64,000 nt of DNA from Verrucomicrobiota bacterium. Its GTDB lineage: Bacteria > Verrucomicrobiota > Verrucomicrobiia > Limisphaerales > UBA9464. How positions within the stretch are numbered: position 1 is the first letter of the stretch; the number at the start of each line of letters is the position of its first letter. The notes beneath the pieces were generated by a model, which worked only from the letters and a program-made list of their open reading frames with translations, was not told the DNA's origin and made no database searches. The stretch covers positions 56,751 through 120,750 of the forward strand of contig JAFLEF010000019.1 in NCBI GenBank assembly GCA_017309115.1, in the 5' to 3' direction. Shown here in pieces: positions 1 to 64,000 of the stretch. The position numbers and the translations under genes are program-made.

Positions 1-1875
1 GAGAGTGGTAAAGACGCGGTTGACCACGGGGTCTCCCCGGGACTCCGCACGGAGCCGGAGTGAGGAGCTTCCCGTGAAGGCTTCGTTGGTGGAAAGACTG
101 GAACGTTCGAGGGACCCTTGCCGGGTCCAGCCGGTGAGCCCGTTGTCGAAAGTCGCATTCGTCACCCGATTGGTGCTCCCCTCGAGACCGACCCATACGT
201 CATCCACCAGCCACTCGCCTGGGTCCGCCGGGAGGATCTCCAGGGTGTCCGGACGCTGGATCTCGTTGGCGCTGGTCAGGCTGATTCCGTTGACCAAGCC
301 GTGGTCCAGTGGACCGGTGTGCTCAACCAGGGTCCAGGGGGCCTTGCCGGTTTCGTCGCTGTCCGCCCAAGTGGCCGGGTGACAGGAGTCCGCCCGGGGA
401 TCGATCCGCTCCAGGCTGCTGCCGCCGCCATTGGCCCAGGTGGGCCAGCGACCGCCGGTATTGTAGGTCACTTCGTCCACCGTGACTTCGAAGAAGGTGC
501 CCGGCTGATCCGGGTCGGGTTCCGGTCGGACGAGACGAAGCAACTCGCCGCCCCCGTCGAGCCGGCCGGCGAACTCTCCGACAACGGTCTTCTGCGGCAG
601 GTCTGGGTTGCGTTCCCGCATTCGCGCCGAGTTGCGGGCCACCACAAGGAACTCGCCCGGCGCCAGGGTTTGGCCGGGTGGAAACGTGAAGCGAATGCCG
701 TTGGAGAATCGCCAGCCACCCAGGTCGAGCGTCCGAGTCCCGCTGTTGTGGAGTTCCACGAATTGATCGTCGTCGAGACGACTCACCGGATCGTAGTGGA
801 TCTCGTTGATCACCACGTCGTGACGGTGCAGTCCACGATTGGGAGTTCCGGGTGTGGGCAGGTCCAGCAGCCTCCAGCCGCCATCGCCGGTCCAGAGGCC
901 CCATGAGAATCCTGACGGAGATCCTCCGAAGCGGACGGCGTCGATCACGCGCGCGGTATCGGGCGTCCGGAGGAAGACTTCGTCGCCGGAAGCCTTGAGC
1001 CCGAAGCCGAGTTGGAGGCGCGAGAAGACCACGCGTTCTCCGGGACCCAGGCGGGTTCCATCGGGAATCCGGAAGCGGCTGGTATCGGGACTGTCCGAGA
1101 GCCAGCAGCCGGATGCATCCACCGGCTCGTGACCGCGGTTTCCGATCTCGATGAATTCGGCTTGGGCGGGTGCCGGGTTAGCCAGGGCTTCCTCGATGAC
1201 CAGGCCGTCCCAGGGATTGGGGCTCAGAATTTCTGGACCTCCCGGAGATCCTCCGGAATTTCGGCTGGCGCCCCATGCCTGTGCGGATCCATTTCCGAAG
1301 GAGGGACGCCGCAGGACCAGGGAATGTCCGGCGCCATCCGCAGCCACCGGCCAGGGGGGATTGTCCGAATACCCGACGTCGAGCAGGACGGCACCCGACG
1401 AATTCTCCAGCTGGATTGTCCCGGAGTTGTTCGGCAACTGGCCCACAAAAGGTCCCACGACATTGGTGATGCCGTGGACCCTCCGGATGGAATCGGGAGA
1501 ACGCGCGATGACGACGTGGGCTCCACCGCCGAGGTTGAATCCCGCGGGGAAGGTGAACTGCACGCTGCCTGCCAGGCGGAAGCCGCCGAGGTCCTCCGGC
1601 CACGGATTGGAGTTGAAGAGTTCGACGAACTCCAGATCGAGGCCGTCGGGCCGATCGGCCGGGTGATAATGGATCTCGGAAAGGACGAGCGCGGTCCGGC
1701 TGCTGGCGGGTCCCGGCGGCTCCTGCATGGAACCGCCGGGACTCGTGCTGGCGCTGAGTTCCCCGGCGACGGCTGAGCAGACGGCGGTCCCCAGATGAAA
1801 AATCATGACCAGTGCTCGCAGCCATTCGCGGAGGGAGGACCGGAATGAGGATACAGGCGGGGGGCGCAGGTTCAT
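1..1875 (-). CDS. Secreted lamin-tail-domain protein, C-terminus cut by window edge
   Basis: An uninterrupted frame of 625 codons runs from an ATG at 1875 off the left edge. A hydrophobic stretch at about residues 18-36 (VMIFHLGTAVCSAVAG) looks like a signal peptide. Three lamin-tail (LTD) domains follow, at about residues 62-205, 220-330 and 350-510, each opening with a version of the V(L/I)xEIHYxP motif and carrying the FVELxNS, G(W/F)R and FTFP motifs of bacterial extracellular LTD proteins. After them comes a stretch resembling a carbohydrate-binding module (residues 575 on, NATFDNGLTGW). Such proteins are usually large, exported and often linked to CotH or adhesion modules, but the C-terminal half is not visible here. 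The start is supported by the conserved upstream element at 1884-1911, which leaves 8 nt before the ATG. The exact substrate or ligand is unknown. Confidence 0.85.
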   Translation of the reverse strand, partial: MNLRPPPVSSFRSSLREWLRALVMIFHLGTAVCSAVAGELSASTSPGGSMQEPPGPASSRTALVLSEIHYHPADRPDGLDLEFVELFNSNPWPEDLGGFRLAGSVQFTFPAGFNLGGGAHVVIARSPDSIRRVHGITNVVGPFVGQLPNNSGTIQLENSSGAVLLDVGYSDNPPWPVAADGAGHSLVLRRPSFGNGSAQAWGASRNSGGSPGGPEILSPNPWDGLVIEEALANPAPAQAEFIEIGNRGHEPVDASGCWLSDSPDTSRFRIPDGTRLGPGERVVFSRLQLGFGLKASGDEVFLRTPDTARVIDAVRFGGSPSGFSWGLWTGDGGWRLLDLPTPGTPNRGLHRHDVVINEIHYDPVSRLDDDQFVELHNSGTRTLDLGGWRFSNGIRFTFPPGQTLAPGEFLVVARNSARMRERNPDLPQKTVVGEFAGRLDGGGELLRLVRPEPDPDQPGTFFEVTVDEVTYNTGGRWPTWANGGGSSLERIDPRADSCHPATWADSDETGKAPWTLVEHTGPLDHGLVNGISLTSANEIQRPDTLEILPADPGEWLVDDVWVGLEGSTNRVTNATFDNGLTGWTRQGSLERSSLSTNEAFTGSSSLRLRAESRGDPVVNRVFTTL

Positions 1876-1883
1876 TGCCTGTG

Positions 1884-1911
1884 TATTCGACTTCTGCGGG
1901 TGTCGGTCACA
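1884..1911 (-). promoter_or_regulatory. Conserved bipartite promoter-like element, copy 1
   Basis: Read on the minus strand this is TGTGAC, 12 nt, then AAGTCGAATA, ending 8 nt before the ATG of the lamin-tail gene. It matches six other elements in the window with the same spacer length. The -35/-10 layout suggests an alternative-sigma promoter; that role is inferred. Confidence 0.6.
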
Positions 1912-1994
1912 AGGGTGGATGGAATTCCCTTCACGGATGGAAGACAGGCATTCGGGACGGTCATTGGCCTCCCGACCTCCACTGCAACCTGAAG

Positions 1995-2215
1995 TCACTG
2001 ACGATGCGTGAGGGTGGCGGCGTCCTTGATTCCCAGCAACCAGGCGGCGAGTCCGGCATCCAGAAAGTAGAGCTTGGCGGTCTTGACGAGCCGCTTGTTG
2101 AGATTGCGGTGGTGCGGTGGAAGCAACCGGACCAGCCAGCTGGCCTCTGCCGAGGTCCGGTGACCACGGTCACCGGGAAGCTGGCCGCAAGCCGTCGAAG
2201 CAGAGGTTCAGACGC
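1995..2215 (-). pseudogene. Relic of an AAA_14/DUF4143 ATPase
   Basis: Two fragments of the familiar ATP-binding DUF4143 protein family are visible on the minus strand in different frames. At about 2147-2215 there is the N-terminal pre-Walker segment (EPLLRRLAASFP followed by VTVVTGPRQ). At about 1995-2150 there is the DUF4143 segment with LLPPHHRN, KRLVKTAKLYFLDAG and LAAWLLGI, closed by a TGA. Everything between them, including the Walker A lysine and Walker B, is missing, so the gene is dead. Families of this type are mobile, often toxin-antitoxin-like accessory genes, so this is probably a decayed insertion between the two large secreted-protein genes. Confidence 0.65.
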
Positions 2216-2291
2216 GCGGGTCACGTGGCAGCAACCGTGCACTGAGCCCATTGTGGATCCACGGACCGGGCGGTCGAGAGGGAGGATGTCG

Positions 2292-5200
2292 TTACGGCCG
2301 GAAGAAGCCTGCCTGGCCGGTTGTTTGGATGGGGAGGATCCAAACTCCGGGCGCAGACGATTGGGAGAGCAGTTTCTCGAGGACATTGGCTCCCGCTCCT
2401 TCGGGAACGTTCCAAGCTGTGGAAGTCAGGGATGGGGCGGATCGCGGACCTTGGCCCCCACCCGGCAACAAGTTCCCGATCAGATATGCAATGCCCTCCT
2501 CGTCGCGGCCGACCCCGGTCACGAGGCGCAATTCCCCAGGGGCGGGAAGCTGTTGGTCGTCAAGGACCCAGATGCGGCAGGCGCGGAATGGGCTGATGTC
2601 GATGCCAGTTCCCGATTCGAGGCGGAGTAGGAATTCGCGGAGGGGCTGTGCTCCCTCGCGGGCGAGAAATGAAACGTTCACCGTGGTCTCGGCGGCGCCG
2701 ACAGGAAACGTGGCTTCGAAAGGAAGGGCTTCGGCATCGTTCCAGCCGTTGCGGGTTCGCGGGAAGAGACGTCCCCGCACGCTGGCCGGGGCGGCCGTCG
2801 AGCCGGCGCGGAGGACGGGGACCGACAGTTCGGACTCGGGAAGAAACAGCCCGGTATCGGAGAAGCCGGCTTCCGGAACAGGCGAGGTGCGGAGTTCGCG
2901 GTACCAGGGCGGGGTCAGGGTTTGGAGGGCGGGTGTCGGTGTCCGGGTGTCCGGGTTTCGAAACAGTTCTTCGTGGCTACGGATTCCGGTTGCCCAGACC
3001 GGCCCGGAGAATTCGGAGGCCGTTTGAGGCAGAAGGGCGGGTGCTGGGAAGAAGGTTTCTCCGGTTCGGAACGATTCGTAGTAGTCTTGGCACGACCAGT
3101 TGAACCAGCCTCCGCAAACCGTCGAGAATAAAGCCAGATCTCCCGATGGAAGGGCGTGTAGCTTTCGGAAATTGCGCGCAGCGCGGTTTCCTAAGGAAAT
3201 GATGTTTTTCCCGTCTTCCGAGATCTTGAGGATCTCGACCGAGCCGAGGGAACTTGGGGTGGAAAGACTGATGGCCCCGATGGTTAGCTCGCCCGTCGAA
3301 CTCAGGGGTCCAAAGGAGTATCCGATTCCAAATCTGTAGGGTGCTATCAACGGTTGGTATTCCCCGTCCAATCGGCCATCGGGAAGGCATCGGAAGAGGA
3401 GGCCGAAGGGAAGGTCTTCAGGCTTGGTTTCCAGCGAGTAATTGAACGCGAAATAGGAACGTCCGACAGCATCGGTTCCGACCAAATCATAGGAGGAACT
3501 AGGCGGACTCATGGCTCCGGGCACCAGTCGCCCATTTCGGTCGAAGAACTGCCATTGGTAGATGTTCTCGTGTTCCTTCTTAATCCATGTTTCGCCCGTG
3601 CTGAGGATCCGAAAAATCGGAACTTTCCAATCTGTCGCGTCTATGGGGGAAAAGCTTGGATCTACGGAACCGTCGGGTTGAAACTTCTTCATCCAGTTTG
3701 TCTCGGTCACCCAGGTTTGGCCCATGAAAGTACCGTCAGGAAAGACGCGCAGGATGGTATCCGGAATGCCCTCAACATCAGGAACCAGACGTCCGGATCC
3801 GGCTCCGAGCATTTCCATCGGTTGGCCTTCGGAGTCGAGAAAGAGGAAGGCGCCCTCTCTCAAGGGGATGCGGGTGACCTCGGGAGCGTCCGTGGTTTCC
3901 CAGTACCATGGACTGTATGAATCCTGAGGAACAAAGAGGCGCTGGACCAAATGAACTCGTTCATCGTCCTCGACCAAAAGCGTCAAGGGTTCGTCAACAG
4001 GTTCTTGATTCAAGACGATTGCAACGTCCGCTTCGATGGGAAGTACCTCAATGATGATACGTTCCAATTCCTCGGGATCGGTATCCTGGAGGACGACTAG
4101 CGGTACAGTGACGGCATTAGTCGTCAACACCAGCGTCTGGTCGAGAGGGGTGAAGTCGGAGCCAGGGGTTGCCGTGCCGGCGGAGCCTGTGCGCAGATGG
4201 ACTTTAGTCGGATCCCCGAACTCCAAGCGAAGAGTGATCGCCGTCACCTCTCCCTCTCGAACCGTTCTGGGGTGCTGCAACTGAACTGGTACGGGCTGTT
4301 CCAGCAACCGGATCCCGAGTTCGGAGCGGCCGGTGGCAGCGTTCTCGACCTCCACCAGTGCGAGCGTGGCGTGCTCCGGCGGCTCAGTCTTACGGTCCGG
4401 CGTTTCGTAGAGTTGCACGCTGGTGACCGATTCTCCGGGTCCGAACCGAATTGGGATCCGATTGGTAAGGTGCGCGCCGCTCCAGAGTTTAAGGTCGGCG
4501 GCGGGACCGGCGACCTCCGCAGTGTCGGGCCGCAATTCCACCGTGGCGAAGGTTGCTTTCGAGAGGTCCCCTTCGCGGACGACGTCGACAACTAGAGGGC
4601 CGGTCAATTCCCGGATGGTCACCGATTCCTTAGCAAAACCTACGGTGGTGTTGTTGGTCTCTGACGCCAACTGAAGTTTGATGTCGTCGAGGATCACGTA
4701 AGGCGAAACCGCTGAGGGAACCGTGATCTCCAATTCTGTCGCCCCTGCCGGAAGGCGCACGGTCCGATCAGCATATTTCCATCCAACCAGTCCTTGAAGG
4801 ATGGGGTTCAGGATCCCGCCTGGGAGTCGGACGGGTTCGAGCTTCTGGTTTCCAATGGAAATCAGGATTTCCCCCGCCGGTGCCATGGTCCGCTCAGCGG
4901 CATAGGCGAATCGAAGTCGCCACTCCTGATTGTCCAGTGGTATGTGTAATCGCTGGCGAAGGAAACCATCCACCAGCGGAATGCCGGGCCGGAACGCGCG
5001 GGTGCCCTGAGCCGCCACCTCGGTCGCAATTTTCCCCCGCCGATCGCTGACCCAAGGGGTCATTCCAGTGGACTCGAAGCTACCGTTGGCAATCACCGCA
5101 GGAAAGGGCCGTTCGCCTGATTGTAGGGGTTGGAAGATGGGGGACAGTGCTCCGTGGACCTGCCCATTGAACCGGGACCCGGTTCCGGCCCGATTAAGGA

Positions 5201-5918
5201 GTGTAGAACCCGAGTCGCGATTGAAATCGAAATGCAGGACGGAATCAGAATTCGGCGCGTTTCCCTGCATGGCTTCTCGAATCGCGATGACGTCGAGCGC
5301 CCGATTCCAGATCCGAAGATCGTCGAGACTGCCGACGAAGTGCCCGTCGATAGAGGTCGTCTTGTCGACGCGGGTGCCGCCGAGGATGAGTTCCATGGGG
5401 TGGGTGGGGGCTCCGGGAATACCCGTCCAGGGAAGGTAGTCGGTCGGATCCCCATCGACGAAGAACGTGCCCCCGGAGGCGTCCACGGTGTAGGCGATGT
5501 GATGCCATCGGCCGTCGGCGACGAAGCCGCCGTTGGGCCGATCAAGGGCTCCGTCCCCGGTCCAGAGCCGATCGCTCCAGGACTTGAAGTAGTAAGAGCG
5601 GATGTACCCGTTGCTGAGGTGAACATCCCAGCCGTTGCCGGATCCGGTGAGATACTTGGTGGCGACGCCCACGAAATTGTTGGTCTGCGTGGTTTTCAAC
5701 CAGAAGGCGACGGTGAATGGGAAGCTGTTGAGCTCGGGTCCGTGGGGGACGACGACATACTGTCCGTCGCCGGTGAAGGTCAGATAGTCTACCTGGGCGT
5801 CCTGAGCGAGCGATCGAACGGATGCGAACCAAAGACCGGCGACTGCGAGAAGGAACGCTGTAAGCCAGGTCCGAGGACGGGAGAATTGGAGCCAGGCGCG
5901 GTGGTCAGAGCGTGTCAT
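2292..5918 (-). CDS. Secreted LamG / CBM-like / Calx-beta repeat protein
   Basis: This is a 1208-residue exported protein. The chosen ATG (5918) gives a signal peptide at about residues 1-39 (TAFLLAVAGLWFASV) and lies 8 nt after a conserved upstream element; the open frame continues further upstream but only through a pseudogene relic. Order of modules: LamG/concanavalin-like fold at about 45-235 (FPFTVAFWLKT, WHHIAYTVD, GSLDDLRIWNRAL), a CBM-like jelly roll at about 285-430 (NGSFEST, YVILDDIKL), two Calx-beta domains at about 445-670 (GSDFTPLDQTLVLT, VEDDE), a degenerate delta-60-like propeller at about 700-1000 with a cysteine pair, and a C-terminal module ending GFFRP. LamG and Calx-beta suggest glycan or Ca2+-dependent surface binding. 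It is paralogous in its C-terminal half to the genes at 10438 and 15266. Confidence 0.85.
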   Translation of the reverse strand: MTRSDHRAWLQFSRPRTWLTAFLLAVAGLWFASVRSLAQDAQVDYLTFTGDGQYVVVPHGPELNSFPFTVAFWLKTTQTNNFVGVATKYLTGSGNGWDVHLSNGYIRSYYFKSWSDRLWTGDGALDRPNGGFVADGRWHHIAYTVDASGGTFFVDGDPTDYLPWTGIPGAPTHPMELILGGTRVDKTTSIDGHFVGSLDDLRIWNRALDVIAIREAMQGNAPNSDSVLHFDFNRDSGSTLLNRAGTGSRFNGQVHGALSPIFQPLQSGERPFPAVIANGSFESTGMTPWVSDRRGKIATEVAAQGTRAFRPGIPLVDGFLRQRLHIPLDNQEWRLRFAYAAERTMAPAGEILISIGNQKLEPVRLPGGILNPILQGLVGWKYADRTVRLPAGATELEITVPSAVSPYVILDDIKLQLASETNNTTVGFAKESVTIRELTGPLVVDVVREGDLSKATFATVELRPDTAEVAGPAADLKLWSGAHLTNRIPIRFGPGESVTSVQLYETPDRKTEPPEHATLALVEVENAATGRSELGIRLLEQPVPVQLQHPRTVREGEVTAITLRLEFGDPTKVHLRTGSAGTATPGSDFTPLDQTLVLTTNAVTVPLVVLQDTDPEELERIIIEVLPIEADVAIVLNQEPVDEPLTLLVEDDERVHLVQRLFVPQDSYSPWYWETTDAPEVTRIPLREGAFLFLDSEGQPMEMLGAGSGRLVPDVEGIPDTILRVFPDGTFMGQTWVTETNWMKKFQPDGSVDPSFSPIDATDWKVPIFRILSTGETWIKKEHENIYQWQFFDRNGRLVPGAMSPPSSSYDLVGTDAVGRSYFAFNYSLETKPEDLPFGLLFRCLPDGRLDGEYQPLIAPYRFGIGYSFGPLSSTGELTIGAISLSTPSSLGSVEILKISEDGKNIISLGNRAARNFRKLHALPSGDLALFSTVCGGWFNWSCQDYYESFRTGETFFPAPALLPQTASEFSGPVWATGIRSHEELFRNPDTRTPTPALQTLTPPWYRELRTSPVPEAGFSDTGLFLPESELSVPVLRAGSTAAPASVRGRLFPRTRNGWNDAEALPFEATFPVGAAETTVNVSFLAREGAQPLREFLLRLESGTGIDISPFRACRIWVLDDQQLPAPGELRLVTGVGRDEEGIAYLIGNLLPGGGQGPRSAPSLTSTAWNVPEGAGANVLEKLLSQSSAPGVWILPIQTTGQAGFFRP

Positions 5919-5926
5919 GGTGAGGG

Positions 5927-5954
5927 TGTTCGGGATTCGCGAAGAACGGTCACA
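5927..5954 (-). promoter_or_regulatory. Conserved bipartite promoter-like element, copy 2
   Basis: The minus strand reads TGTGAC, 12 nt, ATCCCGAACA, then 8 nt to the ATG of the LamG gene at 5918. It is the most divergent of the seven in the downstream box but keeps the CGAA core and the spacer. Confidence 0.55.
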
Positions 5955-6017
5955 TTCGGAACTGGGCGCAGGTTCTGGATCGCACCTGGCCTCACCGGAC
6001 TGGGTCCCAACGGCAAA

Positions 6018-6047
6018 GAACCGCGCGGTCAGGTCACCGCGCGGTTC
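6018..6047 (-). terminator. Strong hairpin, probable terminator of a lost gene
   Basis: A perfect 12-bp inverted repeat (GAACCGCGCGGT and its complement) encloses a 6-nt loop and, on the minus strand, is followed by TTTG. It lies just downstream of the protease relic at 6070-6200, so it is probably the old terminator of that gene. Confidence 0.5.
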
Positions 6048-6069
6048 GAGTGGCAGGAGCCGGGACGGT

Positions 6070-6200
6070 TCATCGGATCCGGAAGAACCGCTGATCGCCG
6101 GCGGCTCGTAGCGGAAGTGTCTGTCAACCGTCGAGGCGCCCGAGATGAGGACCTGTCCATTGGGGAGAGGCAGGACGTCCAGAGCCTCACCTATTGGCAC
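6070..6200 (-). pseudogene. Relic of the 3' end of a delta-60 metalloprotease paralog
   Basis: About 130 bp match two separate parts of the intact metalloprotease gene at 7265-10198. Positions about 6070-6132 correspond to the last codons (the QRFFRIR end and stop, near 7265-7331), with an in-frame TGA introduced upstream. Positions about 6134-6200 correspond to the sixth delta-60 repeat (LDVLPLPNGQVLISGA, near 7687-7750). The roughly 355 bp between those parts in the intact gene are deleted. The open frame that crosses this region into the LamG gene is therefore accidental. It is the residue of a third copy of the protease gene. Confidence 0.75.
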
Positions 6201-6585
6201 GCTCCGGGGTTATCTCACGTATCGACGCCGTCCAGCTACACCCCAAAATCACACAGGATTTCCGGGTGTCCTATCCTTCACAAAAGTTCTTCACCGTGTG
6301 CGTAGCCAAGCTCAGTCGGAAGGAAATCAACGGTTACGACATGGACGCGGGAAGGGATGGCTCATGCTAGTAGGGTTTTCGGGTTCGGCTGGGGACGGTC
6401 ATAGCAGGCTCAGAACATTTCCCTGGAAATGGTTTCCAGACCTTCCGACGGCCATGTCCGGGCTCCGCTTGAGAAAAGAAACGATGCTGTCCGAATTTTT
6501 TCCTGCAATCCGCATGGGATTGGTGAAGGGGCCGTGACTGGCCCCGAGAACCAATGTTTGAAACGACTCCCTATCTTGTTACAGT
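6201..6585. other. Non-coding stretch between relic and small secreted-protein gene
   Basis: I see no credible gene here. Two small hairpins are visible: a perfect 7-bp stem at 6423-6439 (CTGGAAA, loop TGG) and a 6-bp stem near 6528-6545 (GGGGCC/GGCCCC). Just before the downstream ATG there is a TATCTT box about 8 nt upstream, a possible -10 for the plus-strand gene. Confidence 0.4.
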
Positions 6586-7062
6586 ATGAAAAAGTTCCTA
6601 GCGATTGGCGCGGTCCTTGCCGCTCTCACCTCCTCGGTCCACGCCCAGTACAGAGAAAGCGCGGTGACGGGACCCAACGGGTCACTGATCATGGCTCGCG
6701 AATACAGCACGGTCCGGTGGACGGTGACCGGTAGTCCTTCCGATGAGATCTGGATCGAAGCTCCGACCACCTTTTGGCTCCAGCCCTATCGTTTCCAGAG
6801 CTTGGGGAACGTCCGACGCGGGTACCTATGGAATGCAGGCGAATATTGGCAACTCATTGTTGAGCAGATTGAATATCTTCCCAATAACCAGATCCGGGTG
6901 TCCCTGAGGCACGAGCCAACCCTGATTAGACTTTTCAACGGTTCGCTTCGCAGGTTTCAGCAGATATACACTAACCTTGTTGGCGGGAACATGCAGCTGC
7001 GGACCGCCGGTGGTGGGATCATTGACAGCGACCCGATTCTAGCGGCCGGTTCAGTGTACTGA
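6586..7062 (+). CDS. Small secreted protein of unknown function
   Basis: This 158-residue protein opens with a textbook signal peptide (MKKFLAIGAVLAALTSSVHAQ, cleavage predicted after about residue 20). The mature part is about 138 residues, rich in aromatic residues and isoleucine (SDEIWIEAP, EYWQLIVEQIEYLP, QQIYTNLVGGN), which suggests a beta-rich soluble fold; it has no cysteine and I recognise no domain. It is the only plus-strand gene among the large minus-strand repeat-protein genes apart from the vapBC pair, and it lies between a protease relic and the tail of the intact protease. It has no obvious Shine-Dalgarno sequence and no copy of the conserved bipartite element. It may be a recent arrival, but nothing in the sequence proves this. 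Confidence 0.65.
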   Translation: MKKFLAIGAVLAALTSSVHAQYRESAVTGPNGSLIMAREYSTVRWTVTGSPSDEIWIEAPTTFWLQPYRFQSLGNVRRGYLWNAGEYWQLIVEQIEYLPNNQIRVSLRHEPTLIRLFNGSLRRFQQIYTNLVGGNMQLRTAGGGIIDSDPILAAGSVY

Positions 7063-7185
7063 GCCGGGTTTGTCCGGGAAGAGAAGTGGCCTCGATCTGG
7101 GTCGGTCGGGTGGTCCTAGTGCTGGCAACCTGTACCGAAAGCCTCGATTGACTGTTGCTTCAGATTCCCTCCCTTGAATGAAGCC

Positions 7186-7211
7186 GACCCGCAGGCAACC
7201 GCCTGCGGGTC
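7186..7211. terminator. Hairpin between convergent genes
   Basis: A perfect 11-bp stem (GACCCGCAGGC / GCCTGCGGGTC) with an AACC loop lies between the convergent ends at 7062 and 7265. Neither side has a clear T-run, so it is a probable bidirectional terminator, not a classical one. Confidence 0.5.
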
Positions 7212-7264
7212 TCTGCCTCGTCTAGGGTCGCGGAGTTTTCCGTTGTCTTCATCCAGATCGCCGC

Positions 7265-10198
7265 TTACCGGATCCGGAAGAACCGCTGATCGCCGGCGGT
7301 TGGTAGCGGAAGTGTCTGGCGACCGTCGAGGGACCCGATGGTTGCGGTGGAGACGGGACTCCACTGGAGCAGGTCGGTGCTGGATTCCAACGTCAGGTTG
7401 GCGCCCGGAAATCCCCACAGGCTGGCTTCGGGCGTACTGTCGGGGCGGAGAGTGATGCCGGTGAGGGAACCTGAGATGGAAGGAAGGCGAACGCGGGCAA
7501 TGCCTGGGGCCGGAACCCCAGCGTAGGACGCGAATCCACCCGTGACGATCGCGGAGCCGTCCCCCAAGGCGGTCAAGCGGAAGGCGCGGTCGGACGGACC
7601 CACGCCCGGATCGAAGGAGGAATCCACGGTCCCGTCCTCGTTGAGAAGGGCAAGGTGCCGACGAGGCAGTCCGGCAACCTGGGTGAAGGCGCCCGAGATG
7701 AGGACCTGTCCATTGGGGAGAGGCAGGACGTCCAGGAGCTCGCCGTTCGGACGGATCGATTGGAAGGTCAGATCCACGGAGCCGTCCTGATTCAGTCGGC
7801 CCAACCCGCGATAGGAACGGCCCCCGACGGCCGAGAAAAAGCCCGCCACGTAGGCGCGGCCATCGGGAACGGTCCGGAGGGCCGTAATCGGATTGTTCAC
7901 GCCCGTCCGAGTGAGCGGGAAGGATTCGTCGAGCGAGCCGTCGGGATGAATCCGGATCAGATGGGAAACCCGTTTTCCATTGTACTGCTCGCAGTAGCCG
8001 CCGAGCAGGATTCGGCCATCGGGAAGCAGGCCGATGCCGCGTGCGAAGCTTGCCAGGCGGCCATTCATCCCGGGTTCCAGTCGGAAGCGGGTATCCCGGG
8101 AACCGTCGGCGTTCAGGCGGACGAATCCCCGCGCCATGAGACCATCCGCCTCGGTGAACCATCCACCGACCAGGATTCCGCCGTCAGGCTGCTCCACCAG
8201 CGCGATCACCGATCCATTGATGCGGGCACGGAAGCCCGGGTCCCGGGAACCGTCCTCCTTAAGCCGGACGAGATTCTCCTGAACCTGGCCATCCACCGTT
8301 CCGAACTGGCCGGCGACCAGCCACCCGCCCTGTCGGAGCGGCAGGGCTTGGATCGTTGTGGCTTGCGCCATTCCCTCCAGGGGGAGAGGCGCCGCCAGGA
8401 TTCGGGGTCCGCTGAACGAGGTGTCGAGTCCGGAATCGGGGTGAACCAGGGCGATGCAGGAACGCGGTGTTCCATCCAGCGACGAGAACTCCCCAAAGAC
8501 CGCGAAACGTCCGTCAGGCCGCGCGACGACCCCTTCCGCGAGGCCATTCAAGGCACCGATGGCCAGCGGCAGCGGGGAACCGGGGCGGTCGTCATCCGCG
8601 ATCCGGAGTTGGGCCGTGAGCGTGCCGAGAGTCAGACGGAGGGATTCGTCGGCTTCGATGACCTCATCCGGAAGGGCGCGGATCTGGAAGGACTGCGTTC
8701 GTTGGGTGTCGGTGAATACCAGGGTCGTTGGAGTGACCACGTAATCCACGCCTGGCGCGGCGGAGTCGCCATCGACTCCGGCAACGAGGTCGAGCGTGCG
8801 GGATTCGCCCGGAGCGAGGTTGCCCGAGAACCGGACCGACCATGTGGCCTCGCCGCCGGCCTCACGGATCAGGCTGGGGCCCGGAATGAGGGTGAAGGAC
8901 GGATCGTCATCCACGATCGTGACGGTGAGCGATGACTGGCGGGCCAGACCGTGCGGGCCTTGGACCGACCCCAGGCCGATCAAGACCTGTTCGTCCCCCT
9001 CCGGGAGCTCATCCTGGAGGAGTTCGATGTCGACCACGGCGTTGGATTGGCCGGCAGCGAAGTTGACAGCAACGGAGGTCGGAAGCGCGTAGTCGAGGTT
9101 GGTTTTTGCGGAGCTCGAACTGGAGAAGGTCAGGTTCACCCGGGTCGACGTCGACACATCCCCCTCCCGCGAAAGCTCGATCGTGAACCGGGGATCGCCT
9201 TCGGTGACCGTGAGCGTGGATCGGGTGAAACCGATGCGGCTGTTGGCGGTGCGGTAGCGGGCGATGAAGGGTGCCATCCGGGTGATGGTTTGGGAGACGT
9301 CAGACTCGCCGGGCTGCCCCGCCGGCACGCCGAGGGATTGCCCCGAGTAGGTGAGCCGAGGATTGGAGAAGTAGGGAAGACCGATGCCCGGCTCGTAGGA
9401 CATGACGTCGCGGAAGGTGACTCCGTCGGCTTCGAAGCGATGACCGTAGGAATACGGAAACACTCCGGGCACGAGCTGGAGATCGGTGTTGTAGGAATGC
9501 TCGCGGTCATGGGTTGCACCAAAGATGTGCCCAATCTCATGCGCCAGAACGAGACCCATATCCCGTTGGCCCGCGTCGGCCATCCGCCGCGCCGCGCCAA
9601 AAGCGAGGGCTGCGTTGCCTCGAGCCACCCCGATGTCGGCGACGGCCGAGAAGCCGACGGCCTCTTGCTCCACTAGGAGAAACACGATGTCGGCCTTGTA
9701 GTTTTCCCGCAGGGATTGGGTGCTGGCCAAGTTCCGATACTCCGAATAGGCGGTGACCATGTTGGCCGTTTCCGGTTGGTTGACCTGGGCGACGTGGACC
9801 AGATTGATTCGAACGCCGGTGAGGCTGTTCTCAAACACCCGGTTCGCGGTGGCGATCATCGCGTCAATCCGGCGGTTGATGCCGTCAACACTACCTTCGG
9901 CCGCGAGCGCCGTCGGGGTGTACAGGAAGAGGAGATCAATCGTCACCACGGGCATGGTGGGGTCCCAGATTCCATCCTCCGCGCTGGCGGGCGCCACCGC
10001 ACGGTCGCGGATGCGCTGGGCCCATTCGGGGAGGGCGCCGGCCGTGTGACCGGCCGCACACCAGCCCGAGCGGCACGGGGACGGTGGGGGAATCGGGGCG
10101 GCTGCCGCGGCGGGAGATTCCGGCGTCAGGCTGGCATCCTGCCCCAGGACGACGGCCGCGGCGAAGAAGGTGATGATGAGAGCGATGGTGGAACGCAT
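7265..10198 (-). CDS. Secreted metzincin-type zinc metalloprotease with Calx-beta and seven delta-60 repeats
   Basis: This protein has 977 residues. The ATG at 10198 gives a signal peptide (residues 1-20, ALIITFFAAAVVLGQ) and lies 9 nt after a conserved upstream element; the longer open frame upstream is noise. The catalytic domain spans about 75-300: the zinc motif HEIGHIFGATHD near residue 220 carries three His ligands, the catalytic Glu and the following Asp, and a VMSY Met-turn follows near 265, as in reprolysin-like (M12B-type) metzincins. Two Calx-beta domains follow (about 310-530), then seven delta-60 repeats (about 545-900, pattern PDGrxxxGG.f....G.....RL..DGS.D..F). The end is a module closing with FFRIR. 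Likely function is extracellular proteolysis on or near the cell surface. Two truncated paralog relics lie at 6070 and 14845. Confidence 0.88.
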   Translation of the reverse strand: MRSTIALIITFFAAAVVLGQDASLTPESPAAAAAPIPPPSPCRSGWCAAGHTAGALPEWAQRIRDRAVAPASAEDGIWDPTMPVVTIDLLFLYTPTALAAEGSVDGINRRIDAMIATANRVFENSLTGVRINLVHVAQVNQPETANMVTAYSEYRNLASTQSLRENYKADIVFLLVEQEAVGFSAVADIGVARGNAALAFGAARRMADAGQRDMGLVLAHEIGHIFGATHDREHSYNTDLQLVPGVFPYSYGHRFEADGVTFRDVMSYEPGIGLPYFSNPRLTYSGQSLGVPAGQPGESDVSQTITRMAPFIARYRTANSRIGFTRSTLTVTEGDPRFTIELSREGDVSTSTRVNLTFSSSSSAKTNLDYALPTSVAVNFAAGQSNAVVDIELLQDELPEGDEQVLIGLGSVQGPHGLARQSSLTVTIVDDDPSFTLIPGPSLIREAGGEATWSVRFSGNLAPGESRTLDLVAGVDGDSAAPGVDYVVTPTTLVFTDTQRTQSFQIRALPDEVIEADESLRLTLGTLTAQLRIADDDRPGSPLPLAIGALNGLAEGVVARPDGRFAVFGEFSSLDGTPRSCIALVHPDSGLDTSFSGPRILAAPLPLEGMAQATTIQALPLRQGGWLVAGQFGTVDGQVQENLVRLKEDGSRDPGFRARINGSVIALVEQPDGGILVGGWFTEADGLMARGFVRLNADGSRDTRFRLEPGMNGRLASFARGIGLLPDGRILLGGYCEQYNGKRVSHLIRIHPDGSLDESFPLTRTGVNNPITALRTVPDGRAYVAGFFSAVGGRSYRGLGRLNQDGSVDLTFQSIRPNGELLDVLPLPNGQVLISGAFTQVAGLPRRHLALLNEDGTVDSSFDPGVGPSDRAFRLTALGDGSAIVTGGFASYAGVPAPGIARVRLPSISGSLTGITLRPDSTPEASLWGFPGANLTLESSTDLLQWSPVSTATIGSLDGRQTLPLPTAGDQRFFRIR

Positions 10199-10207
10199 AC
10201 GATGGGC

Positions 10208-10235
10208 TTTACGGGTTCCATGGCCAACCGTCACA
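10208..10235 (-). promoter_or_regulatory. Conserved bipartite promoter-like element, copy 3
   Basis: The minus strand reads TGTGAC, 12 nt, AACCCGTAAA, then 9 nt to the metalloprotease ATG at 10198. The CGTA variant of the core is shared with the pseudopilin copy. Confidence 0.6.
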
Positions 10236-10363
10236 AGCGGGGTGCACGTAGTCTGGCGAACCGAGGTGGGGACCAACCGGGAGCCGATTTGATCCGAGGA
10301 ACGGACCGGGTTGTGGCTGGATCTCGCGATGAAGACCGCAGAGAGATCCAGGCCACTACGGGT

Positions 10364-10408
10364 AAACAAAAATCCGCCGGACCAGGGTGGAACCTGTGCC
10401 CGGCGGAT
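10364..10408 (-). terminator. Rho-independent terminator of the FG-GAP gene
   Basis: On the minus strand a 9-bp stem (ATCCGCCGG / CCGGCGGAT) is followed directly by TTTTTGTTT. It lies about 30 nt past the stop codon at 10438, so it ends transcription before the metalloprotease promoter element. Confidence 0.8.
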
Positions 10409-10437
10409 GGGATCAACGGCAATTCCTACTCCGCCTC

Positions 10438-13400
10438 CTAGAATTTCAGGTGCCGGAAGAATCGGGTGTTGTTGGTGGATGGATGGGTCAGGAAGACCTG
10501 CGTTCTTCCCATCAGGCCTGCGAGCCAGGCAGTGGTTTCCTCCCATGGTCCGGACGGGGACGGGCTTTCCTGCACACCCCATCCCGGCAGGTCCTGATCC
10601 AGCAGGACCAGTGCTTCGCCATCGAAGTCCGCGTCCGGCGCCTTGGCGATGCTCAGGCCGGCTTGCGGCGGGGTTGCGGAATCGGGCAGGACCCAGATCC
10701 GGCAGGCGTTGAACCCGCTGAGATGCACCCCTTCGGATTCCTCCATCCGCAGCAGGTAATCGCCCGGGGTCCATTTGCTGGGTGGGATCCACTCGCTGAG
10801 GTCGACCGAGGTTTCGCTGTGGTCCGGGAGGAAGCGGGCCTCCCAGGACTGGGCAGACGTCTCGATCCACCGACCTTCCGAGCGTCGCCAAATCCGTCCG
10901 CGAACGGTCGCGGCATTGGCGGTGGACCCGGTGCGTTGGATCGTCAGGCTTGCGGACTGCCTCTGGCAGAAGAGGCCCGTGGACGGTAGGCCTGCTTCAG
11001 AGAGATGCTGCGGGATCCACCAACGCGTCGGGTTTGCGACAGGTTTTTCCTGATCGTAGGTCAACCAGAGCGCATTAGGAGCAGGCAAAATCTCCTCCGA
11101 CCCCGATAGGGCTGGAATCCGGGTCGTGCTCCCGTCGGGGTGAAAGAGAACGGCGTGGTCTGTCCAGCACCGCCAGAACGGTCTGATGAAGCTTGGACCG
11201 CATTTGTAGAATCGTAGATGGACGTCTCCGTTGGGCTGGACCGCCCAGTCAGCCAGGCTGAGTCCGTTATGCGGATACTCAGCGCGAATACCACCATCCG
11301 GTCCGATTCGAACGATAGCCTCAGACAGATGGGTCAAGACGTCGCCGGAGGGGAGCATTTCCCACCAATAGGGCCCGTCGGTGAGCTGTGGGCGGAATGC
11401 CGGATCCACCGAGCCGTCCGTCAGGATCCGGATCAGTCCTCCGTTGGCACCGGCGGCATAGAGCCGTCCCTGCGAATCAAACGCGTGCTTCGGTTCGCGG
11501 ATCCAGAACCGGCCCGCACCCGAAATTGTGGCATTGAAAGCGAGGCCCGAAGGGGCCTTGAAATTCGGATCCTGGCGTCCGTCTGGCAGCAAACGGATGA
11601 CTTCACCGGACTTCCTGCGGACATAAACGGAGTTGTCCGGTGCCGCCACGAGGGCTTCGGCGTCGTTCCATTCCTGGAACGTCGGATCCCACTGTCCCTC
11701 CGGAGACAATCGGCGCACTCGGGTGAGGCCAGATTCCGTATCGAGAATCATCATTACCAGGCGGGAGTCTGGGGTGAGGACGATGGAGCGGGTCAGATCC
11801 GTTTGCACGTTTGTCAGGGTTACCATCCCGTTCCGGTCTCCGAAGCGGATGTCGGGCTCGCCGTCAGGATCGAATCGAAGCACGACCAGCGATTCGTCGT
11901 AATCTGTCCGTCGCCCGACGAGGTACATCGACCCGTTGGGGAGTTCAGCGAGGCGCACGTCGGAAGAGAGATCCTCCCGTGCGATCGGCGGGGTGATCCT
12001 TCCGGCACCGCGACCGAACTCAGGATCCGGAAGCCCATCGCCGGTCAACCGCTGCATCGACCTCCCACACCAGAGCAGCGTCTTTCCCGATGGCAGGGGG
12101 AGCAATTGCCTCCAGCCACCCAGGGTCCATTCACGGTCATACGGTGCGACGACGACGTCCTGTCGCAGCAGCCCGTATTCGGCGTCCATGGTGCCGTCGT
12201 CGAGGATGGTGACGCGTGCGGGACCGGGCACGAGGACGGTCCGATCTGGGGTGGCCAATTCCAGGAAGAAGGACCTGGTTCGGCCGTTGACTTGATCGTC
12301 CAGCACGGGGACCTCAACCACCTTCGTCCCTTCGCCGGGTTGAAAAGTGATCTCGGTGCGAACGGGTTGGTAGTCCCGGCCCGCGAGCGCGGATTCGTCC
12401 TTGGTGGAGACTTGGAGGACGAGGGGCAGGTTGGTTCGCCCGCTGCGGCGTATTGTGATTCCGGCAACGCCGTCGTTCTCTACCACCGTGGTATCGTCGA
12501 CCTCAATCCGCTGAAGGTTGATGTGGTTCAGCCAAACGGTGAGGCCGAAGTCCGGACCCGCGGCGATCAGGTCGGGGATGCCGTCCCCGTTCAGGTCGCC
12601 CGCCGCGACGGTGTTCACGATGTTTGGCTGGGAAAGCGGGCTTCCTGCGAGGGACGATCCATCCCGCAGCCCGGGCAGGAGACTCACGGAGAAGTGTTCG
12701 TTGGCCGTCACGAGGTCCAGGTATCCGTCGCGGTCCAAATCTACCGGCACGACCTGCCTTGGGTAGGATCCTCCGACGCCGCGGCTGCCGGCCTTGGTGA
12801 AAACGCCGTTCCCGAGTCCTCGGAAGATGCTGATCTGGTGGGATGCGGTGTCGGCACTGATCAGGTCCAAATGGCCGTCGAGGTCGAGATCGGCGGCCGC
12901 AACATCGAACGGGCGGGATCCGACCGAGAATGCTTCCGTCGGAAGTCGCCTGCCGTCGCGGTTGGAGAAGATCAGGATCTTGTTCTCACCTTCCAGGCTG
13001 ACGGCGAAGTCGAGAGTACCGTTCCCGTCGAAGTCCCCGGTCGCCAGCCCCCACGGATTCACGCCGGCTGCGATGGGCGAGTCCGCGCTGGTCTGGAACC
13101 CGCCCAGGCCATCGCCCAATAGGAGCGAGAGGGTTCCGTCGCCGAAGTTCGCCACGAGCAGGTCGGGGAGGTGGTCCCCGTTGAAGTCTCCGATACGGAT
13201 CGTCCGTGGTTGCTGGCCCGTCCGGATCGGAGAACCTGTGGTCATGAGGGCACCCTTCCCATCGCCCTTCAGGAAAGTCAGCGCACCGTCCTGTTGATTG
13301 GCGGCGACCACGTCCAGATGGTCGTCGCCATCCAGGTCCGCCACGGCCAGGAAGAAGGGTAGGTTGCCTGCCGGGAACGGGGATCCCGGCGCGGGTGCGA

Positions 13401-13740
13401 ACATGCCGTTGGTGGATCCGGTTTCGGTCCCGAGCAGCACCGCCACGGCATTGTCGGCTTCGAGCGCGACGACGATGTCGGCCCGGCCGTCCTCGTTCAT
13501 GTCGGTGATGACCGGAGCGACCGCCCGCTGGCCCGCGGGCAGGCGCAGGTCAGGTTTGGAGGGAAACAGAGAACGGTTCCCGAAGGGGTCATCGTCGGAC
13601 GCCCTCTGGACGGAGACGACGTGGGTGGCGGCCTCCAAGCGCCCTTGGCCCACGAACAGGAGCAACAGTGCAAGGCACGAAAGCAGGATCGGGAGGCGAA
13701 GGAAGGTTCTCCCCGGCCGACGAGAAGGTTTGGCATCCAT
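10438..13740 (-). CDS. Secreted FG-GAP / Calx-beta / delta-60-like protein, paralog 1
   Basis: This exported protein has 1100 residues with a signal peptide at about 1-37 (LPILLSCLALLLLFVGQG). Seven FG-GAP/VCBS repeats fill about 70-400; each has a calcium-loop-like core such as DMNEDGRADIV, DLDGDDHLDVV, DFNGDHLPDLL or DLNGDGIPDLI. One Calx-beta domain follows at about 415-510 (GRDYQPVRTEITF), then a long delta-60-like propeller at about 540-850 (DGRQDPNF, PDGSVDPAF), a cysteine pair C-x10-C followed by VLFHPDG, and a C-terminal module ending FFRHLKF. FG-GAP repeats are known beta-propeller, integrin-like adhesion units. It is about as long as, and alignable over most of its length with, the gene at 15266, which marks a local duplication. 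The ATG lies 8 nt after a conserved element. Confidence 0.87.
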   Translation of the reverse strand: MDAKPSRRPGRTFLRLPILLSCLALLLLFVGQGRLEAATHVVSVQRASDDDPFGNRSLFPSKPDLRLPAGQRAVAPVITDMNEDGRADIVVALEADNAVAVLLGTETGSTNGMFAPAPGSPFPAGNLPFFLAVADLDGDDHLDVVAANQQDGALTFLKGDGKGALMTTGSPIRTGQQPRTIRIGDFNGDHLPDLLVANFGDGTLSLLLGDGLGGFQTSADSPIAAGVNPWGLATGDFDGNGTLDFAVSLEGENKILIFSNRDGRRLPTEAFSVGSRPFDVAAADLDLDGHLDLISADTASHQISIFRGLGNGVFTKAGSRGVGGSYPRQVVPVDLDRDGYLDLVTANEHFSVSLLPGLRDGSSLAGSPLSQPNIVNTVAAGDLNGDGIPDLIAAGPDFGLTVWLNHINLQRIEVDDTTVVENDGVAGITIRRSGRTNLPLVLQVSTKDESALAGRDYQPVRTEITFQPGEGTKVVEVPVLDDQVNGRTRSFFLELATPDRTVLVPGPARVTILDDGTMDAEYGLLRQDVVVAPYDREWTLGGWRQLLPLPSGKTLLWCGRSMQRLTGDGLPDPEFGRGAGRITPPIAREDLSSDVRLAELPNGSMYLVGRRTDYDESLVVLRFDPDGEPDIRFGDRNGMVTLTNVQTDLTRSIVLTPDSRLVMMILDTESGLTRVRRLSPEGQWDPTFQEWNDAEALVAAPDNSVYVRRKSGEVIRLLPDGRQDPNFKAPSGLAFNATISGAGRFWIREPKHAFDSQGRLYAAGANGGLIRILTDGSVDPAFRPQLTDGPYWWEMLPSGDVLTHLSEAIVRIGPDGGIRAEYPHNGLSLADWAVQPNGDVHLRFYKCGPSFIRPFWRCWTDHAVLFHPDGSTTRIPALSGSEEILPAPNALWLTYDQEKPVANPTRWWIPQHLSEAGLPSTGLFCQRQSASLTIQRTGSTANAATVRGRIWRRSEGRWIETSAQSWEARFLPDHSETSVDLSEWIPPSKWTPGDYLLRMEESEGVHLSGFNACRIWVLPDSATPPQAGLSIAKAPDADFDGEALVLLDQDLPGWGVQESPSPSGPWEETTAWLAGLMGRTQVFLTHPSTNNTRFFRHLKF

Positions 13741-13748
13741 GACTCACC

Positions 13749-13776
13749 TCTTCGAGTTTTGTTACCAACGGTCACA
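13749..13776 (-). promoter_or_regulatory. Conserved bipartite promoter-like element, copy 4
   Basis: The minus strand reads TGTGAC, 12 nt, AACTCGAAGA, then 8 nt to the ATG at 13740. It sits 20 nt from the stop of the pseudopilin relic, exactly as copy 5 sits 20 nt from the stop of the intact pseudopilin gene. Confidence 0.62.
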
Positions 13777-13796
13777 TGCGCTCAGTGGACGTCCCC

Positions 13797-13960
13797 TCAC
13801 GGCACGTCGAACCCGGTCTCCACGTCGTCGCCGGTGTTGGGGCTGCCGGGATTCACCGGGCCATCGGGGCCATAGAAGAACCAGTTCCAGTCGTGGCGCA
13901 TGCCGAAGTGGGGGGGTCGGACGACGACACGGAGTTTGTCGGCGTGGCCATCGAGGAAAG
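13797..13960 (-). pseudogene. 3' relic of a pseudopilin gene
   Basis: Reading the minus strand gives about 54 residues ([45 protein letters not shown] and stop) that match the last 54 residues of the intact pseudopilin at 19317-20042 almost position for position. The N-terminal methylation segment and the rest are gone. It is the upstream remnant of a tandemly duplicated block and lies immediately upstream of the second FG-GAP gene's promoter element. Confidence 0.85.
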
Positions 13961-14039
13961 GTGATTCGTCATTCCCGCTTTACGCCGGCAAAGGGGCGAA
14001 ACTTGATCTCCTCCCGTAGAGCCACACTCTCACCCATAC

Positions 14040-14333
14040 GTGAAAACGACACTCGATCTATCGGACGATCTGCTCGCCGAGGCGAAGATGCTCGCCGTTC
14101 GCCGGAAGACCACCCTCAAGGCCATCGTTGAAAGCGCCCTGCGTCGCGAAATCCACCCGGTTGCCGAGATGGAGCGCCCGGATCCGGAGATCTTCGAGAC
14201 CGGGCCGCTGGGCTTCCTGGTCCTCAAGCGACGCCCCGGTGCACCGCCGACGACTCCGGAAGACATCCAGCGAATCCAGGAAGCCCTTGACGAAGAGGAT
14301 TTCCAAAAGGCCACGCACCCCAACGCGGGATGA
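14040..14333 (+). CDS. VapB-like antitoxin
   Basis: This 97-residue protein begins at a GTG. Its first 40 residues (KTTLDLSDDLLAEAKMLA followed by RRKTTLKAIVESALRREI) have the short beta strand and two helices of a ribbon-helix-helix DNA-binding domain, typical of VapB-type antitoxins. The acidic C-terminal part (TTPEDIQRIQEALDEEDF) is the kind of flexible tail that wraps the toxin. It overlaps the next gene by ATGA (14330-14333), the standard coupling of antitoxin and PIN toxin. As in related systems it probably represses its own promoter together with the toxin; I could not identify an operator. It lies between two relics created by a local duplication and runs against the direction of its neighbours. 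Confidence 0.8.
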   Translation: MKTTLDLSDDLLAEAKMLAVRRKTTLKAIVESALRREIHPVAEMERPDPEIFETGPLGFLVLKRRPGAPPTTPEDIQRIQEALDEEDFQKATHPNAG

Positions 14334-14761
14334 CCACATTACTCGACGTCAGCGCACTGATCGCCCTCGTGGATGCCGGACATGTCCACCATCAGGCCGC
14401 GACACGCTTCTTTCGCAAGGCACAGCCCCTGGGCTGGGCCACCTGCCCACTTACCGAGAACGGCCTTCTCCGCATTCTGGGGAGTCCCGGCGGCGTGCTG
14501 GGTGCGAATTCCGCCGCGGTGGCCCGCACTCTCCTGCAGGGGATTCTGGCCAAACCCGGTCATCAGTTCTGGCCTGACGACCTGTCGCTGATGGATGTGC
14601 GGATCTTCCCGTCGCTCCCCAGTTCCAGTCACCTCACCGACCTCTACCTTCTTGCCCTTGCCGTTCGCCATGGAGGGCGCTTCGCGACCTTTGATGAACA
14701 CGTGGAAGCCTCGCTGATCAACGGCGGTCCGGCGGCCTACCATGTCATTCGTGCTGCGTGA
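14330..14761 (+). CDS. PIN-domain ribonuclease toxin (VapC-like)
   Basis: This is a 143-residue single-domain protein. It has the PIN fold signatures: an N-terminal acidic residue in LLDVSALIALVDAGHVHH, the TENGLLRIL helix with a conserved Glu, and the C-terminal HLTDLYLLALA plus GGRFATFDEHV segments that carry the remaining metal-binding acidic residues. Members of this family cut RNA (tRNA or rRNA) and are neutralised by the cognate antitoxin encoded immediately upstream with an ATGA overlap. Length and motif order are those of an intact toxin, so the pair is likely functional. The RNA target cannot be predicted from the sequence. Confidence 0.85.
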   Translation: MTTLLDVSALIALVDAGHVHHQAATRFFRKAQPLGWATCPLTENGLLRILGSPGGVLGANSAAVARTLLQGILAKPGHQFWPDDLSLMDVRIFPSLPSSSHLTDLYLLALAVRHGGRFATFDEHVEASLINGGPAAYHVIRAA

Positions 14762-14844
14762 CCTCGTCGGCGTTCGAGCAGTTTTGTGGAAAGGGCATCA
14801 GGTTAGATCTGCCTGGGATTCGTTTCATGAGTCCACCCGCCAAC

Positions 14845-15160
14845 CCTAGGAAGCCCAGGGCTTCCTGTTCGACCATGAGGAACACGACGTCGGCCTTGTA
14901 GTTCTCGCGGAGGGTCGAGACTTCGGGGAGATTACGGAAGTTACCGTAGGCGGACAGCATGCTGGCGGTCTCCCGCTGGTTGACCTGTGCGAAATGGACC
15001 AGATGGATGCGGACTCCGGTGAGGCTGTTCGAATAGACCCGGTTGGCCGAGGCCATTATGGCGTCGATCCGCCGCTGGATCCCAGCAACACTGCCTTCCG
15101 CAGCGAGCGCCGTCGGGGTGTACAGGAAAAGCACGTCGATGATGATCTGAGGAATGGCCT
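14845..15160 (-). pseudogene. Internal fragment of a metalloprotease paralog, catalytic motif lost
   Basis: The minus strand encodes about 105 residues matching residues of roughly 80-185 of the metalloprotease at 7265-10198 (DVLFLYTPTALAAEGSV, IQRRIDAIMASANRVY, NSLTGVRIHLVHFAQVNQ, RENYKADVVFLMVEQEA). It stops before the HEIGH zinc motif; the signal peptide, catalytic site, Calx-beta and delta-60 parts are missing. It occupies the same place relative to its FG-GAP neighbour as the intact protease does to the other FG-GAP gene. A surrounding open frame exists but is unlikely to be a functional product. Confidence 0.85.
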
Positions 15161-15228
15161 TGGGCTGAGCCGCATCCCTGCAGCCGGGAATGCCTGCGAT
15201 CCGAACGAAGCCTCGAAACGGTGGTAAC

Positions 15229-15242
15229 GCTGCGCGCGCAGC
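15229..15242. repeat. Short perfect palindrome after the FG-GAP gene
   Basis: GCTGCGCGCGCAGC is a perfect 14-bp palindrome lying about 25 nt past the stop of the FG-GAP gene at 15266. It could act as a weak terminator but has no T-run. Confidence 0.3.
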
Positions 15243-15265
15243 CGAGACCCGGTTAGACGTTCGGG

Positions 15266-18200
15266 CTAGGGAAAGTACTTGAAGAACCGAACGCTGTTCG
15301 TGGACGGACGCGGCACGCGAATATGAGTGCCTTCCATCGAACCAATCAGCAGCGGAAAGGCAGGCGTCCACGGGCCTCCCGGGCTGGGACTTTCCTGGAT
15401 ACGCCACCATGGCATTTCTTCCGGTACTAGGACCAGGGCCTCAGAGTCAATGGTGGTGCCCGGCACTGATGCAATCGCTAGTCCATCGCCCTGGGGGTTG
15501 GCAGGTTCCGGCAATACCCACACCCGACACGCGGTGAACCCGCTGAGTTCGGCCCCCTCGGTCGCTTCCATCCGCACCAAGTATTCGCCCGCGGTCCAGT
15601 TTGTGCCTGGAATCCACTTGCTGAGATCCACGGAGGTTTCGCCGTCGCCACGAAGGAAGTGAGCCTCCCACGCCTGTACCGACGCCTCGCTCCACTGAGG
15701 GCCGATCCTCTTCCAGATCCGTCCCCGGACCGTCGCTGGGAAGGCGGTGGATCCGGTGCGCTGAATTGTCACGCGGGCGGAATTCTGTACACAAAAGATG
15801 CCTGTGGATGGAATGCCTGCTTCGGAGGGGTGTTGTGGGAACCACCATCGCGCGGGGTTTCCGACAAGGAAATTCTCATCGTGTGCCGTCCAGACAGCGG
15901 TTGGCCCGTACGTTCGCCTCAAGAACGGAGCGATCGGAGGGAATAGGGTCTCGGTGCCGTCTGGGTGGAGCAGCACGTCATGGACCGGCCAGCAACTCTC
16001 CCAAAGAACCCATGGACTCCGGGTGCATCTTGAGAGCCTCAGGTAGATGTCTCCGTCCGGCAATACGGACCAGCCAGTCAATCTGTGTTCCCAGAGCGGA
16101 TACTGGCTGCCTACGGTTCCATCCGGGGCGATCCGAACGACAAAGTCGGGGGGTTGGGTAACGACTTCGCCTGAGGGGAGAACTTCCCAGCGATAGGGAA
16201 CTGACTCCAGTAGGGGCCGGTAAGTCTGATCCACGGATCCATCCTTCAAGATTCGGACCAATCCTCCGTTCGTACTGCCGAAATAAACCCGGCCTTCGGA
16301 GTCATACGATTGTGGCGGATTCTGAACCCATTGCTCACCCGTTTCGGAACTGGGGTTAAGGGTCAGATCCGAACGCGCTGTGAAGTGGGGATCCATCCGC
16401 CCATCCTGAAGCAACCGGACGACCTCACCGGTCTGTTGGCGGACAAACAGCGTGCCATCGGGTGCCACCACAACCGCCTCCGCATCGCTCCAGACTTGGA
16501 ATGAAGGGTCCCATTGTCCGTCGGGCGACAGACGGCGTAGCCGAGTTCTCCCGCCTTCGAGAAACCTCAGAATCAGCCCAGTATCCGGGCTCAGAAACAC
16601 GTCGCGCGACAGGCCATCCACGACTTCGAGACCGGGAATCGTGAGCATGCCGGTCCCGTTTCCGAAGGAGGCGTCTGGCTGGCCGTCAGGACCTACGCGT
16701 AGCACGACCAGCGAGTTCGGGGAGTCGCCCAGCTGGCCGACGACGCAAAAGGATTGGTTGGGAAGTTCCAAGAATCGAAACCGGGCTAGGTCATGCAGTG
16801 TGATCGGCAGTGAGAATTGGCCGTTACCCTGTCCGATGTCGGGATCGGGAAATCCGTCCGAGTTCAGTCGCAACATGGAGTTTCCTCTCCAAACCAAGGC
16901 CTTCCCAGAGGCCAGCGGGATGACGTGTTTCAAGCCAGGATCGTCTTCACCCCAGTTGTGGTCATGCGGTGCGATCGCAAGCTCCTGTCGCAGCATGGCG
17001 AATTCGTTGTCGACGATCTCGACGCGGGCGGAGAACCAGATCTCATCCGGTGCCTCCGGTTGTCCCGTGAGCACCACCCGAAACGCTCGCGAACCGTCCA
17101 CTTCAAAGTTGTCGTGCAAGCGGATCTCGAAGGATTGCTCGGTCACCCCTTCCTCAAAACGAAGCGTTCCGCTACCTTCCTCAAAATCCACTCCTGGGAC
17201 AGCCGCGCGCGACGAGCTTTCGAGGGCCGCTTCCACGCGATACCGGACTTCGAAGGGGGCTACACGCGCGTTGGGAGGGGTCCGGCTGACCAGAAACCGA
17301 ATCCGCTCGTTCCGCTCGGACACTGCATCCATCAGGTCGGGTTCCGTCCTCACAACCACCCTCACCTCCGGCTCGTCATCCAGGATCGTCACTTGGGTTC
17401 TCTCGGGCACGATGACGGGACTGTCGGGAGCCATCAGGTCCACCGCGAACGCCCGGGAATCGCTCCAGAGGTCATCATCGATGATGGGCACTTCCACGAC
17501 CTTGTTGGTCTCTCCGGCCAGGAAGAGCAGTTCCCCGCTGACTCCCTGGTAGTCCCGTCCGGCCACTGCCGTTCCGTCGCGGGTGGACACCAACAGCCGC
17601 AGGGGTTCCTCGATACGCCGGGTGCGCCGAATGTTGATCCGCGCGATCCGGTCGCTTTCGCGCACCGGGGGGACCTCGACCTCAACGAAACTGCCCCGAA
17701 TTCGGTTGAGCCAGAACGACAGACCTGAGTCCGGGCCGCAGACCACCAGGTCGGGAGAGCCATCGCCATTGAGGTCACCCGCCGCCAACGTGCTCAGGAT
17801 GCCTGGCGGACTCAGCGGACTTCCCGGAAGGGTGCCGGCCTGCCCGGCACCGGTCTGCCCAACACCAGTGAGCAGTCCCACGTAGGAATGTTCGTTGAGG
17901 ACGGCGAGATCCGGGTAGCCGTCCCGGTTCAGGTCCACGGGGACCACCATGCGCGGGAACGATGCCCCGGCGTGGTAGGTTTTGACCTTCTCGAAGGCGC
18001 CATCGCCCTTGCTGCGGAAGGCAGTGACACCCTCTGACAGAGTATCGGCGCTGATCAGGTCCAGATTGCCGTCGCGGTCCAAGTCCGCCACCGCCACGTC
18101 AAAGGGTTGCGATCCCACGGGGAGCAGGGAGCTCCGGAAGGAGCCGTCCTTTTGGTTCAGAAACACGCGCAGGGCATCGTCACCCCGGAGCGCCACGGCA

Positions 18201-19261
18201 AAATCGACGGTGCCATTCTGGTCGAAGTCGCCCACGGCCAGCCCCCAGGGATTCTTCCCGGCCAGGAACGGGGAACCGGGGCTCTCCCGAAATCCACCCC
18301 GGCCGTCTCCCAGCAGCAGCGACAGCGTGCCGTCGCCGTAGTTCGAAACGAGCAAGTCCGGCCAGGTGTCTCCGTTGAAGTCGGACACACGAACAGCCCG
18401 TGGTTCGACGCCCGTGGGCATCGCGACGCCCGTTGCCGCCAGTCCACCCTGGCCGTCGCCCTTCAGGAACGTGATGGCGTTATCCATCCGGTTGACCGCG
18501 AGCACATCGGGCAGGTCATCGCCGTCGAGATCCGCCACGGCCAGCGCAAACGGCAGCTTGCCGGCGGGAAACGGTGATCCCGGGGCCGGGGCAAACCAGC
18601 CATTGGTCCGCCCTAACAGGACGGCCACCGCATGGTCGGCCTCCAGGGCCACCATGACATCGGCCCGTCCATCCCGATTGAGATCGGCAATGATTGGCGC
18701 AACTGGGCGGGCACCCACCATTTCGGTATGGCTAGGCTGAGGCGAGAAAATCGCCCGCCCGCTCTGAGCGTCGTCATCAAGGAAGTAAACCGTCACCAAC
18801 AGGGACGTCTCCATCAATCCATCGTTATTGCGGATCAGCGTGTCCGGTGACACGGCGGAGACCTCGAAGATAATGGTCTGCTGGCCCTCCGGAATCGAAT
18901 CCGGAATCAACTGAATCGGAATCTGTTCACCGGATCCGCTCGGCAGTCGGCGGACGGAATAGACGCCGTCGATGGGCACAAAGTCCTCGCCGGGCACCGC
19001 GGTGCCGCGGTCGGTGGACCGCACCCTTACTTTGGCCGCCTCCCCCTGAGTGACGGGGATACTAAGCCAAATGCCTCCCCGCGCTTCGTCTCCGCCTTGG
19101 ATCCACGGGTAGGCGCTAATCCCCATGGGCCACACGATGGTCGCCTCCGCGGCCGCGGCGGCCGGCGGTAACAGCCCTGCCAGCAAACAGACAAGCCACG
19201 CAGCGAAGAGCACACGGCGGACGAAGTTGAGTGAGGAATCGAGAATTGTTAGAGCAGTCAC
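15266..19261 (-). CDS. Secreted Calx-beta / FG-GAP / delta-60-like protein, paralog 2
   Basis: This is a 1331-residue protein if translated from the GTG at 19261. I prefer that start because it lies 7 nt after a conserved element, as in the sister genes; a TTG at 19288 is also in frame but falls inside the element. A signal peptide follows at about residues 12-38 (VRRVLFAAWLVCLLAGLLPP). Modules: a first Calx-beta (about 30-135), seven FG-GAP repeats (about 165-500; DLNRDGRADVM, DFNGDTWPDLL, DLDRDGNLDLI), two more Calx-beta domains (about 505-720), a delta-60-like propeller (about 730-1080) with the C-x10-C pair, and the C-terminal module ending FFKYFP. It is a paralog of 10438-13740 with an extra N-terminal and an extra central Calx-beta domain. 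It is likely a Ca2+-binding surface or matrix protein. Confidence 0.87.
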   Translation of the reverse strand: MTALTILDSSLNFVRRVLFAAWLVCLLAGLLPPAAAAAEATIVWPMGISAYPWIQGGDEARGGIWLSIPVTQGEAAKVRVRSTDRGTAVPGEDFVPIDGVYSVRRLPSGSGEQIPIQLIPDSIPEGQQTIIFEVSAVSPDTLIRNNDGLMETSLLVTVYFLDDDAQSGRAIFSPQPSHTEMVGARPVAPIIADLNRDGRADVMVALEADHAVAVLLGRTNGWFAPAPGSPFPAGKLPFALAVADLDGDDLPDVLAVNRMDNAITFLKGDGQGGLAATGVAMPTGVEPRAVRVSDFNGDTWPDLLVSNYGDGTLSLLLGDGRGGFRESPGSPFLAGKNPWGLAVGDFDQNGTVDFAVALRGDDALRVFLNQKDGSFRSSLLPVGSQPFDVAVADLDRDGNLDLISADTLSEGVTAFRSKGDGAFEKVKTYHAGASFPRMVVPVDLNRDGYPDLAVLNEHSYVGLLTGVGQTGAGQAGTLPGSPLSPPGILSTLAAGDLNGDGSPDLVVCGPDSGLSFWLNRIRGSFVEVEVPPVRESDRIARINIRRTRRIEEPLRLLVSTRDGTAVAGRDYQGVSGELLFLAGETNKVVEVPIIDDDLWSDSRAFAVDLMAPDSPVIVPERTQVTILDDEPEVRVVVRTEPDLMDAVSERNERIRFLVSRTPPNARVAPFEVRYRVEAALESSSRAAVPGVDFEEGSGTLRFEEGVTEQSFEIRLHDNFEVDGSRAFRVVLTGQPEAPDEIWFSARVEIVDNEFAMLRQELAIAPHDHNWGEDDPGLKHVIPLASGKALVWRGNSMLRLNSDGFPDPDIGQGNGQFSLPITLHDLARFRFLELPNQSFCVVGQLGDSPNSLVVLRVGPDGQPDASFGNGTGMLTIPGLEVVDGLSRDVFLSPDTGLILRFLEGGRTRLRRLSPDGQWDPSFQVWSDAEAVVVAPDGTLFVRQQTGEVVRLLQDGRMDPHFTARSDLTLNPSSETGEQWVQNPPQSYDSEGRVYFGSTNGGLVRILKDGSVDQTYRPLLESVPYRWEVLPSGEVVTQPPDFVVRIAPDGTVGSQYPLWEHRLTGWSVLPDGDIYLRLSRCTRSPWVLWESCWPVHDVLLHPDGTETLFPPIAPFLRRTYGPTAVWTAHDENFLVGNPARWWFPQHPSEAGIPSTGIFCVQNSARVTIQRTGSTAFPATVRGRIWKRIGPQWSEASVQAWEAHFLRGDGETSVDLSKWIPGTNWTAGEYLVRMEATEGAELSGFTACRVWVLPEPANPQGDGLAIASVPGTTIDSEALVLVPEEMPWWRIQESPSPGGPWTPAFPLLIGSMEGTHIRVPRPSTNSVRFFKYFP

Positions 19262-19268
19262 ACTCTCG

Positions 19269-19296
19269 TCTTCGAATTCCACGGCCAATGGTCACA
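19269..19296 (-). promoter_or_regulatory. Conserved bipartite promoter-like element, copy 5
   Basis: The minus strand reads TGTGAC, 12 nt, AATTCGAAGA, then 7 nt to a GTG codon at 19261. It is the closest to consensus and decides the start of the downstream gene. Confidence 0.62.
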
Positions 19297-19316
19297 TGCA
19301 CTCAGTGGAGTTTCCC

Positions 19317-20042
19317 TCACGGCACGTCGTAGCCGGTCTTCACGTCGTCGCCGGTGTTGGGGGATCCCCGGTTCACCCGGCCGTCGGGTCCGTAGAAGAA
19401 CCAACTCCAGTCGTACCTCATGCCAAAGTGGGGATTGCGGAAGACCACGCGCAGCTTGTCGGCATGGCCATCCAGAAAGACGCCGTTGATGAGGGGTTGC
19501 CCCTTGGGCAATTGATCGTGGGAACGGGTGTAGTGGGTGTCCACGATGTCATTGAAGAGCATTTGGCCGGAGGGCCGGACGAAGTGTGACTCCTTGAGCG
19601 TGTCGTGGGTGAGCGTGTTCCAGGCGACGACCCAGCGGTACGGATACGACACCAAGTCGTTGGTGAGACGGGGAATCTTCCCCCGAAGGATCTTGTCGGC
19701 TGGGCAGCGCCAGGAGCGGCCGTCTCCCAGCTTCAGCAGCGATGGAATGCCGCCGTAGAGAACCGTCGCGTCGCTGTTTCGTTCGAGGGAGGCGTAGTCA
19801 TCGCGGCGTCCCCCGTAGGCCATCATGGTGGGCACGCGTCCGGCGTGGTCGTCGAGGTAGAGGGAGGAAGCGAGGCCGACCTGGCGCAGGTTGTTGAGGC
19901 AGGCGACGCGATCGCCCTGCAATTTGGCGCGGGACAGCGCAGGAAGCAGGAGCCCGGCGAGGATCGCGATGATGGCGACGACGACGAGCAGTTCGATTAG
20001 GGTGAAGGCGCGGGAAGCTTGGGAGGAGGCTGGGAGATGCAT
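19317..20042 (-). CDS. Type II pseudopilin-like protein (prepilin N-methylation motif)
   Basis: This protein has 241 residues. The N-terminus has a class III prepilin signal: a short leader to Ala12, then [18 protein letters not shown] with Phe13 as the processed residue and Glu17 at +5, followed by [10 protein letters not shown]. The body ([37 protein letters not shown], the WFFYGPDG tail) is the DUF1559/H-X9-DG-type pseudopilin that is expanded in Planctomycetes and Verrucomicrobia. Such proteins are cleaved and methylated by PilD-like peptidases and build short fibres or the secretion pseudopilus. It lies between the kinase and the FG-GAP gene, with a truncated copy at 13797-13960. The ATG is 10 nt after a conserved element that also contributes GGGGAGG, a possible but very close Shine-Dalgarno sequence. 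Confidence 0.88.
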
Positions 20043-20052
20043 ACACCTCCCC

Positions 20053-20080
20053 TCTACGAATTCCGTGGGGACCCGTCACC
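20053..20080 (-). promoter_or_regulatory. Conserved bipartite promoter-like element, copy 6
   Basis: The minus strand reads GGTGAC, 12 nt, AATTCGTAGA, then 10 nt to the pseudopilin ATG at 20042. It lacks the leading T of TGTGAC but keeps the spacer and the core. Confidence 0.55.
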
Positions 20081-20094
20081 TGGGTCCAGTTCGG

Positions 20095-23000
20095 TCAGGG
20101 CTCGACCGTGATCGCGACGAGGAAGGGGACCACCGCGTAGCCTTCCGCCACCAGGTCCATGGAGACGATCTCCCGATCAGGATGCGGGTTGTCCCACGCG
20201 CGATGATAGAGCCTGACCTTGTGATCGCGCCGTTTCGACCAACTGGTCTCGCCTTCCCACGCGACACTGCCCGCATCGCAACGGCTGAACAGGAACCCGC
20301 TCCACCATTCCCCGATATCGACGCCACTGCGGAGAGGAAGCTCGGCCGTGGAGCCGTCGGCATAGTGGAGGCGATAGAATCCGGCCTGTTCCCCGGCGTG
20401 ATCTCCGAAATGAGCGGAATGGAGGAAGTGCAGGCGTTTGCCGTGCCGTCTGACGGGGATGTTGAGGACTTCCCGGCCGACTCGCCAACGGCGGAAGGGT
20501 TCTCGCCCGACACGGCCGGTGGTAACTACGCCCCGGATGTCCCATTGTACGCCGTCGAGCTCATGGACTCCGGGCTGAAGGGCGTCCAGAGTGTCCTCGA
20601 ATTCCTCGTAGCGGTTGGCGGGGATCCATCCGGAATCGAGGTGGCCGTTGTAGGCCTGGGTGAGGTCCACGCACGGATCGGGTGTGGCCGGATCGCGTTG
20701 GGGCCAGAAGCTGCGGTCTTCGGGGCGATCGGGTTCCGGGAGATCGGGGCGGGCGTTGCGTGCCTGTTGCCAGCGTTCCTCACGAAGCGTCGCTGCGGCG
20801 ATCTGTAGGCCGGCGGCGGGATTTCCCTGACCCAGTCGCCGCAGTTCGGCGTCGCGCCACGGCAGGACGCTGTGGAGTTCGACGCCGCAAAGAGTAGGTT
20901 CTGAGCCCAGCACGGCGCGCTGGAGGATGCTCCTTTGGGGGTCATAGCCCAGGTTCCAGCTGCTGCCTTCGCCTCGGTCGAGGACAACCAGCGATTGGCC
21001 GGAATGGCCGTCGCACACCTCAAAGGCGTGGAGTCCGCTTCCTGTCGAGCTCTCCATGGTCTGCAGGATGAGGCGGCTGCCGTCCGGGGTGAATAACAGG
21101 TCGCTGGCGGCGAGGGAGCGGATGCGGGCGCGTGCCGTCAGGTTCCATGAGGGCACAGTGCGGATCTCCAGCCAGCCGTCGAGGCGCACCGATGCCATCC
21201 TCCGGCCATCCGCGCTGAAGGCAGTGCACATGTGGTGCTGGTCCTTGCTTGTGGCGTGTTCGAGGAAACGATGGACGCAGTCTCCCGACGCCGTGTCGAA
21301 GACGCCCCCTCCATCAACCCCGCCGGAGATAGCGAGCCAGCGCCCGTTCGGGCTGAACTGGAGCATCCACGGGTAGCGATTGGAGGAGACGTTAAACCGG
21401 TGAAGCAGGCTCCCCGTATTTCCATCCCATAGACAGACCTGGCCGCGAGTGCTGGCGGCGACCTTGCTGCCGTCGGGTTGGATGGCCAGCGCCCATCCGG
21501 GGCCCTCCAATCCGCGGAACGAGCGTTCAATGCGCCCCTCAGGCATGCGCCAGCGATGGACGCGCCGGTCGGCGGCACTGGTGAACAAGCTTCGGCCGTC
21601 CGGGGTCCACGCCAGATCAGCCACGAACCATTGGTGCCCCGGAAGGAATCCTTCGCGCCGGCCTGATACCGAGTCCCAGAGGGCGATGGTGCCGTCTCGC
21701 GAACCGGTGGCCAACTGGCGACCGTCGGGTCGGGTGGCTCCCGACGTGACGGGATACTCGCCCTGGAAACGCCGATCCACCGTGGGTAATCCCCACACCA
21801 CCACGCGGGGCGCTCCGACTGTCGAGCGGAAGACGGCCCCGGCCCAATGCCCGTTGCGAGTGCGGACCAGGCTGCCCTCGTTGACAATCGCGTCCGTGGG
21901 CAGAGATGCGGATACTTCGCCGGAGGACCAGTCCCAAAGATGAATGAGCCAGTCGTTGGCCGAGCTCATCAGGGCGGCATTGGGACCGCCGCGACCGACG
22001 ATGCGGGCGGCCTGAGTGCTGGAGGGCATCCGTAGGCCGGTTTCCAGATTCCAGAACGCGAGCCGGCCCGGGGCCGACATCAGAGTGGCCATCCGGGTCC
22101 CATCGTCGGAAAGCGCGGCCCACCAGACCCACGAGGGAGTTCCCTCGATCGGGGACTGAAACCGCGGAGTGGCACTACCGACCATCCAGGCGCCGGCCTT
22201 TCCATCGGGTTCAACCGCCGCGTAGGCCGTGGCGTCGTGATTGAATTCGACCCGGTTGAAGCGAAATCCGGGCCGCGGGAAGGTGTCCACGCGCGAACCG
22301 TCGCGGGTGTTCCAGACGGTCCACTGCAGGCCATGGTCGGCGGCCCGTGATTGGGCGAAGATCCGGGTTCCCGACCGGGAAAAGTTGGCCCATTCAAAGA
22401 TATGTCCGGGGTCCGGATCGAGCCGGAAGCTGACTTCCCCAGAAACGGAGGAACGGACGGTGACGGGACCGTCTTCCGAGACCGTGAGCAGCAGGTCCTC
22501 TTCGGGATGGAAGTGAATTGAGCGCGGCTTCTGGGCGGTCGGATCATGGATTGCGATCTGCTCCCAGGTGCCGCAGCGGAAGAGGCGAAACCCGGGTCCG
22601 GGCCCGGCGACACCGAGGGTTCGGCCGGCCGGATCGAAGTCAGCGGCGGGGACGGGTTGCAAAGGTGAGCCGAGGCGGAAGGCGACCTTGGAATCCGGCA
22701 GGTTGACCACCTCGAGCTCGCCTTCGGAGCCGGCAGCGAACCACTGGCCGTTTTCGGAGAGGGCACCCCAGACCGACGAGTACTCGTTATCGGCCACGTC
22801 GTTGGTCAAGACCACGACGCTGCGATGGATGGTGTGGGCCTTGGCCATGAGGCGACCCCATTCTACGTGGCGGAAGCGGTCGGGTTGCTGCAGTAACCGC
22901 TCCCGGGCGGCGGAAAGATTGCCGGCCTCGATGCTGTTCTCGGCGAATTCGAGGGCCGCCCGGTAGTCGCGGGCGAGAACGGACTCGCGTTCGGCCAGGG

Positions 23001-24096
23001 CGACGCGCGCCTGCCAGAGGGTTGAGGCAAGGCCTGCCACGAGGGCCAGCACCAGGGCGCTCACTAGGGGTCGGCGCCTGATCCACCGGCGGACTTGGCC
23101 AGGCCAGGTGGCAGGACGGGCGACGACTGTTTCACCGTTCAACCAGCGATCGAGGTCGTCGGCGAGCGCTCCAGCGCTGTCGTAGCGGGCCGACGGGTCC
23201 TTCTCCAGACAACGGAGGCAGATGGCCTCGAGATCGGCATCGACTTCCGGGGCCGCGGGTCGAATTCGCGCCGGTTCCTCGTCCGCGACCCGGCGGAGCA
23301 CTTCCAGGGTGGACCCGCCTTGGAAGGGTGGGCGGCCGGTCAGCAGTTCGTAAAGAATGGCCCCAAGACCATAGACATCGGCAGGGACTCCGGCCTGACG
23401 GGCCCGTCCGTCGGCCTGCTCCGGCGCCATGTACGCGGGAGTGCCGAGCACGGTGGTCGACAGGGTGAGTTCGCTGTCGCTTCCGGACAGTTTGGCGAGG
23501 CCGAAGTCGGCCACATGGGCAAGGCCCTCCGCGTCGAGCAGCAGATTGGACGGTTTGATGTCGCGATGGAGAACGCCGCGCTGGTGGGCGTGGTGGACGG
23601 CGCGAGCGGCGGTTGCGATGAGGCGCGCTGACTCTTGGGGTGTGAAGCGACGACGGCGCAGGGCATCGGCGAGGCTGCCGTGTTCGAAGTAGCGGAGGGT
23701 CAGGAAGGGCGAGCCCGCATGGCGACCGACCTCGTACAATGGAACGATGTGGGGGTGCTCAAGCCGACCCACGGCTTCGGCCTCGATCCGCAATCGTTCG
23801 AAGGCGTCCCGACGGGTGAGGGCGGCGCCGGTGAGGGTTTTGAGGGCGACGATCCGGTTAACGGACCGTTGGAACGCTTTGAAGACGATGCCGGTTCCGC
23901 CCCGGCCCAGCTCGCCGAGGATTTCGAAGCCGCCGATTTCGGTGGGAGTTTCCTGGGTTTCGGGGAGATCGGGAAGGTCCTCAGGGTCGTCCCGAAGGGC
24001 CGATCGAAGCAGGCAGGTGGCGCAGTTGCCGCCGGCGTGGTTTGCGGGGAGGGGCCGCTGGCAGCGTGGACACGACTGGGAGGGTTCCGTGGGCAT
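20095..24096 (-). CDS. Membrane Ser/Thr protein kinase with WD40 propeller
   Basis: This protein has 1333 residues from the ATG at 24096, which opens the usual zinc-ribbon-like N-terminus (CPRC at 9-12, CATC at 25-28). Kinase domain at about 58-330: glycine loop GRGGTGIVFK, Lys86 in VALKTL, HRDIKPSNLLLD near 180, DFGLAK and GTPAYMAPEQ, so all catalytic residues are present. A single membrane helix lies near 345-365 (VSALVLALVAGLAS), then WD40-type repeats to about 1090 (SGATRPDGRQLATGSRDG, ALWDS) and a C-terminal beta-rich region. The topology puts the kinase in the cytoplasm and the propeller outside. The adjacent ECF sigma factor, transcribed the same way upstream, is the expected partner; kinase-linked ECF groups are known in Planctomycetes and Verrucomicrobia. 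The regulatory signal is unknown. Confidence 0.9.
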   Translation of the reverse strand: MPTEPSQSCPRCQRPLPANHAGGNCATCLLRSALRDDPEDLPDLPETQETPTEIGGFEILGELGRGGTGIVFKAFQRSVNRIVALKTLTGAALTRRDAFERLRIEAEAVGRLEHPHIVPLYEVGRHAGSPFLTLRYFEHGSLADALRRRRFTPQESARLIATAARAVHHAHQRGVLHRDIKPSNLLLDAEGLAHVADFGLAKLSGSDSELTLSTTVLGTPAYMAPEQADGRARQAGVPADVYGLGAILYELLTGRPPFQGGSTLEVLRRVADEEPARIRPAAPEVDADLEAICLRCLEKDPSARYDSAGALADDLDRWLNGETVVARPATWPGQVRRWIRRRPLVSALVLALVAGLASTLWQARVALAERESVLARDYRAALEFAENSIEAGNLSAARERLLQQPDRFRHVEWGRLMAKAHTIHRSVVVLTNDVADNEYSSVWGALSENGQWFAAGSEGELEVVNLPDSKVAFRLGSPLQPVPAADFDPAGRTLGVAGPGPGFRLFRCGTWEQIAIHDPTAQKPRSIHFHPEEDLLLTVSEDGPVTVRSSVSGEVSFRLDPDPGHIFEWANFSRSGTRIFAQSRAADHGLQWTVWNTRDGSRVDTFPRPGFRFNRVEFNHDATAYAAVEPDGKAGAWMVGSATPRFQSPIEGTPSWVWWAALSDDGTRMATLMSAPGRLAFWNLETGLRMPSSTQAARIVGRGGPNAALMSSANDWLIHLWDWSSGEVSASLPTDAIVNEGSLVRTRNGHWAGAVFRSTVGAPRVVVWGLPTVDRRFQGEYPVTSGATRPDGRQLATGSRDGTIALWDSVSGRREGFLPGHQWFVADLAWTPDGRSLFTSAADRRVHRWRMPEGRIERSFRGLEGPGWALAIQPDGSKVAASTRGQVCLWDGNTGSLLHRFNVSSNRYPWMLQFSPNGRWLAISGGVDGGGVFDTASGDCVHRFLEHATSKDQHHMCTAFSADGRRMASVRLDGWLEIRTVPSWNLTARARIRSLAASDLLFTPDGSRLILQTMESSTGSGLHAFEVCDGHSGQSLVVLDRGEGSSWNLGYDPQRSILQRAVLGSEPTLCGVELHSVLPWRDAELRRLGQGNPAAGLQIAAATLREERWQQARNARPDLPEPDRPEDRSFWPQRDPATPDPCVDLTQAYNGHLDSGWIPANRYEEFEDTLDALQPGVHELDGVQWDIRGVVTTGRVGREPFRRWRVGREVLNIPVRRHGKRLHFLHSAHFGDHAGEQAGFYRLHYADGSTAELPLRSGVDIGEWWSGFLFSRCDAGSVAWEGETSWSKRRDHKVRLYHRAWDNPHPDREIVSMDLVAEGYAVVPFLVAITVEP

Positions 24097-24115
24097 CCGG
24101 GCACTGGTGAAGGGT

Positions 24116-24226
24116 TCAGTCAGCCGCAACAGAGAAGCGGCGAGAGGTCCCGGACTGACCTTCAGCGTGTTGTTTCACCACTCCGCCCGTAGCGGGTGAA
24201 CCTTGAACCGGATTCTTCGAAATCAT
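24116..24226 (-). CDS. Possible 36-codon leader ORF ahead of the kinase
   Basis: An ATG lies 8 nt after the conserved element, exactly where the other six copies have the start of a real gene. It opens a 36-residue frame (MISKNPVQ ... RRFSVAAD) that ends 19 nt before the kinase ATG and is in a different frame from it. If the element drives a leaderless transcript this peptide would be translated first and could couple or attenuate kinase translation. It has no recognisable domain and could also be chance. Confidence 0.3.
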   Translation of the reverse strand: MISKNPVQGSPATGGVVKQHAEGQSGTSRRFSVAAD

Positions 24227-24234
24227 TTACGGGA

Positions 24235-24262
24235 TCTTCGGATTCCGCCGGGAATCGTCACA
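24235..24262 (-). promoter_or_regulatory. Conserved bipartite promoter-like element, copy 7
   Basis: The minus strand reads TGTGAC, 12 nt, AATCCGAAGA, then 8 nt to the ATG of the short leader ORF, 138 nt ahead of the kinase start. It lies between the sigma factor and kinase genes, so the kinase may be controlled by its own partner sigma. Confidence 0.6.
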
Positions 24263-24327
24263 TCGGATTCCATTCCAGATCGTGGGATACTGGGGGTGGC
24301 CGGGTGGCATGAGGGGGAGCGGCTGGC

Positions 24328-25077
24328 CTAGTTTTCGAGGGCCTGGAGGAGATGCCGCATTTCCTCGTCCAGATCGGCGAGGCGGGGGACGGTTTGGGCG
24401 ATCTCCTCGCGGATGAGTTCGCGATAGCGGGCTCGCCACCGGCTCAACCGCATCTTGATGGCGCTGTCGCCCAAGCCGAGTTGCGTGGCGGTTTGGGTGA
24501 GTTCCCCATGGTCACCGCCACCGGCGAGCAGACCTTGGAGCGCTCGAAACAAGTCTCCGTTGCCCGCCTTCTCGGCCTCGGCGCGGAGCTGGAGCAGGGC
24601 ATTGTCCAAGGTGGCAAGCGCCCAGCGCCGATCGAATTCCTGTTCGGGTGTCCGGGAGGTGGAGGGTTCAAACGAACGCCCCTCCTCACTGGCCAGCTCT
24701 TCGAGCGACAGCAAGCGATCACCACCGCCCCGTTTGAGCGCAACGGCGCGGGCGAGTTCATCGGACAGGAACCGCTGGAGAGCGGTGAGGAGGAAGGTCC
24801 GGAAGCGCCCCTTTCCAGGATCGGCGGCGGCAATCGCCCCCCTTTGGAGAAGTCGGGCAAAGAATTCCTGGGTCAGGTCGCGGGCCTGTTCCGGGTCATG
24901 AACACGGCGGCGGACATAGCAGTGTATGGCCGGCCAGTAGGAGCGGCACAGGCTTTCCAGGGCTTGATCGGAAGCGGGTCCTTGGCCGGTCGCATTAAGG
25001 ACGAGGCTCCAATGGGTGGTGGCGAACATTCGGCGGGACGCTGCGTCGTGGGGATTTTGGAGCCGATCCACTTCCAT
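24328..25077 (-). CDS. ECF-type RNA polymerase sigma factor
   Basis: This protein has 249 residues; an in-frame ATG at 25029 (MFATTHWSLV) is an alternative start, close to the conserved beginning of the family. Region 2 is at about 40-85 (LCRSYWPAIHCYVRRR, ARDLTQEFFARLL) and region 4 near the C-terminus at 195-235 (LTQTATQLGLGDSAIKMRLSRWRARY). The THWSLV opening and the loop between regions are typical of the Planctomycete/Verrucomicrobia ECF groups encoded next to WD40 Ser/Thr kinases; no anti-sigma factor is present, consistent with control by phosphorylation. It is in the same orientation as, and 231 nt ahead of, the kinase ATG. Its own upstream region lacks the bipartite element, so it is not obviously autoregulated through it. 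Confidence 0.88.
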   Translation of the reverse strand: MEVDRLQNPHDAASRRMFATTHWSLVLNATGQGPASDQALESLCRSYWPAIHCYVRRRVHDPEQARDLTQEFFARLLQRGAIAAADPGKGRFRTFLLTALQRFLSDELARAVALKRGGGDRLLSLEELASEEGRSFEPSTSRTPEQEFDRRWALATLDNALLQLRAEAEKAGNGDLFRALQGLLAGGGDHGELTQTATQLGLGDSAIKMRLSRWRARYRELIREEIAQTVPRLADLDEEMRHLLQALEN

Positions 25078-25343
25078 AGCTTGGCCCTAATTCATTGATA
25101 CCGAGGGGAATCTTAAAACGGGCCTGAACAGGAGTGGAGCGGGTGGCTCTGACCTTCCTGATACTGCCACTGAGTATTAGCGGACTCTTACGCTAACCTA
25201 GGAACGAGCGCTAGCTCGGATATTTCGCACTTCAAGGATGCGAAGGGCTCGGGAAGCTGGGTGCTCCCTCGCAACTGGGGATTCGACCGATCCCGCTGGT
25301 TTGGAAACGAGATCGGGAACCGGAAGACTTTCCCGGGATCGCT

Positions 25344-25874
25344 TTAGAACTGGGACTCCTTGTCCTTGAAGAGCACGTTGAATGTGGTGAGGGAGCCGTA
25401 GCAGCGGGTGATATACTGCTGCCAATCAAATTTCTCCGCGCTGGTCAGTACTTCACTCGCGTTAATCTTCTGTTCCAAGACTCGGAGGTTGTTACGAACC
25501 ATGACGATCTTGTGAAAGAAGGTTTCGAGGTCCACCTCCTTGGTAGTCAGGGTTGGATCCTTCGGGTGCAGGACCAGTTTCCCGTCCCGCCAGCGGTTGG
25601 CGAGTTCGGTGATGTCGAGATCGGGTTTGGCCAAGCCCAGGTGGAGGGCGACGGCTTCGACCGTTTGCTCGATCAGCGATTTCAGCGGGATGGGTAGGGC
25701 GGTGAGGGAAGCCTGGGCTTCGGCGGGAACCAAGCCGCTGGCCTCGGGATCGACCGGTCGCCGGCCATCGGAAAAGACGACTTCAGCAGCGTGTTCGGTG
25801 ATGGCTTTGACGGTTCCCGACCCGTATTGCGGGTGGATGACCGCCATGCCGAGGTGAAGTTCGGCGAGTTTCAT
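25344..25874 (-). CDS. Conserved protein with CarD/TRCF-like N-terminal segment
   Basis: This protein has 176 residues. The first 60 residues ([29 protein letters not shown]) resemble the small beta-barrel of CarD/CdnL/TRCF-type RNA-polymerase-interacting domains or related SH3-like barrels. The rest ([59 protein letters not shown]) is helical and unlike CarD. No transmembrane segment or signal is present, so it is cytoplasmic. It is followed on the same strand, after the gap seen here in transcription order, by no partner; the 94-residue gene at 25922 lies just upstream (47 nt) and may share its transcript. The function is unknown and the CarD resemblance is weak. Confidence 0.6.
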
Positions 25875-25921
25875 GGGGGAAGGGTGCGGGGAAGGCCAGC
25901 TGGCGACGAAAATCGGAGCGG

Positions 25922-26206
25922 TCAGTTCTGCGGTGAATCCGGCCGGCGCAGTCCCACTTCGTGGGCAATGTCGTCGAATTCCTGGGAGCTGACCTCGTGA
26001 AGCTGTTTGCCGCGGCGAGCCAGCTTCTCGTTGATCTTCATGGCTTTCTCCGTCATCGCCTCATGCGTTTCCTGGGTCCCGCCCACCAGGGCGAAGTTGG
26101 GACCGGTGGTCACCCGCTTATGGCCGTCGGAGTCGAGACCGACGCCGAGGAGGACGGCTGGAGGTGATTTTGGTTTCCGTGCGGAGGGCTTCGGAGATTT
26201 CCCCAT
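25922..26206 (-). CDS. Small conserved hypothetical protein
   Basis: This protein has 94 residues from an ATG at 26206. It starts with a basic, Pro/Lys-rich tail ([16 protein letters not shown]) and continues with [40 protein letters not shown] and a helical end ([18 protein letters not shown]). There is no signal peptide and no membrane helix. The combination of a basic tail and a small globular part suggests a nucleic-acid- or protein-binding role, but I recognise no domain. It lies 47 nt upstream of the 176-residue gene at 25344 on the same strand, so the two may form an operon. Confidence 0.6.
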
Positions 26207-26315
26207 GAGCGAAGGTTACGGAGGAGTCGTTCTGGGGCAAGCGGAACCCTTTGATAAGGTTGGGAATGGAATGGCCTTGCCCAGTCAAGTGAGAATTTGC
26301 TAACCCTTGCGGGTC

Positions 26316-27071
26316 ATGGCAGCCATTGGGCGGTTCCAAAAAGGGGACGAAATCTTTTATGCCAAAGTAGTCGACGGCGAATTGTTTAAGCTGATCGGCG
26401 ACGTTTTTGGCTCCCCATCGTTTGAAAAGAAGCCAACTGCCCTCAAGGGGGTTAAGACCCTCGTGCCTGTGGTGCCTTCCAAGGTCATCGCGGTCGGGCT
26501 CAACTACGCGGATCATGCCCGGGAAACCGGGAAGCCGCTGCCGAAGGAGCCTCTTTTCTGGCTGAAGGCTCCGACTTCTCTGATTCCTGATGGCGCCAAG
26601 ATTGAGGTTCCCTTCGGAACCCACCGTACTGATTTCGAAGCCGAGTTGGCCGTCGTGATTGGCCGGCGCATGCGCAATGTCACTCCCGCCGCGGCGGCCC
26701 GATACATCTTTGGCTACACGGCCGCGCAGGACGTTACCGACCGGACCATTCAAGGTGCGGAAAGCCAATGGGCCCGGGCCAAGTCCTTCGACACGTTCAC
26801 GCCCCTCGGACCGTACATCGAAACGAAGATCGATCCGCATGATCTGAACATCCAGTTGTTCCAGAACGGTCAATTGCGCCAGAACAGCAATACCAGTCAG
26901 CTGATCTTCAATTGCTTCGATATCGTCAGCTTTGTCTCCACCAACATGACGATGCTGCCAGGTGACGTCATCCTCACTGGGACTCCCAGTGGCATTGGTC
27001 CCATTGAATCGGGTGATCGGCTTGAGGTCCGCATTCAGGGACTCGCGCCATTGGTCAATACGGTTAAGTAA
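26316..27071 (+). CDS. Fumarylacetoacetate hydrolase (FAH) family protein
   Basis: This protein has 251 residues from the ATG at 26316 (a TTG nine bases earlier is possible). The FAH fold is clear: VIAVGLNYADHARETG, PLFWLKAPTSLIPDG, the metal-binding DFEAELAVVIGRRMRNV with the E-x-E pair, YIFGYTAAQDVTDRTIQ and the closing GDVILTGTPSGIGPIESGD. Length fits the short FahA/HpcE-like hydrolases that cleave acylpyruvates or decarboxylate oxo-diacids such as oxaloacetate with Mg2+. The gene stands alone between divergent and convergent neighbours, so no pathway can be read from context. The substrate cannot be decided from the sequence. Confidence 0.88.
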   Translation: MAAIGRFQKGDEIFYAKVVDGELFKLIGDVFGSPSFEKKPTALKGVKTLVPVVPSKVIAVGLNYADHARETGKPLPKEPLFWLKAPTSLIPDGAKIEVPFGTHRTDFEAELAVVIGRRMRNVTPAAAARYIFGYTAAQDVTDRTIQGAESQWARAKSFDTFTPLGPYIETKIDPHDLNIQLFQNGQLRQNSNTSQLIFNCFDIVSFVSTNMTMLPGDVILTGTPSGIGPIESGDRLEVRIQGLAPLVNTVK

Positions 27072-27136
27072 GCGAGCCAAGGCGGAGTCCGGAGGGAGAC
27101 ACCCCCGGGGTGACTTTGGCTTTAGCCGGTTCAGGC

Positions 27137-29851
27137 CTAAACCATCTGCTGGCCGCCGCCGTCATAGCCCTGGCCGTCCAGGTCGATCAGAATGTCCCGG
27201 GGTTCAGCACCCTTGCTGGGACCCACCACTCCGCGGTCTTCGAGGGTATCCAAGAGCCGGGCGGCTCGTCCGTAGCCGATTTTGAGGCGGCGCTGCAGCA
27301 AGGACGTACTGGCCTTCTTTTCGGATCGGATAATGTCCATGGCCTTCTCGATCAGCGCCTCATCCTCATCACTTAGGCCGTCCTCTTCCGCATCGGGATC
27401 AAACGTCATTGAGCCCGCGCTGCTGGGCACCTTCTGCAGGGCGCTGTGGATTTCGACGTCGTAACTCGGTTTGCCCTGACGCGCGATGAACTCGACCACC
27501 TGTTCGATCTCCTGATCGGTAATTAGAGCGCCCTGGGCCCGATTCAACTTCGCGCTGCCCGGCGGCAAATACAGCATGTCGCCTTTGCCGAGGAGTTTGT
27601 CGGCGCCCATTTGGTCCAGGATCGTGCGGGAATCGACCTTACTGGCGACTTGGAAGGCGATCCGGGCGGGGATGTTGGCTTTGATTACGCCGGTGATGAC
27701 GTCGACGGAAGGTCGTTGGGTCGCGACAATGCAGTGAATGCCGGCGGCGCGAGCCATCTGAGTAATTCGGGCGATGGCCATTTCGACATCGGCCGGGGCC
27801 ACCAACATCAGATCCGCCAGTTCGTCGATAATGACCACGATGTAGGACAGCTTTTCGGGAATGATGATGTCCTCATCCCGGGGAACCACGATCTCCTCGT
27901 CCACCTCCACGGCGAACCCTTCTGCGCCGGCTTCGACCTTCTCCTTCTTCTGCAAGAGCGGCAGCTCCGCTTGTTTCTCCACCGGCGGCTTTTCCTTGGG
28001 CCGTTCGTTGAAGGCTTTGACGTTGCGAACGCCGACCTTGGCAAAGATCTGATATCGCTTCTCCATTTCGTTCACGACCCAGCGAAGAGCGAGAATGACC
28101 TTCTTGGGATCGGTCACTACTGGGACGACGAGATGGGGTAGGGCATTGTACTGCTGAAGTTCGACCACCTTGGGATCGATCATCACGAACCGGAGTTGAT
28201 CCGGGCTGAACCGGTACAGCAGCGAAGCAACGATAGTGTTAATGCACACTGACTTTCCGGAGCCCGTGCTGCCGGCTATCAGGACGTGGGGCATGTCGGC
28301 TAAATCGGCGATGACCGGTTGACCATAGACATCCTTGCCGAGGGCCAGAGGGATTCGCGCCTTCGAGTTCTTCCATTCGTCGGACTCCAGCAGGTCACGC
28401 ATGATGACCTTCGTCTTGACGGCGTTGGGGACTTCCACGCCGACCGAGGATTTGCCGGGAATGGGAGCGAGGACATGGATGCGCTCGGCCTTGAGCGCGG
28501 CGGCAATGTTGTTGGTGAGGGCGTTGATTTTCTCCAGCTTCACTCCTGGCGCCGGGTGCAATTCGTAACGGGTGATCGTGGGACCTCGGGTGATGTCCCC
28601 GGCGGCGACTTCGATGCCGAATTGGGCCAGGGTTTGCACCATAAGCCGGGAATTGGCCATCAACTCCTCCTTGGTCTCCGTGGGGCGGACAGAGAGGTCG
28701 GGCAGGTGCAACAAATCCATCGGCGGAAGCTGGTAGTTTCCGATGATGGGCGTGCTGGCGACGGTGATCGGCTTGGCCCGACGGGTCTGGAGTTTGCCGC
28801 GCGGAGGAATGACCGGAACCGCGGTGGGTTCGGCGTCTTCATCTGGGGAACTTCCCTCGGGGCCGGGTTCGGTTTCTGGGTCGGAATCAGGAATTGGCGC
28901 GGAGGAGGCCGGCTCCGCTTTGGCGGCGGATTTGCGCCCCAGGACCGCGTCCGAAGCGGAGAAGGGATTCGAGCGGGCGATTTCTTCGGCGGAGATCCGA
29001 GTGCCTTCTCCGGCGGGTTCGGCACCCAGTTTCGAAACACTGTTGTCCTGAAAGCGGGGTTCCGGAACGGGCTTCAAGTCCGCGCCGAGTCCCGAAGGAG
29101 TGGGTTCCTCCTCGTCCTCGTCGTCGGGTTGCGCGGCTTCCGCTTTCGAAACCGGGCGTCCTGCGGCTTCGGCAGCGGCTTGTTCCTCCAGTTTTCGGGT
29201 CTGTCGGGCGAGTCGTTTGGCTTCCTTCTCCAATTGCGCCTGAGTGGCGGCGAGACGCTCTTCTTCATTGCGGGGCTCGTGGGTGAAGGCCTTCTTGACC
29301 ACGGTCCACAGCAGGAAATCGGTGAGGAGTACGAGACTGCCCAGGTACAAAGCTCCGTAGACCAGCGCGGCACCCGTCCGGTTGAGAAAGTAAACGACCA
29401 GCGCCGAGTTCAGCTGGTCCCCCAACAGGCCCCCCGCACTGATCGAATTTCCGCGGGCTCCCAGCGAGGGTAGGTCTGTGCTGAACAAGTCCAGCATCCC
29501 CATCGCTGAGATCAACAGGCCCAGCGCGGCCACCGGGGACTTCCAACTGCGGCGCAGATAGGCCAGAGCCGGAACAAAGCTGGCGAGTCCGAACCCCAAC
29601 AACAGTACGGGCAGCAGGTAGGCCGAGGCCCCCAAACCGAAGAGCAACACATCGGCCAGGGAAGCCCCGAGTCGTCCCAGCAGGTTGTGAATCGGATGAT
29701 TGGGCGGCGACGCATTGGCGGCCAAGTCTGCCCGGTCGTAGGAAAACAGCGCCAGCGTGAGCGCCACCGCTGCCACCAACATGCCCAGACCGGGCAGATC
29801 CCCGGTCCGGACGGACGGTTCAGAAGGAACGGCGGCTTTGACACGCGGCAT
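27137..29851 (-). CDS. ftsK: FtsK/SpoIIIE DNA translocase
   Basis: This protein has 904 residues from the ATG at 29851 (MPRVKAAVPSEP); the frame is open further upstream without a credible start. Four or so membrane helices fill residues 18-200 (LGMLVAAVALTLALF, ASAYLLPVLLLGFGLASF, VAALGLLISAMG, ALVYGALYLGSLVLL). An acidic, Pro-rich linker follows (about 220-400), then the motor domain with TRGPTITRYELHPAPGVK, Walker A AGSTGSGKS near 530, Walker B VVIIDELADLM and HCIVATQRPS. The C-terminal winged-helix gamma domain (LQRRLKIGYGRAARLLDTLEDRG) recognises KOPS-like sites in known members. It pumps chromosomal DNA at the division septum to aid dimer resolution. The linker is short compared with E. 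coli FtsK. Confidence 0.95.
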   Translation of the reverse strand: MPRVKAAVPSEPSVRTGDLPGLGMLVAAVALTLALFSYDRADLAANASPPNHPIHNLLGRLGASLADVLLFGLGASAYLLPVLLLGFGLASFVPALAYLRRSWKSPVAALGLLISAMGMLDLFSTDLPSLGARGNSISAGGLLGDQLNSALVVYFLNRTGAALVYGALYLGSLVLLTDFLLWTVVKKAFTHEPRNEEERLAATQAQLEKEAKRLARQTRKLEEQAAAEAAGRPVSKAEAAQPDDEDEEEPTPSGLGADLKPVPEPRFQDNSVSKLGAEPAGEGTRISAEEIARSNPFSASDAVLGRKSAAKAEPASSAPIPDSDPETEPGPEGSSPDEDAEPTAVPVIPPRGKLQTRRAKPITVASTPIIGNYQLPPMDLLHLPDLSVRPTETKEELMANSRLMVQTLAQFGIEVAAGDITRGPTITRYELHPAPGVKLEKINALTNNIAAALKAERIHVLAPIPGKSSVGVEVPNAVKTKVIMRDLLESDEWKNSKARIPLALGKDVYGQPVIADLADMPHVLIAGSTGSGKSVCINTIVASLLYRFSPDQLRFVMIDPKVVELQQYNALPHLVVPVVTDPKKVILALRWVVNEMEKRYQIFAKVGVRNVKAFNERPKEKPPVEKQAELPLLQKKEKVEAGAEGFAVEVDEEIVVPRDEDIIIPEKLSYIVVIIDELADLMLVAPADVEMAIARITQMARAAGIHCIVATQRPSVDVITGVIKANIPARIAFQVASKVDSRTILDQMGADKLLGKGDMLYLPPGSAKLNRAQGALITDQEIEQVVEFIARQGKPSYDVEIHSALQKVPSSAGSMTFDPDAEEDGLSDEDEALIEKAMDIIRSEKKASTSLLQRRLKIGYGRAARLLDTLEDRGVVGPSKGAEPRDILIDLDGQGYDGGGQQMV

Positions 29852-29985
29852 GGGGAAACGTTCTCCGCCGATCCGCCCGGGTGGCAAGCGGTTTGGGAAC
29901 TTCTGTTGGCAATTCGTTCTGCCCGGCCAGATCCCCCCGGTTCTGGATTGCACCCCAGCGTCGCGGAGCCAACCTCCCGGCAGTC

Positions 29986-30672
29986 ATGGCATTGTTGGAG
30001 ATCATGGATTTGGTGAAGTCATTTCGGGGACCCGATGGCACGGTCCACGAAGTCGTGCGCATTCCCCGATTTACCCTCGAGGCTCGATCCCAAGTGGCTT
30101 TGAGTGGTGCCAGTGGAACCGGAAAAACGACTTTTCTGCACCTGATCGCCGGGATTCTGGCTCCGGATGCTGGATCGGTGCGCTTGGACGGGACCAATCT
30201 GGCTGAGCTTTCCGAATCCGCGCGGGATCGTCTCCGAGCGACGAAGATTGGTTATATCTTCCAGACATTCAATTTGTTGCAGGGGTTTACGGTGTTGGAG
30301 AATGTGTTGCTGGGAATGAGCTTTGGTCCGGGTGCGGATCGGGCGCGGGCGATGTCCCTCCTGGAACGGGTGGGACTGGGCGAGCGGCTCCATCATTTTC
30401 CGCGGCAGCTTTCGACCGGGCAGCAACAGCGGGTGGCGGTCGCTCGGGCCTTGGCGAATCATCCCCAGTTGGTCTTGGCCGACGAACCCACGGGAAATCT
30501 GGATGCCCGAAACGCCCGGGAGGCACTGAAACTGATTCGGGAGGCTTGTACGGAGAATGGAGCGGCGCTCCTGCTGGTGAGTCACGATCGGGACGTTTTG
30601 AATTCGTTTGAGCACACCGCGTCGCTGGGAGAGTTGAATCAAGTCGCATCGCTCCGGGGAGGTGCGCAATGA
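29986..30672 (+). CDS. ABC exporter ATP-binding protein (LolD/MacB type)
   Basis: This protein has 228 residues from the ATG at 29986. All ATPase motifs are present: Walker A SGASGTGKTT, Q-loop in YIFQTFNLLQGF, signature LSTGQQQRVAVARAL, Walker B LVLADEPTGNLD and the switch HD in LLVSHDRDVL. The length and the LxExVLLGM segment fit the family that pairs with FtsX-like permeases to extract lipoproteins or export small molecules by a mechanotransmission mechanism. It overlaps the permease gene by ATGA (30669-30672), so the two are coupled. The signature reads LSTGQ, a common variant of LSGGQ in this family. Confidence 0.92.
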   Translation: MALLEIMDLVKSFRGPDGTVHEVVRIPRFTLEARSQVALSGASGTGKTTFLHLIAGILAPDAGSVRLDGTNLAELSESARDRLRATKIGYIFQTFNLLQGFTVLENVLLGMSFGPGADRARAMSLLERVGLGERLHHFPRQLSTGQQQRVAVARALANHPQLVLADEPTGNLDARNAREALKLIREACTENGAALLLVSHDRDVLNSFEHTASLGELNQVASLRGGAQ

Positions 30673-31871
30673 CTCTTTGGCTGATTGTCCGCCGGAGCCT
30701 TTATCAGCATCTGCTGTCCACCCTCGTCACCGGGGTGTCGATCGCTTTGGCGGGGGGATTGCTGATGTCGGTGTGGGTGGTCAAGAATCAGGCGCACGCG
30801 ACGTTTACCGGTCAGAGTGGGGGTTGGGATGCGGTTTTGGGCGCTCGCGGGGCCAAACTCCAACTGGTGTTGAACGCCATCTTTCACCTAGAAGCGTCAC
30901 CGGGGAACATTCCGTTCGATGATTACGAGGCGATTGGGACCAATCGGGCAGTGGCGGCGGCGGTGCCGATCGCGGTGGGGGACAACTATCGGGGTTACCG
31001 GTTGGTGGGCACATTGACCAACTACTTCGACGTTGAGTTCGCCAAGGCGCAGCGGTTTCAACTCGTCCCGGGAGGACGGATGTTCGAGGACGGGTATCGG
31101 GAGGCTGTGGTAGGCAGTTTTGTGGCGCAAAAGCTGGGTCTCAAGGTGGGCAGTGAGTTTCAGCCTTATCACGGCTTGAACTTTGATCCGAAGACCCAGC
31201 ATGAAGAAGTGTACGTGGTGGTGGGCATTATGGAGCCGTCCAACACGCCGGCAGATCGGGTGATTTGGATACCGCTGGCGGGCTTGCAGAACATGAGCGG
31301 GCATGATGCCGCAGCGGCCAACGACGTCAGCGCGGTGCTCGTCAAGTTGCGCTCTCCCTTGGCCGGGCAGCAATTGGACATGTTGTACAATCGGCAGGGC
31401 AATCGGCTCACGTTTGCCTGGCCGATTGCCAAGCAAATGGCGGATTTGTTCGAGAAATTCGGCTGGTTCGACTCGGTTTTGGAATTGGTGGCTTGGTTGG
31501 TGGCCTTGGTGGCCACCGGCGCCGTGCTGGCGAGTCTCTACAATTCCCTGAACAGCCGACGTCGCGACATTGCCATTTTGCGGGCCTTGGGAGCCCGGCG
31601 ACGCACGGTGTTCTCCGCCATCGTGCTGGAATCTGCGACCATTTCGGCACTGGGCATGGCCGGGGGATTTCTCGTTTATTTCGCCATTCTTTCCGGGGCG
31701 GCTTCGGTGATACGCGCCCAGACCGGAGTCGTGCTCGATCCGTGGCAACCGGCCGCGGTCTGGCTGTGGGCGCCGGCGGCCTTGATTGGCATGGGAGCAC
31801 TGGCGGGCATCCTGCCGGCCCTCAAGGCTTATCGCAGCGAGGTTGCGGATGGGTTGGCTCCGGAATCCTGA
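30669..31871 (+). CDS. FtsX/MacB-type ABC transporter permease
   Basis: This protein has 400 residues. One N-terminal membrane helix (LLSTLVTGVSIALAGGLLMSVWVV), a large periplasmic domain of about 210 residues and three C-terminal helices (LELVAWLVALVATGAVLASLY, ATISALGMAGGFLVYFAIL, AAVWLWAPAALIGMGALAGI) give the 1+3 layout of MacB/LolC/FtsX permeases. The cytoplasmic coupling segment SRRRDIAILRALGARRRTVF between helices 2 and 3 is the usual contact with the ATPase. It is translated with the upstream ATPase through an ATGA overlap. No accessory membrane-fusion or outer-membrane gene is adjacent. The cargo (lipoprotein, peptide or other) is unknown. Confidence 0.88.
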   Translation: MTLWLIVRRSLYQHLLSTLVTGVSIALAGGLLMSVWVVKNQAHATFTGQSGGWDAVLGARGAKLQLVLNAIFHLEASPGNIPFDDYEAIGTNRAVAAAVPIAVGDNYRGYRLVGTLTNYFDVEFAKAQRFQLVPGGRMFEDGYREAVVGSFVAQKLGLKVGSEFQPYHGLNFDPKTQHEEVYVVVGIMEPSNTPADRVIWIPLAGLQNMSGHDAAAANDVSAVLVKLRSPLAGQQLDMLYNRQGNRLTFAWPIAKQMADLFEKFGWFDSVLELVAWLVALVATGAVLASLYNSLNSRRRDIAILRALGARRRTVFSAIVLESATISALGMAGGFLVYFAILSGAASVIRAQTGVVLDPWQPAAVWLWAPAALIGMGALAGILPALKAYRSEVADGLAPES

Positions 31872-31940
31872 GGATGACTCCTGCTCAACTGAAAAACCTT
31901 CTAGGAATCGGGCCCCATTCTTCCTAGGTTGCCCGAACGC

Positions 31941-32237
31941 ATGTCCAAATCGGCCCCAGCGGCGGTGATAAATTCCGGATCAGCTTCGAAGGTTGATCCG
32001 GAGCTGCCGTTTGAGGAGGCGCTGGCCAAACTGGAGTCGATCGTGGAGGGCATGGAAGCAGCTGATTTGCCCCTGGAAACCTTGCTCAAGCAGTTTGAGG
32101 AGGGCGCCCAATTGGCCAAAGTTTGCCAGGTCCGTCTAGCCGCCGCCGAGGTTCGGGTTCGGCAATTGGAGAAAAACCTCGCGGGGGATTGGGAAACGCG
32201 TCCGGTCGATTTGTCCGGATCGGCGGAGGTGGCTTAG
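31941..32237 (+). CDS. xseB: Exodeoxyribonuclease VII small subunit
   Basis: This protein has 98 residues from the ATG at 31941 (a TTG at 31929 is also in frame). The core LPFEEALAKLESIVEGMEAADLP, then LETLLKQFEEGAQLAKVCQ and AAEVRVRQLEK is the two-helix XseB fold with the diagnostic FEEAL.LE.IV..ME pattern. XseB binds XseA to form the single-strand-specific exonuclease VII; xseA is not in this window. It is placed between the ABC exporter and dxs; the xseB-dxs neighbourhood is common in bacteria, where ispA often lies between them but is missing here. A 15-residue Ser/Ala-rich N-terminal extension is unusual. Confidence 0.92.
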   Translation: MSKSAPAAVINSGSASKVDPELPFEEALAKLESIVEGMEAADLPLETLLKQFEEGAQLAKVCQVRLAAAEVRVRQLEKNLAGDWETRPVDLSGSAEVA

Positions 32238-32306
32238 GCCTTCGGAACGGTGCTTGCGGTACCGACCCAACCGGACATTCTTTCGAATCATTCTGTTCAA
32301 CAACGC

Positions 32307-34298
32307 ATGAGTCGCTATCTCGACATGGTGGATCACCCGTCTCACGTCCGGAAACTGACCCCGGACCAACTGACCGAGCTCGCCGCGGAGATCCGCCAGG
32401 AGCTAATCACGAAACTGGCCAAGAATGGCGGACATTTGGGCCCGAATCTGGGGGTGGTCGAGCTGACCATCGCCTTGCATCGGTGCTTTGAAACGCCCCG
32501 GGACAAGTTTGTCTGGGACGTCAGCCACCAAGTCTATGTCCACAAACTGCTAACGGGGCGGAAGGACCGGTTTCACACCATTCGCACGACAGACGGACTG
32601 AACGGGTTTGCCCTGCGGACCGAGAGTGAACACGACTGTTACGGGGCGGGGCATGCGGGCACGGCGCTGTCGGCGGCGCTGGGCATGTGTGCGGCTCGCG
32701 ATCAACGGGGAGGAACCGAGAACGTGGTTTGCGTATTCGGCGATGCCGCGCTCACGAATGGAATTTCGTTCGAAGCGCTTAACAACATCGCGGGAACCAC
32801 CAAGCGGTTCATCGGCATCCTGAACGACAATGAGTGGTCCATCGCCAAGAATGTCGGCGCGATTGCCACCTACCTCGGCAAACTCACGACCAATCCCCGT
32901 TACAACAAGCTGCGGGACGACTTTGGTCACTGGCTGAAGAAGCTGCCCCAAGGCGAGGTGGTTTCCATGCTGGGCCAAAAAGCGGAGGAGGCCATCAAGG
33001 GTGCCGCCAACTCCCTGGGATTGCAGCAGAACGGTTCCTCGGTGGATGCCGACGGTCGGGGTGGCCATGGCTCGGCGTTGTTGTTTGAGGAGTTTGGCAT
33101 TCGCTATCTGGGTCCGATTGACGGCCACAACTTGCCGCAATTGATCAGTACGCTCGAATTCGCCAAGACCTGTAACGAGCCGGTGGTAATCCACATTTTG
33201 ACCCAAAAGGGGCGGGGCTTCGAAGCCGCGCTCAAACAACCGGAGAAGTTCCACGGTCTGGGACCCTACGATGTCCAGACGGGTCAGACTCCCTCGCCCA
33301 AGCCGGGCGCGCCCCCGATGTGGCAGGACGCGTTTGGCCGGACCATGGTCAAACTCTGTGCCCAGAACAAAAATGTCGTGGGCATCACCGCGGCCATGCC
33401 GACTGGAACGAGTCTCAAGCTGCTCGATCAGGCGTTCCCCAAACAATACTACGACGTCGGGATTGCCGAGGAACATGCGGTCATCTTTGCCGCGGGTATG
33501 GCGACTATGGGCTTCCATCCGGTCGTCGCCATTTACAGCACCTTCTTGCAGCGGGCCTATGACTGCATTCATCACGATGTGTGTTTGCAGGACCTGCCGG
33601 TCATCTTCTGCATGGACCGGGCGGGTCTGAGTGCGAATGACGGGCCGACTCATCATGGGTTGTTCGACATCTCGTACCTGCGCTGTTTGCCGAACCTGAT
33701 CGGCATGGCCCCGTCCAATGAGGATGAGCTCCAGGACATGATGTTCACAGCGACCTTCCAATCGCACCCGGTGGCCATTCGGTATCCTCGGGGCAATGCC
33801 GAAGGGGTTCCGATGAAGGAGCAACCGGCGGTGCTCGAAATTGGTAAAGCCGAGGTCGTTCGGCACTTCGCTGGAACTCCGGGTATGCTCAAGGCGGCTT
33901 TGTTTGGATTAGGCCCCATGCTTCGTCTTGCTTTGGAAGCCGCCGATCGGCTCGCGGCGGAAGGGTGGGATGTCGCGGTCATCAATCCCCGGTTCTTCAA
34001 ACCCCTGGATCGGCAGATTCACGAATACTACGCCCAGACGGCGGATGTCGTGGCGACGATCGAAGATCACGTGGCCATGGGAGGCTATGGGTCGGCGGTC
34101 TTGGAATGCTTGAACGAGGCAGAAATCCCGACCCCAATCGTGCGAATTGCTTGGCCGGACGTGTTCGTCGAGCACGCCAGTTCGGTTGATTATCTCCGCC
34201 AGAAGCACGGGTTAACGGTGGATCGTTTGGTCAAAGAAGTGATGGCCCGCGGCACCAAGGGGCATAGATTCCAAGATCGGATGGCGGCAGTATCGTGA
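32307..34298 (+). CDS. dxs: 1-deoxy-D-xylulose-5-phosphate synthase
   Basis: This protein has 663 residues from the ATG at 32307 (MSRYLDMVDHPSHVRKL), the usual start; the frame is open to a GTG at 32250. Thiamine diphosphate signatures include the early HLGPNLGVVELTIALH, FGDAALTNGISFEALNNI and NDNEWSIAKNVGAI; the transketolase half has VGIAEEHAVIFAAGMATMGF, DRAGLSANDGPTHHG and the C-terminal domain with VATIEDHVAMGGYGS. The enzyme condenses pyruvate and glyceraldehyde 3-phosphate, the first step of the MEP isoprenoid pathway. A hopanoid-type gene (hpnH) lies 1.8 kb downstream, a plausible consumer of the isoprenoids. Residues between the first two halves contain a short Gly/Asp-rich insertion (VDADGRGGHG). 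Confidence 0.95.
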   Translation: MSRYLDMVDHPSHVRKLTPDQLTELAAEIRQELITKLAKNGGHLGPNLGVVELTIALHRCFETPRDKFVWDVSHQVYVHKLLTGRKDRFHTIRTTDGLNGFALRTESEHDCYGAGHAGTALSAALGMCAARDQRGGTENVVCVFGDAALTNGISFEALNNIAGTTKRFIGILNDNEWSIAKNVGAIATYLGKLTTNPRYNKLRDDFGHWLKKLPQGEVVSMLGQKAEEAIKGAANSLGLQQNGSSVDADGRGGHGSALLFEEFGIRYLGPIDGHNLPQLISTLEFAKTCNEPVVIHILTQKGRGFEAALKQPEKFHGLGPYDVQTGQTPSPKPGAPPMWQDAFGRTMVKLCAQNKNVVGITAAMPTGTSLKLLDQAFPKQYYDVGIAEEHAVIFAAGMATMGFHPVVAIYSTFLQRAYDCIHHDVCLQDLPVIFCMDRAGLSANDGPTHHGLFDISYLRCLPNLIGMAPSNEDELQDMMFTATFQSHPVAIRYPRGNAEGVPMKEQPAVLEIGKAEVVRHFAGTPGMLKAALFGLGPMLRLALEAADRLAAEGWDVAVINPRFFKPLDRQIHEYYAQTADVVATIEDHVAMGGYGSAVLECLNEAEIPTPIVRIAWPDVFVEHASSVDYLRQKHGLTVDRLVKEVMARGTKGHRFQDRMAAVS

Positions 34299-34328
34299 TT
34301 TTGCTCCGGATTTGAGACAGAGTGTGAC

Positions 34329-34362
34329 GGCCCGGGTGAACTTCGCCCGGGCCTGACTCTTT
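34329..34362 (+). terminator. Rho-independent terminator of dxs
   Basis: An 8-bp G+C stem (GGCCCGGG / CCCGGGCC) closes a 9-nt loop and is followed by TGACTCTTTT, about 30 nt after the dxs stop. Confidence 0.75.
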
Positions 34363-34560
34363 TCAGGGATTGAGCTCTGAACAAGAGATGACTGAATTGT
34401 CAGCGAATGCTGACGTCCCACAGTGGTTGATTGGTCCACCGGTTGGCTTCGGTCGTGCTAGTCTTTGAAGCAACTTTCGTCTGACCGCTTGACGATCGTC
34501 CGAAGAAAGATCGTTGCCAAAGTTGAACGAAGCGTCCGGATAGCGGTTCCAACGCGCAAA

Positions 34561-34566
34561 TATAAT
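34561..34566 (+). promoter_or_regulatory. Perfect TATAAT box next to the sigma-factor ATG
   Basis: TATAAT ends 5 nt before the ATG at 34572. No good TTGACA-like box sits 16-18 nt upstream. If it is a working -10, the transcript would begin at or next to the ATG. Confidence 0.4.
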
Positions 34567-34571
34567 AGACC

Positions 34572-35705
34572 ATGAAGGCGAATCTGAATGTGGCGAAGTC
34601 GGCACCGAAGACCCGTCGGGAATCCCGACCGGGCGTGACGTCCAACCGGCGTCCGGTGTCAGCGAAAACGCCCCTGCGCGGGGTGCGACCCAGCGGGAGC
34701 CGACATGGTTCGGTCCGCGGCGCGGCTCGGCAGAAGGCGGAAGCGACCCCAACCCTTTCCTTGATTCCCGATCAGGCGGGTCAGGCTGAGGTGGCGCGCA
34801 TCGCGCTCACTCCGGTGACCGAGGTCCCTCGGCTCCAGCCCGACGCTCAGCCGGAACGGATTCAGCCTCGGTGGGATGAGAATTCCTCCCTTAGGCTTTA
34901 TCTGCGGGAAGCGGTGGAGACCCCGTTATTGACTCCCGCTCAGGAGGTTGAGTTGGCTCATCGGGTTCAGGCTGGAGACGCCTCGGCGCGGGAACACATG
35001 ATCAAGGCCAACCTTCGGTTGGTCGTGAAAATTGCCCGGGAATATGAAGATTACGGATTGCCGCTGCTGGATTTGGTCAACGAAGGCAATATTGGTCTGA
35101 TGCGGGCGGTGGAGCGGTTTGATCCAACCAAGGGGGCCAAACTTTCCACGTATGCGGCCTGGTGGATCAAGCAATCGATCAAGCGCGCGCTGTCGAATCA
35201 GGTGAAGGCGATTCGATTACCGATCCATCTGGTGCAGCAAATCGCCCAACTGCGACGGGCGGAGACGGCATTTGAAGCTCGCCATGGTCGGCCTCCTCGG
35301 GACTCTGAGTTGGCGGTGGTGCTGAATGTAAGTGAGGATGACATTCTGCATTGGCGTGAAAGCGCCACGGTGGGAACGACCTCCCTCGAGGCGCCGCTGG
35401 GCAATGACCCGGATGCCGGCCGGGTGGCGGACTTGGTTCCGGATGAGAATGCCCTGATGCCCTGGAGTTCGGTGAGTGAGGAAACGAATGCGGAACTGAT
35501 TCGTGAACTCGTCGGGACGCTGAATCCGCGGGAACAGAAGATCCTGAAGGAGCGGTTTGCCCTGGAAGGGGGAGAGCCGCGGACTTTGGAAGAGATCGGA
35601 GTGGATTTTGGGCTGACTCGGGAACGGATTCGGCAATTGGAAGCTGCGGCGTTGCGGAAATTGCGGGACCGGATCGAGAGCCGCGAGCGGTTAAAGACTG
35701 CTTGA
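34572..35705 (+). CDS. Primary-type sigma-70 factor (RpoD/SigA family)
   Basis: This protein has 377 residues. Residues 1-95 are basic and low-complexity and lack a region 1.1. Region 1.2 begins at SSLRLYLREAVETPLLTP, region 2 with HMIKANLRLVVKIAREYE, LLDLVNEGNIGLMRAVERFDPTKG and AKLSTYAAWWIKQSIKRAL, region 3 around LRRAETAFEARHGRPPRDSEL, and region 4 ends with LNPREQKILKERFAL and RTLEEIGVDFGLTRERIRQLEAAALRKLR. This is a group 1 or group 2 sigma factor of the SigA/RpoS-like size class; the absence of a non-conserved region and the short N-terminus favour a SigA-like or RpoS-like alternative. Without a genome search I cannot tell whether another rpoD exists. It stands in its own transcription unit between two terminators. 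Confidence 0.9.
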   Translation: MKANLNVAKSAPKTRRESRPGVTSNRRPVSAKTPLRGVRPSGSRHGSVRGAARQKAEATPTLSLIPDQAGQAEVARIALTPVTEVPRLQPDAQPERIQPRWDENSSLRLYLREAVETPLLTPAQEVELAHRVQAGDASAREHMIKANLRLVVKIAREYEDYGLPLLDLVNEGNIGLMRAVERFDPTKGAKLSTYAAWWIKQSIKRALSNQVKAIRLPIHLVQQIAQLRRAETAFEARHGRPPRDSELAVVLNVSEDDILHWRESATVGTTSLEAPLGNDPDAGRVADLVPDENALMPWSSVSEETNAELIRELVGTLNPREQKILKERFALEGGEPRTLEEIGVDFGLTRERIRQLEAAALRKLRDRIESRERLKTA

Positions 35706-35721
35706 TTCGCCAAGCCTGTTT

Positions 35722-35762
35722 GGGACGACCGCGATCCGAAAGGGTGGCGGTCGTTCCATTTT
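35722..35762 (+). terminator. Terminator after the sigma factor gene
   Basis: A 10-bp stem (GGACGACCGC / GCGGTCGTTCC with one bulged T) is followed by ATTTT, about 20 nt after the stop. Confidence 0.65.
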
Positions 35763-35867
35763 GGCGGGGTATTGCGGGTTGGGGCTCTGCATTACCCTGC
35801 ATCAACCTTCGGGATATCGTGATTTCACTGGCGCATCGGGGGCGGTGGGGCCTACTCTTGCAAGCGA

Positions 35868-36050
35868 ATGAGCAACCGGAAATGGCTGTCCCTCCTGACC
35901 CTTTTGGGTGGGCTTTTTCTATTGTCAGGCTGTGGAGGAATTCAGGGCAGTCATAGCGTTTCGCCGGCGTCATTTTTGATTCCCGGGCTAAGCAGCCGAT
36001 CAGGTCCGCAGGCTGATGTGGCTACCAATTCCGAATCTCTTCATCCTTAA
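35868..36050 (+). CDS. Small lipoprotein upstream of hpnH
   Basis: This 60-residue protein has a clear lipoprotein signal peptide: MSNRKWLSLLTLLGGLFLLSGC, with the lipobox LSGC and acylation Cys at residue 22. Only 38 mature residues follow (GGIQGSHSVSPASFLIPG...). It is probably an outer-membrane or periplasmic-side anchored peptide; the residues after the Cys are GGIQ, not Asp, so no inner-membrane retention signal is seen. It ends 9 nt before the hpnH ATG, so it is likely co-transcribed with it. No function is known to me; entericidin-like or spacer lipoproteins have a similar size. Confidence 0.65.
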   Translation: MSNRKWLSLLTLLGGLFLLSGCGGIQGSHSVSPASFLIPGLSSRSGPQADVATNSESLHP

Positions 36051-36059
36051 TTCTTTACC

Positions 36060-37475
36060 ATGCGTTTTCCGCTCGCGCTGACGACCAAGATTGCCAAACA
36101 CATTGTCGGTCACCGGCTCCGAGGCACCCCGAAGTTTGCGATGGTGCTGCAGTTGGAGCCGCTGCATACCTGCAATTTGACTTGTACCGGATGCGGTCGC
36201 ATTCGGGAGTATTCCACCAGCCTCAAGGACATGGTTCCTTTGGAGCAGTGCCTCGCCGCGGCGGCGGAGTGCAATGCGCCCATGGTTTCGGTCTGTGGTG
36301 GCGAGCCGCTGATTTATCCGAAGATTGAGGAATTGGTCGCCGGATTGAGGGAGCAGGGGCGGATCATCTACATCTGCACCAATGGTGTCTTCATGCGGAA
36401 GAAGATGCGGGAATACATGGCGGCGCACTACGGGCCGTCCCTGGAACCCCAATTGGTTCAACTGGTCAAGGAAGGCCTCGTGACGGAGAAGGAGGCGGAC
36501 GTCATTCGCAAGCCCGACGAGGCGGCGCGAAAGAAGGTTACGATCGGTCCGAGCAAGTGGCACTATTGGAACGTCCACGTGGACGGGTTGGAATACACTC
36601 ACGACCTCATTGTCGAGCGGGAAGGGGTCTTCAAGGAATGTGTGGCCGCAATCAAGATGGCCAAGATCCTCGGGTACCAAGTGGCTACCAACACCACGGT
36701 TTATCGCGAAACCGATCCGGGTGAATTGGAAGACATGTTCCGGTTCCTCAGTTCCTTGGAATGCGATGGGCACACCATTTCTCCGGGCTACGACTACGAT
36801 GCGGCCAAGAAGGACATGGTGAAGCGGTTGGGACGGGATCCCAAGGAGTTCTTCCTGACCCGCGAACTCACCCGTCAAAAGTTCAAGGACATTGAGCGCT
36901 GGGGGCAGATGTTCACCATCTTTGGAACGCCAGTCTATCAGGAGTTCCTGGCGGGCAAGCGGGAACTGACCTGCACGGCTTGGGCGATTCCCACTTATAA
37001 CGTGCGCGGTTGGAAGGCGCCCTGTTACCTGATGACGGATGGGCACTATCCCACCTATCAGGAGATGCTCGACAAGGTCGCCTGGGACAAATACGGCGTG
37101 GTCGACGGGGTGGCCCGTGATTCCCGCTGCGAGAACTGCATGGTTCACTGCGGCTACGATCCGAGTGGCGCGTTGAGCAATAAGCCGCGGGACACGTGGC
37201 TGAATTTCAAATACAACTTCCTGCCGCGCCCGGCGCCGATTCCCTCGACTCCCGAACTCGCGGTCAAAGCGTTCAACGGAGCGTCCATCGGCAAGGGCCA
37301 TTTGGCGGAAGCCAAGGCGGCCGTCAGCAAGGAACTCGGCGGTGCCAAGTCGGTTTACCAACGCAATGGGCACCACGACCACGCGGGAACCGATGCAGGC
37401 AGCGCCCCCACCCAACGGGACGAACTACTTCAAAAAATCCGCGAGGGTCAGAAGATTGAGGTCAAGTCGGAGTAA
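36060..37475 (+). CDS. hpnH: HpnH-type radical SAM protein (adenosyl-hopene transferase family)
   Basis: This protein has 471 residues. The radical SAM cluster motif is C38-x3-C42-x2-C45 in LHTCNLTCTGCGRI, followed by VSVCGGEPLIYPKIEELVAGL and YICTNGVFM. HpnH-specific stretches include FPLALTTKIAKHIVGHRL, VHVDGLEYTHDLIVEREGVF, TISPGYDYDAAKK and a C-terminal DUF3463-like part with AWAIPTYNVRGWKAPCYLM and a second cysteine set (SRCENCMVHCGYDPSG). In known systems HpnH joins a 5'-deoxyadenosyl radical to diploptene to make extended hopanoids. Compared with typical HpnH there is an insertion at about residues 128-165 and an Ala-rich tail of about 60 residues. A perfect terminator follows. No squalene-hopene cyclase is visible in the window, so the hopanoid role is inferred from homology. 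Confidence 0.82.
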   Translation: MRFPLALTTKIAKHIVGHRLRGTPKFAMVLQLEPLHTCNLTCTGCGRIREYSTSLKDMVPLEQCLAAAAECNAPMVSVCGGEPLIYPKIEELVAGLREQGRIIYICTNGVFMRKKMREYMAAHYGPSLEPQLVQLVKEGLVTEKEADVIRKPDEAARKKVTIGPSKWHYWNVHVDGLEYTHDLIVEREGVFKECVAAIKMAKILGYQVATNTTVYRETDPGELEDMFRFLSSLECDGHTISPGYDYDAAKKDMVKRLGRDPKEFFLTRELTRQKFKDIERWGQMFTIFGTPVYQEFLAGKRELTCTAWAIPTYNVRGWKAPCYLMTDGHYPTYQEMLDKVAWDKYGVVDGVARDSRCENCMVHCGYDPSGALSNKPRDTWLNFKYNFLPRPAPIPSTPELAVKAFNGASIGKGHLAEAKAAVSKELGGAKSVYQRNGHHDHAGTDAGSAPTQRDELLQKIREGQKIEVKSE

Positions 37476-37498
37476 TCTCCTCTTTGACTGAGTCACCA

Positions 37499-37528
37499 AG
37501 GCCGGGCTTGAGCCCGGCCTTTTTCGTT
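37499..37528 (+). terminator. Rho-independent terminator of hpnH
   Basis: A perfect 9-bp stem (AGGCCGGGC / GCCCGGCCT) with a TTGA loop runs into TTTTTCGTTT. It is the best terminator in the window. Confidence 0.92.
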
Positions 37529-37588
37529 TCCACTCCTCCGGAACCACAGTCGCACTCGCGAATCGAAGCGGCTTCGCTAGGTTCGCCC

Positions 37589-40309
37589 ATGATCCATCGG
37601 AGCTTGTGGGGCTCATTGCTGGTGGTCCTGACCTGTCAGGCCCAGTCCCTCACCACATTTCGGTTGCCGCAACCGACCTCCTTCCTCCCGGAGTTCTCGG
37701 GCGGGCGGGTGGCACGTGCTCAGGTGCCGGTCGCGGAACTCAACGCGCGTCTAGAGGATGCGCCAGACGAAGTTTGGACGTTTTCGGATCGTGTTGCGCT
37801 TCGACTTCGTCCGGAAGTTTCAGTCGATTCCGTGCTCGCGGGTCGCGCCCTGACGGTGGATCGAAGTTTGGGTTCCGGGTTGTTCGTGCTTCAGGGACCT
37901 GATGCCGTTACCGCGTGGACTGAGGCTGAAGCCCTCGCCCAATTGCCCGAGGTGGAAGCGGCTTATCCTATTCCCTCAGCACCCAAGGGTTCTTCCGACC
38001 AATACGCGGTGGCCCCTCGGGACGAACTGTTTCGCACGCGGGTGACAACGCCCGAGTGCGAGGTCGCTCCCGGGGTGATCGTCCCAGGGCAAACCGTGAC
38101 GGGTCAGTGGTACCTCGAGAATCGGGATCCGCTGACCGGCGCAGAACTGGGAGTGGATATCAACATCCGTCCGGCGTGGGCGCACACGCGTGGAGCTGGA
38201 GTGACCGTGGCCGTGGCGGATACGGGAATTGAGACAGCGCATCAGGATCTTCAACCGGCTCTGTCCGGGGCTCCTCACTTCAACTTTGCCACGAGGACCG
38301 CCGATGGCAGTCCCAATCGTCGTGAGTCGGGAGGGGCGCATGGTACTTCGGCAGCGGGATTGATCGCGGCGACGGCCAATAACCGCATTGGTATGAGCGG
38401 AGTGGCGCCGGAAGCGAAGACTGCGGCCTGGGTGATTTACGACTCCAACGGACGCTCGGTAACGACGGAACGGATTGGGGACATGTTTCGGTACGCTTCC
38501 AACTCGGTCGCCGTGCAGAATCACAGCTGGGGTCCAACTGGATCCCGCCAACGCGGACCGGATGCCTTGGAGGATGCGGGACTGGAGTCCGCGTGGACCC
38601 AGGGAAGAAACGGGCTGGGAACGGTGATGGTCTTCGCCGCCGGTAATGATCGGGCCACTGGTTCCTACGCCAACGACAACGGATTCGCCAGTGATCCTCG
38701 GGTGGTGGGCGTCACCGGCGTCACGGCCACCGGACGCGCCACTGCGGCGAGTGAACCCGGGGCTTCCATCTTGGTGGCAGCGCCGACCGGGGATGACGAA
38801 TCCGGGGGAATCTTCACCACCGACCTGGCGGGCACAGACGGCGCCAACTTCATCAACTTCTGTCCGCCGTTTGAATACCTGTCGGACTTCCGTTGGGGCC
38901 TGCTCGGATTCAAACACACCTCGGCAGCGGCCCCATTGGTGTCCGGGATCGCGGCCCTCACACTTTCGGTGAATCCGACGCTGACGGCGCGGGATGTGCA
39001 CCAGATCCTCCTGCTCTCAAGTCAGCCGCGAGATCTCGCTGATCCGGACCTTAAGACCAACGGAGCGGGCCTGAGAGTCAGTCACAATGTCGGATTTGGT
39101 GTGGTGGATGCCGGTGAGGCCGTTCGATTGGCCCAACACTGGAGCAATCGGCCGCCGGCGCAGCGGTTGCAGGCTTCGTTTCCGGGGACGTTGCCGCTGG
39201 CAATTCCTGAGGGTGGCTATCGGGTCGAGGTGACAGGGGACCAGATTCCGTCCGAGCTTGCCTTCATTTCGGGGATTCCCGGATTGGGAATTCAACCGGA
39301 TCAACCGCAGGAACCCCGACCTCTGGTTCACTTGGGGAGAGCCACGACAGTTCCGACCGAGCGCTTGGACGGCAAGGGTGCCTTGATTGAACGGGGAGAC
39401 ATTCTCTACGACCAGAAGCTGGCCAATGCTGCGGCCGCCGGCGCGTCCTTCGCTATCGTTTACAATCTGGAGACAGCGGAAGCCGGATCCTGCCCAGGGG
39501 GCGATCAGCTGTGTGTTCCCGTCCTCACGGATTTCTCCGCGATCCCGGTGATCTTTATCGGGCGCACGCCGGGGTTGGCCTTGTTGAATCTCATTCAGAC
39601 TAATCCTTCAGCCCGGGTGCGCCTGGCCTTGAACGGAGCACAGGTATCCGTACCCGTGTCGGCTTCGCTGCAGTGTGAGCGGGTCGGAGTTCGGGTGAAG
39701 TCTGATTTCAGTGTGCGAGGCGACCTCCGCATCACACTCACCTCGCCTTCGGGCACCACTAGTATCCTCCAACGCTACAACGGGGATACTGGGCGAGGAC
39801 CAGTCGATTGGACCTACTGGAGCACGCACCATTACTTCGAACCCTCCGCCGGGACATGGACGCTGACATTGACGGACCAAGCCCCAGGTGAAGGCACGGG
39901 GAACCTGCTCGAGGCAACGCTGATTCTGGAAGGAGTACCGATCAACGATACCGACCGGGATGGGCTGGATGATTCCTGGGAGCAGGCATGGTTGGCGACG
40001 AGGTCGTATGGGCCGACCGATGATCCCGACCGAGATGGCTATTCGGTTCTTCGTGAGTCGCTCGAGGGCAGTCATCCCTTGGTGGATGAACGGTCACGGA
40101 CCCCGGATGTGGGCTTCTTCAACGACTCGCTGGTCCGGGTCAGTTGGCCGGGGCAGTCGGGCGAACCGTTCCAACTCCGGTCCGGCTCCCGACCGGGAGT
40201 CTGGGATACGACGACGTCGGTTCTGGGGCGGTTTCCCGTGACGGCTACGATCCTGCCTGGCCCGGCTGCAACGCAGGGATTTTTCCAAGTGAATGGTTGG
40301 GAGGATTGA
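37589..40309 (+). CDS. Secreted kexin/subtilisin-family serine protease with PA and P domains
   Basis: This protein has 906 residues from the ATG at 37589, giving a signal peptide (SLWGSLLVVLTCQAQ). An N-terminal propeptide precedes the S8 catalytic domain: Asp211 in VAVADTGIETAH, His251 in GGAHGTSAAG and Ser445 in KHTSAAAPLVSG, in the correct order, with the kexin-like HSWGPTG oxyanion region. Later come a PA-like insert (about 600-690), a proprotein-convertase P domain at about 710-790 (RVGVRVKSDFSVRGDLRITL, GTWTLTLTDQAPGEGTG), a calcium-binding thrombospondin-3-like stretch (DTDRDGLDDSWE, DPDRDGYS) and the C-terminal module ending GFFQVNGWED. It is an exported endopeptidase, probably acting at the surface. 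There is no cell-wall sorting signal. Confidence 0.92.
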   Translation: MIHRSLWGSLLVVLTCQAQSLTTFRLPQPTSFLPEFSGGRVARAQVPVAELNARLEDAPDEVWTFSDRVALRLRPEVSVDSVLAGRALTVDRSLGSGLFVLQGPDAVTAWTEAEALAQLPEVEAAYPIPSAPKGSSDQYAVAPRDELFRTRVTTPECEVAPGVIVPGQTVTGQWYLENRDPLTGAELGVDINIRPAWAHTRGAGVTVAVADTGIETAHQDLQPALSGAPHFNFATRTADGSPNRRESGGAHGTSAAGLIAATANNRIGMSGVAPEAKTAAWVIYDSNGRSVTTERIGDMFRYASNSVAVQNHSWGPTGSRQRGPDALEDAGLESAWTQGRNGLGTVMVFAAGNDRATGSYANDNGFASDPRVVGVTGVTATGRATAASEPGASILVAAPTGDDESGGIFTTDLAGTDGANFINFCPPFEYLSDFRWGLLGFKHTSAAAPLVSGIAALTLSVNPTLTARDVHQILLLSSQPRDLADPDLKTNGAGLRVSHNVGFGVVDAGEAVRLAQHWSNRPPAQRLQASFPGTLPLAIPEGGYRVEVTGDQIPSELAFISGIPGLGIQPDQPQEPRPLVHLGRATTVPTERLDGKGALIERGDILYDQKLANAAAAGASFAIVYNLETAEAGSCPGGDQLCVPVLTDFSAIPVIFIGRTPGLALLNLIQTNPSARVRLALNGAQVSVPVSASLQCERVGVRVKSDFSVRGDLRITLTSPSGTTSILQRYNGDTGRGPVDWTYWSTHHYFEPSAGTWTLTLTDQAPGEGTGNLLEATLILEGVPINDTDRDGLDDSWEQAWLATRSYGPTDDPDRDGYSVLRESLEGSHPLVDERSRTPDVGFFNDSLVRVSWPGQSGEPFQLRSGSRPGVWDTTTSVLGRFPVTATILPGPAATQGFFQVNGWED

Positions 40310-40318
40310 CCTTCTGCG

Positions 40319-41026
40319 CTACAGGCCGACTTCGGTCGCTTGAATCGGACGCCAGTTCCCGACCTCGAGGTCACCCAAGTCCAGAGCACCGATGCGTTTT
40401 CGGTGCAGGCGAATGACCGGACATCCCTGACTGCCGAACATGCGCTTGACCTGATGGTACCGACCTTCGGTGAGTTCGAGGCGGGCTTGGCGCGGGCCGA
40501 GGAGCTCGAGTCGGGCTGGCTGACAGGGCTTCGGCTCGCCGTCTAAGTGCAGGGTTCCCGAGGCGAAGAGTTCCGTCAGGCCAGGGGGAAGGTCCGCTGC
40601 CACGTCCACTTCATAGAGCTTGGGAACCTTGTGTCGGGGCGAGGTCAACTGGTGAACCCACTCACCTTGATCGGTGAGGAGCAGCAGTCCGGTGGCATCC
40701 TTGTCGAGTCGCCCGATGGACGTGACGGGTGGATTGCGGGAGGACCATTGGAGCGGTAGCCGTTCGTAGATGGTCGGACCATCCCGTTCTTCATGGCTGC
40801 AGGTGAACCCGGCCGGCTTGTGAAACATCACCAGTAATCCATCCGGGAATTCCACCGGTCGGCCATCGACGGCGCACTGATGGACCTCCAACCGTTGGGC
40901 CGGATCCTGAATGGGCTCGCCGCACAGGGTGAGTCTTCCGCGACGAAGCCACGCACGGGCTTCGCTTCGGCTGCAGTAGCCATAACGGGAGAGCAACTGG
41001 TCAGCGCGCAATCGAAGGGGAGTCAT
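40319..41026 (-). CDS. rRNA pseudouridine synthase (RsuA/RluF family)
   Basis: This protein has 235 residues. An S4 RNA-binding domain opens the protein (RADQLLSRYGYCSRSEARAWLRRGRL) and the catalytic domain carries VMFHKPAGFTCSHE, SIGRLDKDATGLLLLTDQG with the catalytic Asp, and the C-terminal GRYHQVKRMFGSQGCPVIRLHRKRIGAL. The size and the short S4-TruB-like layout fit RsuA (16S U516) or RluE/RluF (23S). It isomerises uridine to pseudouridine in rRNA. It lies tail-to-tail with the protease gene (9 nt) and 16 nt downstream of the phosphate transporter, so it may sit on the same transcript as the latter. The precise target base is not decidable here. Confidence 0.9.
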   Translation of the reverse strand: MTPLRLRADQLLSRYGYCSRSEARAWLRRGRLTLCGEPIQDPAQRLEVHQCAVDGRPVEFPDGLLVMFHKPAGFTCSHEERDGPTIYERLPLQWSSRNPPVTSIGRLDKDATGLLLLTDQGEWVHQLTSPRHKVPKLYEVDVAADLPPGLTELFASGTLHLDGEPKPCQPARLELLGPRQARLELTEGRYHQVKRMFGSQGCPVIRLHRKRIGALDLGDLEVGNWRPIQATEVGL

Positions 41027-41042
41027 TCGACCCAGCCTCCAC

Positions 41043-42122
41043 TCACATCGTCAACCGCCGGAGCAAATATCCAAGCAGTCCGGTCATCGGTAGGGTGAGA
41101 AACCACGCCCACAGAATGCGTTCAATGACGCTCAGATTCAAGGCGCGGAACCGTTTAGCGGCGCCGACTCCCATGATGCTGGTGGTAATGGCGTGAGTGG
41201 TTGAGACAGGCATGCCCAGTCGCGCGGCCACCAACAACACGGTGGCCGCAGTGGTCTCCGCGGCGAACCCATTCACCGGTTGGAGTCGGACCATTTTGTG
41301 ACCCATGGTGCGAATGATTCGCCACCCACCGGCGGCGGTTCCCGCCGCCATGGTCAGCGCACAGATGACTTTGATCCAAGGGGCAATCACTTCGCCGCCC
41401 CCGGCTTTGGGAATCATCGGATGCCGCAGGAACTCGAGCCACGGGGGAATGTCCTTCAATTCTCCAGCACCGACCGAAGCCGCCAAGGCGAGGGCAATGA
41501 TGCCCATCGTTTTCTGAGCATCGTTGGAGCCGTGGGCGAATCCCATGTAGGCCGCGCTGGCGAGTTGCAGCTTTCCGAAGGTGGCGTTGACCCATTTGGG
41601 TTTCCAATGCCGCAGCAAGACGTACAGCAGCGTCATGAAAATAAAGCCGATGATCAGACCGGCGATGGGGGAAGTGATCATCGGCAAAATCACCTTGTAG
41701 AAAATGCCCTCGTTCTTGAACCACGGCCCGTCCTTGTGTCGGGCCCAGATCAGTGCGTGCCAATTGGTGTTCGCCGAGGCGAGCGTGGCGCCGCAAAGCC
41801 CTCCCACCAGGGCGTGACTGGAACTGCTGGGCAAACCGAACCACCAGGTGAGCAGGTTCCAGATGATCCCACCCAACAACGCGCAGATCAGTGTCGCGGA
41901 GTTCACAAAAGTGGCGTCCACCAAGCCGGCGGAAATCGTCTTCGCAACCGCATCCCCAACCAGGGCGCCCACAAGGTTGGTTCCGGCCGCCAGCAGGATG
42001 GCCTGACGCGGGGTCAGAACCTTCGTGGAAACAACCGTGGCAATCGAATTGGCCGTGTCGTGGAATCCATTGATGTACTCAAAGATTAGAGCCACCACGA
42101 TGACGGAAAGGAGGAGCGTCAT
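41043..42122 (-). CDS. Low-affinity inorganic phosphate transporter (PiT family)
   Basis: This protein has 359 residues with about ten hydrophobic helices. Both PiT signatures are present: GFHDTANSIATVVSTKVLTP in the N-terminal half and GFAHGSNDAQKTMGIIALA in the C-terminal half, plus TWWFGLPSSSSHALVGGL and PVSTTHAITTSIMG. The duplicated inverted-repeat architecture is that of Pit/PNaS transporters, which move phosphate with H+ or Na+, often as metal-phosphate complexes. The start follows 6 nt after the stop of the DUF47 gene, a known partner. It contains a hydrophilic loop of about 20 residues (RHKDGPWFKNEG) absent from the smallest members. Confidence 0.93.
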   Translation of the reverse strand: MTLLLSVIVVALIFEYINGFHDTANSIATVVSTKVLTPRQAILLAAGTNLVGALVGDAVAKTISAGLVDATFVNSATLICALLGGIIWNLLTWWFGLPSSSSHALVGGLCGATLASANTNWHALIWARHKDGPWFKNEGIFYKVILPMITSPIAGLIIGFIFMTLLYVLLRHWKPKWVNATFGKLQLASAAYMGFAHGSNDAQKTMGIIALALAASVGAGELKDIPPWLEFLRHPMIPKAGGGEVIAPWIKVICALTMAAGTAAGGWRIIRTMGHKMVRLQPVNGFAAETTAATVLLVAARLGMPVSTTHAITTSIMGVGAAKRFRALNLSVIERILWAWFLTLPMTGLLGYLLRRLTM

Positions 42123-42128
42123 CGGGCG

Positions 42129-42761
42129 TCAGGAGTTCTTGAGAACGATATAGAACACCACGTTTCCAGCGTCCCGGCAGCGGTCGATGACCTTTTCGAG
42201 AAGATCGTAGAGATCCTTGAGGGCGATAACGGTGACCGGATCCAACTTGCCGGCATAAAGGGAACGCAACAGTTCCACCATCAACTTGTCGGCTTCGCCC
42301 TCGAGGTGCTGCAGACGCTGATTTTGTTCCTTCATCGATTCCAGGCCCGGGTTTGACCGCAGCCCGCGGGTCATTCGCAGCACCGTTTCCGTGGCTTGCT
42401 CCAGCAGATAGGTCTGTCGGGAAAAGTCCACTGTGGTGAACCGCTCGGGGCTCAACAGCAATCGCTCGCAAAACTTTTCCAGGGTCTTGGGAATCTTGTA
42501 GAGGGCGATGCTCAGCGCCTCGATGTCCTCGCGCTCCAGCGGCGTCACAAAGGTCTGCGTCAGCGCTTCCCGAATCTCCTCGGTAATCCGTTTGTCCTTC
42601 TTCCGCAGCAGCGCGAATTCGTCCAGAGGGGCGACGACCCGCCCCGGATTGGACAAGGTGTTTTTCAGGAGATCCACGGCCTCCCGGGCTTCGGAAGCCG
42701 ATTGTTCCAGGAGGTCGAAAAAGAGTTCATTTCGGCCAAAGACCTTCTGCAATGAGAACAT
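42129..42761 (-). CDS. DUF47/PhoU-like phosphate transport accessory protein
   Basis: This protein has 210 residues from the ATG at 42761 (MFSLQKVFGRNELFFDLLEQ). All-helical PhoU-like pattern: ASEAREAVDLLKNTL, RKKDKRITEEIREALTQTFVTPLEREDIEALSIALYKI and the C-terminal VIALKDLYDLLEKVIDRCRDAGNVV. This is the DUF47 (Pit-accessory) family, which is nearly always encoded just before a Pit gene and is thought to modulate its activity, binding metal. The gene pair is separated by 6 nt. The E-x3-D motifs of PhoU are partly kept. The family's mechanism is not well understood. Confidence 0.92.
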   Translation of the reverse strand: MFSLQKVFGRNELFFDLLEQSASEAREAVDLLKNTLSNPGRVVAPLDEFALLRKKDKRITEEIREALTQTFVTPLEREDIEALSIALYKIPKTLEKFCERLLLSPERFTTVDFSRQTYLLEQATETVLRMTRGLRSNPGLESMKEQNQRLQHLEGEADKLMVELLRSLYAGKLDPVTVIALKDLYDLLEKVIDRCRDAGNVVFYIVLKNS

Positions 42762-42861
42762 GGAGTGACCGTATCGAAAGTGTCGCGGCTTTGGCGCGAA
42801 AAATGTTTGCGACCGCGGGGTTGTCTCCCCAGGCGTAAATCGGACACGTTCCCTCCAGCCC

Positions 42862-43851
42862 ATGAACCTGCTCGTGGTTTCCGACATTCACTACGCTTCG
42901 GCGGGGGAACAGGCTCGCCGAGGGCATGAGGCTCGGGCGATCGGAAATCCTCTCCTAAGGGGTGCTGCCCGAGCGTGGCGCCGTTGGGTCTGGCTGAACG
43001 ATCCGCTGGCGCACAATCATCGGATTCACCACATCGTGGCCGCCAATCCCCGGCCAGACTGGGTGGTGGCCAACGGCGATTTTTCTCTCGATACCGGGTT
43101 TGTGGGGGTGAGCGATGACGCGGCTTTTGCCAGTGCAGAAGAGGCGCTTCGAATCCTGCGAACGGCTTACGGTTCCCGTCTCCGGACCACCCTCGGAGAT
43201 CATGAGCTCGGCAAGAAGAGCCTGTTTGGCGGAGCGGGTGGTCTGCGCTTGGCCAGTTGGGAACGGTCCCTTCACGGGCTTCAGATCCCTCCCTCGTGGT
43301 ACCAGGAATTCGGACCGTGGATCCTGATCGGAGCGGCGTCCACGCCGCTGGCCTTGCCGGTGTTTCAGGATGACGCACGGCCGGAGGAACTGGCGGACTG
43401 GAAGGCGATCGCCACCGGTCTGCGCCGCCAGATTCGGGAGCTCTTCGCCGCTGTTCGGCCGGATCAACGAATCGTGTTCTTCGTTCACGATCCGTCCGCT
43501 CTGCCGTTTTTGGCCCGCGAACCGGAGGTTCAGCGGCGCCTTCCACAGATCGCGGCCACGGTGGTGGGGCACTTGCACACGAATTCGATCTTCCGCCTCG
43601 GCAGCGCCCTGGCGGGATTCCCCACTCTCCGGTTCTGCGGTCACACGTTTCGCCGTTACTCCAGCGCCCTGGGGGAAGCCCGCTGGTGGCGGGAGTTTCG
43701 GACGGTGCTCTGCCCTTCGCCGACGGGAATCGAATTGCTGAAGGATGGTGGATGGCTCCAGTTGGAACTGTCCGAGGATGGCTCGGGAAGTCTGCGCCTC
43801 CAGCGGCATCGATTGCCGTGGCAGTTGAAGACCGATCCGACCTCGGCCTGA
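42862..43851 (+). CDS. Metallophosphoesterase family protein
   Basis: This protein has 329 residues. Calcineurin-like motifs in order: VVSDIHY (D-x-H), NGDFSLD (GD), GDHELGK (GDHE in place of GNHD), FFVHDPS and the final VVGHLHTNS (GHxH). These ligate a dinuclear metal centre and hydrolyse phosphomono- or diesters. There is no signal peptide or membrane helix, so it is likely cytoplasmic. It is divergent from the DUF47-pit pair across 100 nt and 134 nt ahead of a cyclic-nucleotide-binding gene. A phosphodiesterase next to a cNMP-binding protein is suggestive of nucleotide signalling, but the substrate is not predictable. Confidence 0.85.
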   Translation: MNLLVVSDIHYASAGEQARRGHEARAIGNPLLRGAARAWRRWVWLNDPLAHNHRIHHIVAANPRPDWVVANGDFSLDTGFVGVSDDAAFASAEEALRILRTAYGSRLRTTLGDHELGKKSLFGGAGGLRLASWERSLHGLQIPPSWYQEFGPWILIGAASTPLALPVFQDDARPEELADWKAIATGLRRQIRELFAAVRPDQRIVFFVHDPSALPFLAREPEVQRRLPQIAATVVGHLHTNSIFRLGSALAGFPTLRFCGHTFRRYSSALGEARWWREFRTVLCPSPTGIELLKDGGWLQLELSEDGSGSLRLQRHRLPWQLKTDPTSA

Positions 43852-43985
43852 CGTCGCGTCGGAAGGACCCGGGAATGTGAGGTTCCGAAGATTGTTTCCA
43901 AGTTTTCCACTACCTCTTTCGTTCCATAGGCGAATCGGTCGTTGTCGGGCTCACTCCTAGAACTACCCCGTTCCGGCCGCCGCTT

Positions 43986-44372
43986 ATGAGGACTTTTACC
44001 GAAGTTTCGATGCGTTCCGAACCTGCCGTCTTGGCGTTCGAACCGGGTGATGTGATCTTTCACGAGGGGGAGGCTAGTGATGAGGTGTTTCTGGTGGCGG
44101 AGGGAGCGGTGGAGTTACTGGAGGCGGAAACGGCCGTTCGGCAGGCGGGACCGGGAGACATCGTAGGGGAGAGCGCGCTGGCGGATCGGGCTCCCCGGAC
44201 TTTCACGGCCGTGGCGTGTACCACCTGCCGTTTGGTCGCCATCGACCAGGAACGCTTCAATTCCCTGGTTCGTCATTCGCCCCAGTTTGCCCGTCACTTG
44301 ATGCAGTTGCTGGGAAATCAGTTGGCCCAACTCAGTCCGGCGTGGAATCAGGTGGCCCTGCGCGCCCTTTGA
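43986..44372 (+). CDS. Stand-alone cyclic-nucleotide-binding domain protein
   Basis: This protein has 128 residues consisting only of a cNMP-binding beta-barrel: FEPGDVIFHEGEASDEVFLVAEGAVEL, GPGDIVGESALADRAPRTFTAVA (the phosphate-binding-cassette-like GExAL...PR-T/A motif), then the C-helix RHSPQFARHLMQLLGNQL. The cassette has GESALADRAPRTFTA, resembling eukaryotic PKA-R and bacterial CRP cassettes with Arg present. There is no helix-turn-helix and no membrane segment, so it is not a CRP-type regulator; it may act through protein partners. It follows the phosphoesterase gene and precedes the cyclophilin gene on the same strand. Confidence 0.82.
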   Translation: MRTFTEVSMRSEPAVLAFEPGDVIFHEGEASDEVFLVAEGAVELLEAETAVRQAGPGDIVGESALADRAPRTFTAVACTTCRLVAIDQERFNSLVRHSPQFARHLMQLLGNQLAQLSPAWNQVALRAL

Positions 44373-44457
44373 AGTGACTTCAGAGCCAATTAAAGGCGAC
44401 CGTCACTAGTGCTTCCGTCCCTTGATCCCGAGGGGCGACGTTGTCAGGATTGCGGCA

Positions 44458-45333
44458 ATGAAACGCTGGACCCTTTGGCTGGGGATTCTCTTGTTGATCG
44501 GGCTGAACACGCGGGCAGGTACGTTGGTGGAGTTTCGCACGGCCTTCGGTTCGGTGGTGGTGGAGCTGTTGGATGAGGAAAAGCCAGTGACGGTGCAGAA
44601 CTTCCTGCGGTACATCCGGCAGGACCGGTGGAAGGACATGTTTTCCCATCGACTGGTCCCTGGGTTCATTCTTCAGGGTGGTGGGTTTGCGGTAACCAAT
44701 CGGAACACGGAGACGGTGGGATTCACAGAAGTTCCCGACTTCGGTCCGATCACCAACGAGTTCAACGTGGGTCCGAAACGGAGCAACGTGTATGGCACCA
44801 TAGCCATGGCCAAACTAGGGGGTAATCCGAACTCGGCGTCGTCGGAGTGGTTCTTCAACCTGGCGAACAACTCAGCCAATCTGGACAATCAAAATGGTGG
44901 TTTCACGGTATTTGGCCGGGTGATTGCCGGGACCAACGTGCTCAACGTCTTCAACACGTTCACGTACTCGGGGAACCAAACGACGAACCGGTTGTACAAC
45001 CTCCTCAACACCGGATTCCCGTTCGACTCCAATCCCAACCCTCCCGCCTTTCCGTCGCTCAACCGGTTGACCGCGTTCGCTCAAGTTTACACCAATCTTA
45101 TGTTCCTCACCGTTCAGGAACTGCAAGTGGCGGCGGCCCCCTTGCCCGACGGTCGTCCGGGTCTGACGTGGAAAAGCATTCCCGGGATGACCAATCAGGT
45201 GCAGGGAGCAAGTCGATTGGTGAATCCCGACTGGCAGGTCCTGACCAACCTAGTACCGGTGGGGGAGACCGCCTCGTTCACCGAAAGCAATCCCAATGGG
45301 GATCGCTACTACCGGGTGAAAATTGTTCAGTGA
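44458..45333 (+). CDS. Secreted cyclophilin-type peptidyl-prolyl isomerase with C-terminal module
   Basis: This protein has 291 residues from the ATG at 44458 with a signal peptide (LWLGILLLIGLNTRAG). The cyclophilin domain covers about 22-200: EFRTAFGSVVVELLDEEKPVTVQNFL, MFSHRLVPGFILQGGGF, GTIAMAKLGGNPNSASSEWFFNLANN and FTVFGRVIAG. It has the R-F/Q-G-G-x signature with HR-x-P-x-F-I-L-QGGG intact, so it should be catalytically active on Xaa-Pro bonds. About 70 extra residues follow (LTWKSIPGMTNQ to RYYRVKIVQ), a module also found at the ends of the big secreted repeat proteins here. It probably folds or matures exported proteins in the periplasm. Confidence 0.9.
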   Translation: MKRWTLWLGILLLIGLNTRAGTLVEFRTAFGSVVVELLDEEKPVTVQNFLRYIRQDRWKDMFSHRLVPGFILQGGGFAVTNRNTETVGFTEVPDFGPITNEFNVGPKRSNVYGTIAMAKLGGNPNSASSEWFFNLANNSANLDNQNGGFTVFGRVIAGTNVLNVFNTFTYSGNQTTNRLYNLLNTGFPFDSNPNPPAFPSLNRLTAFAQVYTNLMFLTVQELQVAAAPLPDGRPGLTWKSIPGMTNQVQGASRLVNPDWQVLTNLVPVGETASFTESNPNGDRYYRVKIVQ

Positions 45334-45404
45334 TACTGGCGCGCTCCGCCTTGGTGCAGTCGCTGGCGCGATTCAGACCAGCGGAGAAACGACCCAAACG
45401 CGAG

Positions 45405-46064
45405 CTACGAGAGGATGTAAAGCGTCGTGGCGATGACGTGGCAGGCACTGCCAGCCAGGACGAACAAATGCCAGATGGCATGGCTGTACCGCAGTTGGCG
45501 CCAGACGAAAAAGACCACGCCTAGCGAGTAGCAAACCCCGCCGGCCACCAACCACAACAGGCCGGCGGTAGGCAAGCTACGGACCATCGGACCAAAGGCG
45601 ATCACCACCAGCCAACCCATGAGCAGATACAACGCCGTGGACCACCAGGCTCCGTGGTTGGAGCGCATGAAGGATTTGAGGAGGATTCCGGCCAGAGCGA
45701 GGAACCAGACGATGCCCAGTAGTGTCCAGCCCCACGGCCCTCTCAGCGACACCAGAGTCAACGGGGTGTAGGAACCGGCGATCAGCAGGTAAATGCAGGC
45801 GTGATCGACAATCTGCAGCACCGACTTCACCCGGTGATTGGAGAAGGCGTGGTAGAAGGTGGAGGAGGCGTACAGCAGGACGAGAGTGGCCCCGAAGATC
45901 CCGCCAGCCACCATGCGGATGGGCTCGCCCCAGGAAACGGCGAGCATGATGCCCAAGGCGACCACCGACAGCACCGCGCCGATGCCGTGAGTGATCATGC
46001 TGGCCCGCTCCTCTGCAACGGACTCGCAGAGAGGGGATCGGTGTGAATTCGAAATCCCAACCAT
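45405..46064 (-). CDS. Hemolysin III (YqfA/PAQR-like) membrane protein
   Basis: This protein has 219 residues from an ATG at 46064 (a longer start at 46121 is possible). Seven hydrophobic segments and the family's motifs are visible: EERASMITHGIGAVLSVVAL, LYASSTFYHAF, VLQIVDHACIYLLIAGSYTPLTL and the C-terminal SHAIWHLFVLAGSACHVIAT. The conserved S-x3-H, D-H and H-x3-H residues form the predicted metal site shared with progestin/adipoQ receptors. Bacterial members are linked to membrane homeostasis, not to proven haemolysis. It is on the strand opposite to the cyclophilin gene and 71 nt from it. Confidence 0.88.
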   Translation of the reverse strand: MVGISNSHRSPLCESVAEERASMITHGIGAVLSVVALGIMLAVSWGEPIRMVAGGIFGATLVLLYASSTFYHAFSNHRVKSVLQIVDHACIYLLIAGSYTPLTLVSLRGPWGWTLLGIVWFLALAGILLKSFMRSNHGAWWSTALYLLMGWLVVIAFGPMVRSLPTAGLLWLVAGGVCYSLGVVFFVWRQLRYSHAIWHLFVLAGSACHVIATTLYILS

Positions 46065-46325
46065 CGGGGCGGACAATGCAGAAACTGGCGTCCTTTGTCG
46101 ATGGAGCATCCTGGCGTGCATTCGGACCGGCGCTTGCCTTCAACTCCTCACTCGTCTCCGTAGCCGCCGACTGCAAAAGGCTTCAGAAAATCCCGAGCGA
46201 GTCGTATGCAGACCCACCCCCCTTCAATACCGGAGTCTCGACGCCGAGTGAGGCCGAGTGACGCCTCCGGGAATCTGCGTTGACACTTTATTTGGAACGG
46301 TTTCGTTGGTTCCGATAGGGAACCG

Positions 46326-47054
46326 ATGGATACGCACCCACATGCCCAAACAAGGAGGCGGCGAATCAGGGTGACTGCTCTTCTCACTGTCGTGGTGGTG
46401 GGCCTCTCTATTATCCCCAGTTTTTGGAAGGTGATCAGCGGGCCGCCGGATCCGGTCTATTCCGGGCATCCGGTTAGTTGGTGGTTCCGACAATTGAGTT
46501 CAGGAACAAACGGTGAGCCACCCCTAGGCACTGGATTTGCGGTCGCCTATGAGGCGTTCGCCCGGATGGACTCCGATGCCGTACCTTATCTGACTCGGCA
46601 ACTCGCCTCTGATCCGTCCGGAACTCGGACTAGGGCCATTGATTTTCTGAGGAGGTATCCAAGGCTCAGGCCGCTGATCAGTCATCTGAGTTATCCTCCG
46701 GAGGTTCGCGAATCTGCCACCTTGGCTTTGCGTCGGATGGGACCTCGTGCTGAATCAGCACTCCCTGTTTTGTTGGACGTGTGGGGACGCGACCAATTTG
46801 ATAACCGACTTGAGGCTCTTCTCACCATTACAGCGGTTTTGGGTGAGCAATTCCCCAAAAGATTCACCGAATCTCAATTTGAAGCATTCCAAGAGCGCCT
46901 ACTCGCTGAAGCGGTCCGTCGCGCGCAACGGCTAGGCTATGAAGTCGAGTCACCCATACCGCTGAAATCCGTTGTTCCTGAGAGCACGAAACCGGTCGGC
47001 CCTACCGTTCCTTTGCGTCCAGTCGCAGGCGGAGATCTCTCTGAACGGCCTTGA
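46326..47054 (+). CDS. Membrane-anchored HEAT-like protein of unknown function
   Basis: This protein has 242 residues. An Arg-rich cytoplasmic N-terminus (TRRRRIRV) precedes one membrane helix (TALLTVVVVGLSIIPSFWKV), so the rest is outside. The motif YSGHPVSWWFRQLSSG followed by helical HEAT-type repeats (FAVAYEAFARMDSDAVPYLTRQL, PEVRESATLALRRMGPRAESALPVLLDVW) is a layout I associate with many uncharacterised Verrucomicrobiota proteins. HEAT repeats usually bind other proteins. The C-terminus is Pro/Val-rich and short. A TTGACA lies at 46280-46285, 40 nt before the ATG, but without a clear -10. The function is unknown. Confidence 0.7.
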   Translation: MDTHPHAQTRRRRIRVTALLTVVVVGLSIIPSFWKVISGPPDPVYSGHPVSWWFRQLSSGTNGEPPLGTGFAVAYEAFARMDSDAVPYLTRQLASDPSGTRTRAIDFLRRYPRLRPLISHLSYPPEVRESATLALRRMGPRAESALPVLLDVWGRDQFDNRLEALLTITAVLGEQFPKRFTESQFEAFQERLLAEAVRRAQRLGYEVESPIPLKSVVPESTKPVGPTVPLRPVAGGDLSERP

Positions 47055-47261
47055 TTGCCTTTCGCCAGCGGCTTCGGTGAAAGCTGATCTTCATACTTCC
47101 CCGTCCGCTTCGCCCCTGAACATGGCGAAGAAAACGGACGAACCGACAGCTGTGTTCACGAAATGAGTTTCTGGCGAAAGGATTGGGGTAACGGAGATAG
47201 GGCAAGAGATCGGATCATTCGGCTTCCGCCGCGGCGGGGGAGGCGATCTGCTGGGGGCGGC

Positions 47262-49730
47262 ATGGTTGTCTTCCTCCGTTCCTTTCGCCGGAGTCCGCTG
47301 GGCTCAGTCCTCCTCCTGCTGCTCGCCGTCACTCGGTTGGCGGCGGCGGAGACGCCACTGATCACGCTGATGACGGATACCGCGGCGTTCGAAATCTCCA
47401 CCAAGGGATCGCTCCAGGCGGTGCGATTGACGGGGGCGTCGCGCAATCTGATTGCGCCCGGCCAGCTGTCACCGTGGTTGCAACTGCGGGTGGACGGGAA
47501 GTTCTGGAGTCCGGAGGCCGCACGGTGGGAGCCAGAACGGGAGACGTTGGATCTGCGGTATTACGCCGGACAGATGAGCGTGAAGCTTCGGGTCCAGGCG
47601 AAGTCAACCCATGTGGCAGCCGAGGTCCTGGAAGTCCGGTCGAGCAACCGGGTCGAATGTGTAGTGTGGGGTCCGTATCCCACGGTGATCGACGAGACTA
47701 TTGGAGAGATTGTCGGCGTGGTCCGGGATCGTGAGGCCGCCGTGGGAATCCAATCGCTCAACCCGAAAACGCTGGGTGGATTTCCGGTGAACGAGAATGA
47801 CATGGACGTCGAGTTCGGGGCGGACGACCGGGGATTCTACCCGGGGTTACCGGCGGAGTTGACCCGCGGTCAGGGATTCCGCGGAGATGTGGCTCGGGCA
47901 ATGCCCTTTGGCTCGGTTCTCCAAGCGTACTGCCGGGATCGTTCGGAAGCACGGATCCTTTCCAACTGGGGACACGAACGGTATCGGGTTCCGCCCTGGT
48001 CGGATGGCGGGGTCGTGGGCAGTCGGATCGCGTTGTTCGCCGTGCCCACGCCGGAGGCGCTGACCACGGTGGGCAAGATTGAAGTCGCGGAAGGGTTGCC
48101 CCATCCCCAACTCGATGGGGAATGGGCCAAGACGGCCCAGGGCGCCCGGTCGTCATATCTGATTGTGGACTTCTCGGAAGAAACGGTGGATCGGGCGATC
48201 GAGATGACCCGGAAGGCGGGATTGAAGTACTTGTACCACAGTTCTCCCTTCGCCACTTGGGGACACTTCAAACTCAAGCCGGCGCTGTTTCCGCGCGGCT
48301 GGGAGGGATTTCGCGCGTGCGTGGAGAAGGCGAGAAAGGTGGGGGTTCAACTCGGGTTCCATACGTTGTCGAACTTCATCACACCCGATGATCCCTACGT
48401 CGCGCCGACTCCGGATTCGCGCCTGGCGGTGATCGGGTCGGCCGACCTGAAGGCGGATCTGACGGCGGACACCACGGAGATCGAGGTGAGCGAGCCCTCC
48501 TATTTCCAAAAGGCCAGCGCCCTGAACACGGTGCGGATCGGTTCGGAGCTGATCCGCTTTAAGTCGGTTTCATCCGCGGCGCCGTGGAAGTTAGCAGGGT
48601 GTCAGCGGGGTGCTTGGGGAACGCAGGCGTCGGCGCATTCCGCGGGCGTGCCGGTCGCGCGCTTGCTGGACCACGACTACAAGGTGTTCCTGGCCGATGC
48701 GGATCTGTCGGTGGAGATCGCCCGGAACATTGCCCGATTCTGCAACGAGACCGGGGCGGGTCAGCTGTCCTTCGACGGTCTCGAAGGGAACTGGGCGAGC
48801 GGCTACGGGCAGTATGGCCGAACTCTGTTCACCGATGCGTGGTATCGGGCTCTGGATCCCGAGCGGCAGGGAACGGTGATCAACGACGCCAGCAATCCGG
48901 GCCACTACAACTGGCACATCAACACCCGGATGAACTGGGGCGAACCCTGGTACGCCGGATTTCGAGAGAGTCAGACGTTGTATCGCTTCAAGAATCAGGT
49001 GCTCTTTGAACGCAACTTTATGCCGTCGATGCTGGGGTGGTTTGCCCTGCGATCCGACACAAGTTTGGAGGACGCCGAGTGGCTGTTGGCCCGGGCGGCG
49101 GGCTTCAATGCGGGATTCGCCCTGGCGACGAGTCTGGCCAGCACGGCGCAGTTGGCGGCGGATCCGGATTCGGCCGACACGGCGCGTCAATATGGCGCTC
49201 TGAGTTCCATTCTGGCGACGATCCACCGCTGGGAGACGGCCCGCATGGCCGGGGCGTTTTCGCCGTCGGTGCGGGCGCGGTTGCGGGACAATTCCCGGGA
49301 GTTTCAGCTGGAGGAGGCCGGTCCGGGACGTTGGAAGCTGCGGGAAGCCTTTGTCGGCCGACCGGCGAGCACGAACGCGACTCCGGAATTGTCGTTCCTG
49401 AATCCGGCTGAGCCTCAACCACTGCAATGGCTGCTGCGGTCCACGTCCCGCGAATCGGGACCGGGCCCTCGAGTGAGTGTCAATGGGCGCGAGATCGTGA
49501 ACCTGGCGGCAACCTTCCTGTCCCCGGGCGGCGCGGTTCGCTATGCCGGAGGGACCGAGGCAGTGGTGTATGATTCCGCCTGGCGCGAAGTGGGACGAGT
49601 GCCAGTGGATCCGACGCGGGCCCGAGTGGGCCCGGGCGAGTCGAAGGTCGCTCTCTCCCCCGCAGTTTTGGGATCGGCTCCCTTCAAATGGGAGGTTCGA
49701 ACCCTGAGCCCAGTGGAGCTGATTCCCTGA
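47262..49730 (+). CDS. Large secreted protein resembling a glycoside hydrolase
   Basis: This protein has 822 residues from the ATG at 47262, with a signal peptide (SPLGSVLLLLLAVTRLAAA). Residues 28-270 look like a beta-sandwich (AFEISTKGSLQAVRLTGASRN, LDLRYYAGQMSVKLRVQAKS), and residues 290-600 like a (beta/alpha)8 barrel: SYLIVDFSEETVDRAIEMTRKAGLKYLYHSSPF, RACVEKARKVGVQLGFHTLSNF, CNETGAGQLSFDGLEGNW with an acidic pair that could be catalytic, and MPSMLGWFALRSDTSLEDAEWLLARAA. A C-terminal beta domain follows. This is the general plan of alpha-galactosidase-like and GH36/GH97-like enzymes, but I do not recognise the family. It stands alone, with no polysaccharide-uptake genes next to it. Confidence 0.65.
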   Translation: MVVFLRSFRRSPLGSVLLLLLAVTRLAAAETPLITLMTDTAAFEISTKGSLQAVRLTGASRNLIAPGQLSPWLQLRVDGKFWSPEAARWEPERETLDLRYYAGQMSVKLRVQAKSTHVAAEVLEVRSSNRVECVVWGPYPTVIDETIGEIVGVVRDREAAVGIQSLNPKTLGGFPVNENDMDVEFGADDRGFYPGLPAELTRGQGFRGDVARAMPFGSVLQAYCRDRSEARILSNWGHERYRVPPWSDGGVVGSRIALFAVPTPEALTTVGKIEVAEGLPHPQLDGEWAKTAQGARSSYLIVDFSEETVDRAIEMTRKAGLKYLYHSSPFATWGHFKLKPALFPRGWEGFRACVEKARKVGVQLGFHTLSNFITPDDPYVAPTPDSRLAVIGSADLKADLTADTTEIEVSEPSYFQKASALNTVRIGSELIRFKSVSSAAPWKLAGCQRGAWGTQASAHSAGVPVARLLDHDYKVFLADADLSVEIARNIARFCNETGAGQLSFDGLEGNWASGYGQYGRTLFTDAWYRALDPERQGTVINDASNPGHYNWHINTRMNWGEPWYAGFRESQTLYRFKNQVLFERNFMPSMLGWFALRSDTSLEDAEWLLARAAGFNAGFALATSLASTAQLAADPDSADTARQYGALSSILATIHRWETARMAGAFSPSVRARLRDNSREFQLEEAGPGRWKLREAFVGRPASTNATPELSFLNPAEPQPLQWLLRSTSRESGPGPRVSVNGREIVNLAATFLSPGGAVRYAGGTEAVVYDSAWREVGRVPVDPTRARVGPGESKVALSPAVLGSAPFKWEVRTLSPVELIP

Positions 49731-49810
49731 CTCGATCGCTTGGGTGGCCTTAGGCTTTTCCCTTCCCAGAAGTGGCGGAACCCCCAGTTCATCGGCATAG
49801 TCGCGAGGTC

Positions 49811-51964
49811 ATGCTGAACTCACGTTCCATCCCAATTCAGGCCCGTTGGATGCCGTTGCTGACCGCGCTTTGTCTTGCCATGTCTTCCGTTGTGTCCGCT
49901 CAAACCAATTCCAATCCACTGCTGTCGCCCAGTCCGCTTCCTTACGAATTACCGCCTTTTGAGCAGATTCGAGACGAGCATTTTCTGCCCGCCTTCGAGT
50001 TGGGAATGGCCGAGGCACAGAAGGAAGTTGAGGCCATCGCGAACAACCCGGCGCCCCCCACCTTCGAGAACACGATTGTGGCGATGGAACGGACGGGAGA
50101 AACCCTGGAACGGGCAGACCGGGCCTTCGGCATTCTAACGGGCGCCTACACCAATCCGAATCTGGAGAAACTGGACACGCTCATGTCCCCTCGGTTTGCG
50201 GCGCATCGGGATTCCATTCTGCTGAACCCGGCCCTCTTCGCTCGCATCAACCGCCTGTACGAATCTCGCGCCACGTTGGGGCTGGACCCGGAATCCGACC
50301 GTTTGCTGGAGCGGTACTACAAGGATTTCGTTCGCGGCGGTGCCAAGCTCTCGGACGCCGACAAAGCCAAGCTCAAGGAGTACAACGCGGAGCTCGCCCG
50401 GCTTTCGACTCAGTTCAAACAAAATGTGCTGAAGGAGATCAACGCGTCAGGAGTGGTGGTGGAGCGCCGCGAAGACTTGGCGGGAATGTCGGACGAAGCC
50501 ATTGCGGCCGCCGCCGCCGCTGCGAAATCGGCCGGGCATGAGGGCAAGTACCTGATTCCCCTGACCAACACCACTGGGCAGCCTCCGCTAGCGTCGTTGA
50601 AGAACCGCGAATTGCGCGAGCGCATCATGGCGGCGTCGTTGGCCCGCGGCAGTCGGGGCGGTGAGTTCGACAATCGGGCGATCGTTTCCTCCCTAGCGCG
50701 AATTCGGGCGGAGCGGGCGCGGTTGCTGGGGTATCCGAATCATGCGGCGCTGCAGTTGGATGAACAGACGGCGGGCAACGTGGAGACGGTGAACCAGCTG
50801 CTGGCCCGCCTGGCTCCCCCGGCCGTGGCCAACGCGCAGCGGGAAGCGGTCGACATGCAGCAGATCATTGAAGCGGACGGCGGCAAGTTCGCGCTCGGGG
50901 CGGCGGATTGGGCACTCTATTCCGAGAAGGTTCGGGCAGCCAAATACGCCTTCGATGAGGAGCAGTTGCGTCCGTACTTCGAACTGCGCCGGGTGCTGGT
51001 GGATGGTGTCTTTCATGCCGCCACCCAGCTCTATGGAATCACCTTCAAGGAACGCACGGATCTGAAGGGTTACAGCCCGGACATGATGGTGTTCGAGGTG
51101 TTTGATGCCGATGGCCAGCCGCTGGCGCTGTTCCTTGGAGACTTCTACGCCCGTCCCAACAAACGAGGCGGCGCCTGGGCCAACGCCTACGTTCCGCAGA
51201 ACGGGCTGAAGGGAAATCGGCCGGTGATTGGTAACCATCAGAACATTGCCAAACCGCCGGCGGGCCAACCCACGCTCATGACCTACGACGAAGTGGACAC
51301 GATGTTCCATGAGTTCGGTCATGCGCTGCACGGCATGTTCTCACAGGTGAAGTATCCGCGATTCGCCGGCACGAGTGTGCCTCGGGACTTCGTTGAGTAT
51401 CCCTCCCAGGTGAATGAAATGTGGGCGGTTTGGCCGTCGATTCTGAAAAACTACGCGAAGCACTATCAAACCGGCGAACCCCTCCCGGCGGAACTGCTGG
51501 CCAAGGTCGAAGCCGCCAGCAAGTTCAATCAGGGGCACGCGACCACAGAATTGGTGGCGGCCAATGTGATTGACCAGGCGTGGCATCAGCTCACGCCGGA
51601 TCAGGTGCCCAGCGCGGAAGGTGTCCTGGAGTTTGAGGCCGCCGCGTTAAAGAAGGCGGGCGTGGATTTTGGACCGGTGCCTCCGCGCTATCGCAGCACT
51701 TACTTTTCACACATCTTCTCGGGCGGCTATTCCGCCGGATACTACTCGTATTTCTGGAGCGAGGTGCTGGATGCCGACACGGTGGAATGGTTCGTCGCCA
51801 ACGGTGGACTAACTCGGTCCAATGGCGATCGCTTCCGGGATCTGTTGCTTTCGCGAGGGGGAAGTCGGGACGCCAAGGAAATGTACCGTCAATTCACCGG
51901 ACGGGAGCCGGACATCAAGCCTTTGCTGGTCCGACGTGGTCTGGACGCAACGCCTGCGAAGTGA
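49811..51964 (+). CDS. M3-family oligopeptidase / peptidyl-dipeptidase (Dcp-like)
   Basis: This protein has 717 residues from the ATG at 49811, preceded by GCGAGG; a GTG 39 nt earlier is also in frame. It has a signal-peptide-like start (WMPLLTALCLAMSSVVSAQ), unlike cytoplasmic oligopeptidase A. The zinc site HEFGHALHGMFSQ begins at residue 500, with the downstream Glu ligand in FVEYPSQVNEMW, and the family features NPLLSPSPLPYELPPFEQI, YAKHYQTGEPLPAELLAKV and GGYSAGYYSYFWSEVLDAD are present. M3 enzymes cleave short peptides; Dcp-type members remove C-terminal dipeptides. Full length for the family (about 680-720). It is probably periplasmic and used in peptide turnover. Confidence 0.93.
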   Translation: MLNSRSIPIQARWMPLLTALCLAMSSVVSAQTNSNPLLSPSPLPYELPPFEQIRDEHFLPAFELGMAEAQKEVEAIANNPAPPTFENTIVAMERTGETLERADRAFGILTGAYTNPNLEKLDTLMSPRFAAHRDSILLNPALFARINRLYESRATLGLDPESDRLLERYYKDFVRGGAKLSDADKAKLKEYNAELARLSTQFKQNVLKEINASGVVVERREDLAGMSDEAIAAAAAAAKSAGHEGKYLIPLTNTTGQPPLASLKNRELRERIMAASLARGSRGGEFDNRAIVSSLARIRAERARLLGYPNHAALQLDEQTAGNVETVNQLLARLAPPAVANAQREAVDMQQIIEADGGKFALGAADWALYSEKVRAAKYAFDEEQLRPYFELRRVLVDGVFHAATQLYGITFKERTDLKGYSPDMMVFEVFDADGQPLALFLGDFYARPNKRGGAWANAYVPQNGLKGNRPVIGNHQNIAKPPAGQPTLMTYDEVDTMFHEFGHALHGMFSQVKYPRFAGTSVPRDFVEYPSQVNEMWAVWPSILKNYAKHYQTGEPLPAELLAKVEAASKFNQGHATTELVAANVIDQAWHQLTPDQVPSAEGVLEFEAAALKKAGVDFGPVPPRYRSTYFSHIFSGGYSAGYYSYFWSEVLDADTVEWFVANGGLTRSNGDRFRDLLLSRGGSRDAKEMYRQFTGREPDIKPLLVRRGLDATPAK

Positions 51965-52065
51965 CGGGGTTTGGTAGCGGGCGTGGATTTTGGTCCACGT
52001 AGACGTTACCACGTCAGGCACTGGCCGCGTCCGATTTGGCCGTGGACGCCACTCCCTTGGATTAA

Positions 52066-52317
52066 CTAGAGGGGTTGGGAAACCTTTGCCTCACCGGTGC
52101 CGAATGCGGAGGAATATAGTTGGCCATCGCGGTCGTTCTTCTGCGGAACATCAGTAATTTGGATGAGGGCCAGATAGGCTTCCCGCATCTGGGCGATTTC
52201 TTCCAGGCAGTGGGCTTGGGTCGGGTGACTTTCACTGCTTTCGGCTAACCGCCGGCCTCGTCGGTAGTAGGTCCAACGCCATCGACCGGCGCCGTCGGAG
52301 TAAATCACGAATTTCAT
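52066..52317 (-). CDS. DUF1508 (YegP-like) protein
   Basis: This protein has 83 residues from the ATG at 52317. It opens with MKFVIYSDGAGRWRWTYYRRGRRLAESSE, matching the small alpha/beta DUF1508 unit (KFxIYxDxxGxWRWRxxxxNGxxIAxSxEGY), of which YegP is a tandem dimer; here only one unit is present, followed by SHPTQAHCLEEIAQMREAY. The role is unknown; the family is cytoplasmic and sometimes induced by stress. It is isolated between the M3 peptidase and the polysaccharide operon. Confidence rests on the N-terminal 30 residues. Confidence 0.72.
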   Translation of the reverse strand: MKFVIYSDGAGRWRWTYYRRGRRLAESSESHPTQAHCLEEIAQMREAYLALIQITDVPQKNDRDGQLYSSAFGTGEAKVSQPL

Positions 52318-52522
52318 GATCGCGGGGGGACGCAAAACACAGATCGGTTATTTTTGGCAGAGCGCTAGGCCGAGATTGTGTTTCTGTGGCTGATTCTTGT
52401 GTTCGAGGGGGAATCAGTCGGAAGATAGGGTCAGCCACCCAGGAGGACGGAGGATCGGAAATCCCGTTCAACTTCTGCTTCCGACCCTGGGGGCTTACCC
52501 CGTAGGGTGTTTCCTTTAAACG

Positions 52523-54406
52523 ATGTGGGACCGGGAGGAATGGGACGAGTTGTGTGAGCATGCCTTGGTGGGCGTGGTGCTTGCCCTGATTACGCTGGGC
52601 GTGGTGGCGTTCGGCGGCGTGCGGGGGAGTGAGTTCGCCTTGATGGTTGGCTTGTCCGCGCTGGCGTTGGGGCTGTGGGTGGTCCGGCTGTGGACGGCCA
52701 AGAATCCGCGGTTGCTCCTGCATCCAATGATCTTCCCGGGATTGGCGTTCGTGGGTTACGCGGCTTGGCGGGCGCTGACCCTGGACGTGACGTATCCGGC
52801 GCGCCGCGAGTTATTGCTGATTGCCGTGGTGGCGATCGTGTTTCTCGTGGCCCTAAACACCTTCTATCGGCAGGAGCCGACCCAATGGGTGACGAATACA
52901 CTCGTGACGTTAGGTGCCCTCGTGGCGGCCTATGCGCTGATCCAGTGGATTAGGACTTCGCCTCAAGTGCTGTGGATCCCGCAACCGCCGCAGTACCTGA
53001 AGCGGGCCGGGGGAACCTTCGTTAATCCCAACCATTTGGCGGGGTTTTTGTGTCTGATCTTTCCGCTGGCGATTGCCCAAGTGTTTGTGGGTCGAGGTTC
53101 GGCGATTTCCAAGATTTTCCATGGGTACGCCGCGTTGGTGATGTTGGCGGGCATTGGCGTGACCATGTCGAGGGGGGGATGGGTCGCTGCCTCGTTGGGA
53201 CTTCTGGCGTTGTTCGGTTGGCTGGCGTGGCGGCGTCGGGAACTGCGGATTCCGGTGGCCATTGCGGCCGTCGCGGTCTTGGCGGCCGGTTGGTTTTTTC
53301 TGGAACGTTCCGAAAAGGCCCGAGCCCGCATTGAGAACATTGCCCGGGACGGAACGATCGATTCGGGGTTGGGGCGGGGTGTGCTTTGGCGGCCGGCATG
53401 GGCCATGTGGCGCGACGAACCCTGGTTGGGAGTGGGTCCGGCTCAGTTTGATGTTCGCTTTCCGCAGTACCGGGGACCCCGTAACCAATTGTCCCCGGGT
53501 TGGGTTCACAATGAGTACCTGAATCTATTGACCGACTACGGAGTGGTCGGGGCGGGCTTGGCGGCGCTTACGGTCTTGGCCCTCGGGTGGGGCGTGGTGC
53601 GTTCGCTGAAGTACGTGGAACGAGCCGCCGGGGATTTGGGATCCCGCAGCAGCAATCGCACGGCGTTTTACTTGGGGGCGACGGTGGGCTTGGGCGCATT
53701 GGCGGTGCATTGTGTGGTGGATTTTGACCTGCACATCCCGGCCATTGCCGCGACGGCCAGTCTGGTGGCGGCGTTACTGGCGGCGCATCTGCGGCACGCC
53801 ACGGAGCGGTTTTGGTACAGTCCGGGAGTGGTGGTGCGACTGATCCTGAGCGTGGCGGCGGGTGGAGTCATTTACTGGTTGGTGCCTCAGGCAATTGCCT
53901 TTGGCCGGGAGGGTCTGGCGCTTAACCGAATCGTGCGGGCGCGTCAGGTTACGCCAGAGTTGGTGGCCGATCTCAAGCTGGCGGCCGAGCAGATGCCGGA
54001 CAATTCCCGGACCGCCTATGAGTTGGGCGAAAACCTCCGGCGCCTCAGTTTTCAGGGGGAAGACACGTGGAAGGATTTGGCGGTGCAGGCGATCGAATGG
54101 CTGGATCGCGCGGCCCGACTGAATCCCTACGATGCCCGGACTCAGTTGGCTTTGGGGCAGACCTATCGTTGGATCAACGATCCGGAGAAGGCGGATGCGG
54201 CCTTCCAAAAGGCGGCGCAACTAGGGCCGAATGACATGTTCATCGCTTCGACGCTGGCTTGGTATGCTTTGCAAAAGGGGCAGTTGGAAGAAGCGCGCCG
54301 CCTGGCCACCCAATCGCTGGAATGGCAATGGTGGAGCAACGAGCTGGCCCGGGAAGTCCTCCTCCAGCTGGAACAACAATCCAAACTGCCCGCCCCGACT
54401 CCGTGA
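52523..54406 (+). CDS. O-antigen ligase-family membrane protein with C-terminal TPRs
   Basis: This protein has 627 residues with ten or more hydrophobic helices (ALVGVVLALITLGVVAF, LLLIAVVAIVFLVALN, LVMLAGIGVTM and so on). The O-antigen ligase/WaaL signature region is present: GTFVNPNHLAGFLCLIFPLAIA, TMSRGGWVAASLGLLAL, a large periplasmic loop containing the conserved R-G-x(n)-W motif (GRGVLWRPAWAMWRDEPWLGVGPAQF) and SPGWVHNEYLNLLTDYG. The last 150 residues contain about three TPR-like helix pairs (AYELGENLRRLSFQGEDTWKDL, DARTQLALGQTYRWINDPEKADAAFQKAAQL). It probably transfers or polymerises an oligosaccharide at the membrane. It is followed on the same strand by three glycosyltransferase genes, so the four make a likely polysaccharide operon. 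Confidence 0.88.
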   Translation: MWDREEWDELCEHALVGVVLALITLGVVAFGGVRGSEFALMVGLSALALGLWVVRLWTAKNPRLLLHPMIFPGLAFVGYAAWRALTLDVTYPARRELLLIAVVAIVFLVALNTFYRQEPTQWVTNTLVTLGALVAAYALIQWIRTSPQVLWIPQPPQYLKRAGGTFVNPNHLAGFLCLIFPLAIAQVFVGRGSAISKIFHGYAALVMLAGIGVTMSRGGWVAASLGLLALFGWLAWRRRELRIPVAIAAVAVLAAGWFFLERSEKARARIENIARDGTIDSGLGRGVLWRPAWAMWRDEPWLGVGPAQFDVRFPQYRGPRNQLSPGWVHNEYLNLLTDYGVVGAGLAALTVLALGWGVVRSLKYVERAAGDLGSRSSNRTAFYLGATVGLGALAVHCVVDFDLHIPAIAATASLVAALLAAHLRHATERFWYSPGVVVRLILSVAAGGVIYWLVPQAIAFGREGLALNRIVRARQVTPELVADLKLAAEQMPDNSRTAYELGENLRRLSFQGEDTWKDLAVQAIEWLDRAARLNPYDARTQLALGQTYRWINDPEKADAAFQKAAQLGPNDMFIASTLAWYALQKGQLEEARRLATQSLEWQWWSNELAREVLLQLEQQSKLPAPTP

Positions 54407-54503
54407 TTGGGGAGGGCGAGGATAAACCACCGGCTGGATCATTTTTTCGGTATCCAGCGGCGGGGGTCCTCGGGTTTCCTCTCTCCGTTCGGTCGTTTTC
54501 CTC

Positions 54504-55610
54504 GTGAACCCAAAACCACCCCGAGTCCTGGTGATTCCGGCGTCGAACTTCGCCCGCAACCGAACCATCGGCGGGGGCGAACGATACGCGTTGGAACTCG
54601 CCCGAGCCCTGGCGCTCCGGACGCCCACCACCCACGCCCTGTTCGACACCACCGGCAGTGTGGAACAGGAAGGGGCGCTGACGCTCCAGACCTTCACGGT
54701 CCGTCACCTCAATGATGCCTGGCTGTTTCCCGCGACCTCCGAGACGTGGGACGCTGTGGCTCAGTACGACATTCTCCATCTCCTCTGCTTTCCCACCCGG
54801 TTGTCGGAGGCCTTGATTCTCAAGGGCCGGTTGCGTCGGCAAAAGATTGTTCTAACCGACGTGGGCGGCGGCGGTCGGACCTTCAGTGGTTACCTGCAAA
54901 AGCTGTATTGGCGGTGGGATCTGCACCGGATGGCCCACGGTTTGGCGCATTTGTCCGTGCATGCCGGCCGGTTTTACGACACCTGGTCGCAGCCGTCGGT
55001 CACCCTGTTCGGCGGGGTAAACCCGGCCTTGTTGGGAGGTCAGACGGGCGAGCCGGGCGGCTACGCGCTGTTTGTGGGCCGATTGTTGCCGCACAAGGGC
55101 GTGCTGGAAGCGATTCAGGCCGTGTCCCCGACGACGCCCTTCCGGGTGGTCGGTCGGCCCTATGATCCGGAATACTTCCGGAAGCTGCAGGCGGCCGCCG
55201 CGGGGAAGCAGGTTTCGTTCATCACGGACGCCAACGATGCCGAACTCGCCCGGCAGTATGCCGGCGCCAACGTGGTTCTGCAGGTGTCGTTGCCGGCGGA
55301 AGGTGGGGTACCGGACAAATCGGAGTTGCTCGGATTAGTCGCGCTCGAGGGCATGGCCGGAGGCAAACCGGTCATCGTCACGCGGACCACGAGTTTGCCG
55401 GAGTTGGTCGAAGATGGGGTCACCGGATACATCGTGCCGCCGCGGGATCTCGCCGCCTTAGGAGCCAAGATGGATTTGCTGGTGCGGGATCCTGAACTGA
55501 GCCGTCGGCTGGGACGTCAGGCCCGGGAACATGTGCAGCGGAAGTTCACCTGGGATCGGGTCGCTGATGTCGCCCTGGGATTCTATCAGAAGTTGCTGAC
55601 GGGACGCTGA
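54504..55610 (+). CDS. Glycosyltransferase, GT4-like, first of three
   Basis: This protein has 368 residues starting at a GTG, 97 nt after the ligase stop. N-terminal Rossmann domain: VLVIPASNFARNRTIGGGERYALELARAL; C-terminal GT-B domain: YALFVGRLLPHKGVLEAIQAV, VVGRPYDPEYFRKLQAAAAGK, VLQVSLPAEG and the nucleotide-sugar-binding E-x7-E motif in SELLGLVALEGMAGGKPVIVTRTTSLPELVEDG. This is the standard retaining GT4 fold and motif order. There is no signal or membrane helix, so it acts on the cytoplasmic face. Its donor and acceptor cannot be predicted. Confidence 0.88.
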   Translation: MNPKPPRVLVIPASNFARNRTIGGGERYALELARALALRTPTTHALFDTTGSVEQEGALTLQTFTVRHLNDAWLFPATSETWDAVAQYDILHLLCFPTRLSEALILKGRLRRQKIVLTDVGGGGRTFSGYLQKLYWRWDLHRMAHGLAHLSVHAGRFYDTWSQPSVTLFGGVNPALLGGQTGEPGGYALFVGRLLPHKGVLEAIQAVSPTTPFRVVGRPYDPEYFRKLQAAAAGKQVSFITDANDAELARQYAGANVVLQVSLPAEGGVPDKSELLGLVALEGMAGGKPVIVTRTTSLPELVEDGVTGYIVPPRDLAALGAKMDLLVRDPELSRRLGRQAREHVQRKFTWDRVADVALGFYQKLLTGR

Positions 55611-55632
55611 ACGGGAGCCGGATTCTGACCGC

Positions 55633-56760
55633 ATGAATGCCTCTGCCGATCCCTTGAAACTGGCGCTGTTGTCGTCCGGAGCCGGCTACACCACCCGGGG
55701 CATCGAGATCTGGATGGACGAGTTGGCGGTGCATCTCCCAGCGGAGTTGCCGGTGGAATTGTGGACGGGCGGGCCGCCGCCGCAGGTTCCCCGGACTACT
55801 CGACGGGTCTGGAGTCTGAACCGGGATCATGCCCGGATCGCTGGGCGTTCGTGGTCGCAGCGGTACACTTGGGAACAGCTCAGCATGCTGCCCGGCTTGA
55901 TGGTTCAATTGCGCCGTCAGGGCATGACGGTGGCGTACACCGGGGATCCGGTGGTGGCGTGGCATTTGAAGCGCTTTCAGAAACTGCACGGAGCCGCAGT
56001 GGTGTTCATGAATGGCATGCGCCTGTCGCCGCAATGGGCGCGGCACCTGGATGGCGTGCATCTGCTGGCCCAACCGTATCTGGACGCGGCCCGGCTGGAG
56101 GTCTCCGCGGCGGAGGCGGAACGTTTTTTTGCCGTGCCGCATTTTGCCGATATTGCGCGGTTCCGCCCGGCGACGTCGGCGGAACGAGCGGCGGCGCGGG
56201 CGGAGTTTCAGGTGCCGGCGGACGCGTTTGTGGTTCTGACCGTGGGGCCAGTGGGAACGGTTAGCGGCAAACGGTTGGAACATTTGGCCCGGGAAGTGGC
56301 GGCCTGTCCCACCGCGGTGTTGCTCCACGGCGGCGGCGAGGAGGAAGGGGCTGAAGGCGTCCGGCAGCAGGTTCAGTCGGCGTTGGGCAACCGGGCTCGG
56401 TTGCTGGGCCGGGTGCCGCGGGAACGGGTCAATCGACTGTACCAAGCCGCGGATGTTTATTCCCTAGGGTCGTTGGCGGAGCCGTTCTCCATCGCGATTT
56501 TGGAAGCCCTGGCGAGTGGACTGCCGGTCGTGCACCACACCGACGCGATCATGACTTGGCAGACCGGACCCGGTGGACGCGCGGTGTCCATGGAACAGCC
56601 TGGCGCGGCGGGGCCGGTGTTCCAGGAACTGGCTTCCCAGCAGGACCGGCTGAATCAGCTGCGTCAGGGTGCCCGAACGCTGGCGGAATCCCGGTATGCG
56701 CCGGGGCCGGTCTGTGCCGACCTCGTGGCCGCGTTGCGACAGGTGCGGCGCCGTTCCTGA
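55633..56760 (+). CDS. Glycosyltransferase, GT4-like, second of three
   Basis: This protein has 375 residues, starting 22 nt after the first glycosyltransferase. The N-terminal domain (ALLSSGAGYTTRGIEIWMDELAVHLP, YTWEQLSMLPGLMVQLRRQG) recognises the acceptor and the C-terminal domain has FVVLTVGPVGTVSGKRLEHLAREVA, LLGRVPRERVNRLYQAADVYSLGSLAEPFSIAILEALASGLPVVHHTDA, with the E-x7-E donor site. The G-x-x-S-G-K stretch replaces the usual GRL-x-x-x-K motif. It is likely a cytoplasmic enzyme adding one sugar in the same glycan pathway as its neighbours. The C-terminus is rich in Ala/Arg. Confidence 0.87.
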   Translation: MNASADPLKLALLSSGAGYTTRGIEIWMDELAVHLPAELPVELWTGGPPPQVPRTTRRVWSLNRDHARIAGRSWSQRYTWEQLSMLPGLMVQLRRQGMTVAYTGDPVVAWHLKRFQKLHGAAVVFMNGMRLSPQWARHLDGVHLLAQPYLDAARLEVSAAEAERFFAVPHFADIARFRPATSAERAAARAEFQVPADAFVVLTVGPVGTVSGKRLEHLAREVAACPTAVLLHGGGEEEGAEGVRQQVQSALGNRARLLGRVPRERVNRLYQAADVYSLGSLAEPFSIAILEALASGLPVVHHTDAIMTWQTGPGGRAVSMEQPGAAGPVFQELASQQDRLNQLRQGARTLAESRYAPGPVCADLVAALRQVRRRS

Positions 56761-56767
56761 TCCTGCC

Positions 56768-57913
56768 ATGACACCTTTGAAGGTCGCGTTCCTGAACGAG
56801 AACACCCTGGGGCACACCAGTTATCTGCCCCGATTTGCGACGGAACTGGAACGGCGGCCGGAGTTGGGCATTCGCCCGATCATTTTGGATGCGCTGCCTT
56901 TGCCGGAGTCGTTGCGTCGCTTGGGGGACACGTCGATCCGGGGACTGCGCAAGTTCGGCTTGGACCTGCACATCACCCGCTGGCGCGTGGCGATCAGCCG
57001 GCACATTCGGCGGCAGTTGGATGCCTTGCGAAGTCGGGAGAAGGTGGATGCCCTGGTGGTGAACACCCAGAGCGCCGGACTCGAACTGGAAGGGGTCGAC
57101 GATTTGCCCCTGTTCGTGGGCTTGGATGCCACCTTCCGGCAACTGGCCGATTCTCCCTGGTTTGCGCCCAACGCGCCGTCGCGTTGGCTGCATCCGCTCA
57201 CGTTAAGCGGACTGCTCCGACGGGAGCGGGCGCTGTTCGGTCGGGCGACGGGATTTTTGCCGTGGTCCGAGCGGGCCGCGAGTTCCCTGCGCCAGGACTA
57301 CGGGGTGAGTGCGGATCGGATTCATGGGCTGCCCCCGTCGCTGGACCCGCCGCCGCGGCGCGCCTCGAAGCCCTGGCCGGAACGCCCCCAGATTCTGTTT
57401 TTGGGAGGTGACTTCTATCGGAAGGGCGGGCCGCTCTTGCGTTCGGTATTCGAACGTCATTGGGCGTCGCGGGCGGAACTGCACATTGTCACCCAGAGCG
57501 ACATTCCTTCGGGGCCGTCGGTCCACGTCCACCGGGGCGTTCAAGCGGGCAGTGACCGGTGGCGTCAGCGCTGGGAGGAGGCCAATCTTTTCGTGTTCCC
57601 GTCGCATTTGGAGACGTTCGGCATCGTCCTCCTGGAGGCCCTGGCGTTTCAGGTGCCGATCGTGGCGTCTGATGCCGGCGCGGCCCGGGAGATTCTGGCG
57701 GGTCCGGCCAACGGTGGTGGGCCGTTGGGAACGGTCCTGCCTGAGCTGACCGAAGACGCGTTGCACCGGGCCTTGGAGGACGCCCTGGGTCAGCCGGCCG
57801 AACTGGCTCGGCGGGCGCAGGCCGGTCGGGACTGGTTTGAGCAGCGCTTCACCCTGGCCCGCAATTCCGAGCGTCTAGCAGAATGGCTCCACGCCGCCCG
57901 ACCGGGGCGCTGA
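56768..57913 (+). CDS. Glycosyltransferase, GT4-like, third of three
   Basis: This protein has 381 residues from the ATG at 56768, 7 nt after the previous stop, so it is translationally close-coupled. Features: KVAFLNENTLGHTSYLPRFATELE, LFVGLDATFRQLADSPWF, the GT-B C-terminal domain RPQILFLGGDFYRKGGPLLRSVF, HRGVQAGSDRWRQRWEEANLFVFPSHLETFGIVLLEALAFQVPIVASDAGAAREIL, with the E-x7-E donor motif. It is clearly a paralogous fold of its two neighbours but its sequence is distant from them. It ends the operon; no terminator is apparent but an inverted repeat begins 22 nt later. Confidence 0.87.
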   Translation: MTPLKVAFLNENTLGHTSYLPRFATELERRPELGIRPIILDALPLPESLRRLGDTSIRGLRKFGLDLHITRWRVAISRHIRRQLDALRSREKVDALVVNTQSAGLELEGVDDLPLFVGLDATFRQLADSPWFAPNAPSRWLHPLTLSGLLRRERALFGRATGFLPWSERAASSLRQDYGVSADRIHGLPPSLDPPPRRASKPWPERPQILFLGGDFYRKGGPLLRSVFERHWASRAELHIVTQSDIPSGPSVHVHRGVQAGSDRWRQRWEEANLFVFPSHLETFGIVLLEALAFQVPIVASDAGAAREILAGPANGGGPLGTVLPELTEDALHRALEDALGQPAELARRAQAGRDWFEQRFTLARNSERLAEWLHAARPGR

Positions 57914-57935
57914 GCGGTACAACTTCAAAGGAAAG

Positions 57936-58036
57936 ACCGCGGATGGCGCGGAACAGCGTGGACCCTCCCTGTTCGGAGTCTCTGTCTGGGACTAGGAACT
58001 TCTCTCTCATCGGCGTTCTTCCGCGCTATCCGCGGT
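57936..58036. repeat. Interrupted inverted repeat in the 250-bp gap
   Basis: Arms at 57936-57953 and 58019-58036 match 17 of 18 positions (ACCGCGGATGGCGCGGAA and its inverse). They enclose about 65 bp without a gene. It could be a relic of a small mobile element or a long hairpin. Nothing else is seen in 57914-58165. Confidence 0.4.
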
Positions 58037-58165
58037 TACGACTGCCTCGTTCCACCAAACCATTTTTCCTGGCGCCCCGAGTGCCGCGTGTCGTGGTTGG
58101 CGCGTTGGGTTCACTTCATGGACCCACCGTCAAAACCAGCGGTACCGACCTCGAGGTTGACTGCG

Positions 58166-58627
58166 TCATCTCTCGGTTGCCAACCGCTCCTCAATCTCCC
58201 GGCGTTCGCGCTGGTAGCGTTCCCGGGCTTGATTCCAATCGAAGTTTGGCTTGTTCAACTCCCAATGATTCAGGCCACCGGAAATAGCTTTCTCCAAACG
58301 TTGGAAGACCGACCACGGGTTAGTATCACCCGATTTGCTTTCCATTGATTTCTCCTGCAAACCATCGCCGAGGATCGGCCGGAACAAGTAGCTGCCAGGC
58401 GGATCAAAGAAGAAGCCGTCAGTGTCTGGGTCGTTGATCTCCCTCTCCATTAGTTGCCTCAGGTTTTCGACATAATGCTCAACTCGTTCCGCCGGCCATT
58501 GCAGCACCTTGGTCAAAACCGCTCTCCAAATTGAAGAGTAGTGCAGCCAAAGCCGTGTCTTTTCGTCTTGGTCCATCGCAGTCGCCACCTTTTGAAGCCC
58601 CAGGTCACTGTTAGGAGAATCAACCAC
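58166..58627 (-). CDS. Hypothetical protein, possible immunity-type partner of the SUKH gene
   Basis: This protein has 153 residues starting at a GTG (58627); an ATG at 58576 (MDQDEKTRLWLHYSSIWRAVL) is an alternative. It is soluble, mixed alpha/beta, with a Trp/Tyr-rich helical start, the stretch DTDGFFFDPPGSYLFRPILGD and a highly charged C-terminal coil (ARERYQRERREIEERLATER). I recognise no domain. It follows the SUKH gene by 27 nt on the same strand and is probably co-transcribed with it. Clusters of small soluble proteins with a SUKH member are often immunity genes without their toxin. Confidence 0.6.
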   Translation of the reverse strand: MVDSPNSDLGLQKVATAMDQDEKTRLWLHYSSIWRAVLTKVLQWPAERVEHYVENLRQLMEREINDPDTDGFFFDPPGSYLFRPILGDGLQEKSMESKSGDTNPWSVFQRLEKAISGGLNHWELNKPNFDWNQARERYQRERREIEERLATER

Positions 58628-58654
58628 GGGCGGTAAGGCAATCGGGTTGTTAGT

Positions 58655-59089
58655 TCAGGATTCCATCTTGAGGCACTTCTTCCGCAAGTAATGCTCAAAG
58701 TTTTCAGCCACGACAGTCACTTGGCCGAAATCGTGGTCCGCTATCCATACCTTGCCGTCTGGCGCGAGCCCGATGGGATTGCCGGCATGGTCCTCCGAAA
58801 CCACAATCCACCCGGCGGTTCCCGGCCAATTCTGCTTTCTGAGTTCATTCGTGACATCCACGACTGAGAATGTTCGCCCCATTGCATCCACTCTTCGGAG
58901 ACCAAAAATTGGGTAGGGTCCGACAATGCCACCCCCAAACCTTTCGACGAACTCCACGTAGTCAGGGGGCAGGCTCGCGCCCAGAGCCGCCGCCGCTTGG
59001 TCGATCTCCGCTCGCGGAACCTCCCCGCCCTTAAGGAAAGGCGATTCGCGGAATCTATTTTCCAGCGCTTCAAGGGTGTCGCTTCTCAT
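58655..59089 (-). CDS. SMI1/KNR4 (SUKH) family protein
   Basis: This protein has 144 residues. SUKH-fold signatures are visible: an N-terminal helix EIDQAAAALGASLPPDYVEFVERFGGG, the GPYPIFGLRRVDAM strand pair, WIVVSEDHAGNPIGLAPDGKVWIADHDFG and the closing VTVVAENFEHYLRKK. In bacteria SUKH proteins mostly act as immunity proteins that bind and block nuclease or deaminase toxins of polymorphic toxin and CDI systems. No toxin gene is adjacent: upstream begins a REP-like palindrome block and an IS200-like transposase. It may therefore be an orphan immunity gene left by recombination. Confidence 0.8.
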   Translation of the reverse strand: MRSDTLEALENRFRESPFLKGGEVPRAEIDQAAAALGASLPPDYVEFVERFGGGIVGPYPIFGLRRVDAMGRTFSVVDVTNELRKQNWPGTAGWIVVSEDHAGNPIGLAPDGKVWIADHDFGQVTVVAENFEHYLRKKCLKMES

Positions 59090-59130
59090 GGAGAGTCTCG
59101 AGCGAAGTGGGGTGTGAAGTGGCTCCCCGA

Positions 59131-59350
59131 GGGTTTTGCCCCAACGGGGCGTGAGGCGATAGCCCAGGGCAACGCCCTGGGATCACGGGCAAAATCGAAC
59201 CCCGCCCTGAAGGGGCGGAACCCATCGGACACCGTATCGGCGAACCACCCATGCAGGCCGCCCTTTCAGGGCTTGGTGATGATGTGGGGCGCATACCCAG
59301 GGCGTTGCCCTGGGCTATCGCCTGGCGCCCCGTTGGGGCTGGGAGACAAT
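59131..59350. repeat. REPIN-like palindromic block 1
   Basis: The two outer arms, about 59133-59180 and 59306-59352, are inverted copies of each other over some 45 bp, each containing the smaller palindromes CCCCAACGGGG and CCCAGGGC-AAC-GCCCTGGG. The interior adds CCGCCC-TGAA-GGGGCGG. It does not code for a protein; similar blocks lie at 60069 and 60421, and a half block at 59850. Confidence 0.85.
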
Positions 59351-59382
59351 GGTTCATTCCCAAGAAAAGTTCGAAATCCTGG

Positions 59383-59835
59383 TCAATCCCACACGTAGCG
59401 TTCGTCGTATTCGACGCCGTACTTTTTTAGCAAGCGCCGGTATTCCTCCTGAAACGTCGTCACCCGGTGATGCTCGGACTGATTGCCAATGTATTGCTCC
59501 AAAGCCAGGCGATGGGTGGGGCTGATCGAAAAAATCCCGTAGCCGCTCTGCCAATGGAAATCCGCATATCGGGCGCCCTTGGTCTTCAGCCATTTTGACG
59601 ATCCCGTTTTGACCTCCTGCACCAACTCAGACGGAGAGCAGGTGCGCGGGTGGGCAATGAGCAGATGAATGTGATCGGCTACAGAACCGGCTTTGAGGAG
59701 GGTGCCCTTTTGGTTTTCGACGATGCCACCGATGTAAGCGTGAAGTTCATCGCGGATGTCATCGGCCAACAACCGTTCCCGGTTCTTTGTCGAGAAGACC
59801 AAATGTACGAGAATTTGGGCGAGTGATTGGGGCAT
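59383..59835 (-). CDS. IS200-like / RAYT-type Y1 transposase
   Basis: This protein has 150 residues. The fold is the small Y1 HUH transposase: SLAQILVHLVFSTKNRE at the start, the metal-binding DHIHLLIAHP (HUH) motif near residue 57, QSGYGIFSIS, and LEQYIGNQSEHHRVTTFQEEYRRLL near 120, whose Tyr is the likely nucleophile. It is flanked on both sides by REP-like palindromes, as expected for REP-associated tyrosine transposases, which mobilise REPINs in trans. The gene appears intact (ATG to TGA, no frameshift). Two internally deleted derivatives lie beside it at 59967 and 60320. Confidence 0.88.
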   Translation of the reverse strand: MPQSLAQILVHLVFSTKNRERLLADDIRDELHAYIGGIVENQKGTLLKAGSVADHIHLLIAHPRTCSPSELVQEVKTGSSKWLKTKGARYADFHWQSGYGIFSISPTHRLALEQYIGNQSEHHRVTTFQEEYRRLLKKYGVEYDERYVWD

Positions 59836-59849
59836 ACGGTTACGCCCAT

Positions 59850-59930
59850 TCAGGGCTTGGTGATGGTGTGGGGCGCATACCCAGGGCGTTGCCCTGGGCT
59901 ATCGCCTGGCGCCCCGTTGGGGCTGGGAAA
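59850..59930. repeat. Half REPIN block 2
   Basis: Only the right arm of the palindromic block is present (about 80 bp, CCCAGGGCGTTGCCCTGGG through CGCCCCGTTGGGGC). It follows the start codon of the transposase by 15 nt, so it lies in the transposase's upstream region. Confidence 0.8.
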
Positions 59931-59966
59931 TAATGGTTCATCCCCAATAAAAGTTCGAAATCCTGG

Positions 59967-60005
59967 TCAATCCCACACGAGAATTTGGGTGAGTGATTGG
60001 GGCAT
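59967..60005 (-). pseudogene. Internally deleted transposase derivative A
   Basis: The first ten codons of the transposase (MPQSLAQILV) are joined directly to its last ones (WD stop), making a 12-residue open frame. The junction coincides with an ACG triplet present at both ends of the missing 414 bp. Confidence 0.8.
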
Positions 60006-60068
60006 ACGGTTACGCCCATTGAGGGCTTGGTGAAGGTGTGGAGTGTTCGTGCCAAGGACAACGTCATG

Positions 60069-60281
60069 GGTTTTGCCCCAACGGGGCGTGAGGCGATAGC
60101 CCAGGGCAACGCCCTGGGATCACGGGCAAAATCGAACCCCGCCCTGAAGGGGCGGAACCCATCGGACACCATATCCGCGAACCAGCCATGCAGGCCGCCC
60201 TTTCAGGGCTTGGTGATGGTGTGGGGCGCATTCCCAGGGCGTTGCCCTGGGCTATCGCCTGACGCCCCGTTGGGGCTGGGA
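60069..60281. repeat. REPIN-like palindromic block 3
   Basis: A complete block like that at 59131, with the same inverted outer arms and about 95 percent visible identity; one arm reads GACGCCCC where the others read GGCGCCCC. It is non-coding. Confidence 0.85.
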
Positions 60282-60319
60282 AATAATGGTTCATCCCCAA
60301 TAAAAGTTCGAAATCCTGG

Positions 60320-60358
60320 TCAATCCCACACGAGAATTTGGGCGAGTGATTGGGGCAT
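60320..60358 (-). pseudogene. Internally deleted transposase derivative B
   Basis: Same structure and same ACG junction as derivative A, 353 bp away, again giving MPQSLAQILVWD. The shared junction means both come from one deletion event. Confidence 0.8.
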
Positions 60359-60420
60359 TTGGTTACGCCCATTGAGGGCTCGGCAATGGTGTGGGGTGTT
60401 CGTGCCAAGGACAACGTCAT

Positions 60421-60632
60421 GGGTTTTGCCCCAACGGGGCGTGAGGCGATAGCCCAGGGCAACGCCCTGGGATCACGGGCAAAATCGGACCCCGCCCTAA
60501 AGGGGCGGAACCCATCGGACACCATACCGGCGAACCACCCATGCAGGCCGCCCTTTCAGGCTTGGTGATGGTGTGGGGCGCATCCCCAGGGCGTTGCCCT
60601 GGGCTATCGCCTGGCGCCCCGTTGGGGCTGGG
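60421..60632. repeat. REPIN-like palindromic block 4
   Basis: A complete block like those at 59131 and 60069, ending 82 nt before the ATG of the epimerase gene, so it may lie in that gene's upstream region. Confidence 0.85.
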
Positions 60633-60713
60633 AAATAATGGTTCAACCGGGCGCCCGGGGGGGTGGGGCGAATGGCGGAGGAATTTTGATTCCCCCGGAA
60701 TCAGGACCCTTCC

Positions 60714-61985
60714 ATGATCGCCGGTCTTGTGAGTGCTCCAGTTCCGCTTTTGTTGCAGAAATCCTTCGGTTTCGGGGACCGGCTTGGCTTGGCCACGCCC
60801 GGTCATCTGGCGGCGGTACGTCAGTTTCCTGACTTCCTGCCGATCTTTGCCCAGCAATCCATCCGGGAAATGACCCGGACGCAGCGGACTCCCGAGGAAG
60901 TCATGACCGCCGCCCAACAGGCATTGGATGCCGCCGGCTACACCGGGAAATGGGGTGCCGATGGCGATCATCTCAAGACTCCGGAAGACGTGCAGCGGGT
61001 GGCGCGGGCGGGATTCTGCTTCTTCACCATCGATCCGAGCGCCTTCGTCAACAACGCCGCCGATACGTTGGACGAGGCGTCGTTGAATCAGGAAGTCGCG
61101 GCTCTGGAGCGCGACGGTCTGTTCACCGGATTTGACTGGAAGGACTACTACCTGAACCGGGTGTTCAGCGTCGGGCACAAGTTTTCCCCGTTCCGCTTCG
61201 ACGAGGAAACGCTGTTTCGGGCGGCCGTGAAGTACGCCCGGGCCACCGCCCACGCCGAAGTGATGGGCAAGGCCATCGCCCAGGCCTCCGCCGGGAAGGG
61301 AGAGATCGAAGTGTCCGTGGACGAAACTGACTCGCCAACCTCGCCGCTCGAGCATCTGTTCTTTGCCCTCGAGCTGCAGCGCCGAGGCGTGCCGAATCTG
61401 GTGAGCCTGGCGCCCCGGTTCATCGGCGAGTTCGAGAAGGGGATCGATTACAAGGGCGATCTGGTCCGGTTCGAGGAACAGCTGAAAGTGCACGTGGCGA
61501 TTTCGAAGTTCGCCGGCCCGTACAAGATCAGCATCCACAGCGGCTCGGATAAATTCAGCGTGTATCCGATCATTGGCCGGGTGTGCCGAGATCTGCTGCA
61601 CGTGAAGACCGCCGGCACCAGTTATCTGGAAGCGCTGCGAGTCGTCGCCCGGGTGCGTCCGGCGTTGTTCGCCGAAATCGCGGCGTACTGTCGGGGTCGC
61701 TTCGATACCGATCGCGCCAGTTACCACATTTCCACCACGCAGGCTCAGGTCGCGGGCTTGCCGGCGTACGAGAGCACGGCGCAGGAGGCGGTCTATCTGG
61801 ATGAGGTCGCCGGCCGGCAGTTGTTGCACGTGACCTTCGGATCCGTGCTGACCGTCGGGAAGGATTCGAAGGGGCGAACCTTCAAGGAAGGGATTTTGGA
61901 AACGCTGCACGAACGGGCGGATCTGCATTCGGAATTGCTCGAGCGACATTTCGCCAAGCACTTGTCGCAACTCAACGCGGGCTGA
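60714..61985 (+). CDS. Tagaturonate epimerase-like protein (UxaE family)
   Basis: This protein has 423 residues from the ATG at 60714. The protein resembles UxaE-type sugar-acid epimerases: FGFGDRLGLATPGHL near the start, then GKWGADGDHLKTPEDV, VFSVGHKFSPFRFDEETLFRAAVKYARATAHAEVM, EVSVDETDSPTSPLEHLFFALELQRRGVPN, KISIHSGSDKFSVYPIIGRV and RASYHISTTQAQVAGLP, with several conserved Asp/His/Glu that could bind the catalytic metal. UxaE interconverts tagaturonate and fructuronate in galacturonate breakdown in Thermotoga. No uronate kinase or aldolase gene is adjacent. The gene is 6 nt ahead of the ABC-F gene but functionally unrelated to it. The family call is from memory and should be checked. Confidence 0.6.
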   Translation: MIAGLVSAPVPLLLQKSFGFGDRLGLATPGHLAAVRQFPDFLPIFAQQSIREMTRTQRTPEEVMTAAQQALDAAGYTGKWGADGDHLKTPEDVQRVARAGFCFFTIDPSAFVNNAADTLDEASLNQEVAALERDGLFTGFDWKDYYLNRVFSVGHKFSPFRFDEETLFRAAVKYARATAHAEVMGKAIAQASAGKGEIEVSVDETDSPTSPLEHLFFALELQRRGVPNLVSLAPRFIGEFEKGIDYKGDLVRFEEQLKVHVAISKFAGPYKISIHSGSDKFSVYPIIGRVCRDLLHVKTAGTSYLEALRVVARVRPALFAEIAAYCRGRFDTDRASYHISTTQAQVAGLPAYESTAQEAVYLDEVAGRQLLHVTFGSVLTVGKDSKGRTFKEGILETLHERADLHSELLERHFAKHLSQLNAG

Positions 61986-61991
61986 TCGTCG

Positions 61992-63851
61992 ATGTTTACT
62001 CTCTCTGAAGTCACCAAGTCGTATGGCGGTCGGACCCTCTTTGAGGATGTCACGCTGACCATCAATCGGACCGACCGGCTGGGTCTGGTCGGTCCCAACG
62101 GCGCCGGGAAATCCACGCTGTTCAAGATCATTCTGGGTCAGGAAGAAGCGACCACCGGCCGGATTTCCAGTCAGCGCGGAGCGACCGTCGGCTTTCTGCC
62201 GCAGGAAAGCGCGCCCGTCGGCGAGGAAAGCGTGCTCGAACTCGCGACCAGTCATTTGCACGGCGATGAGTTTGGGGGCTTCGACGGTTCCCTCGTCGCC
62301 AAGGCCAAGCGGATTCTGAAGGGGTTGTCGTTTCGGGATGCCGATTACGACCGACCCGCTCGCACGTTGTCCGGCGGTTGGGTGATGCGCGCGCATCTGG
62401 CGCGGTTGCTGGTGCAGGAACCCGACCTCCTGATGCTCGACGAACCCACCAACCATCTCGATCTGGAGACGCTGTTGTGGTTCCAGGAGTATTTGGAGTC
62501 GTATCCCGGCGGCATCGTGCTGATCTCCCACGACCGCGAATTTCTCAACACGCTGGTCACCGGCATTCTCGAACTGCGCGCCGGTCAGTTGTTCAGTTAC
62601 GCCGGCAACTACGATTCATTCGTGGAGCAGCGGGCGGCGCGGGAACAGCAGCAGCTTTCCGCGTTCAAGAATCAGCAGAAGGAAATCGCCCGCCTGCAGG
62701 AGTTCGCCGACCGCTTCCGCGCCAAGGCCAGCAAGGCCAGTCAGGCGCAGGCCAAGCTCAAGCAGATCGCGCGCATGGACAAAATCGACGCCCCCGAAGC
62801 AGCGGCGGCGACGGTAGACTTTTCCTTTCCTCAGCCCGAGCCCAGCGGTCAGCGGGTGATGACCCTGAAGAAAATCGACTTCGCCTACGGGGAACACACC
62901 GTTTACCGCGGTCTGGATTTTCAGGCGGAGAAGGGGGAGCGAACGGTTTTGGTGGGTCCGAACGGCGCGGGTAAATCCACGTTGCTCAAACTGCTGGCCG
63001 GGGTGTTGAAACCACAGGGCGGCGAGCGGGAAATCGGGCTGCGCGTGAAGATCGGGTATTTCTCGCAGTACCGGAGCGAGATGCTGGATGCCAGCCGGAC
63101 AGTGCTGGAAGAAGTGTTCGACACGCCGCGGTTGGTCCGGGAGACGGACGTTCGGGCGCTGCTGGGTTGTTTTCTCTTCCGCGAGGACGACGTGAAGAAG
63201 CGGGTGAAGGTGCTGAGCGGCGGTGAAAAAAGCCGACTGGCGCTGATCAAACTGCTGCTCGATCCGCCCAACTTCCTGCTGATGGACGAACCCACGACGC
63301 ACTTGGACATGGGCAGCATTGACGCCGTGATCACCGCCCTGACGGAGTTCACCGGCACGCTGATTTTCATCAGCCACGATGTGTACTTCATTCGCGCCCT
63401 GGCGACCAAGGTGGTGCACGTGAATGCCGGTCGTCTGACTCCGTACGCCGGTGGATACGACTACTATTTGGAGAAGTCCAAGGCGGGTTCGGCCCGGGAG
63501 GCGTTGACCGCAGGATTGCAGAACGCGCGTCCGGTCCAGGCGCCACCGCCGCAGACCAAGGTGGACCAGCGTTCGCAAAAGGAACGGAAGGAACAGGCGG
63601 CGGAGGCTCGCAAATTGGTCCAGGCCCAGCGCCGCGAGGTTTCCGGCTTGGAAACCGACATCGCTCGTCTGGAGGAGCGCCAAGCTCATCTGACGGCGGA
63701 ATTGGAATTGCCCGCGACCTACTCGACCCCGGGTCGCACCGTGGCGATCAATGGCGAGCTTAGTCGGCTTCAGGTGGAACTCGCCGCCAAGATCAACGCC
63801 TGGGAATCCGCCGCGGCGCGGCTCAGTCGTCTGGAAGCGGATGCGGGCTGA
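61992..63851 (+). CDS. ABC-F family ATPase (Uup/YdiF-like)
   Basis: This protein has 619 residues. Two ABC ATPase domains without membrane segments: domain 1 with GPNGAGKST, LSGGWVMRAHLARLL and LLMLDEPTNHLD; domain 2 with GPNGAGKST, LSGGEKSRLALIKLL and FLLMDEPTTHLD. Between them is the ABC-F linker with an Arg/Lys/Gln-rich helical hairpin (ARLQEFADRFRAKASKASQAQAKLKQI, the P-site tRNA interaction motif region). The C-terminal 100 residues form a charged coiled coil (RRE VSGLETDIARLEERQAHL). ABC-F proteins act on the ribosome to relieve stalling or protect against antibiotics. It is placed 6 nt after the epimerase and just before an intron end. Confidence 0.93.
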   Translation: MFTLSEVTKSYGGRTLFEDVTLTINRTDRLGLVGPNGAGKSTLFKIILGQEEATTGRISSQRGATVGFLPQESAPVGEESVLELATSHLHGDEFGGFDGSLVAKAKRILKGLSFRDADYDRPARTLSGGWVMRAHLARLLVQEPDLLMLDEPTNHLDLETLLWFQEYLESYPGGIVLISHDREFLNTLVTGILELRAGQLFSYAGNYDSFVEQRAAREQQQLSAFKNQQKEIARLQEFADRFRAKASKASQAQAKLKQIARMDKIDAPEAAAATVDFSFPQPEPSGQRVMTLKKIDFAYGEHTVYRGLDFQAEKGERTVLVGPNGAGKSTLLKLLAGVLKPQGGEREIGLRVKIGYFSQYRSEMLDASRTVLEEVFDTPRLVRETDVRALLGCFLFREDDVKKRVKVLSGGEKSRLALIKLLLDPPNFLLMDEPTTHLDMGSIDAVITALTEFTGTLIFISHDVYFIRALATKVVHVNAGRLTPYAGGYDYYLEKSKAGSAREALTAGLQNARPVQAPPPQTKVDQRSQKERKEQAAEARKLVQAQRREVSGLETDIARLEERQAHLTAELELPATYSTPGRTVAINGELSRLQVELAAKINAWESAAARLSRLEADAG

Positions 63852-63880
63852 GCGGGAGACCCAGCCAGGGATCAAGCGTT

Positions 63881-64000
63881 TATAGAGGTAGGAATGGGGG
63901 ATTGACCCCACCCCTCCCTCCGAACCGGACGTGCGGATCTCCCGCATCCGGCTCTCCAGTTGGTGAGTCACCCGCAGGTGGCGGGACTGGAGCGCTCGGC
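63881..64000 (-). mobile_element. 3' end of a group II intron (domains V and VI), body beyond the window
   Basis: On the minus strand 63954-63922 reads as a 33-nt domain V hairpin starting GAGCCGGATGCGGG and ending CACGTCCGGTTC, the near-universal group II intron catalytic core. It is followed by a domain VI-like stem (GGAGGGAGGGGTGGGG then CCCCCATTCCTACCTC), with the bulged branch-point A candidate in CCTACC, and an AT-ending boundary near 63881. The intron body and its reverse transcriptase would lie to the right of 64000. Its insertion just beyond the end of the ABC-F gene fits group IIC-like targeting near terminators, though I see no clear hairpin there. Confidence 0.72.

Follow-up and report, generated by a model that had tools for sequence, protein, structure and literature searches.

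The ECF sigma factor locus and its genes

The window, meaning the whole 64,000-nt stretch of DNA that was analysed, comes from a Verrucomicrobiota bacterium (Limisphaerales; UBA9464; assembly GCA_017309115.1, contig JAFLEF010000019.1, positions 56,751–120,750), and all of its features described below lie on the minus strand. An ECF sigma factor of 249 aa (24328–25077) matches Pfam Sigma70_r2 (PF04542, 2.9e-9) and Sigma70_ECF (PF07638, 2.2e-7) as well as TIGR02937 (48.8 bits, cut-off 42.9). Its sigma-2 and sigma-4 regions and the sigma70-ECF model place it in this family, the sigma-4 helix being recognised by alignment only, and a comparison of its sequence with solved structures gave no clear match (best ECF chain at E 0.37). 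Beside it lies a Ser/Thr kinase with WD40 repeats (20095–24096; Pfam Pkinase 2e-50), in which an N-terminal CxxC segment and a hydrophobic segment can be discerned by eye.

The remaining genes encode a pseudopilin-like protein with an N-methylation motif (19317–20042; 241 aa; Pfam N_methyl 4.2e-7, NCBIfam TIGR02532 above cut-off), two paralogous FG-GAP/Calx-beta proteins (15266–19261, 1331 aa, and 10438–13740, 1100 aa; 46–57% identity), a reprolysin-like metalloprotease with Calx-beta and DUF5122 repeats (7265–10198; 977 aa), a laminin-G protein with a weak Calx-beta match (2292–5918; 1208 aa) and a Lamin-tail-domain protein (1–1875; Pfam LTD 1.1e-42) whose gene continues beyond the window edge to give 1263 aa on the contig. 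The last three, together with the protein of 10438–13740, are probably secreted, as judged by eye (for the Lamin-tail-domain protein, from its N-terminus). The first-pass annotation had listed secreted repeat proteins, a metalloprotease, a pseudopilin and a kinase with a leader ORF. An Rfam scan of positions 1–26000 returned no family at cut-off.

A two-box element at gene starts

Seven minus-strand elements had been claimed in this region, and each is found where it was placed: at 1884–1911 (TGTGAC-N16-CGAA, serving the Lamin-tail-domain gene), 5927–5954, 10208–10235 (TGTGAC-N16-CGTA), 13749–13776, 19269–19296, 20053–20080 (GGTGAC-N16-CGTA) and 24235–24262, the last between the ECF stop codon and the kinase. 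The second box is CGAA at 5927–5954, 13749–13776, 19269–19296 and 24235–24262 as well. We refer to the elements as putative class I promoters. The distance from GTGAC to CGWA is N16 at all seven, in keeping with the fixed spacing proposed and with the 16–17 bp that separate the −35 and −10 boxes of ECF promoters. The wording of the two boxes needs slight correction: GTGAC is invariant, its leading T is replaced by G at 20053–20080, and the 10-nt box AANYCGWANA describes six elements and fails at 5927–5954, which reads ATCCCGAACA. The boxes are unlike each other and form neither a direct nor an inverted repeat.

Start codons follow the 28-nt elements after 8, 8, 9, 8, 7, 10 and 8 nt, within the 7–10 nt initially given; counted from CGWA, the distances are 10, 10, 11, 10, 9, 12 and 10 nt, and the codon is ATG everywhere except at 19269–19296, where it is GTG. 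The pattern GTGAC-N16-CGWA has exactly these seven matches in the window, against 1.02 ± 0.91 expected from shuffled sequence (maximum 3; none of 100 shuffles reached seven), which upholds the claim that their number is far beyond chance. The same search placed no such site in front of the window's own ECF gene.

A decayed eighth site (TATGAC-N16-CGAA, one mismatch) lies at 6376–6403; its ATG, 12 nt on, opens only 12 codons, and relics of a gene like that of 7265–10198 follow. The sites at 13749 and 19269 lie within a tandem duplication and are therefore not independent. In this pair, 53 of the 60 bases just upstream are identical, as are all 12 box positions, and the spacers agree at 8 of 16 positions. 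Relics of duplicated genes occur within 5955–7264 and 13777–15265.

Occurrence in the genome and the family

The strict form of the motif matches six times in the 7.53-Mb genome, always in this locus (control, one match), and six of the seven matches to the 28-nt pattern with at most one mismatch are sites of this locus as well. With relaxed patterns the contrast to the control is weaker or absent: up to two mismatches gave 34 matches against 24 in the control, and TGTGAC-N16-CGWA gave 13 against 16, eight of the 13 on this contig. In 51 family genomes GTGAC-N16-CGWAGA showed no excess (87 matches against 149 in the control, summed), and the idea of a general promoter of the family was dropped. 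Hits at random positions within genes, at equal density, had been named as the outcome that would overturn the first-pass reading; the check did not overturn it for the strict form, although the loose form lacks any excess genome-wide or family-wide. A geometry-only scan was set aside as too noisy for use.

The motif recurs in a second locus just outside the window, with an ECF paralogue at C23:49963–50715; three paralogous loci of the genome share it, and it is also present in other species. One scan of viral contigs found no relative of the window ECF. A narrower form, TGTGAC-N16-CGAAGYAGG, drawn from five sites of the ECF group to which the window's sigma factor belongs (clade I), had six matches across 321 genomes, each of them at a clade I locus (control, one match); five of the six were known beforehand and one was new, and the window's own genome held no match.

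Comparison of ECF loci

Forty-five stretches were retrieved, chosen mostly from the best ECF matches listed and from one further search. Nine loci, eight of clade I and one of a sister pair (152.6 kb in total, including an overlap of 4.5 kb that entered the sum twice), hold 23 N16 box pairs, 17 of which have a start codon 9–12 nt on that opens an ORF of at least 20 codons; seven of these 17 are the window's. Other ECFs of this family contributed 38 loci (607.6 kb, of which 5.5 kb or more entered the sum twice) with 20 N16 pairs, two of them with start codon and ORF; 14 further PF07638 loci (277.9 kb) yielded nine and none, and the rest of the contig (80.7 kb) two and none. Twelve other spacer lengths gave 0–2 pairs with a start codon in the nine loci. 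Orthologous ECF-kinase loci thus bear the element at gene starts and other ECF loci rarely do. The site between ECF and kinase is present in six of the seven loci compared at this junction, a set that excludes L134 and L088, in which the kinase has no clade I site. One site (L132:2938) has a 17-bp spacer, the clade I locus G048:C143 carries only a degenerate CGTTAC-N16-CGAA site, and five more distant ECF loci (L196–L200, 48–57% identity) carry no clade I sites.

In the tree, clade I does not form a single branch: its members, like the sister pair (itself supported at 100/100), arise from one open fork (94/91). In the alignment, the sigma-4 helix [KR]MR[LI]xRWR is shared by all ten clade I and sister ECFs and by none of the 46 other readable rows. 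The sigma-2 segment reads QRFL in 7/7 readable clade I proteins, and also in one other ECF (L087_17), and YLKRFL in both sister ECFs.

Sister sigma factors and further candidate promoter classes

Beside the sister pair, which has the same sigma-4 helix and a different sigma-2 segment, TGTGAC-N16-CCAAGTA occurs three times. Two of these sites stand at genes with Calx-beta and DUF5122 domains (Pfam), and no reprolysin was detected in the sister target genes by Pfam at E ≤ 1e-3. ATG follows at 13 and 14 nt; the third site has none. This form is absent from the clade I loci (132.6 kb) and from 653.9 kb of other ECF loci, and in 321 genomes it stays below its own control count (7 against 21). It also occurs in G178 (L214) at a kinase gene, ATG following after 12 nt. 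The ECF preceding this kinase has the helix KEAVRRLR, and the case counts against a correlation between helix and promoter as read from these sequences. In the locus comparisons the promoter is otherwise tied to its cognate ECF gene.

A further class, KGTAAC-N16-TTCA, is present in all three of its loci (three in 48.9 kb against two in 605 kb); it was noticed by eye first and counted afterwards. Of 30 loci, 12 have GTAAC in the first 100 nt downstream of the ECF stop codon, whereas two control words each turn up there in a single locus. Three of those 12 belong to a set of eight among the 30 that had already been inspected, and one genus contributes four of the 12, with almost the same sequence in each. 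In L219 the ECF reading frame is interrupted by a stop, and the junction used for this locus may be misplaced. In this class the position of the start codon is not fixed.

Start codons and predicted leaderless transcripts

Across the nine loci a start codon lies 9–12 nt behind the −10 box in 21 of the 23 box pairs; the two without one (L083:4893 and L088:7462) are taken for chance matches. In four pairs the start codon opens too short an ORF (the 6376 relic with 12 codons, L083:9782 with 18, L135:10694 with 5 and L144:6538 with 12), and these are omitted from the 17. At ECF promoters, transcription is expected to begin about 10 nt past the −10 base. Because the start codon would fall at about +1 to +4, on the −10 numbering given in PMC4598750, we infer a transcription start close to it and mRNAs of clade I sites that are leaderless, or nearly so. 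A loose test found SD-like bases in the interval from −10 box to start codon at half of 24 sites (12), and at three of these they overlap the start codon; they would be unexpected if this stretch were outside the transcript, and count against a leaderless promoter.

In the stretch that separates the sigma and kinase genes, the start codon behind the promoter frequently opens a short upstream ORF ending on or near the kinase start codon. In the window this ORF has 36 codons (24116–24226) and ends 20 nt before the kinase ATG. Translation of the kinase would thereby be coupled to that of the upstream ORF.

Probable promoters of one ECF group and the alternatives

The motif, its spacing, its placement at gene starts, its conservation, its restriction to one ECF group and the different −10 box at the neighbouring ECF pair are seen directly in the DNA. 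ECF geometry, gene-start placement, linkage to the ECF group and the altered −10 box support the alternative-sigma promoter suggested in the first-pass annotation. On this basis, it is very probable that the elements are promoters of one ECF sigma group, read by the linked ECF and serving a small surface regulon. KGTGAC would be the −35 box and CGWA the −10 box, 16 bp apart; the sigma factor of 24328–25077 would bind the window sites, and the paralogue C23:49963–50715 those of the neighbouring locus. The regulon would include the adjacent receptor-like Ser/Thr kinase and a set of proteins, probably secreted or located at the surface, with FG-GAP, Calx-beta, laminin-G, LRR, reprolysin and pseudopilin features.

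The promoters might be real and yet answer to a different sigma factor, or be shared by several related ECFs, the linked one not being the sole or the main reader. The genome encodes at least 17 ECFs of the family at E ≤ 1e-20, and cross-talk among the ECFs of the three paralogous loci is plausible, given their common motif. We nevertheless hold this to be unlikely, since the motif loci coincide with this ECF group and the 38 loci of other ECFs have only their two full sites in 607.6 kb. Less likely still is an operator bound by a repressor or activator protein, with the real promoters upstream; the SD-like sequence just behind CGWA would fit such an upstream transcript start, but the boxes are unlike and form no direct or inverted repeat, the change beside the sister pair affects the −10 half and leaves −35 half and spacer as they are, and the ECF and the kinase are the only shared regulators noticed by eye in the ORF lists of the loci. 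That the sites are functionless passengers of tandem module duplication is very improbable. The duplicated pair at 13749 and 19269 and the nearby gene relics would agree with it; however, this pair has kept its boxes intact while half the spacer diverged, several downstream proteins belong to different families, and the same boxes are found in other genomes.

Relation to known systems and biological meaning

The sigma-W type promoter of Bacillus subtilis reads TGAAAC-N16-CGTA. Like it and canonical ECF promoters, the window sites combine two unlike boxes, a 16-bp spacer and a −10 box beginning with CG. Unlike canonical promoters, they have GTGAC instead of AAC, GTAAC being the form in three related loci; their −10 base is A where canonical promoters have C, and their start codons would lie at about the transcription start. 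PMC8103513 and PMC4598750 give AAC (−35) and CGT (−10) as hallmarks, with AAC in about two-thirds of ECF promoters (PMC4598750) and autoregulation in about 55% of ECFs (PMC8103513); one Streptomyces sigma-E target also begins with TGTGAC and has a different −10 (PMC6767563).

Among kinase-linked systems, PMC13147305 and PMC8999054 describe ECF43, with EcfP/PknT in Vibrio parahaemolyticus and EcfK/PknS in Xanthomonas citri. As in ECF43, the window ECF is encoded beside a Hanks-type Ser/Thr kinase and has lost part of the acidic region 2.2 motif, QARD standing where DAED is usual; no gene for an anti-sigma factor caught the eye next to it. In the DxxD motif of ECF43 the acids are replaced and a Thr lies within; here, in QARD, AARD and similar versions, the first acid is lost and the second kept, the conserved Thr, part of DLT, is situated past the motif that holds the ECF43 phosphosite, and, also unlike ECF43, the proposed targets are surface-type proteins. 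By analogy, the kinase may control the sigma factor by phosphorylation. The groups ECF59, ECF61, ECF62 and ECF217 have planctomycete representatives and resemble the window system in gene adjacency, an ECF adjoining a Ser/Thr kinase in a related phylum; the part of PMC8999054 at hand describes no promoter for them. The system appears to be of a known kind, a kinase-linked ECF system, with a promoter class that looks new in comparison with canonical ECF promoters.

A wider reading, which we offer tentatively and consider somewhat doubtful, is that Verrucomicrobia of this order possess kinase-ECF cassettes in large numbers and that every group of these uses a private two-box N16 promoter (GTGAC/CGWA, GTGAC/CCAAGTA, GTAAC/TTCA and others). 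Changes in sigma-2 and sigma-4 would have diversified them and would keep the many sister sigmas of one cell from cross-talk. In the window group the promoter would be fused to the start codon, the whole surface regulon would be leaderless and the kinase would be coupled to a leaderless upstream ORF. Our confidence in this reading, tentative from the start, was lowered slightly because the sister start codons lie 13–14 nt off and those of the GTAAC class keep no fixed distance. For the kinase-linked ECF sigma itself, the analysis gives a concrete candidate promoter and a likely regulon for which leaderless mRNAs are predicted. The series of sister sigmas and promoters may allow −35 and −10 changes to be matched to residues, which would make it possible to test the code by which ECFs recognise promoters and the way in which cross-talk is avoided.

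Occurrence of the motif in the window and the genome

The first-pass annotation described seven elements on the minus strand that pair GTGAC with a CGWA-centred box at fixed spacing, and all seven are present (1884-1911, 5927-5954, 10208-10235, 13749-13776, 19269-19296, 20053-20080 and 24235-24262). Their number is indeed beyond chance: GTGAC-N16-CGWA, whose halves correspond to a proposed -35 box (KGTGAC) and a proposed -10 box (CGWA), matches these seven elements and nothing else in the 64-kb window; the expectation is 1.02, and none of 100 dinucleotide shuffles gave more than 3. The stricter form GTGAC-N12-AANYCGWANA has six matches in the 7.53-Mb genome, all at the window locus (reversed control, 1). 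The looser TGTGAC-N16-CGWA has 13 matches (8 on the window's contig) and its control 16; taken by itself, this looser form is thus not enriched across the genome.

The genes behind the sites encode a Lamin-tail protein, a laminin-G protein, a reprolysin-like protease, two FG-GAP/Calx-beta proteins, a pseudopilin and a Ser/Thr kinase with WD40 repeats (20095-24096), which is served through an intervening 36-codon ORF. Judged by eye from their N-termini, most of the served proteins appear to be secreted. The ECF sigma factor claimed at 24328 is confirmed, as the gene at 24328-25077 scores above the TIGR02937 cut-off; scanning of the window and inspection of the sequence found no site of its ECF group (clade I) upstream of it. 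Just beyond the window, in opposite orientation, lies a second kinase-ECF pair (contig C23, 46491-54818; ECF 60% identical), with three further sites at 46-55 kb, preceding an upstream ORF and the kinase, a Calx-beta/esterase protein and a pseudopilin. A third pair, at 300 kb of contig C1 (ECF 69% identical), has two sites.

Full sites at related ECF loci

Related ECF genes were searched for in 51 genomes of the family and 321 of the order, and 45 stretches were fetched, mostly the top-scoring among the matches listed. A full site was defined as TGTGAC (at most one mismatch), N16 and CGWA, followed 9-12 nt later by an ATG or GTG that opens an ORF no shorter than 20 codons. In nine loci, of which eight belong to clade I and the ninth to a related sister pair of ECFs (152.6 kb, 4.5 kb of it counted twice through overlap), there are 23 box pairs, and 17 of these are full sites, including the window's 7. 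Because the relatives had been scanned beforehand with the window's matrix, this count was not made blind, although it does not depend on the window. Other ECFs of the same family (38 loci, 607.6 kb, at least 5.5 kb counted twice) yielded 20 box pairs and 2 full sites, another 14 loci with PF07638 (277.9 kb) 9 and 0, and the remainder of the window's contig (80.7 kb) 2 and 0. When twelve other spacer lengths were tried on the nine loci, each gave 0-2 full sites.

In relatives the element is often extended to CGAAGYAGG. TGTGAC-N16-CGAAGYAGG, derived from five known sites, has six matches in the 321 genomes (control, 1), all at clade I loci (G006, G008 and four in G038), and none in the window's genome. 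The sixth match is new and lies 23 kb from its ECF, with an ATG again 12 nt on. At one clade I locus (G048:C143) the sole site is degenerate, CGTTAC-N16-CGAA before an FG-GAP gene. At another (L144, G008:C61), the ECF aligns to the query only from residue 87 onward (open frame 172), reflecting either a broken gene or an assembly error.

Start codons, upstream ORFs and duplication

Irrespective of ORF length, ATG or GTG stands 9-12 nt after CGWA in 21 of the 23 box pairs, against a background of 387 of 3,246 CGWA words (11.9%) in the same loci. With the last A of CGWA taken as -10 in sigma-E numbering (G-12 T-11 C-10; PMC4598750), the start codon falls at about +1 to +4, which suggests mRNAs that are leaderless or nearly so. 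However, by a loose test, 12 of the 24 sites of clade I have Shine-Dalgarno-like bases between CGWA and the start codon, 3 of them overlapping the start codon.

Kinase junctions were compared in seven loci (two on the window's contig, L083, L132, L133, L135 and L144). The promoter-proximal start codon is in frame with the kinase only in L133; in the others it begins a separate ORF, 5-70 codons long. In four loci (C23:46 kb, L083, L132 and L135) the stop of this ORF overlaps a kinase ATG as ATGA; in the window a gap of 20 nt remains, and in L144 the overlap is out of frame. The order is ECF, site, kinase in six of the seven loci, and site, kinase, ECF at C23:46 kb.

Sites 13749 and 19269 belong to one tandem duplication, with 53 of the 60 bases immediately upstream identical and 46-57% identity between the genes behind them. 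Since their box bases are identical at 12 of 12 positions and their spacer bases at 8 of 16, the boxes look to be under selection. An eighth copy (6376-6403, minus strand), whose -35 box deviates at a single base, precedes relics of a gene resembling the reprolysin/DUF5122 gene. Reprolysin/DUF5122 and pseudopilin gene relics lie between intact genes at 5955-7264 and 13777-15265. These relics suggest a gene array that expands and erodes through tandem duplication.

Change of the motif with the sigma factor

The sister ECFs, one of them in the window's genome (284 kb of contig C1) and the other from a different family of the order, pair with support of 100/100, and with clade I they form a group of ten (94/91). 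Because the tree does not resolve the inner branching order of this group, clade I is possibly not a single branch. Beside the sister pair, TGTGAC-N16-CCAAGTA occurs in three copies (L088:6619 and L196:13883/13908); neither the clade I loci (132.6 kb) nor a further 653.9 kb around other ECFs contain it. One copy in each sister locus precedes a Calx-beta/DUF5122 gene (ATG at 14 and 13 nt), and the third copy is on the opposite strand without a nearby start codon. In L196 two copies diverge from a single intergenic region.

The sigma-4 helix [KR]MR[LI]xRWR is found in all ten ECFs of clade I and the sister pair, nine of which have a GTGAC-type site; the other 46 readable rows all lack it. The sigma-2 segment reads QRFL in all seven readable clade I proteins and in one ECF from outside the group; in both sisters it reads YLKRFL. 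A -35 box held in common with sigma-4 and a -10 box altered with sigma-2 are what a sigma/promoter pair would predict. On the other hand, in G178, of another family, the CCAAGTA form stands 12 nt before a WD40 kinase ATG (L214:9605), behind an ECF with a different sigma-4 helix, and across the 321 genomes this form falls below its control (7 versus 21). KGTAAC-N16-TTCA, first spotted by eye behind the ECF gene (L136:9989, L139:6048, L147:3131), is a possible third promoter class; a separate search found GTAAC within 100 nt after the ECF stop in 12 of 30 loci, whereas two control words were each present at 1 of 30.

Relation to known systems and proposed mechanism

One Streptomyces sigma-E target starts with TGTGAC but has a different -10, according to PMC6767563. 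A literature search combining Limisphaerales and sigma factor found nothing. Judged against the literature searched, the motif may be new.

Phosphorylation of the ECF by the kinase is suggested by analogy with ECF43 systems, as described in PMC13147305 and PMC8999054; the window's ECF group departs from these because one acid of its region 2.2 motif is retained while the other is lost. In the mechanism we propose, the promoter part of which is well supported at the sequence level, the kinase would sense a signal from outside or from the envelope and activate the ECF, which would then turn on, within its own locus, both the kinase gene and the genes for surface-type proteins.
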